Source of the DNA: Athripsodes cinereus
Taxonomy: Eukaryota; Arthropoda; Insecta; Trichoptera; Leptoceridae
Length of the DNA stretch: 64,000 bases
Assembly (NCBI GenBank): GCA_947579605.1
Contig: OX388328.1
Coordinates: 13,681,684-13,745,683, forward strand
Reading direction: 5' to 3'
Part shown: in pieces, positions 1 through 64,000 of the stretch
Layout: every line of letters starts with the position of its first letter
How positions within the stretch are numbered: position 1 is the stretch's first letter
Made by a program: the position numbers and the translations under genes
The notes under the pieces: model-generated
What the model saw: only the letters and a program-made list of their open reading frames with translations
What the model was told of the DNA's origin: nothing
The model's database searches: none

Positions 1-250
1 GTCCTGGCTGCGCAATATTAGAGAATGGACCGGAATGAGGACAGTGGATGACCTGTGGGCCTAGTCAAAACACATTTAAGCGTTACGTTTTCGTTCAAAC
101 AGGACTAGGTTACGAGAACGCGTCAATTTTCGGAGCGAAAACGAAACGAAAACGTAACGCTTAAATGTGTTTTGACTAGACCTACTATTCAGAGCGGCAC
201 AGGACAGGAAGGTTTTCGCCGGAGTGATCGCCAACGTCGGTGGTACCTGA
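1..250 (+). pseudogene. Non-LTR retrotransposon RT, C-terminal remnant split by a MITE
   Basis: Bases 2-56 read SWLRNIREWTGMRTVDDL, a motif common in the post-RT C-terminal region of insect LINEs. A foldback element interrupts it. The frame resumes at 182 as LLFRAAQDRKVFAGVIANVG and stops with TGA at 248-250. Only the last ~40 residues are present, because the window edge cuts off the rest. The second copy of this family (31.66-32.12 kb) is interrupted at the same place. It is a dead fragment; the clade (CR1/RTE-like) is a guess. Confidence 0.75.
57..185. mobile_element. Foldback MITE, family A copy 1
   Basis: About 129 bp with long imperfect terminal inverted repeats. The left arm starts GGGCCTAGTCAAAACACATT and the right arm ends with its complement, ATGTGTTTTGACTAGACCTA. 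The arms continue inward through the GCGTTACGTTTTCGTT block. There is no ORF. It sits inside LINE coding sequence. Other family A copies are at 39.4, 39.86 and 40.32 kb; family B (31.83 and 38.75 kb) shares the AGGCCT-x-AGTCAA end. The target duplication is not resolvable because TIR and flank are similar. Confidence 0.8.
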
Positions 251-286
251 CACGGCACAGAATGAAGAAGAAGAAGAGTCAATTAT

Positions 287-350
287 TCGTAAGCGTCGGG
301 ACGCTTCTCTCACTTTTTCCGATTAGATTTAGATTACCGTATAATCCATT
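287..350 (-). repeat. Dispersed repeat family D fragment
   Basis: Matches, in reverse orientation, the block tandemly repeated at 3.0-4.07 kb (gag(t)gagaaaggygtcccaa-type core). Short and diverged. Bases 350-617 hold no recognisable feature. Confidence 0.45.
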
Positions 351-617
351 GCAGAAATTGATCAATAACTCTTCATTTAATTTTAATCCACTTATTTCAA
401 GATTTAAATATACAGATATATACATTTATGCTATATGTATATTAAAATATAATTTGATTATTATTATATAAAGCCCTCTTATACTACAAACTGCAACATT
501 TATTTATAAAAATAACTGCCGAGACTCACAGCAGCTGTCTACATAATGACACATTCATTCAGAAAGTAACGCTGGATCAAACTGATTAATGTGTGGTTTT
601 GGTTTGATTGAAACTCA

Positions 618-1240
618 TCATCATCATCATCATCGCCCTCAACGCTCCTCTCAGGAGCACAGGGCAGAAACCAGCCTCCTCCATTCAGAGCGTCTCTGTG
701 CCAATCGCGTCACCTCTTCCCACGACATTCCTTGCGCTCTGATATCGTTGTCATAGGAACGGTGTATTGTGAAAGAGGGACGCCCGGGCCTACGGAACCC
801 CTACGGACGGAAGAGCAGTGCTCTTTATGGCCAACTATCATTGGATATTCTCAAAACATGTCCCAGGCAGGACCATCGTCTCTCTTGTATTACGGAGATT
901 ACAGGTCTCTGCTGGGTGCGCCGGCGCACAGCATCATTTGTAACATGTTCATACCATCTGACATCCAAAATCCTTCTAAGACACTTGTTTTCAAAGCTTA
1001 GTATCTTCCGCTCTTGAGCCTTGGTTAAGTGTCAAGACTCGCAGCCATATAGAAGGATTGGGATGATGCACGCATTGAACAAGCAACATTTTGTCCTGAT
1101 GCTGAGTCCAGACGCCTTCCAAACTTTCTTCATGTTGTTGAAAGCCCCGCTAGCTGCTCCTATGCGGATTGGTAATTCCGACCGGAGATCACCCTCTGGC
1201 ATTATGGTTGCTCCCATTTACCTGAATTTACTAACCTGAG
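618..1240 (-). pseudogene. CR1-like non-LTR retrotransposon 3' end (RT thumb and C-terminal region)
   Basis: Read on the minus strand from 1217, the translation gives EGDLRSELPIRIGAASGAF, then KASGLSIRTKCCLFNACIIP and ILLYGCESWHLTKAQERK, then CLRRILDVRWYEHVTNDAVR and a SCLGHVLRIS block. This is the usual order in the post-catalytic half of CR1/RTE-like RTs. Further 3' lies MSWEEVTRLAQRRSEWRRLV, just before an (ATG)n run at ~619-640 that forms the element's microsatellite tail. Frameshifts and stops are present and the YxDD palm is missing (5' truncated). A second 3' end of the same family is at 59.88-60.02 kb. Confidence 0.8.
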
Positions 1241-1644
1241 ATATTTGGGAATTGCCAACCATTAGTGGGGTGTGAGTACTCGTGCATGTACTATTACATA
1301 TGTACTCCGTTTTACCAGCGTTGATACGAAGGCCAAGGCCAAGGATTTGATTGAAACTAGACAAATATTATTTTTCATGATTTTTGTCATGTTTTTTGCT
1401 TTTGATTTGAGTAGGGTAATGTATGTATTGTTATTATTTACTAGCAACGTGTTCATCATGCGCTTCGGTAATTTGCGGGACCTTGATTGGTTTGTCTGAT
1501 AGAGAAATTTGAATGTTGATATTTTGTTAGGTTGAACTATTTGTGTCCCTTAAGAATATAAAAATAAAATAATAAAAATAAAATTATGTTTGTTGTAAAA
1601 TATCAGTAGAACCTCAAAACAAATTTTATTTAAAAAAATATTGT

Positions 1645-1740
1645 ATGAATGGTTTGTATTTGGCGCCATCTAATCATCCGTGACCATCTCAAAGGTGTCG
1701 TGACTTTTTCTGAAGTTTTCAACTTGCTCTTGCATGGTTA
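1645..1740 (-). pseudogene. L2-like LINE 3'-end fragment
   Basis: Contains the reverse complement of the 3' end of the element at 2.2-2.6 kb: a GGCGCC block, then the residues encoding LEMVTDD before the stop. It lies ~0.9 kb from, and inverted to, its better copy. It is only ~95 bp long. Confidence 0.5.
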
Positions 1741-1990
1741 CTCTTGAGACAATCTAAATACAATCTTAATTTTGTCTTGATCTTAGTCATGCGACCCGCG
1801 AAAGGACTAAAATAGTAAAAAAATACCACTCTACCGCTATTGCGAGATTGGTATGCACGATTTTATTTAATAAATTCAGGGATATTGTGAAATATTTCGA
1901 ATTCCTTAGATACTAGATCGAAAGTCTGGCGGCGGTAGGATAGAGATTTTATCGTTTATAAAACAATTCTATCGTGAAAACGAGCGCCAG
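1741..1990. mobile_element. Degenerate MITE, family E-like half
   Basis: Shares the stretch ggttactcttgagacaatct, then the 'cttgatcttagtcatgcgac' region, with the left arm of the complete MITE at 28685-28889. The right arm is not clear, so this is an old or truncated copy. Confidence 0.45.
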
Positions 1991-2071
1991 AAGACCACTT
2001 TGTCCAGAGTGTCTTTCACTCTAGCTTGGAGCCTGGATGTTTGAATATTATCAACTTTTGAATACGAGTTC

Positions 2072-2195
2072 ATCGATAGCCTGGAGGTAGAGTCTCAGCC
2101 TTACGCGCAAGAGGTGCACGGTTCAATCCCAGGTGCCGGCAAACTCCCCTTTCACGACAAAAGCTTTTACTTTACTGTGAAAGGTGTATAATGCC
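2072..2195 (+). mobile_element. tRNA-derived SINE, family 1
   Basis: The head carries pol III-like boxes: box A around TAGCCTGGAGGTAGAG and box B around GGTTCAATCCC. The family body follows: aggtgccggcaaactcccct, ttcacgac, and a tail ending gtgaaaggtgtataa. Other copies are at 5.82-5.99, 12.72-12.89, 43.62-43.81 and 63.06-63.45 kb. This copy is truncated before the A-rich tail and abuts the L2-like fragment. Confidence 0.75.
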
Positions 2196-2215
2196 TTTAA
2201 TGCTGCTGTCACACA

Positions 2216-2620
2216 CAACTGCTTAAGGAGCTACACTGGCTGAGAGTCCCAGAGAGAGTAGAGTTCAAACTGTGCCTCACGGTCCACAAAGCCTTGAACG
2301 GCACAGCACCTCTATGCCTCGCTGAGCTCTGTCCCCTCGACGAAACTCTCAGGCGACCACTGCTATCAGCTTCCACCGCTGTCAACAAACTTGTAGAACC
2401 CAACAGGGCAAACACTTCCAAATTCGCAGAGAGGAGCTTTAGCGTTGCGGGGCCAACTGCCTGTAATCGATTACCAGCGGATTTAAGACAGAACCAACCC
2501 ACTGCAACGTTCAGGAGTAAGCTGAAAGTATTGCTTTTCAAGAAAAGCCATGGCGCCCTTGAGATGGTCACGGATCATTAAATGGCGCCAAATATAAATT
2601 GTTTTTATTATTATTATAAT
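2216..2620 (+). pseudogene. L2/CR1-like retrotransposon RT, C-terminal fragment
   Basis: One open frame gives LKELHWLRVPERVEFKLCLT, then VHKALNGTAPLCLAELC, then SKFAERSFSVAGPTACNRLP and ATFRSKLKVLLFKK, ending near LEMVTDH with a stop at ~2581. This 'HWLPVrxRI...F..aaPrlWN.LP..lR...sf.sklKt.LF' ladder is the known C-terminal signature of L2-type LINE RTs. It is 5' truncated, with no catalytic YADD. The frame is nearly intact, which suggests a fairly young fragment. The following GGCGCC-containing 3'UTR also appears inverted at 1645-1740. Confidence 0.8.
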
Positions 2621-3014
2621 AACAACTCGTCGTTTTAATAACGACCAAAAACATTCTGTTCACACTGAACCACTACTCCATTTATAGATGAGCACGATAG
2701 GTACCGTTTGTGTGTTTTTCTACATAAAAATATAAAATATTAGAATCCGTCAAATATAACGGGTTGAGTTGTCTTGTAACCAAAATAACTTTTATTATTT
2801 TTGGCAAGTACAGCGCATCGGCTCAACCAAAAATAAGAATTGTTTTTATTAAAATGATAATTCCTTCGCTACCATCACTGCTACCAACACAATATTTCTC
2901 AGTCTTACTCAAATTATATATAATATATTAAATATGTACATATCTTCAATATAGTTAACGATATTAGCTACCTACAACATATCTAAATGTAGAAACGAAA
3001 CAACAATATGTCAT

Positions 3015-4075
3015 AATACGTTATTTTTCAGTATGGCCGTATATAGTTTTTTCAACATAATTAATTACCTACATTTGTAAATCTCTATTGCAGGAGCACG
3101 TTTCACACATCATAAATCTCGTTTGCAAAATCTAATTAGGAGGAGTGAGAAAGGCGTCCCAATGCTTACGACTCGGCTCTAGGCTGGCTTGAGTGGTGAT
3201 AAATATATCATGAAACGTCATTTTTCAGTACGATGGTACAGAGTTTTTCAAGCATAATTAATTACATTTGGGAATCTCGATTGCAGGAGCATGTTTACAT
3301 TTTTTTTTTTTTTTTTTTTTTATTTAAATTGGTAACAAATATAATATACAATAGAAAAGAAAATAAATACAATTTACGAGTCACGCCAAATCAAAAATGA
3401 TTTGTCGGCGTGTTCTCTTACAGGTTCAAAATATACTACATAACGAAAAAAAAAATTATATCAATCTATACAACTTACAATTAAACAATTAATTACTAGT
3501 TATAAATAAATCCACACTTTATCAACCAATCCTTGACTAATTTTTTTGCAATGTTTTTACTCTTGCATTTCTTATATGTATGTACATAATGTATATATAC
3601 ATAATGTAACATTATGCAAAATCTAACCGGAAGAAATGAGAAAGGCATCTAAACGTTTACGAATCGGTTCTAGGTTGGCTTGAGTGATGATAACTATATC
3701 ATAAAATGTAATTTTTCACTGTAGCTTACAAAAAAATTCCAATAATTAATTACACTTGGAGATTCCGATTGCAGGGGCATGTTGATACAATGTAACGTTG
3801 TGTAAAATTTAATCGGGGGGAGTGAGAAAGGCATCTTTATACTTACGATTCGGCTCTAGGCTGGCTTGAGTGATGATAACTGTCATGTCACGTAATTTTT
3901 TTTTAAGTATAGTCGTACATAATTATGTAGTTTTTGCATCATAATTAATAACATTTGGACATCTCGATTGCAGGAGCATGCTGATACAATGAAACGTTGC
4001 GTAAAATTAATAGGGGGAGTGAGAAAGACATATTGATGCTAACGAATCGGCAGTAGGCTGTCTTAAGTGATTTTT
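3015..4075 (+). repeat. Tandem array, four ~190-bp units of dispersed repeat family D
   Basis: Each unit carries taattacatttgggaatctc, then attgcaggagcatg, then a 'gtgagaaaggcatc' block, then cggctctaggctggcttgag. Unit markers (ttgcaggagca...) occur near 3092, 3282, 3769 and 3966. Unit 2 is split by a LINE 3' end (3299-3570). Single diverged units of the same family lie at 5.19, 28.59, 31.43, 34.97, 38.28, 48.23 and 61.18 kb, so a dispersed element has become locally tandem here. Confidence 0.75.
3299..3570 (-). mobile_element. Jockey-like LINE 3' end inserted in the family D array
   Basis: On the minus strand it reads toward a long poly-A tail (plus-strand T run at 3299-3322). Before a 3'UTR there is a short frame KKCKSKNIAKKLVKDWL-IKC ending in a stop near 3500. 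The homopolymer tail and coding-like end support a LINE insertion. The assignment to Jockey is weak. Confidence 0.5.
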
Positions 4076-4159
4076 TTTCGCGATCCATGGATAATATGTA
4101 CCTCCTAAAGAAGTAGTCTGAGGTAACACTACTTTTGCACTGACACCCTCAATTATTAT

Positions 4160-4232
4160 AGTTAGCAAGCTGGTTGCCTCACTTGTGAGACACGTCGTGA
4201 TGGTATAGTAGTATAGTATAGTACAGTATTTT
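4160..4232 (+). mobile_element. SINE family 3, 3' tail fragment
   Basis: Matches the family 3 tail: '...cctcacttgtgagacacgtcgtgatggtatag' followed by a (TAGTA)n-like run. The 5' part is missing. Confidence 0.55.
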
Positions 4233-4624
4233 AAGTTAATAAAATATAATTTAATCATAATTTGATATAGTATTAGGTACATATTGTAATATCGCTCCGA
4301 AATTCAGATCTACTTCTCTATGAAATTATCACCCGGTTTCATAAAAGAACATGTTCCATTATATTTAAAGCGAAATTTGGGTTTCATAAACTAACCTTAA
4401 ATTAAGGGCCTTTAATTCAGTTAAGTTATGGAACGCCAGATGTCATTATATACACGATAATTACAGCTACAAGTGGCAACTGCTGTTTAAATACATTATC
4501 TTGGTGGCCATCGAATCATTCTCCAACAGCATAACAAGTTAACAAATTCTTTGTAGAATTTTGAAAAACATAATATTTTGATTTTGACATCTTAAAACTT
4601 TTTTTTACTTATTAGAGAATCCGA

Positions 4625-4862
4625 TTAGAAATGGTTTCTCACTTTTTTTCGTAAAAATTCGAATGTACTGCAAAAGGCAGGTGTTCGAAAAAAACACATT
4701 TTACATCTTAAATTCTGCAGTGATGAGATTTGCCTTCAATTCTAAATATCTTAATTCTTTGTTGGCACGGAAAAAAACAGCTTGCGTTTTCATTACATGC
4801 TGGTCTGCTCGTTACCCCATTTTTGTGCGATATGCTGTGATTGTATAGAAATAGTGGTAGTT
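4625..4862 (+). mobile_element. SINE family 3 copy
   Basis: Contains the family blocks in order: aaaaggcaggtgttcgaaaa, 'cattttacatcttaaattc', 'gatgagatttgcc', a 'ggcacgg...acagcttgcgt' block, and 'tatgctgtgattgtatag' near the 3' end. Full-length compared with the copy at 51.33-51.59 kb but diverged. Confidence 0.65.
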
Positions 4863-5184
4863 ATTTTTCACCCAAGTGGGGTAAGCAGAGATAACGGAAT
4901 GCCTTTTAGATCTATCCTTACATGCTTCTATCTACATTCATATAATTTCTCATAAGCTTACGTCGATTGCTCTTGCGTAATTCTCGGACGCTTGCATTTT
5001 CTTACTCCCTCTCTTTTAGATATTACTTTGATTTTCGTATCAATCTGATTATTTTGCATAGATTTATATGTACTAAAGTACGAAGTAATATAATTCTATG
5101 TTATTTTGCACTTTCATTAGTGTATGTATCACGATTGGTATGGTTTAACCTGAAGATAAATATAATTTGCCGAATAGAGAGAGA

Positions 5185-5245
5185 AAGAGAGTATTAGGTG
5201 TACCAACGCTTACGAATCGCTTCAGGTTGGCTTAAGCGCATTACA
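5185..5245 (+). repeat. Dispersed repeat family D fragment
   Basis: Carries the core ccaacgcttacgaatcgctt followed by caggttggcttaagcg, as in the 3.0-4.07 kb array. It is a single short unit; nothing else is recognised between 4.87 and 5.43 kb. Confidence 0.5.
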
Positions 5246-5431
5246 CCATGACAACATTCACCAATTTCACCTATTTCTCTATTACTCTTTTTCAAATCAA
5301 ACCCTTCTATTCTATATGTATACAGTGAAATTTTGAAGATTCTTTCGTTTTCCATAATCAATTTTTTTTCTATAATCAAAGTTTGACTTTAAAATGAATT
5401 CTTAAAACGTAAGCACAAGTAAAAGTGTGGA

Positions 5432-5515
5432 AAAGTTTTGAAGAGGTCTATATCCATTAGAGGAGAGAACAAGGCTACCAGTAAGTAAGAAAGTAAGTAA
5501 GTAAACACAAGTACC
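5432..5515 (+). pseudogene. RTE-like LINE 3' terminus
   Basis: The stretch aagttttgaagaggtctata, then 'gagaacaaggctaccagtaagtaag', matches the 3' end of the minus-strand RTE-like fragment at 24.06-24.33 kb. It ends in a (GTAA)n-like microsatellite tail. Only ~80 bp remain. Confidence 0.6.
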
Positions 5516-5815
5516 CTTAAAAAAATTAAAAATTAAATCGATTTATCTCATCTTTTTTTATGAAACCGTCCATTTGAGTGGAAAAATCAGCGCCTACATA
5601 CATACATACATAGGTTCTGAACTAAATGAGTATGAAGGTAGAGAAATATTTTTATTACACAATACAATATCGTTTTTAGATAATATACCTACATTTATCA
5701 ACTAACTGTATAATATCCATAGACAACTAGTTTGTGACAATAATAATATCTTTATATTCTTTCATATGAGTCATTTATCTATTTATGTATTTTTATATAT
5801 TTGAGTTTACACTTT

Positions 5816-5992
5816 TTTTTTAAACAAGATATATCTGGGTTTTGTTAAAGACCCAAATACAACCTTATACACCTTTCACAGTAAGCTTAAAACTTGTGTC
5901 GTGAAAGGGGAGTTTACCGGCACCTGGGATCGATCCACGGACCCCCTGTTCATTGTTCATAAGGCCAAAACTCTACCTCCAGGCTACCGACA
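5816..5992 (-). mobile_element. tRNA-derived SINE, family 1
   Basis: Full-length on the minus strand. The head gtcggtagcctggaggtaga is near 5991, box B is GGATCGATCCC, the body is 'ggtgccggtaaactcccctt', and the 3' end ttgtatttgggtc...cagatatatc runs into a poly-A (plus-strand T run at ~5813-5821). Next to the copy at 43.6 kb, this is the best family 1 copy in the window. Confidence 0.8.
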
Positions 5993-6004
5993 AACATATT
6001 TATT

Positions 6005-6265
6005 ATTAAGCATTATTCTGTGAAGTTCGCGGCAAAGGGCCCATTCAAGAATCATAACACCTCCTGAACAATAGGGTGTTAAATCCTGCCTTGAATATCT
6101 CCACTCTCTCCAGAGTTTGCAAATCATATGGAATTTTGTTCCACAGTATCGGGACGAACCACACAGAAGACACGGTCAAAATAGTTAGCCAGCCCCCCTC
6201 TACGCAGCACCACAAGTCTACGAGTATTGACAGAGTCTGTGTTAGCAGGCCTTAGTGATTTTTAC
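6005..6265 (-). pseudogene. L2/CR1-like RT C-terminal fragment
   Basis: On the minus strand a frame reads VLWNKIPYDLQTLERVEIFK, then AGFNTLLFRRCYDS and a stop. This is the 'LWN.IP..LR...s.E.FK..l...Lf' end of an L2-like RT. The same 3' end occurs on the plus strand at 30.80-30.94 kb. Confidence 0.7.
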
Positions 6266-6735
6266 CTTTCCGTTGCCACCTCAGAAATGCAGAACTTCGA
6301 GATGTACCTACACCGGCGCCATGCCATGTAGTGCCTTGAACACAGTCAATATGATCTTGAATTCTATATACTCTTTCTTTGACTTCAAGCCAGTACAGAT
6401 CTTTCTTTTGAAACAGGAGTTATGTGACAAGTTATGCACAATTGCATAGTTGGAAATTTCAAGGTATTTTGTTTCTGAACAATTTTCTAAATCACTCATA
6501 ATGTATTGGGTAGAATGCCAAAAAAATACATCTGAACAAGCTGTCGCTTGAATTTACTCACTTCATTTCACACTATTGAGATGCTAAAATTCTCATTCTC
6601 AAAATGTACAGTAAAGAATAAATAAATAAATAAATTTATGTCGTATCTGCTGCATACTATGATACCATCTGTTTATATTAAAATTATTATATTTTGTTAT
6701 GAAACATTTGATTCCATTTTTTTACATAAAAGAAT

Positions 6736-6832
6736 AATTATGTAATTGAAACAAGTGTTTCTTTCTTGGAAAGAAGCACTTGTTTCAATTACATAATTAT
6801 GGAATTCTACTACGTGTGCACCGACACAATTA
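6736..6832 (-). mobile_element. Ribozyme-type foldback element G, copy 1
   Basis: A ~97-bp element flanked by a 10-bp direct repeat ATAAAAGAAT (6726-6735 and 6833-6842). Its 3' terminus is the family end gaattctactacgtgtgcac-cgacacaatt. The inner part is a perfect hairpin of attgaaacaagtg-type arms (6744-6796). The hammerhead-like core seen in longer copies is deleted here, leaving only the outer arms. Confidence 0.75.
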
Positions 6833-6889
6833 ATAAAAGAATTGTCTTAAATCACTCGCAAACGAAAAGTTCGCCAGTAGTCGATCGCT

Positions 6890-7400
6890 AAGTACGGTTT
6901 GTCTACGGCCCCTGTAGAAATGTCTTTTATTCAAGAAATCACCATTTTTGTAATTTAGCTTTAAAAACACAACAGAAAGTGAAATATACTATATAATAAT
7001 AATCACACTGTTATTAAAGACATACATAACATAACACATAACACGTGTAGACAATTTACACAGGCCGAGCTAGTCCCAAACTAAGATTATGAATCTTGTA
7101 TTATGGGTACTAACACGGCGATACAAATATACAATGCACTAAACACATATACATGTAACACCCAGACCCAGGACAATCTGAAAAAGGTCATTCTTCATTT
7201 TGCCCTGGCCGGGAATCGAACCCGGGACCTCGTGACTCAAAGGCAAGTGCGTTAGCCTCCGCGCCACACCAGTCGCCAATACGTTGTCTTTGTTCCGTTC
7301 AATAGTTAAATAATATGAAATATTTATTTGTGGAATTGAAAATTGGTACATTATTTCCATAACTAAATATTTAATATTAATTATAAATGTATTTTTTATA
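6890..7400 (-). repeat. Dispersed repeat family C copy 1, interrupted by a SINE
   Basis: Shares ttgaacggaacaaagacaac (reverse complement here at ~7281-7300) and gtatatttcactttctgttg (reverse complement at ~6972) with copies at 18.85, 27.0 and 47.1 kb. In those copies the sequence across the junction is continuous. Here a SINE of family 2 splits it at 'aaagacatac|gttgtc'. It has no coding capacity; it may be a MITE. Confidence 0.65.
7045..7278 (-). mobile_element. tRNA-derived SINE, family 2
   Basis: The head on the minus strand begins gcgactggtgtggcgcggag (box A region), then 'gaggtcccgggttcgattcc' (box B) near 7210-7230. The body includes tgggtctgggtgttacatgt and 'ctagctcggcctgtgt', ending in TGTTATG repeats. 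Comparison with uninterrupted family C copies shows a short duplicated ATAC at the insertion point. Other copies: 11.8, 35.96 and 52.95 kb. Confidence 0.8.
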
Positions 7401-7871
7401 GTTAGGTATTTGTTTATTGAATTGAAATAGTGGCTATGAATGTGTGTATTACCACAGAATTCCATACAAAACCTAGAACCCTGACTCATTTACAAAAGTG
7501 AGGCAAAAAATCTATGATTTTTTGACAGAACGGTTGGCGAAAGCGTGTGGTGTTTCCTACATTTTATGAAGTAATTCTCGCATTTTTATGAAAATATATG
7601 ATTTTTACATTTATAAAAACGTAATTGGTCAATTTTTGAAGTTCTTGTCGACGTTTTAAGCGATTTACCACACTTCTTTTCGCCAACCAATCTGTCAAAA
7701 GTGCCGAAAAATGGTGCCTCACTTTATTGCAATGAAAATACATACGAGTACTCCATCTAGGTATTATATATAAAAATCTTTGTGTATTACTAATAAATTA
7801 AATCAATATTTTCGACCATATCACCTGGCATACAGCGACTCTACAACAGAGATGATGATAATCTTCTAAGT

Positions 7872-8326
7872 CAGTGGTTCTTAACCTTTTTGGGGGTACC
7901 GAACCCCACCAGTTACATATAGGCATTCACCGAACCCCTCCTAATTTGAAAAATAAAATTAGATCTTTACAAATTCAAAACATGGTATATATTTATATAC
8001 AGGTGTACAAAATGATAAAAATAAATAAAAAACAAAGATCAAAACATTAAATTTTAATGGTTAAATCAAAACATGAACCATAGTAATTAATATTTACTTC
8101 AAATCAGTGTGACTTCTGCTGTTGCCTTTCAGAAACCAATTCAGAAATTCGCGGCTTTACCTTGGCAAGTGCCACTCTCATGTCATTTTCACAACAAAGT
8201 CTATTCCTCTTCTTCGTTTTTATATCCAACATCTTTGAAAAGGATTGCTCGCAAATTTTCACCGAACCCCCAAGACTGACTTACCGAACCCCTGGGGTTC
8301 GATCGAACCTAGGTTAAGAACCACTG
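7872..8326. mobile_element. hAT transposon deletion derivative with intact ends
   Basis: The terminal inverted repeats are CAGTGGTTCTTAACC and GGTTAAGAACCACTG. The element is flanked by a perfect 8-bp duplication TTCTAAGT (7864-7871 and 8327-8334), the classic hAT target-site length. The 455-bp interior keeps only the transposase C-terminus (8104-8253, minus) plus repeated 'accgaacccc' blocks near both ends. It is non-autonomous. Confidence 0.92.
8104..8253 (-). pseudogene. hAT transposase C-terminal (dimerisation region) remnant
   Basis: Minus strand, in one frame: CEQSFSKMLDIKTKKRNRLC, then CENDMRVALAKVKPRISELV, then a stop at 8104-8106. The E-x-x-F-S...K...R.R...L...A....P.I pattern is that of the hAT C-terminal dimerisation domain of ZBED/SCAND3-type transposases. 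About 50 of some 600 residues survive, so it cannot be functional. Confidence 0.8.
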
Positions 8327-8559
8327 TTCTAAGTAATTGTTGGAATTGATTCAAAAATGAAATTTTTTCTACATAACTTGTATTGGTGATACTAATGGAG
8401 CTCTTAGTGTGAACTGTGTCTTATACGATATTATCATATCATAGGTATCGTTAAGAAGACAATCAGCATTATAATACAGTCGATTCCGCTTGATTGGGAC
8501 ACATCGGGACTTATTTACTACATTCATCTTTGTTACTTCACCAACTTTCATTCCACATT

Positions 8560-8700
8560 CCTCTCGTATAACACTGTAACGTACACGATCTCTCAGACTT
8601 TTACCACACATCCTTCTCAACGATCTCATTTGCTGTCTACTGCATTTATGCTACATCCTTCTTTAACCATGTCCACATGAGTGCATTGCATACATAATAA
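8560..8700 (-). pseudogene. RTE-A LINE fragment
   Basis: Minus strand: LMWTWLKKD, a shift, then QMRSLRRMCGKSLRDRVRYS, matching WTWLKKDES and EMRSLRRMIGKTLRDRV of the same family at 42.7 and 55.5 kb. It ends at an (AAT)n stretch (8694-8707) where a different LINE begins. Confidence 0.65.
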
Positions 8701-8885
8701 TAATAATCCAGCTCCGTCTGGTTCCATTTGAGTATCCCAAATGTATACAATAATAAAGGAATTGCCCATGTATTAACTGCCCTAATACTTCTCGTACTTC
8801 TATCGTCCACCAGGATAGTAAGAAGGTTTTTGTCCCTGTAGCTCTGTAAGTGATCTCCCATGATTGTACTATTTCATAGAACATC
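8701..8885 (-). pseudogene. R2/R4-clade-like RT fragment
   Basis: Minus strand, one frame: RAVNTWAIPLLLYTFGILKW then NQTELD. The 'aiNtyaiPvl.Y.fGi..W...el' block is typical of the post-palm region of R2/R4/Dong-type RTs. It ends in TAA repeats shared with the adjoining RTE-A fragment. Other R4-like material lies at 23.66-24.05 kb. Confidence 0.55.
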
Positions 8886-9059
8886 ATGGAAGAATCAACT
8901 CGAATAATGTTGGGGTTCTATATTTTGAATATACATAAATTTATTTTAATATTTTATGGTTTTGTTATTTAATGTTATTTTTAAATTTTATTGTTGAAAA
9001 TCTTATATTGTGTTCAAAATGTAGAATCAAATATTGTTTTGTTTAATAAATGAGATATG

Positions 9060-9180
9060 AGATAATAATAAACTTTATTGTGCAGAATATGATAACAGGA
9101 ATTATATACAACATGCATGAAAAAATCTGTACAACGGGCGAGTTTATCGCAGAGTTGTGATATCTTCCAACTAACCCAAT
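9060..9180 (-). mobile_element. LINE 3' UTR end, family L
   Basis: Reads on the minus strand ggttagttggaagatatcac, 'ataaactcgcccgttgtaca', ending in aataaagtttattattatct. A closely similar 3' end lies at 14.49-14.64 kb. No coding sequence remains. Confidence 0.55.
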
Positions 9181-9329
9181 ACTTACATAAGTGTTGGCAC
9201 TAAGATAGCAGACATAACACCAAACTTTTTGCTGTGGTAGATAATATGTATGTTTCTATTTGGAACTATTGGTCCAATTACACCGTTTAGCTTAACAAAA
9301 CACTTACATATATTAAGTACTTCCATATT

Positions 9330-9525
9330 TTGTCCATGGAGCACCCGGCAAATAATAGATCTCACACTCTTCTTCTACGTTTTCCTCTAAGTTTTCGAGT
9401 GTCCTGTTCTTAAAGACATTTTACATCCGAAATTTGGTGATGAGGTTAGCCTACCATCCTGAATGTCTTAATTTTTGTTTGAACGGAGAGGACAGCTTCA
9501 ATGTAATTAAATGTAAACATTCAAG
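9330..9525 (+). mobile_element. SINE family 3 copy, 3' truncated
   Basis: Blocks present in order: ccatggagcacccggc, 'taagttttcgagtgtcctgt', 'cattttacat', 'gatgaggttagcc', 'catcctgaatgtcttaattt', 'gaggacagctt'. The TATAGTA tail is missing; the satellite begins right after. Confidence 0.65.
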
Positions 9526-10258
9526 CTTCGAAAATCATCACATCATGGAAGACCTGTCAAATTTTTCAAATGTAGTTTTTGATCAAAATATTTCAAAATA
9601 TCTATAAAATCGTCAAATCATGATTGATGTGTCAAATTTATGCATAAAACCATAATATCATGGAAGACCTGTTAAATTTTTCAAATGTAGTTTTTGATCA
9701 AAATCTATCTGAATATCAACAAAATCGCAAAATCATGATTGAACTGTCAAACATTTTCATAAAATCATCACACCATGGAAGACCTGTCAAAACTATTCAA
9801 ATGAAGTTTTCGATCAAAATCTCTAAAAACTACCCATATAATCATCAAATCATGATTGAAATGTCAAATAATATATCCATGAAACCTGATATCACATCAT
9901 GGTAGACCTATCGAAAATTTCCAAAATGTACATAGTTTTCGTCAAAATCTTTCAAATATCTATAAAATCATCAAAACATCATGATTGAACTGTCAAACAT
10001 TTTCATATAATCATCACATCGTGGTATACCTGTCAAAATTTTTCAAATGTAATTTTCGTTCAAAATCTTTCAAAATAGATATTTTGATTTGATGATTTTA
10101 TACATATAAAATCATCAAATCATGATTGAAATGTCATTTTGATGCATAAAAATTCATATGCCTGCCATGAAGTGACGATTTAAGGAATATATTTGACAGT
10201 TCAATCGTGTCCATCAGACACCCATCAGGTATTTTGATCAGGTATTTATCACCCATCA
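9526..10258 (+). repeat. ~119-bp satellite array with an internal inversion
   Basis: Five direct units are marked by catcatggaagacctgtcaa-type starts near 9540, 9657, 9773, 9895 and 10017 (spacing 116-122 bp). Each has a 'tcaaatcatgattgaa..gtcaaa' half. At ~10083-10110 the array turns over through a gattttata/tataaaatc palindrome, and the following unit (10140-10205) is reversed, with tgccatgaagtgacgattt. Short 'caggtattt' repeats (10227-10260) precede the R1 insertion. Apparent ORFs here are repeat artefacts. Confidence 0.8.
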
Positions 10259-10855
10259 GGTATTTAGAAAGAGAGAGGACGCTACACGCCTGGCAAGAGT
10301 CGTGGGACACATCCACAAGGGGAAGATGGACTCACAGAGTCATTAAAGACATCAAACACTGGATCCAAAGGCCACATGGAGAGGTAACGTTCCACATGAC
10401 CCAGTTCCTAACAGGACACGGTGTCTTTGGCTCGTACCTGAAGAGGATTGGAAAGCTCAACTCAGATGAGTGCACATACTGCAGGGAGGGTAAAGATGAC
10501 CCGGAGCATACATTCTTCAAATGCTCCAAATGGCACGAGGACAGAATAAGAGTGGAAAGAAAAATATGCGAAACCTTGTCACCAGAAACTATCATTCGAA
10601 CAATGATGGTTTCGGTAAAATACTGGAGGCTCATTCAAGAATACATAGAAAACATAATGAGGAAAAAAGAGCACGATGAGAACCAGGAAAGAAGATGATA
10701 ATAAGACAACGCCACGTCTCTGGGTAGCCCGAAAGACAGGAACCGAGACGTGGTAGAAGATGAGGGGTTTTAGCCGGTTGGAGTCCGGCACTACCTGGCC
10801 AGAAAGGCCGGGTGTCCATGACTAGGATTTCCCCTCAAAAAAAAAGAAAAAAAAG
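10259..10855 (+). pseudogene. R1-clade LINE 3' fragment with poly-A tail
   Basis: Open frame to a stop at 10696. Residues: RTLHAWQESWDTSTRGRWTH, then HGEVTFHMTQFLTGHGVFGS, then the zinc knuckle C-x2-C-x7-H-x4-C (CTYCREGKDDPEHTFFKC). This is the C-terminal region of R1/TRAS/I-type ORF2. A 3'UTR follows (ggggttttagccggttggag) and an A-rich tail at ~10837-10854. A GGTATTT direct repeat (10259-10265 and 10855-10861) is a plausible target duplication inside the satellite. The 5' half of the RT is lost. Confidence 0.85.
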
Positions 10856-10955
10856 GTATTTTGATAGATTTTGATCAAAACTCTAGTATCAATATTTTTG
10901 ACAGGGCTACCATGAAGTGATGATTTCATGAATATTTTTGTCAGTTCTGTCATGA
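10856..10955 (-). repeat. Satellite unit, inverted, 3' of the R1 insertion
   Basis: Continues the reversed satellite: tttgatcaaaactctagtat, then 'ctaccatgaagtgatgattt'. It supports R1 having landed within the pre-existing array. Confidence 0.7.
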
Positions 10956-10973
10956 CTATATAATTAATTAATT

Positions 10974-11286
<313 letters not shown>

Positions 11287-11430
11287 GGGCTTTCGCCTTT
11301 TACATGTTAACAGCACAAAATAAATATAACAACAACAAGCAAATTCATAAAATAACATAAAAAATAATAATCAAAATAACAAGTAAAAATAATAATTAAA
11401 ATAACAAAATATAATATTGAGATGTCAGTT
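11287..11430 (-). mobile_element. LINE 3' end, family J, minus orientation
   Basis: On the minus strand, gttgttatatttattttgtg, then 'aaaaggcgaaagccctaaat', leads into the AAAT tract. The same aggcg-a-agcc signature precedes AAAT tails at 29.89 and 62.76 kb. Bases 11430-11740 show no recognisable feature. Confidence 0.6.
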
Positions 11431-11814
11431 CGTAAAAGTAATAATTTAATTTATATGTATCGTCAAAATATGCACAAACACACACAAATATTCTGAAATT
11501 CAAATTCAAATGTTTTTTTATTTAAATAAAATTTAAATAATCATTCATCTGAATGGTTGGGTATTTATAAAAACTTGAGTATGTAGGTACCTAGATATTT
11601 ACAAATTTAAAACATATTTGAGTAACTTTATATTGACACTGAGTAAAAATAAATAAGTGTGAAAATAAATTGATCATAAATATCTTGCAGAATTTTGTCA
11701 ACATCCGTCTAAATGAATTGATTATATGTTATAGGTAGGGTTGCCACCCGTACTTTATAATAAAGTAGTTAGTTACATTAGAATTGTACGTTTTTTTAGG
11801 TAATTGTACAAGTT

Positions 11815-12050
11815 GTCGGCCAGTATGGTGCGGAGGTAACGCTCTTGCCTTTGAGTCACGAGGTCCCGAGTTCGATTCTCGGCCAAGGCAAAGTGAAGAA
11901 TGACCTTTTTCAAATTGTCTTGGGTCTGTGTGTTACATGTATATGTGTTTAGTGCATTGTATATGTGTGTATCGTCGCATTAGTACCCATAATACAAGAT
12001 TTATCTTAGTTTGGGACTAGCTCAATCTGTGTGAATTGTTTATGTTTGTA
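11815..12050 (+). mobile_element. tRNA-derived SINE, family 2
   Basis: Head cggccagtatggtgcggagg (box A region), box B ggtcccgagttcgattctcg at ~11864-11883. The body has 'cttgggtctgtgtgttacat' and 'catagtacccataatacaag'-type blocks, ending 'actagctcaatctgtgtgaa'. Near full-length. Confidence 0.8.
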
Positions 12051-12204
12051 TATATGTATCAATAATGCTTGTATACGAAAATACGTTATTTCGCATGATT
12101 TCATTTCTTTGGGAATTTAAAAAGTTAAGTTGTACGTATTTTGTCGTTAAACGAAATTTATCGATTGGTGCAAATTAAGAATTTTATGTGTAAGCAAAAT
12201 TATT

Positions 12205-12640
12205 GCTGTGGAGATGCGTTCACTGAGAAGAATGGTTGGTAAAACGTTGCGAGATAGAGTGAAGAATGAGGATATCAGGAGAATGAGCGGATGTGAGAGG
12301 AGTGTTGTGGACAGAATGCGTGTTAACTAGTTGAGATGGTTTGGACATGTTGAGCGAATGCAAGATGAAAGGATGACGAAGAGGATGTATTTGTCTGAAA
12401 GAAGGGGTGTGAGGAAGCGCGGACGTCCAAGAACCACGTGGCTTGATCACGTGGACCAAATTCTTAAGGACGGGCGCGTGCTGAGTAAGAGAAATCGGCG
12501 TTCATATATGAGAAACTGGATGAATGTAGAGGAAGCGAAAGAAGTATGTAAGGATAGATCTATATAGCGTTCCGTTCTCTCTGCCTACCCCTCCTGGGAC
12601 ATGGCGTGAGGGTATAGTATAGTATAGTATAAATTATTAA
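12205..12640 (+). pseudogene. RTE-A LINE 3' end
   Basis: Frame from ~12208: AVEMRSLRRMVGKTLRDRVK, NEDIRRMSGCERSVVDRMRV, a TAG at 12328-12330, then LRWFGHVERMQDERMTKRMY, RKRGRPRTTWLDHVDQILKD, RNWMNVEEAKEVCKDRSI, and TAG where other copies have W. The tail is tgggacatggcgtgagggta, then (TATAG)n. This is the post-RT C-terminal region (WFGHVERM...RPRTTW) of RTE-like endonuclease/RT proteins. At least ten copies are in the window. Confidence 0.85.
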
Positions 12641-12721
12641 AAGTTGAGAATGGGGTAAAATTAAATTAATAAAAGAAAGGGTCACATTATTTGGTACCGG
12701 TAATTTTTTCGTAATTTATTT

Positions 12722-12888
12722 TAAAGATATATCTGGGTTTTTGTTATAAACCAAAATACATCTTTATACACCTTCCACATTAAGCTAAAAGCTTGTGTCG
12801 TGAAAGGGGAGTTTGCCTGTACCTGGGATCGAACTGCGAACCTCATGTGCATAATGCCGGGACTCCCTACCGCCAGTTTATCGATGAG
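12722..12888 (-). mobile_element. tRNA-derived SINE, family 1
   Basis: The 3' end is at 12722 (aaagatatatctgggttttt on the plus strand). The body is aaaggggagtttgcc, box B is GGGATCGAAC at ~12825, and the head is diverged near 12880. More decayed than the 5.8 kb copy. Confidence 0.7.
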
Positions 12889-13239
12889 CTCGGTTCGATA
12901 ACGGGTATTTTGCTTGGATTATCTTCTCGATACTCAGTATGAAAAAATATCCAGTATTGACATCACTAATTGAGTTGTGATGGCTGCCTGCAAAGAACTT
13001 AACTCCTGGAGTGAGTGGAAGATAGTGTGTTGGAACTGACACTGTAAAAATATACCTAATAATATAATTAATAAATTAACTAGGAATACCTTACAGACAC
13101 ACTGTTCAGTAGATCACCGGTGGTAGCTGTTAGCTGTAACTTAGCAGATACAGCTGTGAATGAAAGTACTGTCTAATAATGATATGTAAAATTGAAAACA
13201 ACACAATATGCAGTTAATTTCCAAATAACTTTTATTAAC

Positions 13240-13284
13240 TTCGCGTACTAGTATTCGGAGACCCTCGACTTCATCATCAGACGA
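13240..13284 (-). ncRNA. Hammerhead ribozyme-like motif, element H1
   Basis: Minus strand from 13284: stem I strand UCGU, core CUGAUGA (13280-13274), one extra U, stem II region (partly mispaired by mutation), GAA, the 8-nt palindrome UACUAGUA in the stem III position, C as the cleavage-site base, then GCGA pairing with UCGU (one G-U). The palindromic stem III implies a dimeric ribozyme. It differs from consensus at pair 15.1-16.1 (U-A instead of A-U) and in the extra U. Activity is unknown. Confidence 0.6.
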
Positions 13285-13349
13285 TTAGTAAAAAGTTTCT
13301 TTATGATGGAGTCGAGAGTCCCCCAGTACGCGAAGTTAATAAAAGTCAT

Positions 13350-13598
13350 TAATTGTGTCGGTGCACACGTAGTAGAATTCCATAATAATGCAATTTGAAA
13401 CAAGTGTTCCTTTCTACTATTGTTTTTTAATTCGCAGAGAGACGTCTTTCGACTTATAAGGTCATTATCAATCATCATCATAATTATAATCATATAAGGT
13501 CATATTATCAGATTGATAATGACCTTATAAGTCGAAAGACGTCTCTCTGCGAATTAAAAAACAATAGTAGAAAGGAACACTTGTTTCAAATTGCATTA
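13350..13598 (-). mobile_element. Ribozyme-type foldback element G, copy 2
   Basis: About 249 bp, flanked by the 14-bp direct repeat TTAATAAAAGTCAT (13336-13349 and 13599-13612). The left end on plus is taattgtgtcggtgcacacg, then 'tagtagaattcc'. Long arms pair across a central A/T-rich spacer. The right arm on plus carries CAGA, UUGAUAA, U, GACCUUAUAAGUC, GAA, the palindrome AGACGUCU, C, UCUG (13509-13549): a hammerhead layout with a 4-bp stem I. Core positions C3 and G8 are mutated (to U and A). Confidence 0.82.
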
Positions 13599-13989
13599 TT
13601 AATAAAAGTCATTTGGAAGTTAACTACATATTGTGTTTTTTTTTAATTTTTCTTGAAATGGACTTCCAACAAGTACCTTCGGTCAACAACATTAATATCT
13701 GTTTAATATCTACAATAATTTGTATTGTGTAATAATCAATTGTAACGGCAATGAATGTTTTTAGTAAAGACTGGAAATTCAAAAGGAAAATTAGCAATGT
13801 AACCAAGCAAATTTTGCGACCATTATAATTTCATATCAATCAGTTTTAAGCGAGTGTTAGTTCAATAATATACCTTCATTATTATCTCCCTCGAGTCTCT
13901 CATTGTAGATGCATTTATAAAAGTATCAACCTAGAGTCTTAACATTTCTAGAGTCTAACAGTCTATTCATGGAAAAAACTACAAAGTTT

Positions 13990-14170
13990 GCCATCTGTCC
14001 TGAATGCTTTAATTTTTTTTATGGCATGGAGAGAACAGTTTGCATGTATACAACATGTAGCTGATCTGCTAGCTGCCCTACTTGTGGGATATGGCGAAAT
14101 GGGTGGTATACTTACATATTAATGTCATGACACAAGCTTTTAGCTTATTATGAAAGGTGTGGTGCAGTGG
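13990..14170 (+). mobile_element. SINE family 3 fragment followed by a SINE family 1 fragment
   Basis: 13990-14107 matches family 3 (ctgtcctgaatgctttaatt, gcagctgatctgct-like, cttgtgggatatggcg). 14126-14165 matches the family 1 body (cacaagcttttagcttatta, gaaaggtgt). Both are truncated. Confidence 0.55.
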
Positions 14171-14262
14171 GTAAAGGTGTACATAGATTTTTTGCTAAAA
14201 AACATATATACTTGTAAAAAACCTATAACCTATAAATAAATTTTTATATTGAAACAACATTT

Positions 14263-14490
14263 TCACAACATATTTCTGAATGAACAGAAAAAGAAATATG
14301 TTTTTTTTTCATTTTTAATATTCTTGTATCGATAAGGATTTACTGGTAAACCCATTATTAAATAAAAGTAATGTAGAGTATAAAAAAGAATCTTCAATGA
14401 TAAAGATTCCATTGTCAAGGCGAAAACATGACTGAAAGGACCCAACGTAGATCCTTGCAGTATACCCAAAAAGGACACAGCTAAATAATA
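14263..14490 (-). pseudogene. RT core fragment (LINE)
   Basis: Minus strand frame contains AVSFLGILQGSTLGPFSHVF. 'G-x-x-Q-G-S-x-L-G-P' is the RT palm motif that precedes the YADD box in Jockey/CR1-type LINEs. The YADD itself is not seen. It lies next to a (TAATAA)n tract and another LINE 3' end. Confidence 0.55.
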
Positions 14491-14645
14491 ATAATAATAA
14501 TAATAATAAAAATCTTTATTGCACAAAAAAAACAAACATTAATAAAATATAAGCATTGTAGAACCAGACAAATAAATTTGTGCAATGGGCGAGTTTATCG
14601 CGGAAGCGCGATATCTTCCAACTAACCCATTTTTTAGCATTTTGC
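14491..14645 (-). mobile_element. LINE 3' UTR end, family L
   Basis: Minus strand: atgggttagttggaagatat, cgcgcttccgcgataaactc, gcccattgcacaaatttatt, ending 'gcaataaagatttttatt' then (ATT)n. Same family as 9060-9180, with a better preserved tail. Confidence 0.6.
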
Positions 14646-14999
14646 CACGTATTCTGCTTATTATTAAATACTAGAAGCACAATTACCATAAAATATATTT
14701 AAGAGTCTTCATAGATGTTAGGATTCTGGAAAAAGGTTGAAGAAAATTTCTCCAAAGACTTAGGAACATACTGTTCTCAATGCTAAGAAAATGGTCATAC
14801 AAATTAAACTTGTATTGCTGTGTGCACAATTTTCTTTCGGCTGTATATAAAAATAAACACATACAGTTATTCTCAACAAGTGGTCCGATTTCCAAGATGT
14901 AGTGGTAGTAGTAGTACCTACACCTAAGCGATTGTGGCGCTGGAATCTTATACGGGTTTCATACAAACATAGTGCGGTGGAAATGTGTACTAGATTGTT

Positions 15000-17430
15000 C
15001 CATTGCTAGTTTAGTCTGATTAACACTATCCGACATTTGGTCGTTGGTCGCGCCAAAGTCGCTGGCATTTTTCGCAATAACGGGATATGAAAAGTGGAAT
15101 GTGCATTACAAAAAACATTGCTTTAGAGTCATTGTAAGTTTAAATAAATAAATAATTAATTTGAAAAAATAATAATTGACAAATATTCTCACGTAGCAAC
15201 ATTAGAAAAAAGTTTCTATTTTCAAAAGTAACTAGAGCGCCGCGCGAATTCTGAATTTCACGATTCGAAATTTCAAAAATAGATTTTGTACGCATTTTTT
15301 ATTACAAAAGTATTAATTTTTTACAGTTTTTCAGTTTTTATCGTTTTTTATTGTTCTTTTTTTATAAAAAATCGAATGATCTATCGGAGTTGCCATATTG
15401 TTAAGTGTTGCCTGAGTTAAAAAATATTTTTTTTATTTCAGATTTATTTTTGTTTAATAAATAAGTAAATAAAAAGTGAAAAAAGGCGGTGAGTGTTGTG
15501 CTTTCAGACGCTTTTTTACATAACAAATTAATTGTGTGAAGTGCTAAGAATTTTTTTAATATATTTTTTACATATTGTACATTTTTACACTTTTCTCTTT
15601 CAACAGTTTCTCATAAAATCTAACAAAGATTTCCAATTTACAATGTGTAAATTTACATCAAAACATTTTTTATTTAATTGTATTTTTATTGTTTTTTTTT
15701 ATTATTATTATTCTAACACGGACGTTTATTTATTTAAACAATAATGTGGTGATTTTAGCTATATTTTTTTTTTCGTTTTTATAATTATATTTATTGAAGA
15801 CAAAACAAATGGATTGCAGTGAAGTGATAACTATTTTTATTGTATTTCTTACATGTTTGTATATATTTTTATTATTTTTCTTTGATTTTTCTGAAATTTA
15901 CGTATTTTTAAAAAAAATATCATTAAAACTATCTTGGCTCGAATCCTTCAGCCAACCTGTTCGACAATTTCTCATGTAACATATACTATCCTAGAATATT
16001 CTGGTATCGTCCAGAAATACTTTTGTGAATAGCTTTGATGAAATCTATTTATATTCGCATTTTTATTTATGAAATTATACAATATTAAAACAAAAACTAG
16101 GATTATATTATATCTCGTGAAATATCATTTTTTTTCGAAAAATTTAACTGGGACAAAAATATGGACAACCATTCAGAACTTACTTATTTTTTATCATACT
16201 ATCTTTATATTGAAATTTAACTAAAATTTTATATCTTACATTAAAAAAAAACAAGAAAAAGCAAAATCTGCAAACAAGAACCTTTTTTAATAAATTTATA
16301 TATTTTGAAAAAAGCACAAAAAAATTATGCGAACCAATTTTTAGTTTCCGAAAAAATCGAATATTTTTTTTAATCTTATGCATTTTTTAAATGTTAGCAT
16401 TTTTTTAACCGATAAATTTTTATTTTGCATAATACCAATTTTTTATTTGCAGAAAAATCGGAGTAATTATTTAATTTAGTGCATTTTTGAAACGATTATT
16501 ATTTTTCAATATTTATTTTTGTATCTGTTACGGTAACGGCGTTCGATTCATTTTTATATTTTTGTAACCAATGTGTGAAATATTTTATTATTTCGACACA
16601 ACATTCTCATAACATGAACAACGAATGATATCGTTCTGTGTGTTAAGAGAGAATGTACGAGTGTGTGTGTGTGAGTTTGTGAGTTTGTATGCGAGACGAA
16701 AATAGCCAAGTTATCGAGTTTCACCAGTGAGAAAAAATTCTTAGTTGTGAGTGTTATGCATGAATATTACGTGTGAACGAGGAAAAATACACAAAACTAA
16801 CAAAATGTTTAGTAAATGCTCTATGTTTAAATGTTCAAATGCTACTTATTCTTGATAGTATCGTCGTTACACGTATAAAATATTTTACCATTAATACTAT
16901 ACCGTCATAATATTATCTCGCTAGTGGAGTAGTCCGCGAACCACTATTTATTTATGTTCTATTCCCTCTAAAGCTTTTTCCTTTCTTGCTGTAGCAATAA
17001 GAAAAAAATAAGGCATTGATGGCGCATGCAATAATTTATCAGAATATATTATGACAAAATGACACACAAGTGCCAATCATATTATAATCAAACGTTTTAA
17101 AAGCTTTTTGGAATTTAAAAGTTGAAGAGAGCTTTCAAATAAGTTTTTATGAAAAAGACTGCGAAATTAATATTATTGTATATAAATTTTGTGAATCTCA
17201 AAAATCATTGTACGACATATTTTATTTATAATTTTTTTTTTAAATTACATCTCCAACGTATCTAAGAATTCTTACTTGTTGATATTATCTTATTTTGTTT
17301 TATGCAATTTTTGTATAAAACTTGTTGATTTTCACTAATTTTGTATGAAACTTATTACAATCCGCAACTTTTTGAATACAGTTAGTTAGTTTTCCAACTA
17401 TAAATCACAATTTCAAGTATAATAATTTAT
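15000..17430. other. No recognisable gene or repeat
   Basis: Very AT-rich sequence with many homopolymer runs. The longest ORFs here are 60-70 codons of low-complexity F/K/I/Y-rich peptide with no motif. No family seen elsewhere in the window is present. It may be host intronic or intergenic DNA. Confidence 0.5.
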
Positions 17431-17435
17431 TTATC

Positions 17436-17530
17436 TACCGATACCCTCACGCCATGTCCCAGGTGGGGTAAGCAGAGAGTACGGAACGCCATAGAGATCT
17501 ATCTTAACATACTTCTTTCGCTCATTTACT
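17436..17530 (-). pseudogene. RTE-A LINE 3' terminus
   Basis: Plus strand ataccctcacgccatgtccc, 'aggtggggtaagcagagag', 'cggaacgcc...agatctatc' is the reverse of the RTE-A end (RSIWRSVLSAYP...). Severely 5' truncated. Confidence 0.65.
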
Positions 17531-18213
17531 TAATGATAGTTTGACATTTATACCTATAAGATCAAGACCACATTGGATGCATCTTTAGGTCTTTATCATA
17601 AATCCCTGAATCTCGGGTTCTTTGTTATGAAAGGAAATAATGAAATATCTCTTTTAACGGAGAACGCGTTTGTTTAACAATAGCCATTTCATCCGAACAA
17701 TTTAAAATCTAAAATATCTAAAATCTGATGAACAAAAATCTTAAAGTGTTCAACTTAGATTACAGCAACAAAGTTTTAAAGAGCGTCACTAAGAGCGTAG
17801 AGACTTGGTTATTATTGAGAGAATTAAAATTAACCTGGGACTCCGTGATATTAATGGTGTAGGTATATTACAGTGTTGCAATAATGCACCACTTGTCCTT
17901 GGCATATGGCACACATTGATGCAAATAAATAGATGCACACTATGTCATACAATCATTAGGTACTTACAAACCTATATACTACCCTTAACTTAAATAAATA
18001 CTTATTTCGCTTTCAAGATACAAGCATGATATTGAATTTATTACATTGTTTAAATAAATTAATAGGTAATAGAAAATAATATATCACTGTTTACTTTCAC
18101 TTGATTATTCAATGAAGTGAAATTCAATCATGGTAATCCCAAGTGAAATTAAATAATGGGAATCTCAAGTGAAATTCATTCAAGGCAGTCTCAAATGAAA
18201 TTAAATCATGATT

Positions 18214-18392
18214 AATGGAAGCGAGTTTTCTCATTATGATTTTAAATTATCACTTTTAATTTTAATTTGGTGACGGGTTTCGACACGCTTTTGAAAATGC
18301 TCGTCAATGACACTAACGTGTCGAAACCGGTCGCAAAATTAAAAATGATAATTTAAAAACATTGTAAGAAAACTCGGTTCCATTAATCATGT
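18214..18392. mobile_element. Ribozyme-type foldback element, family H4
   Basis: Inverted arms of ~75 bp: the left starts tcatgattaatggaagcgag and the right ends ctcggttccattaatcatg. The right arm on plus has the perfect hairpin GACAC-UAAC-GUGUC (18309-18322), GAA (18323-18325), the palindrome ACCGGU and C (18332). The left arm carries the mirrored GUC-GAA-ACCCGU-C. The CUGAUGA box is degenerate (UCAAUGA). Same layout as families G, H and I but with different sequence. Confidence 0.65.
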
Positions 18393-18644
18393 CCCGAAAT
18401 TATCACATTGTAAATGCCGCTAATATTACCTAACAATAGAAATTAAATCAAGCCAATCTCAAGTGAAATTAAATGAAACCAATCTCAAGTGAATTTTAAC
18501 ATACAATGAAAGTGAAAAACGGTATTGGGTGTTTGTATTAATTCAAACAATCTAAATGAATTTTCACTGTGTAATTGCCTCTTCAAAAATAGAAAAATAA
18601 TTTAAAAAAATCAAACCATTCGAACGTGCTGTGTAACACCTGTC

Positions 18645-18835
18645 AAAGAATTGGTCACCAACTCATTTTTTTCCTCAGGTGTTCGAGTGTCACGTAAAAG
18701 GTGTTCGAAAACATAAAGACATCTTGAATTCAGCAGGTTTGACATTTATCCTTAATTTTTGTCGGCACAGAAAGGACAGCTTGCGTGTTTATAACATGCA
18801 GTTGATCTGCTGGCCACACTACTGGTACCTATTTT
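18645..18835 (+). mobile_element. SINE family 3 copy
   Basis: Blocks ttcgagtgtcacgtaaaagg, 'tgttcgaaaa', 'cttaatttttgtcggcacag', 'aggacagcttgcgtg', 'catgcagttgatctgctggc'. The tail is lost. Confidence 0.65.
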
Positions 18836-18849
18836 CAACTTCACAAACT

Positions 18850-19065
18850 TATTTGGAACTTTTTAATTATTGAACGGAACAAAGACAACGTATGTCTTTA
18901 ATAACAGTGCGATTATTATTATATAGTATATTTCACTTTCTGTTGTATTTTTCAAGCAAAATAATAAATAATATTACAAAAATGGTGATTTCTCGAATAT
19001 AAGACATTTCTACTTGTAAAGTTGTGGAACTGAATAGTCGATATATAAATAAACTGGAGTTTTAG
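18850..19065 (+). repeat. Dispersed repeat family C copy 2
   Basis: Uninterrupted ttgaacggaacaaagacaac, 'gtatgtctttaataacagtg', 'cgattattattatatagtat', 'tttcactttctgttgta'. It shows the empty state of the SINE insertion point filled at 7.05-7.28 kb. Confidence 0.7.
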
Positions 19066-19094
19066 TAAGGATTTCTATTTTTTTGAAAATAAAT

Positions 19095-19230
19095 AATAAT
19101 AGCCTATGTCACCCGGGGATAGTGTAGCTTCCCAACAGTGAATGAATTTTTCAAATCGGTTCAGTAGTTTTGGAGCCTATTCAGTACAAACAATCAAATC
19201 TTTCCTCTTTATAATATTAGTATAGATAAA
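19095..19230 (+). repeat. Dispersed repeat family M (LINE/SINE 3' end)
   Basis: Sequence cctatgtcacccggggatag, 'tgtagcttcccaacagtgaa', 'tttttcaaatcggttcagta', ending tctttataatattagtatag. From my knowledge this ending is very common in lepidopteran genomes. A copy split by a LINE is at 43.81-44.36 kb. Confidence 0.65.
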
Positions 19231-19454
19231 GAATAAAGCTTATCTCATAAGATATAATATATTTCTATATATTTCATATACAACATTTATATTACTATCT
19301 ATTATATTGCTATAGCTAATTACTATTATTTAGATCATTTGATTCTCGGTACAATTACATTTTATATTACACAATAAATAATCATCTATTCTATTCTATC
19401 GCAACATTAAATTAGTTGGAACACCTGTCTGTTTTAAAACGTAAATATATACAC

Positions 19455-19605
19455 CTGTATACTACTACTACTACTCTACCATCACGGCATATCCCACAAG
19501 TGGGGTAAGTTTTCGAGTGTCCTGTTGAAGGCAGGTGTTCGAAAAAATTAATACATTTTACATCTTAAATTTAGCGATGAGCTTTACTACTTAACAAATC
19601 TTGTC
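19455..19605. mobile_element. SINE family 3, two halves joined in opposite orientation
   Basis: 19455-19507 is the reversed tail (tactactactactactctac, catcacggcatatccc). 19508-19600 is a plus-strand 5' half (tttcgagtgtcctgttgaag, gcaggtgttcgaaaaa). The two halves meet head-on, so this is an inversion chimera. Confidence 0.6.
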
Positions 19606-19809
19606 AACACCGAGGTGCCATAATGGACAGCCTGAAGGGCTGGCCGACCAAAATACCCCCGTGTGTGATACCTTTTGACTTCTACACTCCTTCGATGTCC
19701 CTCTAACCGAGAGAAGCAAACACAGTTATGATATTTATATAAAAAAATAAAGAAAAGTATTTTGATGACCTAGGTTACTTTAAATAGAAAATGTACGTTA
19801 AGTTCAAAG

Positions 19810-20245
19810 CAATTCAATACAATTGAAAAGAACTTCTTGTTGTAGTAGACCATTGATCTGTTTGTTCGGAATTTGTTTCCTCTTGCGACGCTGAAGACCA
19901 ACTATTCTTCCATCTTCTAGGTGGCCTTCCAGGCAATCTTCTTCCTAGTGGAGTCTCGTTCGTGGCGATGTGGGTTATTCTGTCATACCTACTCATGCGG
20001 ACCATATGGTCCCTCCAGAACCGTCTTCTCTTTCTGCTCCACCGAACGATATTTTCAATTTCGCATATTTTTCTTATTTCGGTGTTTCTGACTCTGTCTC
20101 TGAGGGTTTTGATTCGCGATTGCATGTAGAGTCTTCGTTTCAGATGTTAGAAAGAGATTTTTTGTTTTGTTAGTATCTACTCGCGTTTCGACACCGTATG
20201 TCATTATCGGCTTCACGTAGGTTTTGTTAATGCGTTAATTAACCT
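19810..20245 (-). pseudogene. RTE-C LINE, RT C-terminal remnant
   Basis: Minus strand: RINKTYVKPIMTYGVETRVD, TNKTKNL, a shift, QSRIKTLRDRVRNTEIRKIC, RFWRDHMVRMSRYDRI, LGRRLPGRPPRRWKNS. This is the common insect LINE C-terminal series (Y-K-T-x-V-R-P-x-x-T-Y-G ... G-R-P-x-x-R-W). Same family as the RT at 39.6-40.8 kb. Element G3 is inserted at its upstream end. Nothing is recognised at 19.61-19.81 kb except a short repeat shared with 60.05 kb. Confidence 0.75.
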
Positions 20246-20293
20246 TGTACGTTAATTAAAATGAATTCTGCTACGTGTACACCGACACAATTA
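20233..20293 (-). mobile_element. Ribozyme-type element G, degraded copy 3
   Basis: Retains the family 3' terminus (plus strand gaattctgctacgtgtacac-cgacacaatta) and a short ttaattaac/gttaattaa hairpin. No clear target duplication. Placed in an RTE-C fragment. Confidence 0.55.
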
Positions 20294-20760
20294 ACAAAAT
20301 TAATCAGAAAAATACATTGAGTTTGTTTATTAGATGCACCCTTCTGTGAAAATCGTATGCGTGCATTTCGGCCAGTACACATATTGTTGCATTAGAATAT
20401 AATCATTTATAGTATTCTGTGTGTATGGGTGAGATGCGTGGGAGTAAACACATCTCTCACACACACACAGAACGCACAACACACAATATAGTCACCCACT
20501 TGCATCACGTTTGAGCTAGTGATATCATACTTTTATGTATGTAAAATGATAGTATACGTTATATATTGCCATTATGAAATTAGAACACAATGAAATAAAT
20601 TTCGTAAACTTATATCTGAAGCTGCTGAAAAGTTATTGTTTTCGAAACAGTTTTCGAAATCCAATAAAAAAATAAAATATTCTAATGCGTTCGTGAGTAA
20701 AATTTTTATTTATCGACAGACGGTTCTTGGTGGTTGTTCATTATTTAATGGCCTGGCTAG

Positions 20761-21092
20761 CAGAGGTTCCCAAACTTTTTTTCTCACGGACCACTTTCAA
20801 AACTTTGCTGGTTTCGGTGGACCCCTTGTATTTCTACCCCCACCCCCCGTCGCTTAATTTTCGAAATGGTATAGGAATTCTAAATACTTCAAAAACTCCT
20901 CGGTTTTCTCACAGAACTGTTGTTTATGTCAATTTCTGGCGCTTTTACCGAATATCCGATATTTTAACTATGGATTCGTGAACCCCTTTTTACAACTCGT
21001 GGACCCCCATTCTTTAGTCACGCCATCGTGGACCCCCGTCGAGTCTCTCGTGGACCCCCAGGAGTCCAGCTGTACCACTGTGGGAATCACTG
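20761..21092. mobile_element. hAT-like non-autonomous element
   Basis: Ends CAGAGGTTCCCAAAC and GTGGGAATCACTG are imperfect inverses of the hAT type (cagtggttccca...). The interior has repeated gtggacccc motifs near the right end, a feature common in this group. The flanks share only GGCTA, so the 8-bp duplication is eroded. An internal segment (ccccgtcg...ttcgaaatggtatagg...ctcctcggtttt) recurs twice at 41.7-41.96 kb. Confidence 0.65.
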
Positions 21093-21121
21093 GGCTAAAT
21101 ATATTGATATCTTTGACGTGA

Positions 21122-21333
21122 AATAAATAAAAGAAATGTTTGTTTATTTGACGAGACAGACGTCATTCGTCTTGTTAAAGACGAAATTAAGTAAATTAAA
21201 TTAAATTAAATTAAATTAATTTGTTAAAGTCGACGAAAGACGTCTCTCTTATCAAATAAATAAATAGTAGAATAAAATATTTGTTTTATTTATTTCGCTA
21301 TAGAATTCTACTACCTAAACACCGACACAGTAA
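21122..21333 (-). mobile_element. Ribozyme-type foldback element G, copy 4
   Basis: Flanked by a perfect 13-bp direct repeat ATCTTTGACGTGA (21109-21121 and 21334-21346). The minus-strand 3' terminus is tagaattcta-type, then 'accgacacagta' reversed at 21305-21333. The arms carry the GAA-AGACGUCU-C signature (plus strand gacgaaagacgtctctc near 21231-21247). The centre is a (TTAAA)n expansion. It is inserted 16 bp after the hAT-like element. Confidence 0.8.
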
Positions 21334-21589
21334 ATCTTTGACGTGACGTATGCAGAGTTAGAAAGGAAAATTGAAGGTATATTGTAGTTATGTTGTTGTA
21401 TGGATATAGTTTAGGATTTTCTTCTGGGATCGCATTGGCCTTCAGTTGTAATGATCCTTGTAAGAATTGTCTTATTGTCTCTAATAATAATAATAATAAT
21501 TATTATTAGAGAATGCTTTGCACCATTGATTGAATAAATAAATAAATTTGAAACACGAAAGAAAATAAAATTATCTTTGTGAAAGAGGG

Positions 21590-21805
21590 TGTGTGAGAAA
21601 GCATGAACGTCCGAGAACCACGTAGTTTAAGCAAGTAGATGGAATTCCTAAGGATAGCCGCGTTTTGAGTAAGAAAAACCAATGTGCATGTATGGGAAAT
21701 TACATGAATGTGGAGGTAACGATTGATTTGTGTAAAAATATATTAATAATATGTTGTTCCGTTTTCTCCACCTACCCCACTTGGGATACGGCATAGGGTA
21801 TATAG
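21590..21805 (+). pseudogene. RTE-A LINE 3' end, decayed
   Basis: Follows the family order: gtgtgagaaagcatgaacgt, 'ccgagaaccacgtag', 'gagtaagaaaaaccaa', 'tgcatgtatgggaaattaca', 'ctaccccacttgggatacgg'. Frames are broken. Confidence 0.6.
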
Positions 21806-21829
21806 TAATAAACTTTCAGTACGCAATCA

Positions 21830-22735
21830 ATTGTGTCGAAACTTTCAAAAACTTCAGAAAGCGACAGCTTTCCGATTGTATTTTCATATAATGCGAAATA
21901 ATCTACATTTTAATTTACATTTGTAAGTAGGTGCTCGTCAATCTTAATAATTTATCTAAATAATTAACTGCTATCATCGAATAAGGGGGAATATCAACTA
22001 TGAGTACGAGTATATTATATACGATAGATTTTACATTTAATATTTTGATCAATGATTTCCGTATAAGCTCAACATGATCTATTTGAATTGATGATCTATT
22101 CTGATTATCAAATGAAATGTAATTCATTACATACCTCGTTATCTCGTTAAATTAAATCTTGTAAAATATTATTCGACATTATTAATTTATTCAGTGCGAG
22201 CTTAATTGAGAGACTAATTTCGCGATGTCGAGATTTGTTTATGCGGGCCGCAATGCTTTTTACTTAAATCAATGTGTTTCAGCGTCCCTCTTCTGACTAG
22301 CTATATCTAAAATGTCGTATATGACATTTTTTGGTGAAATCGAGTTACATATGATCACCAATGTGTATTTATATGTGCCCTGCATGTTCTCACTGAAGAT
22401 CACACTTGTAACTGTTACCGTTATCCTGGAATAGCTTTCTGATTTGTTGTCGTATTAACGACTTACTCTAAATAAAATGTGTTGTATCTACTAATTCCTC
22501 AAAATTTCATCACAAAAATGATTCTGAGATAAATAAGAATAGGTACAAATAAAATAATGTAATATATTTACACTGTATCATATAACCAGGAGAGACGAAA
22601 ATATGCACGGCAAAACACTAAAAACGCTCTCCTGAACAATTTACATTTAGGCAGATACGACTGTTAGTCAGAAGAGGCACGAGTTATCGAGCGTACCATT
22701 TTCCTGAAATATATCGTCTTTGTATATTGGTTGCA
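21830..22735. other. No recognisable gene or repeat
   Basis: No motif-bearing ORF and no similarity to the repeat families in the window. It may be unique host sequence. Confidence 0.4.
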
Positions 22736-22737
22736 TT

Positions 22738-22952
22738 CAGATAGCAGGATACGAACGTCAATTAATCATCAACCTTCAATCATTCGGTGACGATTCGGAG
22801 CATTCTCCGAAGAAATATTCGTATGAATGCCTTCGTTTCCCGTCCCAATACGGGTTATGAAGGCATTCATTTTTGAATATTTCTTCAGGGAGAGTGCTTC
22901 GAATCGTCACCGAATGATTGAAGATTGATGGACGTTCGCATCCTGCTATCTG
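22738..22952. mobile_element. Foldback MITE, family F
   Basis: A 215-bp element with ~95-bp inverted arms: left CAGATAGCAGGATACGAACG, right CGTTCGCATCCTGCTATCTG. The arms continue through tcaatcattcggtgacgatt and its complement to a short loop (gtttcccgtcccaatacggg). It has no ORF and no evident target duplication. Single copy in the window. Confidence 0.75.
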
Positions 22953-23199
22953 GAAACACCCATTCAAAAACAACGATCATTTTTTATTTAGGCATACTCT
23001 AAAAAACTGTTCATTGGAGCATTAAAATTTGTGCTAGAGCTTTTTATTGGCATGTGATATTATTTTTAAAATATTAAATTTTAATATTTGATACTAAGAA
23101 TCACTTTACAAAATGTTTATTATGTCATTATGAGCAGTTTATTCTAGAAATATCAAAACATTTGTAAATCAACATATCCCATTTTAAATATGCAATGAC

Positions 23200-23490
23200 G
23201 ATATTTTTTAAAAAGATCGAGGAGATGCAAAATATTTCAAATTCCTATACCATCTTGAAAATCAAAAAAAAATGGGGTAGAAGTTTTGAGTGCAAGGAAA
23301 ATTCACAGTCCCCCCTACCCCTGAGTGCTGTGAATGTGGCACTAATGAGGAATCTCTGGATCATAATTATATTTTTCGAGTGTCCCAAATATGAAAGATA
23401 GGACATTCTAGATAATCTCGTGAAGGAATGCATTACATATGCCCTTAATGTACAATTTTACTTGCACTTAACTCAGTAGATATTTATAAA
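23200..23490 (+). pseudogene. Jockey-like LINE C-terminal fragment with zinc knuckle
   Basis: Across one frameshift the translation gives ECCECGTNEESLDH, then FFECPKYERQDILDNLVKEC. C-x2-C-G...E-E-S-x-D-H-x3-F-x-C-P is the degenerate CCHC end of Jockey/R1-type ORF2. A related minus-strand fragment is at 25.26 kb. Confidence 0.55.
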
Positions 23491-23659
23491 TGTCACAACA
23501 AAGTTCCTCAAAGCAAATAATTAAAATATTTATCTTTTAGAGTCACCTTATTATTGGTAACTATGTATAGGTATTAAAGTAAACAACAGCTGTGCGATGG
23601 ATCGGATAAAGTATTGTAACAATTTTCATACTAATGTTCTAATAGACCAGATATACAGG

Positions 23660-24050
23660 ATAACAGAGGATTAGGTTCAAAATGCGGGTACAAAATACCA
23701 GCATTGTGCCTGAAATATCTGTGTTCAGAAACTTTATAACAAAGTGTATAATAGATTTTTGAATTTTCATGAATAAATCAACTGGCAAATCTATTTTTTG
23801 TAAACTTTTTATTAAAGATTTGGGAATTACCCCTATAGCTGATATGACTAAAAGTATTATAATTTTAAACGGACCTAGAATGCCAAATATTTTTTATTTC
23901 TCCTGCTAGTTCAGTATTTTTACGTATTTTTTCTGCGTCGGTTGTTTGTATACTATTATGTATGTGTATTTGGAACAGCGATGCCTATTAGGTATGTACG
24001 TTATTTTATTACGTTTATCATGTAATACTAAATCGGGTCTATTAAGATGT
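23660..24050 (-). pseudogene. R4/Dong-like LINE, C-terminal nuclease-domain fragment
   Basis: Minus strand from ~24047: RPDLVLHDKRNKITYIPN, a diverged middle, EIKNIW, a stop, then KIIILLVISAIGVIPKSLIK and SLQKIDLPVDLFMKIQKSII. The order R-P-D-x-V-x-x-D ... W ... I-x-x-I-G-V-I-P is the known C-terminal restriction-like endonuclease region of R2/R4/Dong-clade LINEs. The D residues of the RPD motif are visible. It is broken by stops. Confidence 0.65.
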
Positions 24051-24059
24051 ATTTACTTA

Positions 24060-24330
24060 CTTATTTACTGCTAGCCTCCTTCTCTCCACTGCTGAATATA
24101 GGCCTCTTCAAAACTTTTCCGCATTTTTCGATCTCAAGCAACTCGACACCACTGTTTTCCCGTCACCTGGACTATTGTCGACCGATATTTCATCGACCCA
24201 TTTTTTTGTAGGTCTTCCAACACTTCTTTTGTCCTCCCACGACCTCCATTCAAGAATTCTGGAAGTCCACCGGCCATCCTCTCGCCTTGTCACATGACCA
24301 GCCCATTGCAACTTCAGCTTGGAGACTTTG
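24060..24330 (-). pseudogene. RTE-type LINE 3' end
   Basis: Minus strand: KLQWAGHVTRREDGRWTSRI, LEWRSWEDKRSVGRPTKKWV, DEI, then decay, ending 'tcagcagtggagagaaggag' and a (GTAA)n tail. The W-A-G-H-V-x-R-x-x-D-G-R-W and R-S-V-G-R-P-x-x-x-W motifs are the RTE C-terminal signature. The same 3' end is at 5.43-5.51 kb. Confidence 0.75.
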
Positions 24331-24854
24331 ACATCTTCAATGAATTAATTTTCATCTTAGGTATTTGATCAAATCTCGACTTTCATCATTTCCCTGCGAC
24401 ACAAACCTACATTTAAGAATTAAGTGTTTAAACATTTAAGAGTAATTTATTTCACGAAATCTCTGTGACCCAAAATCCTAGACACAAGTGTATGTGCCGC
24501 TCCAAATCACAATTTTATTCAAATTTTTCTGCCCTTGAATATTCTCCGTATTCAAATAAACTCATGTATTTTTTGTGCTCATGCCAATTTTTATTAATTA
24601 TTACAGGTGTATAATGTTGCTCTCACTAGCACCTTGATTGCATTTTATTTGAAAATATAATTCAATTGTTATTTTTTAGAAATCTTTTGTTATCTTTATG
24701 ACTAGGTACCAATCATTTGAACTTGAATTTCTTCCAAGTTCGTTCCATAGAGCACCCTGCAAAGAATTAACCTCCCATTCATAACCAACCCAAATTCATA
24801 AGGATGATTTGAGCCAAAAACAGTCATTAAATTGTCAGGGAAAAGATAGTTACT

Positions 24855-25210
24855 ATACTATACCCTCACGCCGTGTCTCAAGTGGGGAAGGCAGAGAGAA
24901 CGGAACGCCAAACAGATCTATCTTTACACACTTCCTTCGCTTCCTCTACATTCATACAGTTTCTCATACACGCACGTCGGATCCTCTTACTCAACACACG
25001 GCCGTCTTTGAGAATTTGATCCGCGTGATCAAGCCACGTGGTTCTCGAACACCCGAACTTCCTCACATAAGAAAGGTGTTTCAGACAAGTATATCCTCTT
25101 TGTCATTCTTTCCTCGTTCATTCGTTCAACAGGTCCAAACCACCGTAGTTTATTCACGCGCATTCTGTCCACAACACTCGTCTTGCATCCGCTCATTCTT
25201 CTAATGATTA
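24855..25210 (-). pseudogene. RTE-A LINE 3' end
   Basis: Minus strand: SRTTWLDHADQILKDGRVLS, KRIRRACMRNCMNVEEAKEV, CKDRSVWRSVLSAFPT. Upstream it includes decayed RWFG and the MSGCKTSVVDRMR part. Ends at the ataccctcacgccgtgtctc terminus (4 bp into the plus-strand ctatactat tail). Confidence 0.75.
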
Positions 25211-25254
25211 TAGGAGATAATATAATCTTTTGATTTGAGGATTGAGGAGAAGAT

Positions 25255-25510
25255 AGTTTTTAGAGAATAATAAAGTTTGCCTTTATTGATTTGAGAAGGG
25301 ACAGATGGATTGTATCGGATGTCATGCTTAGTAATAATGATTCAATATTCAGAAGGAATTGGCAATCGTTTTCAAGTGCATCTACGTAAATTTCATAGGC
25401 ATCCTTGATAGAGCACCCTAGGAAAACATGGTCAAGCGTCTCTTCGTCCAGGGGGCCTAAAATGGCTACATTGAGCAATTCGTCTACAGTTCATATTTGG
25501 TGAAATGTTG
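25255..25510 (-). pseudogene. Jockey-like LINE C-terminal fragment
   Basis: Minus-strand frame ELLNVAILGPLDEETLDHVF, LGCSIKDAYEIYVDALENDC, QFLLNIESLLLSMTSDTIHL, then a stop. D-E-E-T-x-D-H-V-F-x-x-C is the last part of the zinc-knuckle region. No RT core. The rest of 25.5-27.0 kb holds nothing recognised apart from a 15-bp inverted repeat at 26194-26275. Confidence 0.5.
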
Positions 25511-26999
25511 CCCTTAAATAGTTTTTTTAGTCCCTAGACCGCACTCACAGTATGAACTTTCAACAAGTTGAATATTTAAAAGATGAGCGTCTAGTCCACA
25601 AGGTTTATACATTGTTCAAGCTATAGAAAAATAATACTAAAAAAAATATTTGCAACGAAAGTTCCAAGTTGGGGCTTTCTACAATTTGTTGAGCTTTAGA
25701 TATCTTTGACTCGCTTTCGGCCCTTTGCAATTGTTTCCACACTTTCTTCATTCTCATTCTGTTCTCCATCTTGTACGTTGTCTTTACTTAAAGTTACTCA
25801 CCATTATTCCGCTGATTTTCACATTTAAACAATCCTTACACCTACATAGCACATTTGTTTGTATTCGGAGCATAGTGTTCTCTCTCTGCTATTTTCTCTT
25901 CATTGGTTTTGACTAATTGTCCAACCACCTGTCAGCGCTATCTCAATGGTCTCGAATTCAGCGCCGTTTAGCGGAGCTATGTGCAATTACAATATTAGTA
26001 CAGTAAAGTTTGAATTTAGAATAGATACAACTTCGACGATCTAATGTAATATATTTGAGTTGACTCATAATCTGTACGTACATATGTGTGTTTGAATACT
26101 TGTTATATACATAAAACAGTCAAGCAACAGCAGGTCTATTACGTATCTCAGTTAAAAACAAACTTTTTTTGTTATAAATCATTTTTGATGCGTCATTTTT
26201 ATAAAATGTTCCTTTCTATTAATACGTAATATACTAATAGTCAATACTTCAAGATGACACCTTTTTATAAAAATGACAGGTTTTTGACAGATTTATGATA
26301 TTGCATTATCATTCAAAAGATACGTCACAGGGTACCTTTTGGAAAATTTGGCATCGGTAAGGGGTATGAAGTAGGTATTAGTCTTGAAATCGAGACCTAA
26401 AAAGGTTTTTAGTTTTGGGAAGACAGTTTAGAAAATAGTGTTGCACAAAACTGAGTGTATCTGAAACTTTCAAATTGAAATCAATACCTGTATTGAAAAT
26501 TATTGACCAAGTTATTCCGGAAAATTATAAAATCTTGAAATCTGGAGAAATGGGAATAAAATGCTCATGACTAATAAGGTGTAGTTAAATATTGTTTCTT
26601 CCCGGAGTAGCTTAACGACTAAATTGGGTTTTGATTAAAACAAATATTAGAGTTTTTTTAGAAAGATTTCAATTCGAACTACATTTTGAGTGAAGCCGAG
26701 ATTATAGCTAGTATGAAGAATATAATTATATGCTATATAATATAATATGTGTGTGTGTGTCTGTGTGTTTATTTTACTCATATATATATTTCATAATACT
26801 GAATATTAGATCAGATGGAGAAAGACGGACGAAAATAGTTCGACCTTATAATCAGAATCGTGTGTAAGTGTGTAAATGTACCCATGCGTATATGTGTATG
26901 TGTGTAGTGGTTTAAACGTATAGTATTAATGTTTGTATGGATATTATCGACTGTTGAGTTCTATAACTTAACTAGTCGATATTTTCTAAAATTTTGATA

Positions 27000-27350
27000 A
27001 AATTGGTAATAAATACACGTCATAATCAACGCCACTCTTTCAATTCCACAAACAAATAATTATAAAATGACTTGGTTCCCTTTATTTATTAAATATTTAT
27101 TTATGAAAAATATAATGTATCCACCTATTTTCAATTCCACATATTCTTTTTTCGTATTGTTTAACTATTGAACGGAACAAAGACAACGTATGTCTTTAAT
27201 AACAGTGCGATTATTATTATATACCTAGTATATTTCACTTTCTGTTGTGTTTCAAAGCAAATTAATAAAAATATAGCAAAATTACCAAAATGTTGATTTT
27301 TCGAATTTATATTCGACATTTGTCTTATGACATTTTTTCTTGTTGAGTTA
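27000..27350 (+). repeat. Dispersed repeat family C copy 3
   Basis: Longer copy with tttcaattccacaaacaaat at the start, attttcaattccacatattc, then attgaacggaacaaagacaa, 'cgtatgtctttaataacagt', 'ttcactttctgttgtg'. The repeated 'caattccaca' motif also starts copy 4 at 47.1 kb. Confidence 0.7.
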
Positions 27351-27839
27351 TGGAAAAGGGTAATGGATATGTGCGAGGAGTTTTTTATCCGTAGAATCTC
27401 CGGCATAGAGTTTATTATCCGCAAAGTCTCCCCATTGTTTTTAGAGTATCCTGTCATGCCCACAAAAGTTAAGAAATTGAGAATGGGTTCAAATATACCT
27501 CATCAGTGTTAAATCGAAGATGTAAAATTTCTTTCACAGGATGTTTTATGAATACCTGGATGAATAAATAAATATAGGACATAATGAATCTTACAGAAGA
27601 GAGGAAAACTTACTCTTTGACTGGGACTTCTACGCAAACGCAGTTCCTTAGAGTTGTTATAGAAAGTTAGTTTGTTTTATTAAAGGTTGTAAATAATATA
27701 TCAAATCCAAATTGATTATATTATTTTGCTCTTAAACCCCCCTCGGATTCTTCAGAAAATTCTAAATGGATTAATAATATATAAAAGTTTGTTTTGACCC
27801 GTCTTTAATAGTTTTTCCATAAGTAGGTGATGAATTGTT

Positions 27840-27990
27840 TTTCATAAACAAAATAAATAATAGTGGTCCCAGATGTGATCCCTGAGGTATGCCTGAATTA
27901 GCAAACAAAAACTGTTATATTTTAGAAAACTAAATATGCACTGCGTATTTTTGTATTTAAAGCATGACATTTTACGAAAACATGTCTTAT
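27840..27990 (-). pseudogene. RT palm fragment (Jockey/CR1-like)
   Basis: Minus strand frame FANSGIPQGSHLGPLLFILF then MKNN. G-I-P-Q-G-S-x-L-G-P-L-L-F is the RT motif immediately before the YADD box. A related fragment is at 50.35 kb. Confidence 0.65.
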
Positions 27991-28589
27991 ACAGGACATC
28001 CAAACACTTAAAGAGGAATAGGGAGAGAAATAACTTAAATTTGTCGAGGTCTATTTTTCTTATAATAGGTATCATTTGTTTGTTTCACAAATAGTTTGAA
28101 AAGTGAAAATCTTGTTTTTATTGATGGTTTCATTTGTCTTTTTTTTTTTAACTCGTTTTGAATTTTTATACTGTGGTAATGTAGGGGGACTTTTGTGGTC
28201 TATAGTGTACATATAATTTGATTTCTCGTATGTAAAATTTCTTGTACTGACTGTTGGTTCCTTGCGAAAATAAAATTAACCAATAAATCTTGTTACAGCA
28301 ATATTTTCAAAATGATTTTGAAGCCCGCTTCATACATATTTGCTACACATTCGTTATTGAAATACTTATAAATATTTGCATACTTTTTTAATGACGGTGA
28401 AATAGGTTAATTGCAACAATGTGTTTAATTATAGGATTGATTTATTGAGAACTATTGCCAATAAAACTATTTTGGTTATATTCTTTATAATGTAAGAAAA
28501 GAAAAAAATCACAAGAATGTACCTTCATGAAAATCACATGAAGGTAAAAAAACCCCAACAATAGGTATTCATTATTTTTTATTTATTTA

Positions 28590-28950
28590 TATTAATTGAT
28601 TTTTATTTTTTTGTAAAATTGTGTAAAATTTAATTGAAAGAAGTCAAAAAGGTGTCCTAATGTCTACAAATTGGCTAGAAGCTGCAGGGTTACTCTTGAC
28701 AAAACTAAACACGATCTTAATCTAGTCTTGATCTTGATCATACAACGCACGAAGGGACTATGGACAAAAACACCGCGCTACCGCTAACGCGCGATCGGTT
28801 TGAGTGTATTTTTGGCCAATATCGTGCGTCGTATGATCAAGATCAAGACTAGATTAAGATCGTGTTTAGTTTTGTCAAGAGTAGCCCTGCTGGACTTAAT
28901 GATCATTTTTGGTGTTCATGGACAACGTTCACCAATCCCGTGATGATATA
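28590..28950 (+). repeat. Dispersed repeat family D copy split by MITE E
   Basis: 5' part tgtgtaaaatttaattgaaa, 'cctaatgtctacaaattggc'. The 3' part resumes after the MITE with ttaatgatcatttttggtgt, 'tcatggac'. The junction shows a CTG duplication. Confidence 0.65.
28685..28889. mobile_element. Foldback MITE, family E
   Basis: A 205-bp element with ~68-bp near-perfect inverted arms: CAGGGTTACTCTTGACAAAA and TTTTGTCAAGAGTAGCCCTG at the ends, gtcttgatcttgatcatac and its complement inside. Flanked by CTG on both sides (28682-28684 and 28890-28892), consistent with a 3-bp target duplication. No ORF. Half copies are at 1.74 and 32.27 kb. Confidence 0.8.
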
Positions 28951-29539
28951 GGATCCATTGATCGAGAAATTTAATGCAAACCATAGAAGCAACAATTTAT
29001 TGACATCTCCTATATTTCAGATCTCGAATAGATCTTGATTTCCCGTCTGAATGGCTCCAGAACAATTAAGTTCAATACTTTTTCAGCTGCTTGTTCGACC
29101 AGTCGACTAATGATTTGACTGGATCAGCACGACGCGCAAATGATTAAACCAATCAGAAATCTCGATTGGAGAACCAAATATAAGATATGGAAAGCTATGT
29201 GTTTTCTGACATTGTTTTTAGCACATCTGATTGATTTCCTATTCAGGAAAATGTCTGGGATTTTTATAAATTAAAACTCGGAGCTTTGTAGAAACACAAC
29301 CACTTTTATTCGGACATTCTTGGTAAGAGAAAGAGATTACAAAAACAAAGATAATCTATATCCAAATTTAGCATAGATAAAACAGCATAGAGCGGTTTAA
29401 ATTCAACTCGCTCAGCGGTGCCAAAGTCCTGTGTCAACAACATCAAATTGTGGAGATAATAATAATAAAAATAAATTTTTATTCCAGAAATATTATACAA
29501 CACATAATATAGCATTTTCACAATTTAAATTCATTTATT

Positions 29540-29940
29540 CATTTATACATTCAATATGTTTTGTTTTTATTTTATGATTTGACATGATGAATGTGCTGTA
29601 ATTTTATTCTATAATTTGACATGACAGTGTGTTTTATTTTAATTTTAAAATTCGATGTGATGCAGTGTATTGTAACTTTATTTTATGGTTGGATATGATA
29701 CAGTTTGTTTTTTTTTTAAGATTTGACATGATGCTGTTGATATGTTGTAATTTTATTCTATGGTTTATGTGACACAATGTGTTTAATTTTTATTTTTATA
29801 ATTTGAAGTGATGCAGTATATTTTATTTTTGTTTTGAGTTTTAATTTGATACGATGGTGGTGTTGTGCAATTATTGTTTGTAACTATGTATTAGAGGCGT
29901 AAGCCGTATGTTTTAATATAAATAAATAAATAAATAACTA
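29540..29940 (+). mobile_element. LINE 3' end, family J, with a minisatellite-like 3'UTR
   Basis: 29560-29850 holds about six degenerate ~50-bp repeats built on ttttatgatttgacatgatg. It is followed by ggcgtaagccgtatgtttta and an (AAAT)n tail ending near 29938. The same terminal signature is at 11.29 (reversed) and 62.76 kb. Confidence 0.6.
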
Positions 29941-30224
29941 AATTACTGGGTTTGCACCCGTATGAATGTTCACATTACGAATGCACGATCAATGTAATAA
30001 AAGTCTAGTATTTTGCAATTCATTTTATTCCGGCACATACAAATATAATTTTCACATGTCACTCTGTCTATCTGACGTCCCAGAAGTGTCAAAGATCTCC
30101 TCTTTATTATTCAAAAACAACTGACAACGAAAATGTCGTAACACGCGCAGCGATGATGATTCATAATCTAATAAATGTATGTGTCCGTTTGTATATATGT
30201 TAATATATGTCTTCCATAAACACT

Positions 30225-30452
30225 CCCCAATAAATTGGTCTCCCCATCTTTTTCGCAAGATTTTGAGTGCACTGTTTAAGACAGAAGATCGAAAAAAAGA
30301 TATTTTCATCTTGAAATTAGTGATGAGGTTTTGCCATCCATTCGGGTCATCTTATTTTTTGTTAGCTCTGAGAGGACAGCTTGCATGTTTTTTACATCCG
30401 GCTGGCCTTCTGGCTACTCCATTTGTGAGATATGCCGTGATAGTATAGTACA
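30225..30452 (+). mobile_element. SINE family 3 copy
   Basis: Blocks aattggtctccccatctttt, 'gatgaggttttgccatccat', 'ctgagaggacagcttgcatg', 'tgagatatgccgtgatagta', tail 'tagtac'. Full-length but diverged. Confidence 0.7.
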
Positions 30453-30794
30453 AAAGACTTGAAATGGTCATAAATTGTGTTTGCATACAAACATTTAATT
30501 TTTTACTAATAAACTAGCAATATTTTACATTGGATCATGATAGAATATGGATAGAACTGTCAAAAATATTTGAATCATGATGTTGCCATTTTTTAAAATA
30601 TTTCCTGCAATTTTCGTTATTTGCTAAAAAAAGTTCTTATATATATGTTTGGTTATTATATTTTAGTTATTCTGAGTTATACAAAGAATATGGTTGCCGC
30701 AGTGTATAAATAATTTCTTCTGATTTTTAATGTTATCTGTTAGAAAAGTTAACTGATTTACAATTGTAGGTACATATTAAGTGTTAATTTGTTC

Positions 30795-30940
30795 ATTGCT
30801 GTGGAACAAAATTCGTAATGATTTGCGAACTTTGGAGAGTGTAGAGATGTTTAAGACAGGGTTAAACACCCTATTATTCAGGAGGTGTTATGATTCTTGA
30901 ATGGACACTTGTGGTGGTTTTTCCACAAACTCATCATAAA
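30795..30940 (+). pseudogene. L2/CR1-like RT C-terminal fragment
   Basis: Frame LWNKIRNDLRTLESVEMFKT then GLNTLLFRRCYDS, stop; homologous to the minus-strand fragment at 6.0-6.27 kb. 30.94-31.42 kb shows nothing recognised. Confidence 0.65.
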
Positions 30941-31424
30941 AAAAATGTCTAATTTATTACTATTAATTATTTAATATTTGTCGATTTTCTTGAGCGAAAC
31001 CGTGTAAAATTACGCTAGTGATTCGTAATAGCAGTACTAATAATAGTATTATGCTAGTGATTTATAGATCCCTATGGATCTAGCGTCAGACAGCATGACT
31101 CATAAATCAAAATTTTAACGTGAAAACATTGAACGAGTAGACATTATTTCTTTTATGTGAGGTCTGTAACAAATTGGGAAACATTCGAAAAATATTAAAT
31201 TATTAATAAAAACATTGCTCATATTTCGACTAATTTTTCCCTTTGCGATTTTATTTAGAAACCTTTATATATTTAGGGTGAAACATATTTCAGGTTTTCT
31301 AAGTTTCCAAAGTGGGTTTCAGGGAATAGAATGGCATATGTGCAGACCGTATGCCCCGATGGGGTTTGTCCTCTAGTCCTGAACTTGAATGCTACTTTAA
31401 ATGACAGAACCAAAATTGATCACT

Positions 31425-31545
31425 TAAGCCAGCCTAGAGCCAATTCGTAAGCGTTGGGACACCTTTCTCACATCTTCCGATTGGATTTTACACAATGTTG
31501 CATTGTATGGATATGGTTCTCCAACCGAGGTTTCTGATTGGTTTT
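31425..31545 (-). repeat. Dispersed repeat family D copy
   Basis: Plus strand gatcacttaagccagcctag, 'agccaattcgtaagcgttgg', 'gacacctttctcacatcttc', 'cgattggattttacacaatg' is the reverse of the family D unit. Confidence 0.65.
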
Positions 31546-31654
31546 GTCATCTGCACTCAAATCCGGTTAAAAAATAAAAAAAACAGTAAATTAATATTCT
31601 AATAAGATGAAAGCACTATTAAGTACTACGCAGAGCACATGCAAATAGAGAGCC

Positions 31655-32125
31655 CCTGACAAATATCAAGGTTCGTAGTCTCACATTTCGGTCACATCCT
31701 GCGAGGTGATAAATATCGACTTCTGCAGTTTATAACAGAAGGCAAGATTGAGGGACGTCGTGGGGTAGGAAGGAGGCAGATGTCGTGGCTGCGGAATATA
31801 CGGCAATGGACCGGAATAACACGGATGGAAGGCCTGAGTCAACAACACACTTTCGTCTTACGTTCCCGCTCCGTTAGCGTTCGGGTGCAGACGATGTTGC
31901 AAGCAAGTGTCAATTTCGTTGCTAAGATACACAATAGTTACGAAAATTAACACTTTGGCGCACCATCGTCTGCACCCGAACGCTAGCGGAGCGGGAACGT
32001 GAGACGAAAGTGTGTTGTTGACTCAGGCCTCTGGTCCGCACAGCACGAGACAGAGAGGCATTCTCCAGAGTGATCGCCAACGTCGGGGGACCTGATACGG
32101 CTCTGATAGAAAAAGAAGAAATATT
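31655..32125 (+). pseudogene. Non-LTR RT C-terminal remnant split by MITE B1
   Basis: Frame before the MITE: GHILRGDKYRLLQFITEGKI, EGRRGVGRRQMSWLRNIRQW, TGITRMEGL. After the MITE: LVRTARDREAFSRVIANVGG. Same family as 1-250 (SWLRNIREWTG ... VIANVGG) and interrupted at the equivalent residue. Confidence 0.75.
31831..32030. mobile_element. Foldback MITE, family B copy 1
   Basis: A 200-bp element with ends GGCCTGAGTCAACAACACAC and GTGTGTTGTTGACTCAGGCC. The arms run ~70 bp inward; the central part gtgtcaatttcgttgctaag is shared with B2 (38.75 kb). Non-coding. Inserted in LINE coding sequence. Confidence 0.85.
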
Positions 32126-32264
32126 CCAAGACAATGACCAATGTTGTGCAGTTTCGTCTGTATGGCTTTGAGTTTGTTTGGAAGGATGACTGCTAGTGCA
32201 GCCTGCGAAAGTTTTGGTGTTATACACACAATACAACCATAATACTCATGTAAATGTTGAAAAC

Positions 32265-32398
32265 TACTATTCTCAGCTACCGCGGGATTGGCATGTACGT
32301 TTTTTTTACTATAGTCATTTCGCGTATCGTAGTTTTAGGATCCAAACAAGATTTAAATCGTATTTAGATTGTGTCATGAGTAACCCTGCTGGTCATTT
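32265..32398. mobile_element. Half copy of MITE family E
   Basis: Ends ...atttagattgtgtcatgagt-aaccctgctgg, matching the right end of E1 including the CTGG flank. It includes 'taccgcgggattggcatgta', as in the interior of the 1.74 kb copy. Confidence 0.5.
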
Positions 32399-32689
32399 TT
32401 TTTTTTAATCTTTGACTCATGATGTATTGATACCAAATTCACTTTGATCTCTGTACTAAAAACAAAAGAAAAACAAAACAATACTCAATCATCACTTTAA
32501 CTACCTTCTTTACGTTCGAGAGTTTGTTGTAAACAATCATTACTTTACATTGATCTAGCTCTGTTTTTTTATTTTCCTTTTTATTACGTGTTAAATAGTT
32601 TAGCAATAAAAATGATTGAGTGTACTAAGCTGCAATTATTAATTCAGTTCTATCAGTATTTTTGAGAAAAGATTATGGTGCCAATATCT

Positions 32690-32896
32690 TGCTGATTTTT
32701 TTTCTTTGAATTAGATTAAAGGTAATTCAATTTGGAAGATATACCTATAAAATATTAGAAGTATCTGAGATGTGGTCCTCAACAAAAATTTTGGGAATAT
32801 CCAAGAAAGGGACAAATTTCAAAAATGACGAAGATCTTAACAACATCGAAGTACGAAGGAACCGGCTCAAGACCATATTAATATGTTGTATTTACT
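32690..32896. repeat. Direct repeat, left copy, flanking a SINE
   Basis: Blocks gaattagattaaaggtaatt, 'gggaatatccaagaaaggga', 'ctcaagaccatattaatatg', 'ttgtattta' recur in the same order at 33155-33300. A family 3 SINE lies between the copies. This is a ~150-200-bp local duplication, too long for a retrotransposon target duplication. Confidence 0.65.
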
Positions 32897-33154
32897 ACTA
32901 CTACTACTACTATACCATCACGGCATATCCCACAAGTGGGGCAGCCAGCAGATCAGCCGCATGTAAGAACACGCAAACTATCCTCCTCGTGCCAACACAA
33001 AATCAAGACATTCAGGATGGGTGGCAAGCCTCATCGCTGAATTTAAGATGTAAAATGTCTTAATTTTTTCGAACACCTGCCTTTTACAGGACACTCGAAA
33101 ACTTATGGAGAAGAGTGGGAGACCAATTCTTTACCGGGTGCTCCACGTTTTGAA
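32897..33154 (-). mobile_element. SINE family 3 copy, minus strand
   Basis: Plus strand (TAC)n start, catcacggcatatcccacaa, 'gatgggtggcaagcctcatc', 'aagatgtaaaatgtctta', 'cctgccttttacaggacact', ending 'accgggtgctccacg'. Full-length; the only complete minus-strand copy of this family in the window. Confidence 0.75.
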
Positions 33155-33300
33155 TTAGATTCAAGACAATTCAATTTAAAAGAGATATACTCTATAAGAA
33201 TTTCGGGAATATCCAAGAAATGGACAAATTTCTCAAATGCCGAATTAACAGAATCAAAAAACGAAGGTATCTGCTCAAGACTATATTAATATGTTGTATT
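33155..33300. repeat. Direct repeat, right copy
   Basis: Second copy of the 32690-32896 unit: ttttgaattagattcaagac, 'gggaatatccaagaaatgga', 'gctcaagactatattaatat'. Moderately diverged. Confidence 0.65.
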
Positions 33301-33604
33301 TATACAGTCTTTTATATTGCGCAGCCAAGGTGTTTACCTTCTTCCAGCCTCCCGACGTTCCTGTGTTTTGCCTACCACAATAATAACCGCAGAATGTAAT
33401 ACTTTTATGTGATAGGTATTAAAATTGTAAGTAAGACAATTAAGATATAATTATACTCGATACAATGAGACAAAATGATTGAAAAGTGAGTTTATACAAA
33501 TTTATTAAAGTAAAATTATCAGAAAAAAGTATCGTCGGTCGTCAAAATTTACTACACTGTTCTTAGACGATTCTGTTTAGATAGTCCAGTGAACTATTTG
33601 CGTT

Positions 33605-33895
33605 TATCATAACAAAAGTAAGATGTTGGCTGATACAGCACAGGGTGAGGCAAAATGCAGACTTGTTGAGCCATCTCGATCTCGCAAAACAGGCTTTGGA
33701 GATAGAGCGTTTAGTGTTGCGGGTCCCAGATGTTGGAACAAGCTGCCTCTGTGTCTGCGAGAGGAGGTGAATGGAGAGAGTTTTGAAAGAGGACTGAAGA
33801 CACACCATTTTGCTGGAAGTTTCGGGTGATGGATACGATAAACGGCGCCCTTGAGGTCATGTTATGAGTAAACGGCGCTTTACAAATTGTCCATG
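33605..33895 (+). pseudogene. L2-like LINE RT C-terminal fragment
   Basis: Frame QGEAKCRLVEPSRSRKTGFG, DRAFSVAGPRCWNKLPLCLR, EEVNGESFERGLKTHHFAGS, stop at ~33829. Then a GGCGCC-type 3'UTR (aacggcgcccttgaggtcat). This matches the L2 C-terminal ladder; compare 2.2 and 59.6 kb. Confidence 0.75.
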
Positions 33896-33896
33896 T

Positions 33897-33897
<1 letters not shown>

Positions 33898-33929
<32 letters not shown>
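33898..33929. repeat. (AT)n microsatellite
   Basis: About 15 uninterrupted AT dinucleotides immediately after the L2-like 3'UTR. Confidence 0.95.
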
Positions 33930-33933
<4 letters not shown>

Positions 33934-34969
33934 TGCAGACTTGTTCTATGAATAGATGACGGGTAGGTAGTCCATATACTCATTGTATAAAGTATAAGAC
34001 GTAATCCAAGGGTTTATTTAGAAGCGTTATTGTGTGCGGATATTCAATGAAAAATCCACAGAAGTCTAAGGCTATTAACTGTAGGCATTGTAGTATTCGG
34101 ACACTGGTGGCTCTCAGACTTGCGGCCTCTGAACGCCAATTAACACATTTTTGGACCCTTCACCGTGGTCTTCTGTTACTCACCAATTTTTATAAAATAT
34201 TTACTTATTCGATATTATTTCTGTTTTGTTACTTGTGTTATTCTTGTCCTCTTCTGTATATTTTGACTTAATTGTCATTATTTTATGTTTCACTAAATAA
34301 ACATATTTTCAAAAGGGGCATTGAGGAGAGAGTGTTGTTTAAAATATTACCACAATGGCAGTTTTGGCCGGTTGGGCCTTCAGGCCTGCCCAATGGCCCG
34401 CCCGTGAGGGCAAATTTAGTTTAATTATGCGGATAAATAGGAGTTCACAACTCCAGAGATCTTCAATGTAGGCTTACGTTTGTTTGAGATTGCATTCTAT
34501 CCTCCTGAAGGGAGTATCGAAGACCTTAATGCAGCATAAAAGATTCCCACTAGCCGGTATTTGCCAATCAGCAAATACGACAGCGTTTTTATAGTGTCAC
34601 CGGACCCGTCATCTGAAATCGGCTTCTTAAGGGACCATTCAACATTCAGGCACAACATTGAAAACATTGCTCTTCTAACAAAGTTTTTCGCGCCTTTGAG
34701 ATGGATATTTCACTAAACGCTGCCCAAGAAGTCATCCATCATCAACATCTTCATTAATCAAACCATTAATTATGCATTCTGTTCGCAACGCACATCTCCC
34801 ATTCGCTTATTCTCCTAGTATCTTTATTTCTCACATTATCTCGCGTTTTTCAACGACTGCTGATTTGATTTTTAGAATAAAACATTAATAAATCAAAATC
34901 AATCAACCATTTAGATTGGAAATCCATATTTACACAATAAAACATTTAATTGTTTGCTAATTGCTTGCT

Positions 34970-35200
34970 ATTAATTGCTAAATCCAATTAAAAAAAGTGA
35001 GAAAAGCACCCCAAAATTTACGTACAAAATTGGCTTAAATGATCACTTTCGATGTTCATGCAAAATTCATTGAAAAAGAGTAAAAAAATCATCCTAAAAC
35101 TTACGTATCAATTCTAGATTGGCTTAAGTGATCACTTTCGGTGTTCATGGAAAGCATTAATTTATCAATTCCGCCATTCTCGTTATCACGGGATAAGTTA
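34970..35200 (+). repeat. Dispersed repeat family D, two partial units in tandem
   Basis: Two units each with gtgagaaaag/agagtaaaaaa, 'cttacgtatcaattctag'-type, then ttggcttaagtgatcacttt and cggtgttcatgg. This mirrors the larger array at 3.0-4.07 kb. 33.93-34.97 kb shows nothing recognised. Confidence 0.6.
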
Positions 35201-35353
35201 AACCAATCAAATTTCTTTTTAATGCAAGCCAATTGAACTTATAATTCACGTGATCTGAACATTACATTCGTATGGCTGTTATTTTGAGTTGATACCAAGG
35301 TTCAGTTCAGTTGTTTTCTCCACGCAACCGTCTAATTATTTCATTACGCTTTA

Positions 35354-35355
<2 letters not shown>

Positions 35356-35414
<59 letters not shown>

Positions 35415-35419
35415 GTGTG
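35356..35419. repeat. (TG)n microsatellite
   Basis: Roughly 30 TG dinucleotides with one CG interruption near 35410. Confidence 0.95.
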
Positions 35420-35962
35420 ACAACAACTTATCTACGGCCTATTGGTATTTGGCTCTCAGCCATATTCTCTTGTCAATAGTTGGACTAGAGAAAATAACGA
35501 TATTGTTTTATGTATATTATACTTAAGTTCAACTCTTTCGAAAGCTTCGTCTATCAATCTTATTGTCCTAGTATTAAACGTTCCGTTATTGTTCATCAAT
35601 TTTTTTTCGTGCATTATTCAAAACTCAACCTAATCAGATATTATGTTTGTTCTGCTATCCGGAAAAATTTAGCAAATTAATATGAAAACTCTGCACAAAA
35701 TATGATTGGCATTCTCGTAAGTTATTTTAACACAAGTCTATATTAGACTACTTGATAAAGTGTCATGTCTTTTGCCAGATTCAATAATATAATTCCATTT
35801 GCCAGTTCGCCCTATAAACTACAAGCTGTCACAACTGAACAAAATTGATAGCAGAGACATAAAATGTCGGATGCACTGCCATTTTGATATGTTGTCACTA
35901 GTCGACAAAATGTCTGATTATAATGTTGTCTGTGAAGAATTGTTCAAAACTTCGTATTGTAT

Positions 35963-36200
35963 TCTGGCGACCGGTCTAGTACAAAGGTAATGCTCTTGTT
36001 TTTGAGCCATGAGATTCCGGGTTCGATTCTCGGGCAATATGAAGAATTACTTTTTCAATTTTTTCTGGGTTTGGGTATTACATGTATACGTGTTTGGTGC
36101 ATTATATATTTATGAGTATCGTCATGTTAGTACCCATAATACAAGATTCATAATTTAATTTGAGACTTACTCGATCTGTGTGAATTATCTTTGCATGTTA
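35963..36200 (+). mobile_element. tRNA-derived SINE, family 2
   Basis: Head ctggcgaccggtctagtaca, box B region ccgggttcgattctcggg, body 'tgggtttgggtattacatgt', 'gtacccataatacaagattc', 3' 'ctcgatctgtgtgaatta'. Diverged but full-length. Confidence 0.75.
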
Positions 36201-38270
36201 TTTATTTTATTTTTACAATATTAAAGAATCAAACAGTCATAACATAATATGTTAACAATTAATACACTCAACATGTGGACCAGCAAAGATTTTTACCAGA
36301 AATGTCTTAGTCTTGAGAAAAAAAGCAAAAGTTAAAATTTAAAAAAAAAAGTCAAAGTAAAGTTAATAATAAAAAAATCCCAAAATACTAGAAATCAAAA
36401 TAAAATCACCAATCCAGTATGAGTTACAAAGCCTAGCTAAACACACAGCCAATATCCAATGTCCCAAGGATGCTATGATCGAGAGAGACACGCATTCAAG
36501 CAAAAAATTCTTTTTTGAAAACCATGATTGTGAAGTCTTCTTGAAATCGTTCATTTGATCTTTAATGCTCACAGGGTGGTGTCAGGCCATTTAGGAAGGT
36601 GATTCAGCATCAATAATTCACCTCTTCCCACAGCATTTCCAACGCTATGATTTCACTGCTGTCCAAAATTTTGTAGTGCTTTTTTAAGAAAAAGTATCTT
36701 GTAGATTGGGCTAAGTAATTAGATAATATTGTTCCCTCTGTGTTCAACTGTCATTATTTATTCTAAAAAGATAGCTACGTATATACTTTTTCTTAATCTT
36801 AACAGAGACGATTTCTTCGAGGAGTCCTATGTTGTATGAAATAATAGTCCGATTTTAATGATTTAGATGCTAATACAGTTTGACATTCAATATTTTGATT
36901 GGTACGAGCTGCTTTGAAAAGCGTCGTTCGGGCATTCCTCAAGGTTTTTATCGTGCCCTTGACATGTCTATGAAAGTACTGAGTATAATTTTAGCATTAC
37001 ATGCATTTTACACTTTCATAATCTGAAAGAGTCTGCGCGATGTATCCTGATGAACATACTACGAATTTCTTTGATAAGCTTTATTTGAAGGATATGCGAT
37101 ATTACATACAAAAATATTGCAATGTTTTATGAATTGGCTAATAATTGTTTAAGCTTTTCCAATCCATATTATTAATGTTTTCAGGAATGATGCGTGGATC
37201 TCCGATAATCTCCTTCCTTCGAGTGTTCGGTCGCAGTGCTGAGGCAATCTTAAAAAAAAATATAATGTAAAAGTGCTCAAATTCCTAAAAATTGGCTCAG
37301 CACCGAAAACTCGAAATAGGAGAGTATGGGAGATCCACACAGCACACTGAAAACATAATTATGGCTTTGGCTAGCTTGAACATACTTTACTCCAGGAATG
37401 TCTACCGTTTCACCAAACCATTTGTCATAAGATATTTCCTGACAAACACTTCCAAAATTGCCAAAAATGATCTTCCGTTATGTCTGTTTATTGTGTGACT
37501 GTACATAGAATACCTAAACTTCAGTAGATCTTTTGGTATTATTTATTATGGATAACTAAGCAACACAATCAAACACAAACTGCGCTACAATTAAACACTG
37601 TTGTATAATTCTAAATGTTTTATTAATTTGTATTACAAAACAACAATTAGCAAATAATAATGGTTATACAACAGAAATTACAATATAACAAAGAGCTCAT
37701 TCATAAGAGCTTATGATACATTGTAAGAAACTCAGTCATAGACACAGATCTGATTAACTATAAATAAATTCATCATATCACATACTGATATACTGTATTG
37801 CAATATATATTAATATTCATAACAGGTAGGGTAAATATTGTAGCCATTGACAGGGTCTTTGACTGTCTCACAGTGGAATCAAATAGTATTCTTTGACTTT
37901 TTTAAATTATCTTTTATTATGCATTTCCACATGTTACACTAAGAAATTTGGAATATTTAAATACTTACCTAAGTCTTTTTTTTCTATTATTTATTTATTC
38001 ATGTTTTACTGTAAATTGATAACATACAATTGCATGGAAGATATACATATATTCAAATTAAATACAATCAACGGCTAATTTATCACAAATACGCGATTTC
38101 TTATAGCTAACCCAAATTTTGAATTTGTTATGCGTGGTTTTCGCACTTAGCTGGATTTTTCACAACTGCGTGAATGAAGATACTCATTATTAGACGTCTC
38201 ATCGCTCGGCATCGACTGAGCAACATCGGTTGAATACCGATTATGCCAATTCCCTCTAGTAGAAAACAAG
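36200..38270. other. No recognisable gene or repeat, one weak RT-like motif
   Basis: Mostly featureless AT-rich sequence. At ~36930-36980 (plus) RRSGIPQGFYRALDMSMKV resembles the G-I-P-Q-G RT motif. The L-G-P-L-L-F part is absent, so a decayed LINE is only a possibility. Confidence 0.35.
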
Positions 38271-38745
38271 AAATGTGTCCCGATGCTTACGAATCAGCTA
38301 AGGCTGGTTTAAGTACTCTTTATCCATAGTACTCTCTCCGATAGCTCTACATCCAATATCGAGCCTTGGCCTCTCGCAACATTCCCCTCCATCCTCCGAT
38401 GTCTTCAGCCGTCTAATTTCAATTTCCCATCTGGAGAAGCTGTGTCGCATCCTTTCTACCTTCTCAGTCTGGATCTTACCACTTTTCTCCTTCCACCTGG
38501 GTTTCCAGTCATAATTCGACATTTTCTGTCCATTTCCACCCCATCTCAATCTGAGAAGTCTCATATGGGTTGAGATATAAGAAGCTCATATGGGTTGAGA
38601 TATTATATATCATACAGTTCGGATGCGTCACTGTTCCTCTTCTTTCTTCTCAAGATCTTTGTTTTGAATACATATATCTAACATTTCGTCATCCTTGCCG
38701 TCAGTATAAGAGCCTCATGCCAATACAATTCTTACAAGAGTACTG

Positions 38746-38951
38746 AGGCCTGAGTCAATAACACATTTTCACGTTACGTTTTCGTTCCGTTAACGTTCGA
38801 GTAGGTATAGACGAAGTTGCAAACAAGTGTCAATTTCGTTGCTAAGATACACAATAGTTACGAAAATTAACACTTTGGCGTAACATCGTCTACATTTGAA
38901 CGCTAACGGAACGAAAACGTAACGTGAAAATGTGTTATTGACTCAGGCCTC
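38746..38951. mobile_element. Foldback MITE, family B copy 2
   Basis: A 206-bp element. Ends AGGCCTGAGTCAATAACACA and TGTGTTATTGACTCAGGCCT; arms continue ttttcacgttacgttttcgt and its complement. The interior gtgtcaatttcgttgctaag is identical to B1. The flanks (ctg/cag) extend the palindrome, so no target duplication can be assigned. Confidence 0.85.
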
Positions 38952-39406
38952 AGCAGGTAATGTTATGTTGGTTCTCCTGTGGATGCTACGTGACTCAAAG
39001 ACTGGCAACAAAGTTTGTGATTTAAATCAATGATAACTACCACGTCAAGAGAAACCCCTTTGTCAATCACTACAGACTTTACTCTATATAATTTTTACCT
39101 ATATGTATAAATTTGGCACATAGCCCAATAAACAATAAAATAAAGATAAAAAAATGATATTTATTATAAAGTTTCTACCTTATCTTACTGTCAATCGCTT
39201 TGTATCTTTTGAAGGGTAGACAGAGAGAAGATCATGATATGATAATATTTATTTTAATGATGTTATATTAATTTTTATATAACAGTAGTTATACACGGCT
39301 TTGCTCGAAGAAGAAACGTCTAATTGACAAATCAACAACTACTACTACTACTATTGTACAATGACAGCAGTAGAATGGAAATAAAAATGGAGTAGCTTGT
39401 AGACCT

Positions 39407-39861
39407 GGGCCCCTAGTCAAAACACATTTAAGCGTTACGTTTTCGTTCAAACAAGACGAGGTTGCGAGAACGCATCAATTTTCGTAGCTAAAATACACAA
39501 GTAGCTACGAAAATTGACGCGTTCTCGCAACGTCGTCAACGTTTGAACGGAAACGTTCAAACGTTGACGACGATTGCAAAATACGACAAAATTCATAGAC
39601 CTCACACATCTCTCGGATTGCAGTATTTTATGATCTTGAAGAGTACCTACATATATCCAATTATGGCTTGCAAAGCTCGCATCTCTGTGGTTCATAGGAT
39701 ACTTTTGGTTTTGGTTGTGTTTACCTTTATTTCTATGCCATAGGTGAGTATTGGGCGCACACATGTCTTGTAGATGCAGACCTTACTGACTGTTCTCATG
39801 TCTTTAATCCTCCAGATATCAACTTTTGAACAGCCTACTACGGCTGCAGCTTTATCTACCT
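39407..39861. repeat. Tandem block unit 1: MITE A2 plus RTE-C RT segment
   Basis: A ~455-bp unit: MITE A with a truncated right arm (39407-~39570), then reversed RT coding (39575-39861). Repeated as unit 2 at 39862-40323 with a few differences; a complete MITE A follows at 40324. The right arm stops at acgtttgaacg and continues into a second inverted cgttcaaacgttgacgacg piece. Confidence 0.85.
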
Positions 39862-40323
39862 GGGCCCCTAGTCAAAACACATTTAAGCGTTACGTTTTCG
39901 TTTCGTTTTCGTTCAAACAAGACGAGGTTGCGAGAACGCATCAATTTTCGTAGCTAAAATACACAAGTAGCTACGAAAATTGACGCGTTCTCGCAACGTC
40001 GTCAACGTTTGAACGAAAACGTTCAAACGTTGACGACGATTGCAAAATACGACAAAATTCATAGACCTCACACATCTCTCGGATTGCAGTATTTAATGGT
40101 CTTGTAGGGTACCTACATCCAATTATGGCTTGCAAAGCTCGCATCTCTGTGGTTCATAGGATACTTTTGGTTTTGGTTGTGTTTACCTTTATTTCTATGC
40201 CATAGGTGAGTATTGGGCGCACACATGTCTTGTAGATGCAGACCTTACTGACTGTTCTCATGTCTTTAATCCTCCAGATATCAACTTTTGAACAGCCTAC
40301 TACGGCTGCAGCTTTATCTACCT
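39862..40323. repeat. Tandem block unit 2: MITE A3 plus RTE-C RT segment
   Basis: A ~462-bp near-copy of unit 1. Its MITE has one extra copy of the cgttttcgttt segment. The small divergence between the units points to a recent duplication. Confidence 0.85.
40035..40323 (-). pseudogene. RTE-C LINE, RT thumb segment
   Basis: Minus strand: QVDKAAAVVGCSKVDIWRIK, DMRTVSKVCIYKTCVRPILT, YGIEIKVNTTKTKSIL, a stop, TTEMRALQAIIGC, then NTAIREMCEV. The Y-K-T-x-V-R-P-I-L-T-Y-G ... E-M-R-x-L-x-x-I-x-G series follows the palm domain in RTE/CR1-like RTs. It continues the RT of 40514-40830 across MITE A4. Duplicated at 39575-39861. Confidence 0.75.
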
Positions 40324-40513
40324 GGGCCCCTAGTCAAAACACATTTAAGCGTTACGTTTTCGTTCAAACAAGACGAGGTTGCGAGAGCGCATCAATTTTC
40401 GTAGCTAAAATACACAAGAAGCTACGAAAATTGACACGTTCTCGCAACGTCGTCAACGTTTGAACGAAAACGTAACGAAAACGTAACGCTTAAATGTGTT
40501 TTGACTAGGCCTA
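40324..40513. mobile_element. Foldback MITE, family A, complete copy 4
   Basis: About 190 bp with both ends: GGGCCCCTAGTCAAAACACA and TGTGTTTTGACTAGGCC. Long arms include aagcgttacgttttcgttca and complement. Inserted in RTE-C coding sequence between the palm and thumb segments. Confidence 0.85.
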
Positions 40514-40835
40514 CTGTGGTCGTATTTCTTTGGGAAGATCATAAGAACTTAATAGCTCACTGCTGAGGTAACTTAATCGCGTCACTTGTTCGACTTGCTG
40601 GTCACCTTTGCTCAGTTCACATTCAAGTAGTGATTCTTTCGAGATTGTCATCCATTTTATTTTGGGCACTGAAATAATCGTATTGTACTTAGAGCAAGCT
40701 TCGTTGAATTTGGTGAGCATTCTCTATAGGTCATCTTTACTGTCGGTTATAATTATTGTTGCGTCGTCAGCATAGCAGATAATGCCCACTAAAAATCCAT
40801 GGTGTATCCCAGATTCAGAGATGATGCGTATAGTT
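40514..40835 (-). pseudogene. RTE-C LINE, RT palm with YADD catalytic box
   Basis: Minus strand: SGIHHGFLVGIICYADDATI, IITDSKDD, a stop, RMLTKFNEACSKYNTIISVP, KIKWMTISKESL, VEQVTRLSYLSS. Y-A-D-D (near 40770) is the RT active-site motif, followed by the conserved T/SVxKTKxM-like and Y-L-G-like positions (here YLS). At least one stop codon and MITE A4 inactivate it. This is the only catalytic RT box found in the window. Confidence 0.8.
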
Positions 40836-41679
40836 CCAATCGAGGTTAAATCCAATTGAAATCGAATTTCAACTAAACATTAATAAATTCGTAAAGACAA
40901 TCTATTTTCCGACTACTCAATCCAATATGCATGTTACATTCTCCGCTAAATACACAAGAAAATCGTTGTCAAAAAATAGTTTTATTCCCAACAACGCTAC
41001 GTCCGTCTTACATTTTGTTTCAAACAACCATAAGTCCGCAGGCAGCCAATCACAGCTCTAGATTTATCCAAATGTAATATTGTGTACTTATGTAGTGTAA
41101 TCTGTGCGTGGGTATTCCAAAAACCGTTAAATTCCATATGAAAGTTTCAAACTCCGTTAAATCCAAAAATTATTTGATATTTATGAGGTTAATCTGTAGT
41201 ATTTTTTAATTATTTGTTGCATTAAAATTCAAAAAGAATTAAAATTCTCTAGAAAAACATTTTTAGAATTGAGCATACTTGCAACAACTACTTTCTCCAT
41301 ATATCAGTAGATATCAAACATAGAGCCATATGGGCCTACCAAAAAATCAAGTAAAATGGACTTAACGCCGATTGGAACTAAACACCTCAGATGTGGTTTC
41401 TTCTACAATTTTGTTTATAATGCAGTAAAACGTATAATGTTGTCAAATTCAGTTTGATAAATTCAACACGATTTTGATCAAGTCCTGTAGGTTGATAGCC
41501 CTAACTATTTTAATTATAATTGTCTTAGGCTACCATTTCCTGGGGCATTGTAGGTCAAAATGTTACAAGCATAAGAAATTATTAATAATCTTCAGCAGGG
41601 GTGGGCAGACTAACACCATCGAACAATAAAATAACAAGACAAGCGATCCACTTACAAGCAAATAAAAGTTCTAAGATTT

Positions 41680-41975
41680 TTTTGATTTTCCTTGCACTCT
41701 AAATTTTTACCACGCCCCGTCGCCAGATTTTCGAAAAGAGTATAGGTCAATGATATCTTTCATTATTTCCTCGGTTTTATTAAAGAGTTCCATACAATTT
41801 TTCAATGGCGATTTTTTTTTAAAAGGCTCACATTCTAAATATTCATAATTCCCTTGCATTCTAAATTTCTACCCCCCGTCGTCAACTTTTCAAAATGGTA
41901 TAGGAATTTGAAATGTCTTACGTTCTCCTCGGTTTTGTTGAAGAATATTGTATCAGAATTTTCACAAATGAGAAC
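41680..41975. mobile_element. hAT-like element interior, two tandem segments
   Basis: Two segments (41690-41800 and 41845-41960) each contain ttgcactctaaatttttacc-like, 'ccccgtcgcc/gtc', 'tttcgaaaagagtataggtc/tttcaaaatggtatagg', and 'tcctcggttttattaa'. They match the interior of the hAT-like element at 20.83-20.91 kb. A possible end, cagcaggggtgggcagact, is near 41595. Confidence 0.5.
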
Positions 41976-41999
41976 TTTTTAGACATTCTGTGGAGCGAA

Positions 42000-42240
42000 G
42001 AACTGGTCTCTCATTCTAGTCTGTAAGTTTTAAGTGTCCTTTAAAAGGCAGGTGTTGGAAAAAATGAAGACATTTTACATCTCAAATTCGGCAGTGATGA
42101 GATTTGCCACCCATCCTGAATGTCTTAAATTTTGGTTGACACAGAGAGGACACCTTGCATGTTTATTGTACGCAACTGGTCTCTTGGTGGGATACCCCAC
42201 CTGTTCGATATGCCGTGATGGGATAGTTGTTAATAGTAGA
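42000..42240 (+). mobile_element. SINE family 3 copy
   Basis: Blocks actggtctctcattctagtc, 'aaaaggcaggtgttggaaaa', 'cattttacatctcaaattcg', 'gccacccatcctgaatgtct', 'gagaggacaccttgcatg', 'atgccgtgatgggatag'. Confidence 0.7.
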
Positions 42241-42654
42241 CCTTTTAAAAGTATGCGCACGATCGACTGGTTGCCCACCACTGATCTACACAAATACATA
42301 TTAATATTAATCATTTATCATTAATTTTGGCATCAGATTGATCCATAATGATGATCTAGATTTAGATATAATATCATATAATTATAAATTGTGGTACAAT
42401 AAAAGCATCTCTGTCATTCTTATGTTATGATAAATCACGTTGCGCACTAGGTGTTTTCATCACATGCGCATTATTCATCGCGTTTAATAATACAACTTAT
42501 GATTTAATCACAAACTTAAACTTTGTACATTGTAGGAGCAAATGGATGCTTCTTTTGGATGATGCTTTTCTTTCTGTATTTGAAATTCTGAAATTTTTTA
42601 TAAAATGTGTGTATGACGAGTCCTAGTGCCTGCATAATAGGGGCTTAGGGTCTA

Positions 42655-43440
42655 TCTATCTATTCCCTCACGCCGTATCCCAAGTGGGGTAGGCAGAGAG
42701 AACGGAAAGCCAATTAGATCTGTCCTTACATACTTCTTTCGCCTCCTCCACAGTCACGCACGTCGATTTCTCTTACTCAAAACACGGCCGTCCTTGAGAA
42801 TTTGATCTACATGTTCAAGCCATGTAGTTCTCGGACGCCCGCGCTTCCTCACACCCCTCCTTTCAGCCAAGTATATCCTCTTTCTTATTCTTTCCTCTTC
42901 CATTCGTTCCTCATGACCAAACCATCTCAATTTATTCACACGCATTCTATCTACAACACTCCTTTTGCATCCACTCATTCTTCTAATATCATCATTCCTC
43001 ACTCTATCACGCAACGTTTACCAGCCATCCTCCTCAGCGATCTCATCTCCACAGCATTTATTCCACTTTCGTCCTTCTTTAACCATGTCCACGTTTCGCT
43101 TGCATACATAAGTGTCGGTACCAGGATCGTATTGTTATACTAGCAATTTAGCCATGTTCGACACATTGTCATTGCTAACAATGGGCCGAAGTGCACCGTT
43201 AATCCTAGCCCCGGCCACTTTCCTTCTTTCGATATCCTTGTCGCATCTTCCATCCCTCGCAAACAAACTTCCTAAATATACATACTCGTCCACTTGCTCC
43301 AAACATTCATTTCCAACCTTTATTTCACACATTGTTCTTTCAATCTCTCTTTCAAAAACCAGCACTTTCGTCTTTGTCACATTCATTTTCATCCCATTCA
43401 TACTACAACTATCATAAATACAACTGACACAATCTTTTGT
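42655..43440 (-). pseudogene. RTE-A LINE, longest copy (RT thumb to 3' end)
   Basis: Minus strand: MNGMKMNVTKTKVLVFEREI, EQVDEYVYLGSLFARDGRCD, KDIERRKVAGARINGALRPI, VSNDNVSNMAKLLV, a shift, ILVPTLMYASETWTWLKKDE, then NDDIRRMSGCKRSVVDRMRV, NKLRWFGHEERMEEERIRKR, RKRGRPRTTWLEHVDQILKD, ending VCKDRSNWLSVLSAYPTWDT. The order from Y-L-G-S (thumb) through W-F-G-H to R-P-R-T-T-W matches RTE-like RTs. It has a few frameshifts, and the YxDD region is truncated. Confidence 0.85.
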
Positions 43441-43617
43441 AAATCACATTCACACTCAGCCATTAATTCTTAGGGACCTTAGGGACAATTAGAAACAATA
43501 AATAAATAAATAAAAGTAAATACAAGATTGATAAATAAATAGCTTGGTATTAGCTTGATCGGTATGAAGACATGTGTAGTTAATATTGTCAATCGACGGT
43601 TCATTTATACTAATATC

Positions 43618-43806
43618 GAGTTCGTCGGTAGCCTGGAGGTAGAGTCTCGGCCTCGTGAACAAGGGGTCCCTGGTTCGATGCCAGGTGCCGGCAAACTCCC
43701 CTTTCACGACACAAGCTTTTAGCTTACTGTGAAAGGTGTATAAGGTTGTATTTGGGTTTTTAACAAAAAAAGTTCAGATATATCTTTTTAAAAAAAAAAA
43801 AAAATT
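43618..43806 (+). mobile_element. tRNA-derived SINE, family 1, complete
   Basis: Best copy: head tcggtagcctggaggtagag, box B ggttcgatgcc, ggtgccggcaaactcccctt, tcacgacacaagcttttagc, ttactgtgaaaggtgtataa, ggttgtatttgggtttttaa, a 'cagatatatct' end and a poly-A tail (43790-43804). The preceding tRNA-like part is ~75 nt. Confidence 0.85.
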
Positions 43807-43809
43807 ATA

Positions 43810-44362
43810 AAGAGGAAAGATTTGATCGTTTGCATTGAATGGGCTCCGAAACTACTGAACCGATTTGAAAAAATTTTCCACTGTTGGGAATGTTGAAATA
43901 TCTTTATTTCTCGGATATTTCAGGAGTCCAAGAACTCCTATTTATCCGTTTAGGTGAAGATTTTTTTTTTTAATATTTGGACTCTCTCTATTCTAATACA
44001 ACTATGCCAGTGTTGGCATCTACGATCCTACCACGTCAGTGGGCGGGGGACCCGGCTGACGCAGCAGATCCCATCTTGATACCCACACATCTACGAATGT
44101 CTTAAAGCGTGAAGCGTTTGTGGCATTTAGAAACACTTCCCCAAACCAGATGGGTCGAGGAGTGTCAACAGTCATACCCAGAATCATTTCCTCTCTTGCA
44201 TCCATCATCAAAGGACATTCCCAAAGGATATGTTTCGCATATTGAGCTCCTGTCCCACATGTGCACCATGGATTATCGGTCAATGCTAGCTCAAAAAGTT
44301 TACCTCTTAACTGCCCATGTCCACTGTTGGGAAGTTACATATCCCCGGATGACATAGGCTAT
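43810..44362 (-). repeat. Dispersed repeat family M, split by a LINE insertion
   Basis: Its minus-strand 5' part (atagcctatgtcatccgggg) is at 44362-44324. Its 3' part (gaaccgatttgaaaa reversed, cctctttataat) is at 43893-43805. The empty form is at 19.10-19.23 kb. The 13-bp CCACTGTTGGGAA is present on both sides of the insert. Confidence 0.75.
43894..44323 (-). pseudogene. Jockey/R1-like LINE 3' fragment inserted in repeat M
   Basis: Minus strand: HGQLRGKLFELALTDNPWCT, CGTGAQYAKHILWECPLMMD, AREEMILGMTVDTPRPIWFG, EVFLNATNASRFKTFVDVWV, SRWDLLRQPGPPPTDVVGS, stop at 44020. C-x-C-G...H-x-L-x-x-C-P is a zinc-knuckle variant. The 5' truncated body with a 13-bp target duplication indicates target-primed insertion. 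No poly-A is evident. Confidence 0.75.
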
Positions 44363-45114
44363 ATTATATTTTCAAAAAAGTTAAAGATTCTTAATAAAAC
44401 TCCAATTTGTCGTGCGAGGCCGGGGAGGACCGCTAGTCTTATATAAATTACGAACCAGATGATGAGAGCGGACAAAGCTCTTGAATGCCGGCTCTCGATT
44501 AATAGAGTCAATGTTTAAGCACTAAATTAACGTTTTTTTTATTTTTATTAATCGCCTATACTTACATTATGTAATGTTTTAGAATAAAAAAAAAAACATA
44601 TTTTCTGCATTATATTCATTGGTCAATCATAACTTAACTTGTGTTTATTTTATTGTGACATTTAATTTCCGTTCTGTAGGTAGACCAGCAGCTATTTATA
44701 ATAAGCTTTTTTCAGTACATTGGTCATATATTTATTTATTTATTTGTTACTGTGCGCTGAATTCCTATAAAATATTGACACAAAAATACACTCGGATTAA
44801 AATTATACACTCGGAATAAAAACAAATCGCAAAAGCGCAATTTTCAACTTGAAGAAAACTTACTCGAAACTTTTGAATACAAAATCTGAACAAGCGATTT
44901 CTCTGTACTCCCACAAGTGGGGTAATAATCGGACAAACTTCAAAATTCATATCTAAGTTTGAGACTAGCTCGATATGTGTGAATTGTCTATGCATATTAA
45001 ACTGCATGTAATAAGCACGCAGATAATTCTCTACCTACCAATAAAAAATAAGACCCCTGGGATTGGTGGCATGTCTCGTCGCTGAATCGTACCTAAGTAT
45101 ATCTTTATTGGCTT

Positions 45115-45260
45115 AAATGAGGTTAGTCAACCCATCCTGAGTCTCTTAATTTTATTGTTGGCATCTCCATCTCTCCAGAGCAGGTTGCATATTTGTTACA
45201 TGGAGCTAGTCTGCTAGCTCCTCCACTTGTGGGATATGCCGTGATGGTGTATTAGCAATA
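45115..45260 (+). mobile_element. SINE family 3, 5' truncated
   Basis: Blocks gaggttagtcaacccatcct, 'gagtctcttaattttattgt', 'cttgtgggatatgccgtgat', tail ggtgtattagcaatagtagt. A tail fragment of SINE family 2 (tagctcgatatgtgtgaatt) lies at 44955-44995. Confidence 0.65.
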
Positions 45261-45269
45261 GTAGTAATA

Positions 45270-45445
45270 TTTCCCGTGGAGCACCCGGTAAAGAATTGCT
45301 CTCCCACTCTTTTCCTTAAGTTTTCGAGTGTCCTGTAAAAGGCAGGTGTTCGAAAAAATTAAGACATTGTAAATCTTAAATTCAGCGATGAGGTTTTCCA
45401 CCCATCCTGAATGTCTTGATTTTATATTGGCACGAAGAGGAGAAA
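45270..45445 (+). mobile_element. SINE family 3, 3' truncated
   Basis: Starts tcccgtggagcacccggtaa, 'aattgctctcccactctttt', 'gagtgtcctgtaaaaggcag', 'aattcagcgatgaggttttc', 'cacccatcctgaatgtcttg', 'ggcacgaagagga'. Tandem with the copy at 45.1 kb, same strand. Confidence 0.7.
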
Positions 45446-45459
45446 AAAAGTTGTATCAT

Positions 45460-45890
45460 TTAACCCATACTTATTAGTTTTAAGATGTAGATACATAATG
45501 GTTGATTGTTACAATCGAAATTAAGACTAAAAAATAAAAATATCAAGATTTTTTTTCATACAAATATTACACTTAGAGTGTTCAAATAGTCTCATAAAAG
45601 GATGAAAAATTATTATATACACAATATACTCATTAGTTTTAAGATGTAGATACATAAAGGTTGATTGTTGCAGATCGAAACAAATAAAAATATCAAGAAT
45701 TTTTTCATACAAGTATTACACTTGGAGTGTTTTTGGGTCAAAATATATAAGAAAACACGCCAAATAGTCTCATAAAATGATTAAAATTACTATATACACA
45801 TACTTATTAGTTTAACGATATAAATATATAAACTTTGATTGTTACAGACCGAAATTAAGACTAACAAATAAAAAAATAAAAAATTATCAT
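45460..45890 (+). repeat. Three-unit tandem repeat, ~160-177 bp period
   Basis: Unit starts ttattagttttaagatgtag at ~45469, ctcattagttttaagatgta at ~45630 and ttattagtttaacgatataa at ~45807. Each is followed by ggttgattgttacaatcga-type and aaataaaaatatcaag, then 'acacttggagtgtt' and 'caaatagtctcataaaa'. Confidence 0.8.
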
Positions 45891-46664
45891 ACTCTTGACG
45901 TATGTCACTTTGGCTGGATATGGTTGCGCCGTGCGAATAAGACCAACCTAAAGTTTATTCATGGCATGCCATATCGATGAATCGTTGATGTTTTTTTTCT
46001 TTCATGCAAGGTTTTAACGTGACACTCAAGAACTTGTGAGAAACATAGTCTTTCTCGGATAACTCACTGGTGTATATAATTAATTTGACATTTTTATCAT
46101 CTGTTACCATTCCTTTTCGGAATAGGCAAAAAGGATTGAGCGCCGTTTAAGCATATTATCCTTGCATACACTTTCAGTAACTGTCATACAATTCCTCTTG
46201 CAGGCTGCTCTCCTATTTAATATTTTACAAAACGTATGTCCATCCTGGAGGATCTATAAATGGTCTTGCTATTTATCCTCAGACGGCCACCATTCCTCTC
46301 AGGCATTTCTTAAATTCCAGAAAAGATGAAGGGTTATATGGAGATTTACTATACTGTTTATCTCACTTCCTCAGAAATGTGAAATTTATTTCTATCTAAT
46401 AAAAACTCGAGTTTTCGAGTATCATATTTCAGCAATTCTTTGAAACATTCATGCAACATCCGGTATTGGATGCATTTAGAAATAAGACGTGCGTACATTC
46501 CTAGAATGTTATAGAATAATACAGGTTTCAATTGAAATTAATAGACTTCCCACTCGTTTCTGTAAGTTTTCATGTTGTCCTTATTAAAGCACATCGAATG
46601 TACAGTTTCATAACTCAACAATACAAAATTTTCGAAAATTATGATACAATCGGTGATATATACA

Positions 46665-47115
46665 CACTTCTTCTTCTTCTTCCTAGCCTACTCCCGTCCA
46701 CTCCTGGACGAAGGCCTCCTCCATCGCCTTCCACGCCGCTCTATCTTGGGCTCTCTGCATCCAGTTGACACCGACGTACTTGACCAGGTCATCCCTCCAT
46801 CGTAGTGGTGGTCTTCCTACACTCCTGGTAGTTGTTCTTGGTTTCCAGGTTAAGACCCTCTTTGACCACTTATCTTCTGGATCTCTGGCCATGTGACCTG
46901 CCCACCGCCATTTGAGACATGCGATACGTTGGGCAATATCTGTTACTTTTGTTCTTTGCCGTATCGTTTCGTTTCTAACTCTGTCTCTCAGGGTGATGCC
47001 CAGCATGGCTCTTTCCATGGATCTTTGGGTAACCCTTATTTTCTCGGTGCTCTGTTTGGTCAGTGTCACTGTTTCTAGGCCGTATGTTGCAACCGGTACT
47101 ATGCATACACACAAA
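46665..47115 (-). pseudogene. RTE-type LINE 3' end (largely intact frame)
   Basis: Minus strand, one 143-codon frame: VPVATYGLETVTLTKQSTEK, IRVTQRSMERAMLGITLRDR, VRNETIRQRTKVTDIAQRIA, CLKWRWAGHMARDPEDKWSK, RSVGRPPLRWRDDLVKYVGV, NWMQRAQDRAAWKAMEEAFV, QEWTGVG, stop at ~46683, then a (GAA)n tail. This is the canonical C-terminus of the RTE clade (W-A-G-H-x-A-R ... G-R-P-P-x-R-W ... N-W-M-Q-x-A-Q-D-R). 5' truncated. 45.9-46.66 kb shows nothing recognised. Confidence 0.88.
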
Positions 47116-47510
47116 CTCTTTCAATTCCACAAATTAATCACTATAAAAAATACACGGTTTCTTTATGTTTTTTAGTTATGAAAAAATGCGCCTATTTTCA
47201 ATTCCACAAATAAATCCCTCAAAGCACAAGCTCTGCTCATATTTGAGGGAATGAATTGTTTTGCTTACTGTATAATTATAAGTAAATGATAAAAAAAAAT
47301 GGAATTGTTTAACTTTTGAACGGAACAAAGACACCGTATGTCTTTAATAACAGTGCGATTATTATTATATAGTATATTTCACTTTCTGTTGTGTATTTAA
47401 AACATAATAATATAAATATAACAAAATTTCAAAAATGGCGATTTCTTGAATAATATAAAACATTTCTTCTTTTTGAGCTATGAAATTATACGGTCGATAT
47501 TATGCGTACT
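47110..47510 (+). repeat. Dispersed repeat family C copy 4
   Basis: ctctttcaattccacaaatt, attttcaattccacaaataa, then ttttgaacggaacaaagaca, 'ccgtatgtctttaataacag', 'ttcactttctgttgtgta'. It begins exactly where the RTE fragment is 5' truncated. Confidence 0.7.
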
Positions 47511-49980
47511 ATTGAACATATAGATTTCTTAGACTACGACTTTAAGAAACATATTTTAGACATTTTTTTTAAAGGACTAACAAAGGGGTTAGTCCATAGA
47601 CTAACTTAGTTAGAAGGGCTAACAAAAAAACCTTGAGGGACGCCTTAACCGATGATTTTTTATAATACATAAAAATGTTTTATGTCAGGTAGCATGAATA
47701 AATTACAAATGAATCTATGTACGTTTTGCAAGTTTCTTTAATAAATTTCTTTTATGATGCATTTAGAAGATAATTATTTTGACCATATGTTTCCAAAAGG
47801 AAATACCTCAAAATAGATGTCCAAATTCGACACATAAATTTCACCGTATCTTCTATATTTCTTTCTTGAACTATATTATGATAAAGGAAGTCAGTTAATT
47901 TTCAAATGCATCTAAAAGTGACATATGGACATAAAATGATAGTTGTTTACCTAATCAAAGTCAGGGACATAATTAGTGCTGTGTTACAAATGTCATCTTC
48001 GAAATTTTAAATGAAATTTCCCATGTTCTCCTGGAAATAAATATTTTGCAAAACCTAAAAATTCTTGTCCAGGGAAACATATCTGATATGAAACATATTT
48101 TGAACTACTCAAGATTAATCATTCCAATTGATCACACTCATCCATAGTCAACCTATTCGAATAGGTATTATTAACTAGGTAGGTATGATGTAGGAATATG
48201 ATACACATACATACATATGTGAACTTCCTTAAGGAGTGCACGACACAGAGTTTCGATGCTTGTGAATCGACTTAAAGGTTGGTTAAGAGTACTCTTTAAA
48301 CCTAGGTAACATTCCCAATTCCTCAGTGCCATGCTTATCACATGACTTGAAATTTTTAAAAGTTATGCTTTTAAGTTTTATTCTAGAATTTAGTCTAATA
48401 TCTTAGAAATGTAGAAAAAAATAATTTTAAAAACCTTAAACTGGTGGTTTTGAAAATCAAATGTCTGTTTTCTAACCTCAAAAATACTTAGTTTCAAACA
48501 AAAGTCCATCCATTTAACTTCTGATTACTTGATTAAGATTTTACTTCAAGAAAAAGTTTGGAGTAAAGTTGTTTCCATGGAGTTTAATGAAGGAGCAAAT
48601 GATTGATGTAAATTTATGTAGCTCTTGAATCTATCAAACAAGACAGTCTCATAGAGAAGACAATATCATCTTATCTACAATATCCCAAAAATTAAGCAAC
48701 CGGGTTACATATTGAAGGCTTTGAATTTTAATGCCAGCAATGACAGCCTTGGAATGTACGAATAGTTCTGATATTACTTCGTCGAATGATATACATAATA
48801 TACTTTATCTAGATATGTATACTTAAAACATAATATTGTGATCTATCGATCAATCACAAAGTTTTTTTTAAAGATTTTCTTAATCATCAAATTCTCGTGT
48901 ATCATTTTTATCCCACGATCGTCATCAAATAATATACAACTTTATGAAATGTACCAAGTCGCTCTCTGACGAGGGCGAAATGATGTATCTGAGAATCTAT
49001 CGCCCACGTTGAAATACCAACAAACGAAATTAGTATTTTATGTTATTCGATTCAGTACAACAGCGGCACAACGATAGCGAACAGCGAGCCAAGAGAAATT
49101 GGCGCTCGAAATAAAAATAAATACAAAAAAAAATAATAAACTTATCATCAAAAACTCCCTCCCGTCGGTGCGATAACGAAAAATAAAATTAAAAAAAAAC
49201 GAGAAAAAATAACGAATAAAAAATCTCCAAAAACGACGAATGTATGCGTGAAATAATAAATACCTTCGAGTTTGACATTTGTTTAAATTGTGTTTCGAAT
49301 TTAAAATAGAATGTCGAATTCTCTATGGATATTATTTGAATTATGAATTTGAAAAGTGTTCCTTTTATGAATTTGTGATATTATTCTTACATAAGTGGCA
49401 GTGATTTTTTTTTTAATATATGACTGTTTTTTTTATATACAAATACTCTTTCTGTGTGTTTAAAAGGACAAATTTGATTTTGTTGTTATTATTTTTTCGA
49501 AGTCGAACGAAATCATTGTCTGCAACGTTCAGTAGTGGCGTCCTACATTCGAAGAAAGAATTCAGTGCGGTGATCTAGATATTCTACTACAACTACTTGC
49601 GCACCAACCTTGCGCAGAACACTGAACCAGAAAGATTTTGTGCGTGTGTGTTTTGGAGAAGGGGTAATATACCGATCTATTTTTGTGTACACTTTACCAT
49701 CTAGTTGAATGTTTTTGGATCATGTAATAATAATATAATAAAATTATTCTCATCTATAGATCATGGATCATTATATCACACAGTGGGTATTTAGATCTCT
49801 CGAAGCATTTGACACTTGGATACGGTTATGCTTTCGATCCTAATGAACCGAACCTACCTACACAAATTGTCGATACTTACCCACTTATTATGATATAACA
49901 CTTGGAAACTGTTCTCGATATAACTGTCAATAGTTCGCATATATATGTGGTTGGATTATTATTATTATTTCTATCTTTCT
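47510..49980. other. No gene; possible host regulatory or 5'UTR stretch at 48.9-49.7 kb
   Basis: A family D fragment lies at 48225-48305 (cttgtgaatcgacttaaagg-like). Otherwise no repeat from the window is seen. 49.0-49.65 kb is locally richer in CG dinucleotides and A-rich unstructured sequence, and holds arthropod initiator-like TTCAGT/GTTCAGTAG elements at ~49048, 49529 and 49561. No ORF with a motif. The promoter idea is weak. Confidence 0.25.
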
Positions 49981-49994
49981 ATATCTATGTATAC

Positions 49995-50352
49995 CCACGC
50001 GCCACGTTTCAGGTGGGGAAGGCAGAGAGAATGGAATACCATATTGATCAATCCTTACATACTTCTTTTGCTTCCTCCATTTTCCAATTTCACGGATTCC
50101 TCATAATCAACCTGCAGACGTCCATGAATATTTGATCCATATGGTCTATCCATGTAGTTCGATATTTAAGTTTCTCACTCTCCTTGTTTCAGATAAACAC
50201 ACCTTCTTCATCATCCTTTCATAATTCATTCGCTCCAAATGTCCAAACCATTGCAACTTATTTAAACACATTTTATCTACAACATTGCTCATCCATGCAA
50301 CATCCATTCATTTTTCCAATATCCGCGTTCTTCACTCTATCACGCAATGTTT
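49995..50352 (-). pseudogene. RTE-A LINE 3' end, decayed
   Basis: Plus strand acgcgccacgtttcaggtgg, 'ggaaggcagagagaatggaa', ..., 'cattcgctccaaatgtccaa', 'accattgcaacttattt', 'ttcactctatcacgcaatgt' follows the reversed family order. Many indels. Joined at 50352 to another LINE. A tiny extra terminus copy is at 50615-50660. Confidence 0.65.
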
Positions 50353-50475
50353 GGGACCCAGATGTGATCCTTGAGGAACGCCTGAATTAAGCATATAAAA
50401 GCTGCGATATTTCAACATTCATTTTTACAAGCTCTCCCACCTGTACTATGCCAGTCCATTACCTTATTAAGCGCA
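50353..50475 (-). pseudogene. RT palm fragment (Jockey/CR1-like)
   Basis: Minus strand LLYMLNSGVPQGSHLGP just before the RTE-A junction. Same G-x-P-Q-G-S-H-L-G-P motif as at 27.84 kb, and probably the same family. The rest is decayed. Confidence 0.55.
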
Positions 50476-51331
50476 ACAACGACATCTGTTTTTTTCTTTT
50501 TCCTTCTTTTTTAACATAGATTGTTAGCTATCAAATATATAGGTAATATAAAAATAAATGTACATATCTCCTTACAGGAATGCATTAAAAGATCAATACT
50601 AAAACATTCCGTTTTCACTGCCCACCATACTTGGAATACTGCGTGAGCGTATAGCATACATAGGTGTTAACGAGCTGACTCAAATATCTAAACCTTGATT
50701 TTCGCTTATTTTCATGTGACCATATCATTCACAATACTTGCATTTTTTATTGTACATATGATTTTTTAATCGCATCACCGATGCCAAGTTGTTCCATATA
50801 AGTTTATTTTTATCGTTACTGTCACTGTAACGACCTTGCGATACGATCTGCTGTATTAGTATTAGGTATTATAGTTGGACAAATGCATGTTGACTCATAC
50901 GTATGGCGTTAATTGTTTTTCTCGATGCATTCATTAATGAATTTAGTTAGGTTTCTATGATTAAATTTTTCATAGTCAAAGTCATATTGTCTGCTTCTTA
51001 AAGCATTGGTTTGTAAAGCTGAACGCGAAAAATTCAGGTCTCTACTGATTACTAATGAGAAAGTGAAAAAATCAGTTCTCAAGATAGCATTCAAAATTCA
51101 GGCAAGACGGCGCCTTTAAGCTAAAATGTCAAAAAAACACATTTCTTTCTAGTGTCATCTTTAGTCTAGCAAATGAATCACATAAATGTTAAAATAAACA
51201 TTAAGAAATAATAAATATGTTCAATTTAAAAACAGCTTATTATCACATCTTGCTCCACGGGTTGGGGCAAGACGGGGTAGTTAAGAATATTAGTCAATTA
51301 ATTAAGTAATTAATCATATTTTTATCCAGTT

Positions 51332-51592
51332 AATCCCGTGGAGCACCCGGTAAAGAATTGGTCTCCCACTCTTCTGCGTAAGTTTTCGAGTGTCCTGTAA
51401 AAGGCAGGTGTTCGAAAAAAATAAGACATTTTTCATCTTAAATTCAGCGATGAGGTTTGCCACCCATCCTGAATGTCTTGATTTTATATTGGCACGAAGA
51501 GGACAGTTTGCATGTTTCTTACATGCAGCTGATCTGCTGGCTACCCCACTTGTGGGATATGCCGTGATGGTATAGTAGTAGTAGTAGTATGT
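51332..51592 (+). mobile_element. SINE family 3, best copy
   Basis: A ~260-bp reference copy: atcccgtggagcacccggta, 'aagaattggtctcccactct', 'gtaagttttcgagtgtcctg', 'taaaaggcaggtgttcgaaa', 'cattttt-catcttaaattcagc', 'gatgaggtttgccacccatc', 'gcacgaagaggacagtttgc', 'catgcagctgatctgctggc', 'taccccacttgtgggatatg', 'ccgtgatggtatag' then (TAG)n. No clear tRNA-like box B. The 3' 60 bp resemble the RTE-A LINE terminus, suggesting it uses that LINE's machinery. Confidence 0.78.
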
Positions 51593-51634
51593 TTAACTAT
51601 AAACGTTTTTTTTATTTAAGGGGTACTTTAATGG

Positions 51635-51945
51635 CAAGTTGAGATGGTTTGGACATGTTGAGCGAATGCAAGATGATAGGATGACGAAGAGGATGTATTT
51701 TTCTGAAAGAAGGGGTGTGAGGAAGCGCGGACGTCCAAGAACCACGTGGCTTGATCACGTGGACCAAATTCTTAAGGAAGGACGCGTGCTGAGTAAGAGA
51801 AATCGGCGTGCATGTATGAGAAACTGGATGAATGTAGAGGAAGCGAAAAAAGTATGTAAGGATAGATCTATATGGCGTTCCGTTCTCTCTGCCTACCCCT
51901 CCTGGGACATGGCGTGAGGGTATAGTATAGTATAGTAGTATACCT
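51635..51945 (+). pseudogene. RTE-A LINE 3' end with intact short frame
   Basis: Frame KLRWFGHVERMQDDRMTKRM, YFSERRGVRKRGRPRTTWLD, HVDQILKEGRVLSKRNRRAC, MRNWMNVEEAKKVCKDRSIW, RSVLSAYPSWDMA, stop at ~51917, then (TATAG)n. Very similar to the copies at 12.2 and 55.5 kb. 5' truncated. Confidence 0.85.
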
Positions 51946-52949
51946 AGTACTTTAATGGCTTTTTCAGTTGTAAAATATATGTAATACTTAAGTGAGAAAT
52001 AGACCATTGCCATATTTATGCTACGAAGTGAATAAGTACAATTTTTATTTTTATTTATCTATTTAATTTAGCAGATTGCAGTTAAATACAAACTGTTTTT
52101 TTTTAATGGAACAGTTATTGACTCAAAGATAATGACGGCTTTATTTAGCTCAAAAAGTAGTACAGAAAATTTAAAAAATTTGGTGCTTTTTATATTTTAA
52201 AATGTGCATATTTAAGACTTTTATCACCATTTGAAAAAGCGATTTTCGCACTTCGCCGCAAAAAGGTCCACCCATGGCGGAATAGGCGTGTGATGTCATC
52301 AGACCCTACAGACAGCACTACGAGTCAAATGCTAGCCAATACAACTTAGCGCCTAACGACGTCACAACGGGCTAATTCAATAACATGGCGTTTAAAATTT
52401 TGACAGAAAATGTGGGATTTCAAAATGAAAATAATAAACAAAAAGTTTTATTTTATAGTTTATTGTTAAGATATTCGTGATCAGTGTATATTTATTGAAA
52501 AAATTTCTTCATATTTCTCACACATGCAAGCATGTTCCTCATTGTATTTTGCCACTTAAGTTACAAATTATCAACTGTCGATACATGTTTGTCAAACTTT
52601 ACCTTCAATTTCATCGTACCATTACTTTCCATACAAATACAGTAGGTAAATAAAATATTAATACAATCTAAAATTATCTTGGCATTATATTAGCACTGAA
52701 TGTATCTAAGAAGGGTGTATGTGTTTGTGTGAGTTGGGAATGTTTGCGTTGTGAGTCATGCGGAAAATATTGTGAATTTGTGAGTCAATATTATTACTAT
52801 CATTCAAGAAAATTAGACAGTCAACTGTCTGTCATTCATAACTTTAGCTTGTACTCAATGTCTTTTCTGCGCCGTAAACAAATGTCATATTTTTGGCGGT
52901 TTGAGCTTTGCACATACATATTATAAACATTTTATACTATAGAATAACA

Positions 52950-53075
52950 TTCGGCCGGTGTGGTGCAGAGGTAATGCTCTTGCCACGAAGCTGCCACAGT
53001 TACGAGGTCCCGAGTTCGACAACTAAGTGGGGCTAAAAGAATTATGATATTTTTCAAATTGTTTAGGTCTGGGTG
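52950..53075 (+). mobile_element. tRNA-derived SINE, family 2, 3' truncated
   Basis: Head ggccggtgtggtgcagaggt, a small duplication in the anticodon-side region (tgccacgaagctgccac), box B cgaggtcccgagttcga, 'tcaaattgtttaggtctggg'. A detached piece of the body (tgtgtttggtccattgtata) may lie at ~53357. 51.95-52.95 kb shows nothing recognised. Confidence 0.7.
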
Positions 53076-53454
53076 TTATTATAATTTTTATTTTTGACTC
53101 AGAAGATGACCTTAAACTATATCCAAATGTCACCACAACTACAATATATCTTCAATTTTCTTTATAAATTCTGCATACGTCACGTTAAAGATATCAATTT
53201 CTCCAGCCAGACCATTGAACATTTGAACAGCCCTTCCAACTGGGGAATTTGCCAATATTTTTGTTCTGTTTTGAGGCTGATAAAAAAATTGTGATGCCGA
53301 GAACGTCCATATTATGCATCGGAAACATGTATTGAAAATTTCCATTCATATGCGAATAATGTGTTTGGTCCATTGTATATTGTCTTTTCAGTGGGCACCG
53401 TCGCTCAGATAGTCCATGATGGACAATATTCAGGTTCATATCAATATCTCCGCC

Positions 53455-53592
53455 GTTGTCTTCCCCATTTTACAACATCTTAGACCTCACACGTCTCCCG
53501 GATTGCAGTATTTCTGACACGGTCTCGAAAAGTTCTTTCAGCAATGGCTCGCAAAATTCTAATCTTTGTGGTACTTTTTTATATTCATAAAA
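53455..53592 (-). pseudogene. RTE-C LINE fragment
   Basis: Minus strand TKIRILRAIAERTFRDRVRN, TAIRETCEV, a stop, DVVKWGRQRR. Same family as at 19.8 and 39.6 kb (R-x-L-R-A-I-x-x-R-T-x-R-D-R-V-R-N). Confidence 0.65.
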
Positions 53593-53599
53593 CTATACT

Positions 53600-53832
53600 A
53601 TACTATACCCTCACGCCGTGTCCCAAGTGGGGTAGGCAGAGAGAACAGAACGCCAAATAGATATATATTTACACACTGTCTCCACATTCATACAGTTTTT
53701 CATGCACGCACGTCGGTTTCTCTTACTCAATACACGACCGTTCTTGAGAATTTGATCCACATGATCATGCAACGTGGCTCTCGGACGCCCACGGTTCCTC
53801 ACATACTTTCTTTCAGACAAGTATATCCTCTT
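53600..53832 (-). pseudogene. RTE-A LINE 3' end
   Basis: Minus strand GKRIYLSERKYVRNRGRPRA, TLHDHVDQILKNGRVLSKRN, RRACMKNCMNVETVCKYISI, WRSVLSAYPTWDTA, stop, then the tatagtatagtatag tail (plus-strand actatactatactat at 53591-53605). Confidence 0.75.
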
Positions 53833-54055
53833 ACCATCACGCCGCTTCCCTCGTGGGGTAGGCAGAAAGTATCGAGCGCCACTTCCTTCTATCCTTGCAT
53901 ACATCTTTCGCTTCCGTCACTGTCATACAATTCTTCATGCATGCTCTCCTATTCAATGTAGGATTTGATTTAAACGATCTAGCTATTTGATCCTCGGACG
54001 TCAACGTCTCCGAGCACCATTCCTCTCAGCCAAAATCCTCTCTTTTATTCTTAAA
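53833..54055 (-). pseudogene. Second RTE-A-like LINE terminus joined head-to-tail
   Basis: Plus strand accatcacgccgcttccctc, 'gtggggtaggcagaaagtat', 'cttccttctatccttgcata', 'catctttcgcttccgtcact' is again the family terminus, from a diverged subfamily. So one RTE-A end was inserted into, or joined to, another. Confidence 0.6.
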
Positions 54056-54360
54056 AACCTGTTAAAATGAAAAAAAAAAATAAACAAATGACTAACAGTA
54101 TGTTAAATGAGGCTATTGTATTTTTTTAAGTAACACGATTCTTATACTTATATTTAAACAAAATTAAAATGTCTTTCAACTGAGCACATTTCTCAACGTT
54201 TCATCGTGAGGAAATTTCACAATTCAACACTTCATATTATGTTTGAAATATTTATGTTTCCTTTGTACATTATAAATTATCAAAATACATTAAATTCTTC
54301 TCAACTGCGTGTATGAGAAGTGAGTAATTTATATATTGGAATATATTATTTGTATTGCAG

Positions 54361-54438
54361 ATGACCTGAATTTCAATTTGAGTGAATTTATAGAGCGTAG
54401 TAATAAACAGCTTGCAACTGTGCAAATTGTTAATAAAG
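54361..54438 (+). CDS. Candidate host internal coding exon (78 bp, phase 1-1)
   Basis: A 3' splice site, tattatttgtattgcag, ends at 54360. A 5' splice site, AAAG|GTAAAG, begins at 54439. Of the three frames between them only one is open, the one that enters with a G from the previous exon: DDLNFNLSEFIERSNKQLAT then VQIVNK. The length is a multiple of three and both ends are phase 1, as in symmetric internal exons. The peptide is hydrophilic and not TE-like; I do not recognise the protein. No partner exon was found, so chance remains possible. Confidence 0.42.
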
Positions 54439-54608
54439 GTAAAGTTGATATTTTCAACCGACGGTACTTGGTGGCAATTCATGTTGAATTAATTATAAAT
54501 AAAATGTATTCTATTTTTTCGGTGGTAACCTTATGAAAGTTCATTTTTATTAATATTAAAATGATAGAGTTAAACACTGTTACTTTCACTTGTATAAATT
54601 TTTATTTT

Positions 54609-54645
54609 GGCAGAGGCCTTTCGAACTTAGTCCATCATCAGTGCC
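54609..54645 (-). ncRNA. Hammerhead ribozyme-like motif, element I
   Basis: Minus strand from 54645: stem I GGCA, core CUGAUGA (54641-54635), one extra U, stem II GGAC-UAA-GUUC, GAA (54622-54620), the palindrome AGGCCU (54619-54614) forming A15.1...U16.1, C (54613) as cleavage-site base, then UGCC, which pairs perfectly with GGCA. All invariant core positions are present. The 6-nt palindromic stem III would work best as a dimer. The only departure is the extra U before stem II, seen in all related families here. Confidence 0.7.
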
Positions 54646-54680
54646 GTCAACTTAGAAACTCAGTTTCTAAGTTGACGGCA
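54642..54680. repeat. Perfect 19-bp inverted repeat with 1-nt spacer
   Basis: Arms tgccgtcaacttagaaact and agtttctaagttgacggca flank a single C at 54661. It abuts the hammerhead-like motif, whose stem I strand is part of the left arm. Probably the centre of an inverted dimer like elements G and H. Confidence 0.85.
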
Positions 54681-54776
54681 ACTTTGGCGCGAATACTACA
54701 TATTTTTCAGGTCGCGCGTATGAAAATTTATTTTTTTACGTTTAAAACCCAGTATTTTTCGCGCGTGCAGGTGACA

Positions 54777-54998
54777 ATGGAATCAAACGATCTCAAAACA
54801 GTGAAGGCTTTCTTCTCACAATAAATGAAGGATCTTGAGGCGAAGATCGCGAGACAGCGGCAACAACTAAAAGATATGCATGAGACAGTGACGTGTCAAC
54901 AACGCCCCGATGATTTGATGTCTGACTTTAAAGCCTTTAGAGGCGAATTATTTAAGAGGGTCAAGGCTCTGGAACAGAAGATGATGATGCGGAACTAA
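54777..54998 (+). pseudogene. Small coiled-coil ORF remnant (unassigned)
   Basis: Frame starting ATG: MESNDLKTVKAFFSQ, TAA (54822-54824), then MKDLEAKIARQRQQLKDMHE, TVTCQQRPDDLMSDFKAFRG, ELFKRVKALEQKMMMRN, TAA at 54996-54998. It is rich in heptad-like L/I/K/E spacing, and could be the N-terminal coiled coil of a LINE ORF1 or a gag-like protein. Not recognised. GC is higher than in the surroundings. Confidence 0.4.
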
Positions 54999-55149
54999 AC
55001 TTAACTTAACTTCGCTTAACTTCTTGTGAATCCGTCCACAGCGGATCACTTTCCAATAGTTTTTATCAATGAATTATAATTACTTTCTTATTAACACGGG
55101 CTTTTCCCAACTTTCTTTTGTTCAAATATAAATACTGTTTGTCTCTGTA

Positions 55150-55250
55150 TCTTATTTCACTTTTTACTAATCGCCTGATGATGGAGACGAGAGTCTCCGA
55201 ATACTAGTGAGCGAAGTTAATAAAAGTCATTTGGAAGTTAACTACATGGG
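55150..55250 (+). mobile_element. Ribozyme-type element H, copy 2 (single arm)
   Basis: Plus strand: UCGC, CUGAUGA (55175-55181), U, perfect stem II GGAGAC-GAGA-GUCUCC, GAA (55199-55201), UACUAGUG, A, GCGA (55211-55214), which pairs with UCGC. Then the tail agttaataaaagtcatttgg, aagttaactacat. It represents the empty site for the G2 insertion at 13.35 kb. It has a hammerhead layout, though the stem III closing pair is U-G. Confidence 0.75.
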
Positions 55251-55463
55251 TACTGTTTTTTTTTTCAATTTTATCTTATCATAAAAATAAGTTATGTTTC
55301 ATAATGTATAAATTATGTTCGCAAAAGCTCTCGATTGACATATTAATCTTTTTAATTAGTGAACTGTTTATACTTAAGAAAGGTATTGTTGCACACCTAC
55401 ATGTGGGTGGTGTAGTAATCAAAATTAATTCCAACTAATAATTATATAAAAAGTTGGTTTATT

Positions 55464-55973
55464 ATTACCATTCTGGTACCGACACTTATGTATGCAAGTG
55501 AAACTTGGACGTCGTTGAAGAAGGATGAGAGTAGAATAAATGCCGTGGAGATGCGTTCACTGAGAAGAATGATTGGTAAAACGTTGCGAGATAGAGTGAA
55601 GAATGAGGATATCAGGAGAATGAGCGGATGCGAGAAGAGTGCTGTGGATAGAATGCGGCGTGTAAATAAGTTACGATGGTTTGGACATGTGGAGCGAATG
55701 CAAAATGAAAGAATGACGAAAAGGATGAATTTATCTGAAAGAGAGGGTGTGAGGAAGCGCGGACGGCCAAGAACCACGTGGCTTGATCACGTGGATCAAA
55801 TCCTCAATGTGTTGAGTAAAAGAAATCGGCGTGCATGTATGAGAAACTGGATGAATGTGAAGGAAGCGAAAGAAGTATGTAAGGATAGATCTATATGGCG
55901 TTCCGTTCTCTCTGCCTACCCCTCCTGGGACATGGCGTGAGGGTATAGATAGATAGATAGATTATTACCATAT
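55464..55973 (+). pseudogene. RTE-A LINE 3' end, longest uninterrupted frame
   Basis: From ~55464: ITILVPTLMYASETWTSLKK, DESRINAVEMRSLRRMIGKT, LRDRVKNEDIRRMSGCEKSA, VDRMRRVNKLRWFGHVERMQ, NERMTKRMNLSEREGVRKRG, RPRTTWLDHVDQILNVLSKR, ..., SIWRSVLSAYPSWDMA, stop at 55940. There are no frameshifts over ~475 bp; an in-frame deletion removed KDGR near HVDQIL. Tail (TAGA)n. 5' truncated before the RT palm. Confidence 0.85.
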
Positions 55974-56042
55974 TTATGACATGCAGTTAGTCTGCTAACT
56001 AGCCAACTTGTGTGTTAAGCCGTGATGGTATTAGTAGCAGAA
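55974..56042 (+). mobile_element. SINE family 3, tail fragment
   Basis: tgacatgcagttagtctgct, 'ttgtgtgttaagccgtgatg', gtattagtagcag. It sits directly behind the RTE-A tail, so the two tails are in tandem. Confidence 0.6.
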
Positions 56043-56454
56043 TAATTTTATGTGATCTTTTACGAATGATCGCTATAAAAGACACTGCAAAACTTTGAAG
56101 AAAAGAGTGAATCATTATTTGAAGAATAAATAAAAAAGTTAATTCGTCTATCGATAAAACAAACAGATAAACTAATTACTTTGAAAGATATTTACAACAG
56201 CACCTGTCGACGCTTCTTCATTTTATTTTGTCCAATGTCCAACTTTACGAAACTTGATAAGTTTTGTTCTAATATAAACACTTGTTCATTTTGCTGATAA
56301 TTTATATATCTATTTTTTTTTAAAGTTGTAAGTTTATGCATATTTGCAATTAAATTTAAGTAATTTATTATGTTTCCCTCAATAACTGTGACAGAAAGTA
56401 TTTCTTGCTTTTATTTATTGGCGTTTTTTATCTGTTTTCCGATACTTAAAATAT

Positions 56455-56835
56455 TATTTTGTGCATTATAGAATATAATGCAGATGTTAAGATGGATGTG
56501 CAGGGTCACAAAGCTTGATAAGATCAATTTGTACATCAATGGGAATCTGGATATGCGGAATATCTCAGATAAAATACGAGAGAGCAGATTGTGATGGTAG
56601 GGCCATGTGGCCAGGAGACCACCTGAGTATGTAGGCAATAAAGCACAATGAATCGAAGCTACCGGCAAGAGGCCAAGAGGGAGGCCAAAGAGCAGTAGTG
56701 AGACAAGACATGCAGAACTGTGATGTTTCCCATGAGGATGCACTTGACAGAACCAAGTTGCGAAATAAAACAAGAGCAGAAGAAGACCCCACCACCATGT
56801 GGGACTAATAAGTGGCCAAGGAGAAGAAGAAAAAT
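56455..56835 (+). pseudogene. LINE RT C-terminal fragment, another family
   Basis: Frame MQMLRWMCRVTKLDKINLYI, NGNLDMRNISDKIRESRL, stop, W, stop, GHVARRPPEYV, then KRPRGRPK in another frame and HEDALDRTKLRNKTRAEEDP, TTMWD, stop. M-R-x-L-R-W-M-x-x-V-T-x-x-D-K-I ... R-P-R-G-R-P-K ... D-P-T-T-M-W-D is a very common LINE C-terminus in arthropods. Frameshifted; tail rich in GAA. Confidence 0.75.
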
Positions 56836-56984
56836 AAAATTTAATGTAAATAATAGGTTTGCAATTCGTAAAAAGCTAGCATTACCCTTCTGTACCTAGT
56901 GTTGTGGAATTCTCAAGAAATAATTTAGTAGTAGAAGTAGAGAATATTCGGAGATTTTTTTTTTTTTTATTTAACAGTATAATA

Positions 56985-57250
56985 ATAATAAATACTTTAT
57001 TCAATCAATCAATAACAATGTACAAATGTTGAGACAATTTATCACCAATATGGCTACAATTAATTATGGAAACAAAAAAATGTTAGGTACCTACATAGAA
57101 AAAAAGTGCTAATAACTGATGAAAAATCTTGATGTTTAACACCCCAATTGCCCATATTTAAGTTGCAGTAAAAAAATTGCAGGTACGTACATGGAAAAAA
57201 GTGTTAATAACCTCTGATATGGGCTTTAATCAGCCCCACAAATTTTTGGA
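56985..57250 (-). mobile_element. LINE 3' UTR end (unassigned)
   Basis: Minus strand ends attgttattgattgattgaa, taaagtatttattattatta, a typical LINE 3' terminus with a (TTA)n tail. No coding part. Confidence 0.4.
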
Positions 57251-57311
57251 TCAAACAGGTCGGCTGCGAAGTGTACTGGGCGAAAGGTCATAATACAACT
57301 AAGGAAAATTA

Positions 57312-57395
57312 TGGAGAGAAATTTCTCTTCCATCAGAGGAGAAATTCTCGGAGAAATTTCTCGTTCTCGAGAAATTTCTTTGGAGAATTTTCTCT
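57312..57395. repeat. Cluster of GAGAAATTTCTC palindromes (heat-shock-element-like)
   Basis: GAAnnTTC units at 57318-57325, 57353-57360 and 57371-57378 (GAAATTTC), and 57385-57392 (GAATTTTC), with an imperfect GAAATTC at 57341. GAAnnTTC is the dimer form of the heat shock factor site. No promoter or gene is next to it, so chance or a foldback remnant is equally possible. Confidence 0.5.
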
Positions 57396-57724
57396 TCTCA
57401 CATCACTATCTGTACCATATTGCGTGCACTGTTGATTCAACTAGTGTGTCATCGTCTTGTTTGTCAGATTAGTGCGAGATTGAAAAGTAGATGATTGCTC
57501 ATACTTCGTTCGGTAGGTACATGGTGAAGCCAAATGCAGACTTTTTGAAACATGGGAATTAAAACGAATGTTTTTTTTTAATATATCTTCTAAGTATTTT
57601 TAAACAAATAGTATTTAGATTGTGCAATTGTGTAATATAGATATTGCATCATTGAAATCTAATAGTTTGCTATGCTTTCGAATTGGTGTCTAAGTGTCTA
57701 AGTAACTGAAGTTTTTTTAATACA

Positions 57725-57905
57725 ATTTTTTTTTTAAATCGGGGTGGGTGGACCACCCTTAACATTAAGGGGTATGAAAAATAGATGTTGGCCTATTCTC
57801 AGACCCACCCGATAAGCACACAAAATTTCATCAAAATCGGTCCAGTCGTTTCGGAGGAGTATGATAACAAACACCGTGACACGAGAATTTTATATATTAG
57901 ATTTA
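57725..57905 (+). repeat. Dispersed LINE/SINE 3' end, family N
   Basis: atcggggtgggtggaccacc, 'cttaacattaaggggtatga', 'aaaatttcatcaaaatcggt', 'ccagtcgtttcggaggagta', 'acacgagaattttatatatt'. From general knowledge this is a common arthropod interspersed repeat 3' end. 57.9-58.44 kb shows nothing recognised. Confidence 0.65.
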
Positions 57906-58454
57906 ATTTTTGTATCAATCACGACTTAATGCAAGTTAATCATGTTTGTCGGTAAGTTATGGATATACCGATCATCCCCATTTTATATACCAATAAAAAG
58001 CCGACAAAAAGTACAATTATACCTTCTTTTTCTTTTAGAGTCTTGTCCAATATCCCTGACATTATCAGAGATATTCTAACTGTCCTTTCCAATGCGAAAC
58101 AGTGAAACCTCCACGATTTTCATTCTCGTCAACTCTCGGATATTTTGGAACCTAGAGAGACACTATCTTTCATTCTCTCCAAACCTTTCAAACTTTCTAA
58201 CTGGAGAATCGCGTATTATTTATATGTATATGTGTGTGTGGATGTATGTGTGGGTACGTAAGCGTTTGTGTTACGTGTCATATGATTGAATGATAAAACA
58301 GAGTAAGGAAAATAACCTATGTATCTAAAGTAAACTAATGATAAAGTGCTGAGACAAAGTAAGATAAAAAAAACTGACTCAGTGTACCTTGGTACGGGCT
58401 CATGCCCAGTTAGGTAGATTTTATGACATTTTATGTTTTAAATACTGTATCTAT

Positions 58455-59145
58455 CTATCTATCTATCTATTCCCTCACGCCGTATCCGAAATGGGGTAAG
58501 CAGAGAGAACAGAACGCCAAGTAGATCTGTCCTTACATACTTCTTTCGCCTCCTCCACAGTCATACGATTTCTCATGCACGCACGTCGATTTCACTTACT
58601 CAAAACACGGCCGTCCTTGAGAATTTGATCTACATGTTCAAGCCTGTAGTTCTCGGACGCCCGCGCTTCCTCACACCCCTCCTTTCAGCCAAGTATATTC
58701 TCTTTGTCATTCTTTCCTATTCCATTAGTTCCACACGACCAAACCATCTCAATTTATTTACACGCATTCTATCCACAACACTCCTCTTGCATCCACTCAT
58801 TCTTCTAATATCCTCATTCCTCACTCTATCACGCAACGTTTTCCCAACCATCCTCCTCAGCAATCTCATCTACACAGCATTTATTCCACTTTCGTTCTTC
58901 TTCAACCATGTCCACGTTTCGCTTGCATACATAAGTGTCGGTACCAGGATGGTATTGTGCACTAGCAATTTTGCCATGTTCGACACATTGTCATTGCTGA
59001 CAATGGGTCGAAGTGCACCGTTAATCCTAGAACCGGGCACTTTTCTTCTTTCAATATCCTTGTCGCATCCTCCATCCCTCGCAAACAAACTTCCTAAATA
59101 TATTCGTCCACTTTCATTTTCATTTTCATTCACAAACATTCATTT
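58455..59145 (-). pseudogene. RTE-A LINE, long copy
   Basis: Minus strand from ~59100: RIYLGSLFARDGGCDKDIER, RKVPGSRINGALRPIVSNDN, VSNMAKLLVHNTILVPTLMY, ASETWTWLKKNESGINAV, then shifted frames through the WFGHVERM-like region to the terminus (plus strand ccctcacgccgtatccgaaa), with a (TAGA)n tail at 58449-58471. Nearly colinear with 42.66-43.44 kb. Confidence 0.82.
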
Positions 59146-59574
59146 TCAACCTTTATACGTATTTATACTGTTAAATAAATTATTGAATAAATAAATAAAT
59201 AAATTTACCTCACAAGACATGACTTAAACATGTTTTACAGAATCTTACGGAGAAAAAAGTAATACGGAGCTAAAGCTCTAGCTAAAGCTAGTGGTCATTA
59301 TATGACTGAGTTATATTTAAGTTTATAATATATGTAGATCCTTGGCAAAAAATGCTGTATTTATGATTTATGGTGAATAATAAAACATTTTTATGACCGA
59401 TGCTTGGTAAATTGCTGGCAATAATTACGGTTTGAACAAAATATCTTGTTTTTCAAATCATTACATAAATTTTCTGAGTAGTATTACTATTTTATTTATT
59501 CATTCTTCACTGTACAATGACTGTGAACAGTGCATAAAGAAGCACATTCATAATATTGAATGATGATGATGATT

Positions 59575-59800
59575 TTGGATGTTTTTTTTGACGCTGTTTA
59601 ACAGTCCCTAGACTGTCTCAAGGGCGCCAGTGAAGAGTTCAGTTTTAAATTTGCTTCTGAAGCTGGTTACGGTCTGGCTATCTCTCAATGGCACCGGTAG
59701 GCGATTCCACATAACCGGTCCAACAACACCAAAGGCTCTCTCATAGAAATTAGATTTAGGAAGTTAGGGCTCAGTAAGTCTGAATACAATCATTTTACAC
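59575..59800 (-). pseudogene. L2-like LINE RT C-terminal fragment
   Basis: Minus strand SNFYERAFGVVGPVMWNRLP, VPLRDSQTVTSFRSKFKTEL, FTGALETV, stop at ~59613. W-N-x-L-P...S-F-x-S-K-x-K-T-x-L-F is the L2 C-terminus. The three L2-like copies in the window end in G-A-L-E-x-V/M-type tails. Confidence 0.72.
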
Positions 59801-59875
59801 ATGGTGGCTTTCACAATCTCTTCCAACTAACCCAGATATTTATAAAGTGTAAAATAATTTTATCTGCGTATATTT

Positions 59876-60025
59876 TTAACCTATGACAACGATATCAGAG
59901 CGCAAGGAATGTCGTGGGAAGAGGTGACGCAATTGGCACAGAGACGCTCTGAATGGAGGAGGCTGGTTTCTGCCCTGTGCTCGCGAGAGGAGCGTTGAGG
60001 GCGATGATGATGATGATGATATTTT
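59876..60025 (+). pseudogene. CR1-like LINE 3' terminus
   Basis: DIRAQGMSWEEVTQLAQRRS, EWRRLVSALCSREER, stop, then (GAT)n tail at ~60003-60020. Nearly identical to the 3' end at 618-745 (minus). 5' truncated to ~140 bp. Confidence 0.75.
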
Positions 60026-60256
60026 TAAGCGGTTTCTAGCTTTTGAATATGTTTGCTTCTCTCGACTAGAGGGACATCGAAGGTGTGTAGTCAAAAGATT
60101 CCATACGTAGAGGTTATGGTAGTTCGGTGATTTGAAGTCAACACACTTCACGTAAAGATATACATATGTTTTTTTTTTTCAATTTTAACGTTTTAATCTT
60201 GAGTGACTTTGCTTCTATGCCTCTAAATTATACTTAGTGTTGAAATTCATATTTCC

Positions 60257-60750
60257 TTGCCGTGGAGGTGAAGTGATCCAAGCCACACTTTTTTGAAAAA
60301 TGAGTTAAGTATGCAGTTTTGTTCAGAAAACCACGGAGAACATAGTGGTGAAGAAAAATAAGTGATTTGATATTCCTAAAGGGTATTTTCGGAAAGTGTT
60401 TACACATCATTTCAAGTGTGTGTTGGAGCATTTCACAAACGCAGATAGGAATAAATAGTTCAATTAAATTATAGAAGTGAAAAGATCCAAGCCGCATAGC
60501 GCGTAACTTTCCAACAACTTTCCTACAGGTGGATCTTTCTCAGCTACAAATATAAAAATTCTTTATTATTTTGTTATTTATATTAGTGGAATATGTGATC
60601 AGGAATATTGTGTAAAATATTTAGCGAAATCTATGCAAAAATAACTTAGTTTTAGTCAAATTAGTATTGGCGGATGCGACAGCATAACTTCATCACCCTT
60701 TTTCTCGAAATGCCTGTCTTGTGGGTAAGATCACTTCACATCCACGGCAA
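60257..60750. mobile_element. Non-coding TIR element, family K
   Basis: The 22-bp ends TTGCCGTGGAGGTGAAGTGA(TC) and (GA)TCACTTCACATCCACGGCAA are inverse with one mismatch. Element length is 494 bp. The interior repeats gtgatccaagccaca and aaagatccaagccgca. The longest ORF (87 codons) has no motif. No target duplication is evident. Superfamily unknown. Confidence 0.6.
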
Positions 60751-61179
60751 CGATTTTTACCTCACTTAAAGAATATGCCATGATGGTTCAAACAGAGAAC
60801 TTTATGAAATTACTAACACAAAAAAATGTTTTTATCTAGGTATTTAGAATATTAATTAACATTGCTTTTTATTGCTTAACTGTGTTTGGACACACCGCGG
60901 AGTAGTTAAAAACAATCTCAACCAAACCCAGTTAATCAAAAAAATAATAAGTCAATATTCTAAAGATTTGATGCTGACTTGTCAAACAAGCAGCAGATTT
61001 TTTTTTTACTTAAGTTTTTCAACGCAATTTAGATGGCAGTTTTTTGTACATATAGCTTGACCCATTCGAGATCTGAAATGTGAGATCCCAAAAAGTGGTT
61101 GCTTTTATGGTTTATATTAAATGTCTCTTGATAAGTGGACAGTGACAGTGAGAATAGCGATATTGGTGAAAGTTTTACC

Positions 61180-61310
61180 ATGGACACCAAAATTGATCAC
61201 TTAAGCAAGCCTAGAGCAAGTTCCTAAACGTTGCGATGCTTTTGTCACATCTTCTAATTAGATTCTGCACAATGTTACATTGTGTAAACATGATTCTCCA
61301 ATCGAGATAT
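61180..61310 (-). repeat. Dispersed repeat family D copy
   Basis: Plus strand ttgatcacttaagcaagcct, 'agagcaagttcctaaacgtt', 'cttctaattagattctgcac', 'aatgttacattgtgtaaaca'. Reverse of the family unit. Confidence 0.65.
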
Positions 61311-61375
61311 CTAAACATTTTTATACCATATTTCATAAAGGTTAATCCTGTGATTCATCTACAGTAAAACTTTCA

Positions 61376-61586
61376 TTTATTAATTGTGTCGGTGCACACG
61401 TAGTAGAATTCCATAATTATGTAACTGAAACAAGTGTTTCTTTCTACTATAGATTATTGATTCCGAGAGAGACGTCTTTCCACTTATTAGGTCATTATCA
61501 ATCTATAGATTGTGATCTATAGAGAAAGACGTCTCTCTCGGAATCAATAATCTATAGTAGAAAGAAACACTTGTTTCAATTACATA
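61376..61586 (-). mobile_element. Ribozyme-type foldback element G, copy 5
   Basis: A 211-bp element flanked by a perfect 13-bp direct repeat AGTAAAACTTTCA (61363-61375 and 61587-61599). The left end on plus is ttattaattgtgtcggtgca, cacgtagtagaattcc. Arms of ~85 bp pair with few mismatches. Both arms carry GAA-AGACGUCU-C (for example 61524-61535). The left arm (minus) retains the degenerate core UUGAUAA with a stem II region. The second arm lacks the terminal ~35 bp, so the dimer is asymmetric. Confidence 0.82.
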
Positions 61587-61599
61587 AGTAAAACTTTCA

Positions 61600-61813
61600 A
61601 TAATTTTTAAATTGAAACACAATATATAGTTATTCCACTATTGACTTTATTTATTTTTGCGAGCCGGCTTTCAAGAGCTTCCGCTCTCATCGTAAAGAAC
61701 CTTTACTTTTGCCTGACGTTGAGAGCGGAAGCTCTTGAAAGCCGGCTCGCAAAAATAAATAAAGTCAATAGTGGAATAACTATACATTGTGTTTCATTTT
61801 AAAAATTATTAAT
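61600..61813. mobile_element. Ribozyme-type foldback element H3
   Basis: Inverted arms. The inner 63 bp (from tagttattccactattgact to the ttccgctctca end, and its complement) match perfectly; the outer 30 bp match with few changes. The right arm (plus) holds UUUUGC, CUGACGU (61713-61719), U, stem II GAGAGC-GGAA-GCUCUU, GAA, the palindrome AGCCGGCU (61740-61747), C, GCAAAA pairing with UUUUGC. An AATAAATAAAG tail follows. The core base A9 is U here. It touches element G5. Confidence 0.78.
61707..61754 (+). ncRNA. Hammerhead ribozyme-like motif, element H3
   Basis: 6-bp stem I (UUUUGC with GCAAAA), 6-bp stem II, GAA, 8-nt palindromic stem III, C at the cleavage position. The CUGANGA box reads CUGACGU, so one core base differs and activity is doubtful in this copy. 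Confidence 0.55.
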
Positions 61814-62394
61814 ATGAACTTCCACCAAGAATCGTCGGTCGATAAATTAAGCTTTAAAACTTTCAATTTTAAAACAGAACAAAACAGCGAACTAAACCTA
61901 AAATAGATAGGGCAATGTGCTCAAATCATTGTTGAAAACATCAATAGATCATAATATCATTAGGTACATGAACCCTAAACAATGCAATTAAAATTGTTTG
62001 GATGACAGAATGTATTGTGAAAATACTTTGTAGTTTAAACTATAGACAAATAAATACATACATACATTGTTATGTTTAGATTTTTAGCAATTAATCGACC
62101 ATTGATACTATGTTGTCAATGAAAATGTATTTAATGTAATCTTTGATGAAGCTTGTTTGATAATTAAAGCATTTAAGATAAAAAAAAATATTAAATAAAC
62201 TTTTTACTTTCACAAGATTACTAGGCTCATAGGTTTTTAGTTAGGCACTCAACAACACTGAGTTTTTATTATAAACTAAAATAAAGTATACCATTACAAA
62301 ATCTCAACAAAACATTTTATGACAATACATACATAGTACAGTATGTAGTATAATTATAATTAATGTGGTTTGAAGGCTTTCATGGCGATCTTCA

Positions 62395-62440
62395 CTATCT
62401 GGTTGTTGGTTTTCGGGTTTGAAAACCAACAACCAGATAT
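62395..62440. repeat. Perfect hairpin, 16-bp arms
   Basis: ctggttgttggttttc and gaaaaccaacaaccag flank a gggttt loop. It is embedded between ggcgatcttcactat and atataattataatt. It resembles the centre of another foldback element but no long arms or duplication were found. Nothing else recognised at 61.85-62.39 kb. Confidence 0.6.
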
Positions 62441-62489
62441 AATTATAATTGTTACCCGTCTGATGCTGGCGAGACGTCATATCATACAT

Positions 62490-62805
62490 TTCGTTGTTAT
62501 TTTGATTGTTTTTTTTATGAATTAAATGGGTAGAAATGCATATAAATATACAATTAATTGCTTTGTGAAATTTGTTATTGAAACTATATTAATTTTCTCT
62601 GTGTTTTGTATGAGATTTATGAAAGATTATATGCAACTGATGATGTGAGATGGATAAGTTGATGAATTATTGTATTGTTTTTATTATGTTTTTAGTAATT
62701 TTTAATGCTTTTTATTGGAAATTGGTGATTTTATTATTGTGTAATGTATGTTCTTGATGTAAAGGCGATAGCCGTTTATGTATTAAATAAATAAATAAAT
62801 AAAAG
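62490..62805 (+). mobile_element. LINE 3' UTR end, family J
   Basis: Non-coding TG/AT-rich 3'UTR ending aggcgatagccgtttatgta, ttaaataaataaataaat. Same terminal signature as 29.89 kb and (reversed) 11.29 kb. Confidence 0.5.
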
Positions 62806-63058
62806 AAGCAAATATTAAGGTTTTATGAAGGTATGTGTGATATATTCTTAGAAGTAGATTAGTACATTGTTGAAAAGGATACCTTTACCTACTTCTTATA
62901 ATATACCACACCCACCTTTAGATCCTTGATACTTGCTTTTGTTATTGTCATAAAATGTCCGGTTAACATTTGTTTGTAATTGTAAACCCAATTTATGTTT
63001 CTAATAAAAACTGATGATGGGTTTTTTCCAAAAGGTTTCTGACTGTAGTTTTTTTGTT

Positions 63059-63452
63059 GTTGATATATCTGGGTTTTGTTATAAACCCAAATACAACCTT
63101 TTACACCTTTCACGGTAAGTTACTTAAAGCTTTTGTCGTGAAATGGAAGTTTACCGGCACCTGGTATTTATTTATTTATTTCAAAAAAATTAACATTGTA
63201 AAAAAATAACACATTCATAAATAACACTGTTGACTTCTACTTTAAAGACCCTAGACAGCAATCATATGCTGGTATAAGGGGTTTAAAACAATCACAGATA
63301 TTCACCAATATATATAAAATGTATACCACTATATCTCTAGAACTTCACAAATTTCTTTTCTCCAGAACACTTTTCTTAAGTTTTTTTTGAACGAAATTTT
63401 CGTATCGAACTACGAACCCCTTGTCCACGAGGCCGAGACTCTACCTCCAGGC
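63059..63452 (-). mobile_element. tRNA-derived SINE, family 1, split by an insertion
   Basis: The 3' half is at 63059-63164 (tgatatatctgggttttgtt ... accggcacctgg). The tRNA-like head is at 63402-63452 (atcgaactacgaaccccttg ... gactctacctccagg). The intervening 63165-63401 begins with (TATT)n and looks like a reversed family J-type 3' end. The SINE joins cleanly at ...CTGG|ATCG, so this is a nested insertion. Confidence 0.75.
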
Positions 63453-63459
63453 GAAGTAA

Positions 63460-64000
63460 TTTTTATAGCGAAAGTAATACAGTATTTTTGCAGGTTGTAC
63501 CTCCATACTATTAAAATTAGAAGAAAATTATGTTATTATTTTGTATTGAATATGAAAATATCTTACTTTCTACAAAAAACTATTTCCTATAATTTTATTT
63601 ATTTCGCAAAAATAGCGAGCGAACGCCTTGATTTTGCTTTACTGCATGGCAATGCACCCACAATCGAGTGAATTGTGCCAAGATTTCATCTAAAAAAATA
63701 CTTCACAAAACGTATTTAGGTTGCAATATTAGTCAACATAGCACTCAGCATTTAATACATTTACCCATTCATCATAATTGTTACAAAATCAAATTAACAT
63801 TCCAAGTCAAATTTGAGGTTACATAGTCGCGCTGTAGAAAAACGAGCTTTTCTTTTACTCCTGAATTTCCTTTGCATATGCAACCTCTGTAGCGCGTCTA
63901 TTTATAACATCAACATTGAGTAACCTACAAAACAAAATCTATTTTGTTATTCTGAAGTGCATTCTATATTTTATTATGAATCGGTGCTTAAGTGTAAACT
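63460..64000. other. No recognisable feature
   Basis: AT-rich sequence; the short ORF over its start reads out of the SINE and has no motif. Confidence 0.4.

What the first reader, a model, noticed from the sequence alone, without database searches (positions are those of the whole stretch)
13240..61754. Several unrelated short families share one hammerhead-ribozyme-like architecture with a palindromic stem III
Families G, H1/H2, H3, H4 and I differ in sequence. All read: stem I strand, CUGAUGA (or variant), one U, stem II hairpin, GAA, a 6-8-nt palindrome, a cleavage-site base, and in the best copies the stem I partner. The palindromes differ (AGACGUCU, UACUAGUA, AGCCGGCU, ACCGGU, AGGCCU) but sit at the same place. 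Stem I strands covary: CAGA/UCUG, UCGC/GCGA, UUUUGC/GCAAAA, GGCA/UGCC. Covariation across unrelated sequences is hard to get by chance. In known biology, dimeric type I hammerheads with short stem III occur in Penelope-like element terminal repeats and animal retrozymes. I infer a group of small non-autonomous ribozyme retroelements. The shared extra U before stem II departs from the classical core.
Basis: partly seen in the sequence, partly recalled or inferred. Interest (0 to 1): 0.88.

Follow-up and report, generated by a model that had tools for sequence, protein, structure and literature searches.

The report
Penelope retroelement ends with hammerhead ribozymes
The window holds remains of Penelope-type jumping genes whose RNA appears to begin with a small self-cutting RNA motif (a hammerhead ribozyme); the kind is known, but here it forms large families of hairpin-shaped insertions that record how such elements may copy themselves.

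Summary
The hammerhead architecture is real. A descriptor scan finds 3 motifs with at most one core mismatch in the window; 600 shuffles gave 8 in total, never 3 in one. They are best read not as unrelated small retroelements but as 5' ends (pseudo-LTRs) of Penelope-like elements (PLEs). In the same genome five PLE families carry a hammerhead just downstream of a GIY-YIG endonuclease match, with the same extra U and a 6-nt palindrome; for one family a reverse transcriptase domain was found too. Stems I and II and the tertiary 3-8 pair covary. The aligned copies of H1 (30) and H4 (29) have largely fixed 3' ends and an optional tail resembling the PLE reading-frame start; H4 flanks show target-site duplications. 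H4 copies are fold-backs whose centre differs in all 20 that could be read, so they seem to arise anew at insertion. Rfam models detect none of these motifs, not even the endonuclease-linked ones tested. Family I is unconfirmed; no cleavage was tested; PLE proteins were not found attached to the window families. Verdict: known kind, new families; the fold-back record is the interesting part.

The parts
55159..55227 (+). H1b hammerhead: ACUUUU..AAAAGU outer stem I, UCGC/GCGA, core CUGAUGA+U, stem II GGAGAC/GUCUCC, GAA, UACUAGUG, A
   Evidence: 46 matches in own genome from 40 scored
55127..55134 (+). TATAAATA box, 32 nt before the A that begins stem I of H1b
   Evidence: 20 of the 22 H1 loci that have a TATAAATA nearby show 32 nt
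13228..13296 (-). H1a hammerhead, stem II decayed, inside a fold-back
61701..61765 (+). H4 hammerhead, UUUUGC/GCAAAA, core CUGACGU (A9 changed) + U, AGCCGGCU, C
   Evidence: family aligned
61600..61854 (+). H4 fold-back with tail on the right (ATG of tail at 61814)
   Evidence: TAAAACTTTCA at 61589-61599 and 61855-61865
54609..54645 (-). H3 hammerhead: GGCA/UGCC, core CUGAUGA+U, GGAC-UAA-GUUC, GAA, AGGCCU, C; agrees with the core rules
   Evidence: joint best hit of model R1 in the window, E 0.5
54430..54608 (-). H3 sequence downstream of the motif, with tail reading MNCHQVPSVENI
13509..13549 (+). G hammerhead-like motif: CAGA/UCUG, core UUGAUAA+U, AGACGUCU, C
13351..13598 (.). G2 fold-back inserted in H1a between two copies of AATGACTTTTATTAA
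61376..61586 (.). G1 fold-back, 13-bp duplication AGTAAAACTTTCA
21122..21333 (.). G3, 13-bp duplication ATCTTTGACGTGA
6736..6832 (.). G4, 10-bp duplication ATAAAAGAAT
18207..18391 (.). Family I fold-back; GAA-ACCGGU-C present, core not recognised (unconfirmed)
44446..44505 (+). Degenerate H4-like fragment (AUGAUGA, GAAUGCCGGCUC)
   Evidence: by eye only

Best explanation
The motifs are type I hammerhead ribozymes with a short palindromic stem III, at the 5' end of RNAs of several families of Penelope-like retroelements. Shown: five families in this genome have the motif downstream of a GIY-YIG endonuclease match, and one of them also has a reverse transcriptase domain upstream; the window families share the plan, the extra U, covarying stems and ORF-start-like tails. 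Inferred: transcription starts at the first base of stem I (TATA box 32 nt upstream in H1); reverse transcription starts at two nearby sites, about 107-116 and 152-161 nt from that base in the copies measured; cDNAs primed from both strands of the cut target meet head to head, giving fold-backs flanked by target duplications of about 9-15 bp. The ribozyme would cleave tandem or read-through PLE RNA, perhaps as a dimer through the palindrome; that step is the least supported. Inserted copies contain the ribozyme through to its 5' strand, so their templates were probably uncleaved.
For: Chance. RT, endonuclease and hammerhead in order in L062; strict motif 83-97 nt after the endonuclease match in 16 of 30 loci (L061 is the locus of L016, and L085/L086 look like duplicates), recognisable by eye in 11 more, elsewhere in 1, absent in 2. 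9 of 9 further loci examined show PLE3-5 motifs. Covariation: stem I 31 of 32 cells, permutation p about 1e-4; 97.1% of cells paired against 81.4% shuffled, 7 of 12 pairs with changes on both sides, 3-8 pair C-G in 7 and U-A in 2 rows. H4: 20 of 20 readable centres distinct; flanks share >=9 nt in 18 of 25 loci against 2.7% of 483 mismatched pairs. H1: 28 of 30 loci keep the core. Tails and ORF starts. TATA distance and start-site distances.
Against: No hammerhead match in Rfam in the window, the genome, or 11 fetched loci. Model R1, built only from endonuclease-linked motifs, puts H3 joint first in the window but at E 0.5; G and H4 at about E 7; H1 is not listed; in 30 H1/H4 loci it finds the motif in 2 of 19 H4 loci and 0 of 11 H1 loci at E<=1. 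H1 has U15.1-A16.1 (or U-G in H1b), a weak variant. Only 9 of 29 H4 copies keep the whole 48-nt motif. Fold-back copies prefer the long hairpin. No PLE RT or endonuclease was found attached to H1, H3, H4 or G themselves. Some 'by eye' families bias the covariation counts. The count of further pair types is no higher than in shuffles (233 of 500 reach it).
Confidence: 0.8

Rival explanations
1. Animal retrozymes: small tandem non-autonomous elements passing through circular RNA, using PLE enzymes only in trans.
For: Type I hammerheads, short length, low GC, variable TSDs fit the description of metazoan retrozymes (PMC7229834, passages); no PLE protein is attached to H1, H3, H4 or G here.
Against: No tandem monomers in the copies examined; copies end at fixed start sites with PLE-like tails, are inverted head to head, and are not circular permutations.
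Confidence: 0.12
2. Fold-back MITEs (DNA transposons); the hammerhead resemblance comes from the palindromic arms.
For: Long inverted repeats of about 200 bp.
Against: Centres differ in 20 of 20 readable H4 copies, duplications vary in length, tails are one-sided; many H1 copies have no inverted arm; the same motif stands outside fold-backs beside PLE endonuclease matches.
Confidence: 0.04
3. PLE 5' ends as above, but the motif is a structural relic or a protein-binding or priming signal that no longer cleaves.
For: Inserted copies carry the uncleaved motif; in the Anolis PLE ribozyme mutants still insert in vitro and the RNA cleaves only with protein added (PMC11167929); H1 carries the weaker U15.1-A16.1 pair.
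Against: H4, H3, G and PLE1-5 keep the core, A15.1...U16.1 and a non-G cleavage base, with compensatory 3-8 swaps in PLE3, PLE5 and G.
Confidence: 0.25
4. Fold-backs come from self-priming on an antisense RNA, not from priming on both target strands.
For: Proposed by the authors for Adineta Penelopes with palindromes at inverted junctions (PMC3846280, passages).
Against: The two arms end at different start sites (one with, one without tail) in most H4 copies, and the Anolis protein extends both strands (PMC11167929); neither excludes self-priming.
Confidence: 0.35

Closest known systems
Minimal type I hammerheads in pseudo-LTRs of Penelope-like elements (Cervera and de la Pena 2014; Lunse, Weinberg and Breaker 2017; neither paper is held; known here through PMC7761336 passages and a reference list)
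   Same: Type I, weak stem III, linked to PLEs, proposed to act as dimers
   Different: Here stem III is a 6-8 nt palindrome and one extra U precedes stem II in all nine families read; whether those papers show the extra U I could not check
PAc, Anolis Penelope/Poseidon element (PMC11167929, parts 1-2 of 4 read)
   Same: Hammerhead at the pLTR-ORF junction with a start codon at stem II (which implies an AUG across A9, an extra U and G10.1), two nearby internal RT start sites, both target strands extended
   Different: By my reading the AUG frame closes early in H1, H3, PLE1, PLE2 and PLE3; the likely ORF start lies about 100 nt downstream
Adineta vaga Penelopes (PMC3846280, passages read)
   Same: Head-to-head inverted pLTRs, 31-bp tail, 8-10 bp TSDs, TATA box about 20 bp before an initiator, palindromes at pLTR 5' ends
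   Different: Single or few copies with ORF; here many short copies that consist of the 5' end alone
Metazoan retrozymes (PMC7229834: abstract, part 1 of Results, passages read)
   Same: Type I hammerhead, non-autonomous size range, larger TSDs
   Different: Tandem repeats and circular RNA there; neither seen here (RNA not testable)
Natural hammerhead core variants (PMC3088659: passages and section 8 read)
   Same: U3-A8 covariation; U15.1-A16.1 (active but weak); palindromic stem III with dimer model in repeat-type hammerheads
   Different: The section read names insertions after A6 and in GAAA, not before stem II; an extra base in a viroid core (De la Pena and Flores 2001) I know from a reference-list title, its position from recall

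Membership tests
Hammerhead ribozyme, type I | Core CUGANGA...GAA with A15.1-U16.1 and non-G cleavage base | tested here: met
   H3 in the window, H4 majority, PLE1, 2, 4 meet it; PLE3, PLE5, G with U3-A8; H1 has U15.1-A16.1; window H4 has A9 changed
Hammerhead ribozyme, type I | Covarying stems I and II | tested here: met
   (partly chosen by eye or by a descriptor that demands stem I)
Hammerhead ribozyme, type I | Match to a curated covariance model (Rfam) | tested here: not met
   models also miss the endonuclease-linked motifs
Hammerhead ribozyme, type I | Self-cleavage | not testable with these tools
   needs RNA
Penelope-like element | RT plus GIY-YIG endonuclease, for PLE1 | tested here: met
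   L062: RVT_1 41.5 bits, GIY-YIG 23.6 bits (cut-offs 29.6, 22.6), in two frames-open pieces
Penelope-like element | RT plus GIY-YIG endonuclease attached to H1, H3, H4 or G | tested here: inconclusive
   Not seen in the 1.5-kb flanks of L001-L059 in ORFs >=120 aa other than the nested fragment in L016 (top three ORFs per locus printed); no full-length element was looked for
Penelope-like element | pLTR with TATA/initiator, tail, inverted copies, variable TSDs | tested here: met
   (TSDs measured for H4 and four G copies; not established for H1)
Metazoan retrozyme | Tandem copies, circular RNA | tested here: inconclusive
   No tandem arrangement in the 59 H1/H4 loci as fetched; RNA not testable
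Fold-back MITE | Same inherited palindrome and fixed TSD length in all copies | tested here: not met
   20 of 20 readable H4 centres differ; TSD length varies

The most novel reading that the evidence does not exclude
In this lineage the common product of PLE insertion is a fold-back: two cDNAs of the same RNA 5' end, primed from both target strands at two fixed start sites about 33-45 nt apart, meet head to head at or near the RNA 5' end, which is the first base of the ribozyme. The many copies would be a natural record of two-sided priming from uncleaved RNA, so ribozyme cleavage is not needed before insertion.
Probability: 0.5. Interest if true: 0.6.

Novelty: new member of a known kind. 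Interest (0 to 1): 0.45.

Why it matters
The role of hammerheads in Penelope-like elements is described as still a mystery (PMC7761336, passage). A genome with about 1000-3400 first-look candidates per family searched, recognisable start sites, tails, duplications and fold-back centres makes the question countable: which RNA ends are copied, whether cleaved RNA is ever a template, and how the two strands are primed. The covarying 3-8 pair and the constant extra U suggest that the ribozyme plan was kept while the sequences diverged.

Tried and rejected
Rfam as arbiter: no hits, but none either at the endonuclease-linked motifs, so not decisive. The shared sequence beside H1a, H3 and H4 as the C-terminus of an ORF: the frames were closed upstream; it reads as an ORF start on the other strand. 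The extra U as the PLE start codon, as in Anolis: the AUG across A9-U10-G10.1 is there in the families read, but by my own reading the frame closes within about 3 to 16 codons in H1, H3, PLE1, PLE2 and PLE3, and after 27 codons in H4, so I do not claim it. H1a and H4 as one ancestral fold-back (their centres look alike in the window): dropped after the H4 copies showed different centres. A six-sequence MAFFT alignment across families failed and was not used. Family I and the G count: genome searches did not complete. One pattern each in viral contigs and genome contigs found nothing. The host was not identified. Papers: 'hammerhead ribozyme' with Lepidoptera gave 8 listings, none on this subject by title; hammerhead + Penelope + Lepidoptera gave 0; this says little, since the key PLE papers are not held.

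Selection effects: H1b, H3, H4 and the PLE1 motifs were found with a descriptor that demands stem I; PLE2-5 and G were read by eye, so the figures depend on my alignment. In one search the TSD test covers 25 of 29 H4 loci and the centre count 20 of 29 (my patterns did not find the needed landmarks in the rest). One search was given 30 of the 59 H1/H4 loci (11 H1, 19 H4). One search was given 11 of 99 loci. The 8 pieces were chosen among the listed matches.
Full report
What was checked. Stem I strand, CUGANGA, one extra U, stem II hairpin, GAA, palindrome, non-G base and stem I partner occur with the core starting at +55175 (H1b), +61713 (H4, A9 changed), -54641 (H3) and -13280 (H1a, stem II decayed). 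A G copy reads CAGA-UUGAUAA-U-GACCUUAUAAGUC-GAA-AGACGUCU-C-UCUG at 13509-13549(+). A descriptor scan of both strands gives 2 perfect-core hits and 3 with at most one core mismatch. In 600 dinucleotide shuffles there were 0 and 8 such hits in total, and never 3 in one shuffle.

Structure around the motifs. Self-BLAST shows H4, G and H1a in inverted repeats of about 180-220 bp (H1a by reading). G2 sits inside H1a between two copies of AATGACTTTTATTAA; G1, G3 and G4 have duplications of 13, 13 and 10 bp; H4 has TAAAACTTTCA on both sides. The tails read as short coding starts: MNFHQESSVDKL (H4), MDFQQVPSVNNI (H1a), MNCHQVPSVENI (H3), MEFYYVCTDTI (three G copies; G3 starts IEFYYLNTDTV).

Genome copies of H1. 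46 matches from 40 scored of 1986 first-look candidates. In the 30 aligned loci, 28 keep CTGATGATG and 15 fit the full motif pattern. The 3' end is mostly fixed near TTTTATCTT; in 5 of 30 it runs on into the tail. Upstream, copies are truncated at many points, and 11 of 30 have an inverted arm match of at least 20 nt ahead of them. A TATAAATA box lies within 60 nt upstream in 22 of 30 loci, at 32 nt from the A that begins stem I in 20 of these.

Genome copies of H4. 80 matches from 40 scored of 973 candidates. In 29 aligned loci the left arm starts near AATAATTTTTAAAATG without a tail and the right arm ends with the tail in most; L053 (left) and L058 (right) clearly differ, and only 11 have the exact majority tail end. 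The right copy reaches CTTTACTTTTGC in 17 of 29; the left copy is cut back to varying degrees. All 20 centres that could be extracted differ. Left and right flanks share a word of at least 9 nt in 18 of 25 loci, against 2.7% of 483 mismatched pairs. 19 of 29 keep CTGACGATG and 9 the whole 48-nt motif. So these fold-backs appear to be made anew at insertion from one RNA region. In one H4 copy the two ends lie 107 and 152 nt from the RNA 5' base, in one H1 copy 116 and at least 161 nt. H3 shows matches on both strands at neighbouring places for many of its copies, with ends near query positions 172 and 217 (74 matches, 40 scored of 1256), but its loci could not be cut out.

Link to Penelope-like elements. 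One H1 locus (L016) is interrupted by a fragment with a GIY-YIG domain (23.6 bits, cut-off 22.6), followed by CCGCC-CUUAUGA-U-GCCAAUAUAUUGGU-GAA-AGCGCU-A-GGCG; its inverted left copy has CUGAUGA. That endonuclease has 151 matches from 150 scored of 3430 candidates. Of the 30 loci fetched, 16 have a strict motif 83-97 nt after the endonuclease match (one is the L016 locus again, and L085/L086 look like duplicates); L080 has one 1025 nt away; by eye 7 more have a decayed or truncated copy (L066, L067, L070, L072, L073, L074, L084), 4 have a second family UUGCC-CUGAAGA-U-GCCGCAAGGC-GAA-AGCGCU-C-GGCAA or a decayed form of it (L077, L079, L082, L088), and L083 and L089 have none that I could read. 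In L062 an RVT_1 domain (41.5 bits), GIY-YIG (23.6 bits) and the hammerhead follow one another; L066 and L067 also have RVT_1 (56.2 and 55.0 bits) upstream of the endonuclease; the second family's GIY-YIG in L082 is below the cut-off (18.7 bits). Nine further loci with more distant endonuclease matches give three more families, PLE3-5. After these hammerheads, frames start MLFHNVN, MNFHNVN, MNFHSVN and MNFQSVN (my translation), similar to the H tails. A part of L091 is withheld and was not used.

Covariation. In a manual table of eight families (H1, H3, H4, PLE1-5), stem I pairs in 31 of 32 cells (permuted mean 17.5, p about 1e-4) and stem II in 31 of 31 (p about 5e-5). On nine endonuclease-linked sequences 97.1% of cells pair (shuffled mean 81.4%, slid versions 24-39%), 7 of 12 pairs have changes on both sides (3 of 500 shuffles reach that), and the tertiary 3-8 pair is C-G in 7 and U-A in 2; the number of further pair types is not above shuffles. 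G adds a third U-A family, and its stem II occurs as GAC/GUC and GUC/GAC. U3-A8 and U15.1-A16.1 are known natural variants, the latter less active (PMC3088659, section 8).

Results against. Rfam has no hammerhead match in the window, in the genome search with RF00163, or in the 11 loci tested. A covariance model from the endonuclease-linked motifs alone puts H3 first in the window, but at E 0.5 and tied with an unlike site; the G copy (E 7.2) and H4 (E 7.3) are among 16 hits at E<=10, where about 10 are expected by chance, and H1 is not listed. In 30 H1/H4 loci its six hits at E<=1 include the motif of 2 of 19 H4 loci and 0 of 11 H1 loci; the strongest lie in the flanks. Folding of eight representatives shows both stems in six by my reading, not in H3 or PLE2; the H1b region folds no better than shuffles (z -0.95). 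The complete H4 fold-back strongly prefers the long hairpin (-145.8 kcal/mol).

Mechanism. Shown: the parts, mostly fixed ends, duplications, changing centres, and the RT, endonuclease, hammerhead order in PLE1. Inferred: transcription from the base of stem I, two RT start sites, priming from both target strands, head-to-head joining. The Anolis PLE protein starts internally at two nearby sites and extends both strands, and its ribozyme is not needed for insertion in vitro (PMC11167929, parts 1-2 of 4). Adineta Penelopes have inverted pLTRs, tails and TSDs, and the authors favoured self-priming on antisense RNA (PMC3846280, passages); my data do not separate the two routes. What the ribozyme is for, perhaps trimming tandem transcripts as a dimer, stays open.

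Conclusion. The finding is real as an architecture. Its best explanation is PLE 5' ends: a known kind, with families not named in anything I could search. The extra U is a constant feature of the nine families read. The fold-back insertion record is the most informative new part.

Noticed in passing
31830-32030, 38743-38953, 39403-40515: Another fold-back family with ends like GGCCTGAGTCAA/GGCCCCTAGTCAAAACAC, partly inside a 462-bp tandem array; looks like a palindromic DNA-transposon derivative; no hammerhead seen by eye.
   Followed up: partly
22738-22952 and 28684-28890: Two further fold-backs of about 210 bp without a recognisable hammerhead motif.
   Followed up: no
54787-54997: Open stretch between H3 and H1b that reads like a coiled-coil N-terminus (RQRQQLKDMHE...VKALEQKMMM); origin unknown.
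   Followed up: no
59880-60020 and 617-757: 97.9% identical inverted copies ending in GATGAT repeats, SINE-like.
   Followed up: no
20690-20760: A lone H-type tail (MNNHQEPSVDK on the minus strand) without its ribozyme part.
   Followed up: partly
L091-L093, L097, L098: PLE families whose hammerhead core has U3-A8 instead of C3-G8, in two PLE families and in G: a natural set for studying this swap.
   Followed up: partly
61363-61375, 61587-61599, 61855-61865: G1 and H4 used the same target sequence one after the other, leaving three copies of it.
   Followed up: yes
L028:83-132 and 2934-2980: Strong hits of the PLE model (30.4 and 45.9 bits) in the flanks of an H1 copy, i.e. other PLE hammerheads nearby.
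   Followed up: no
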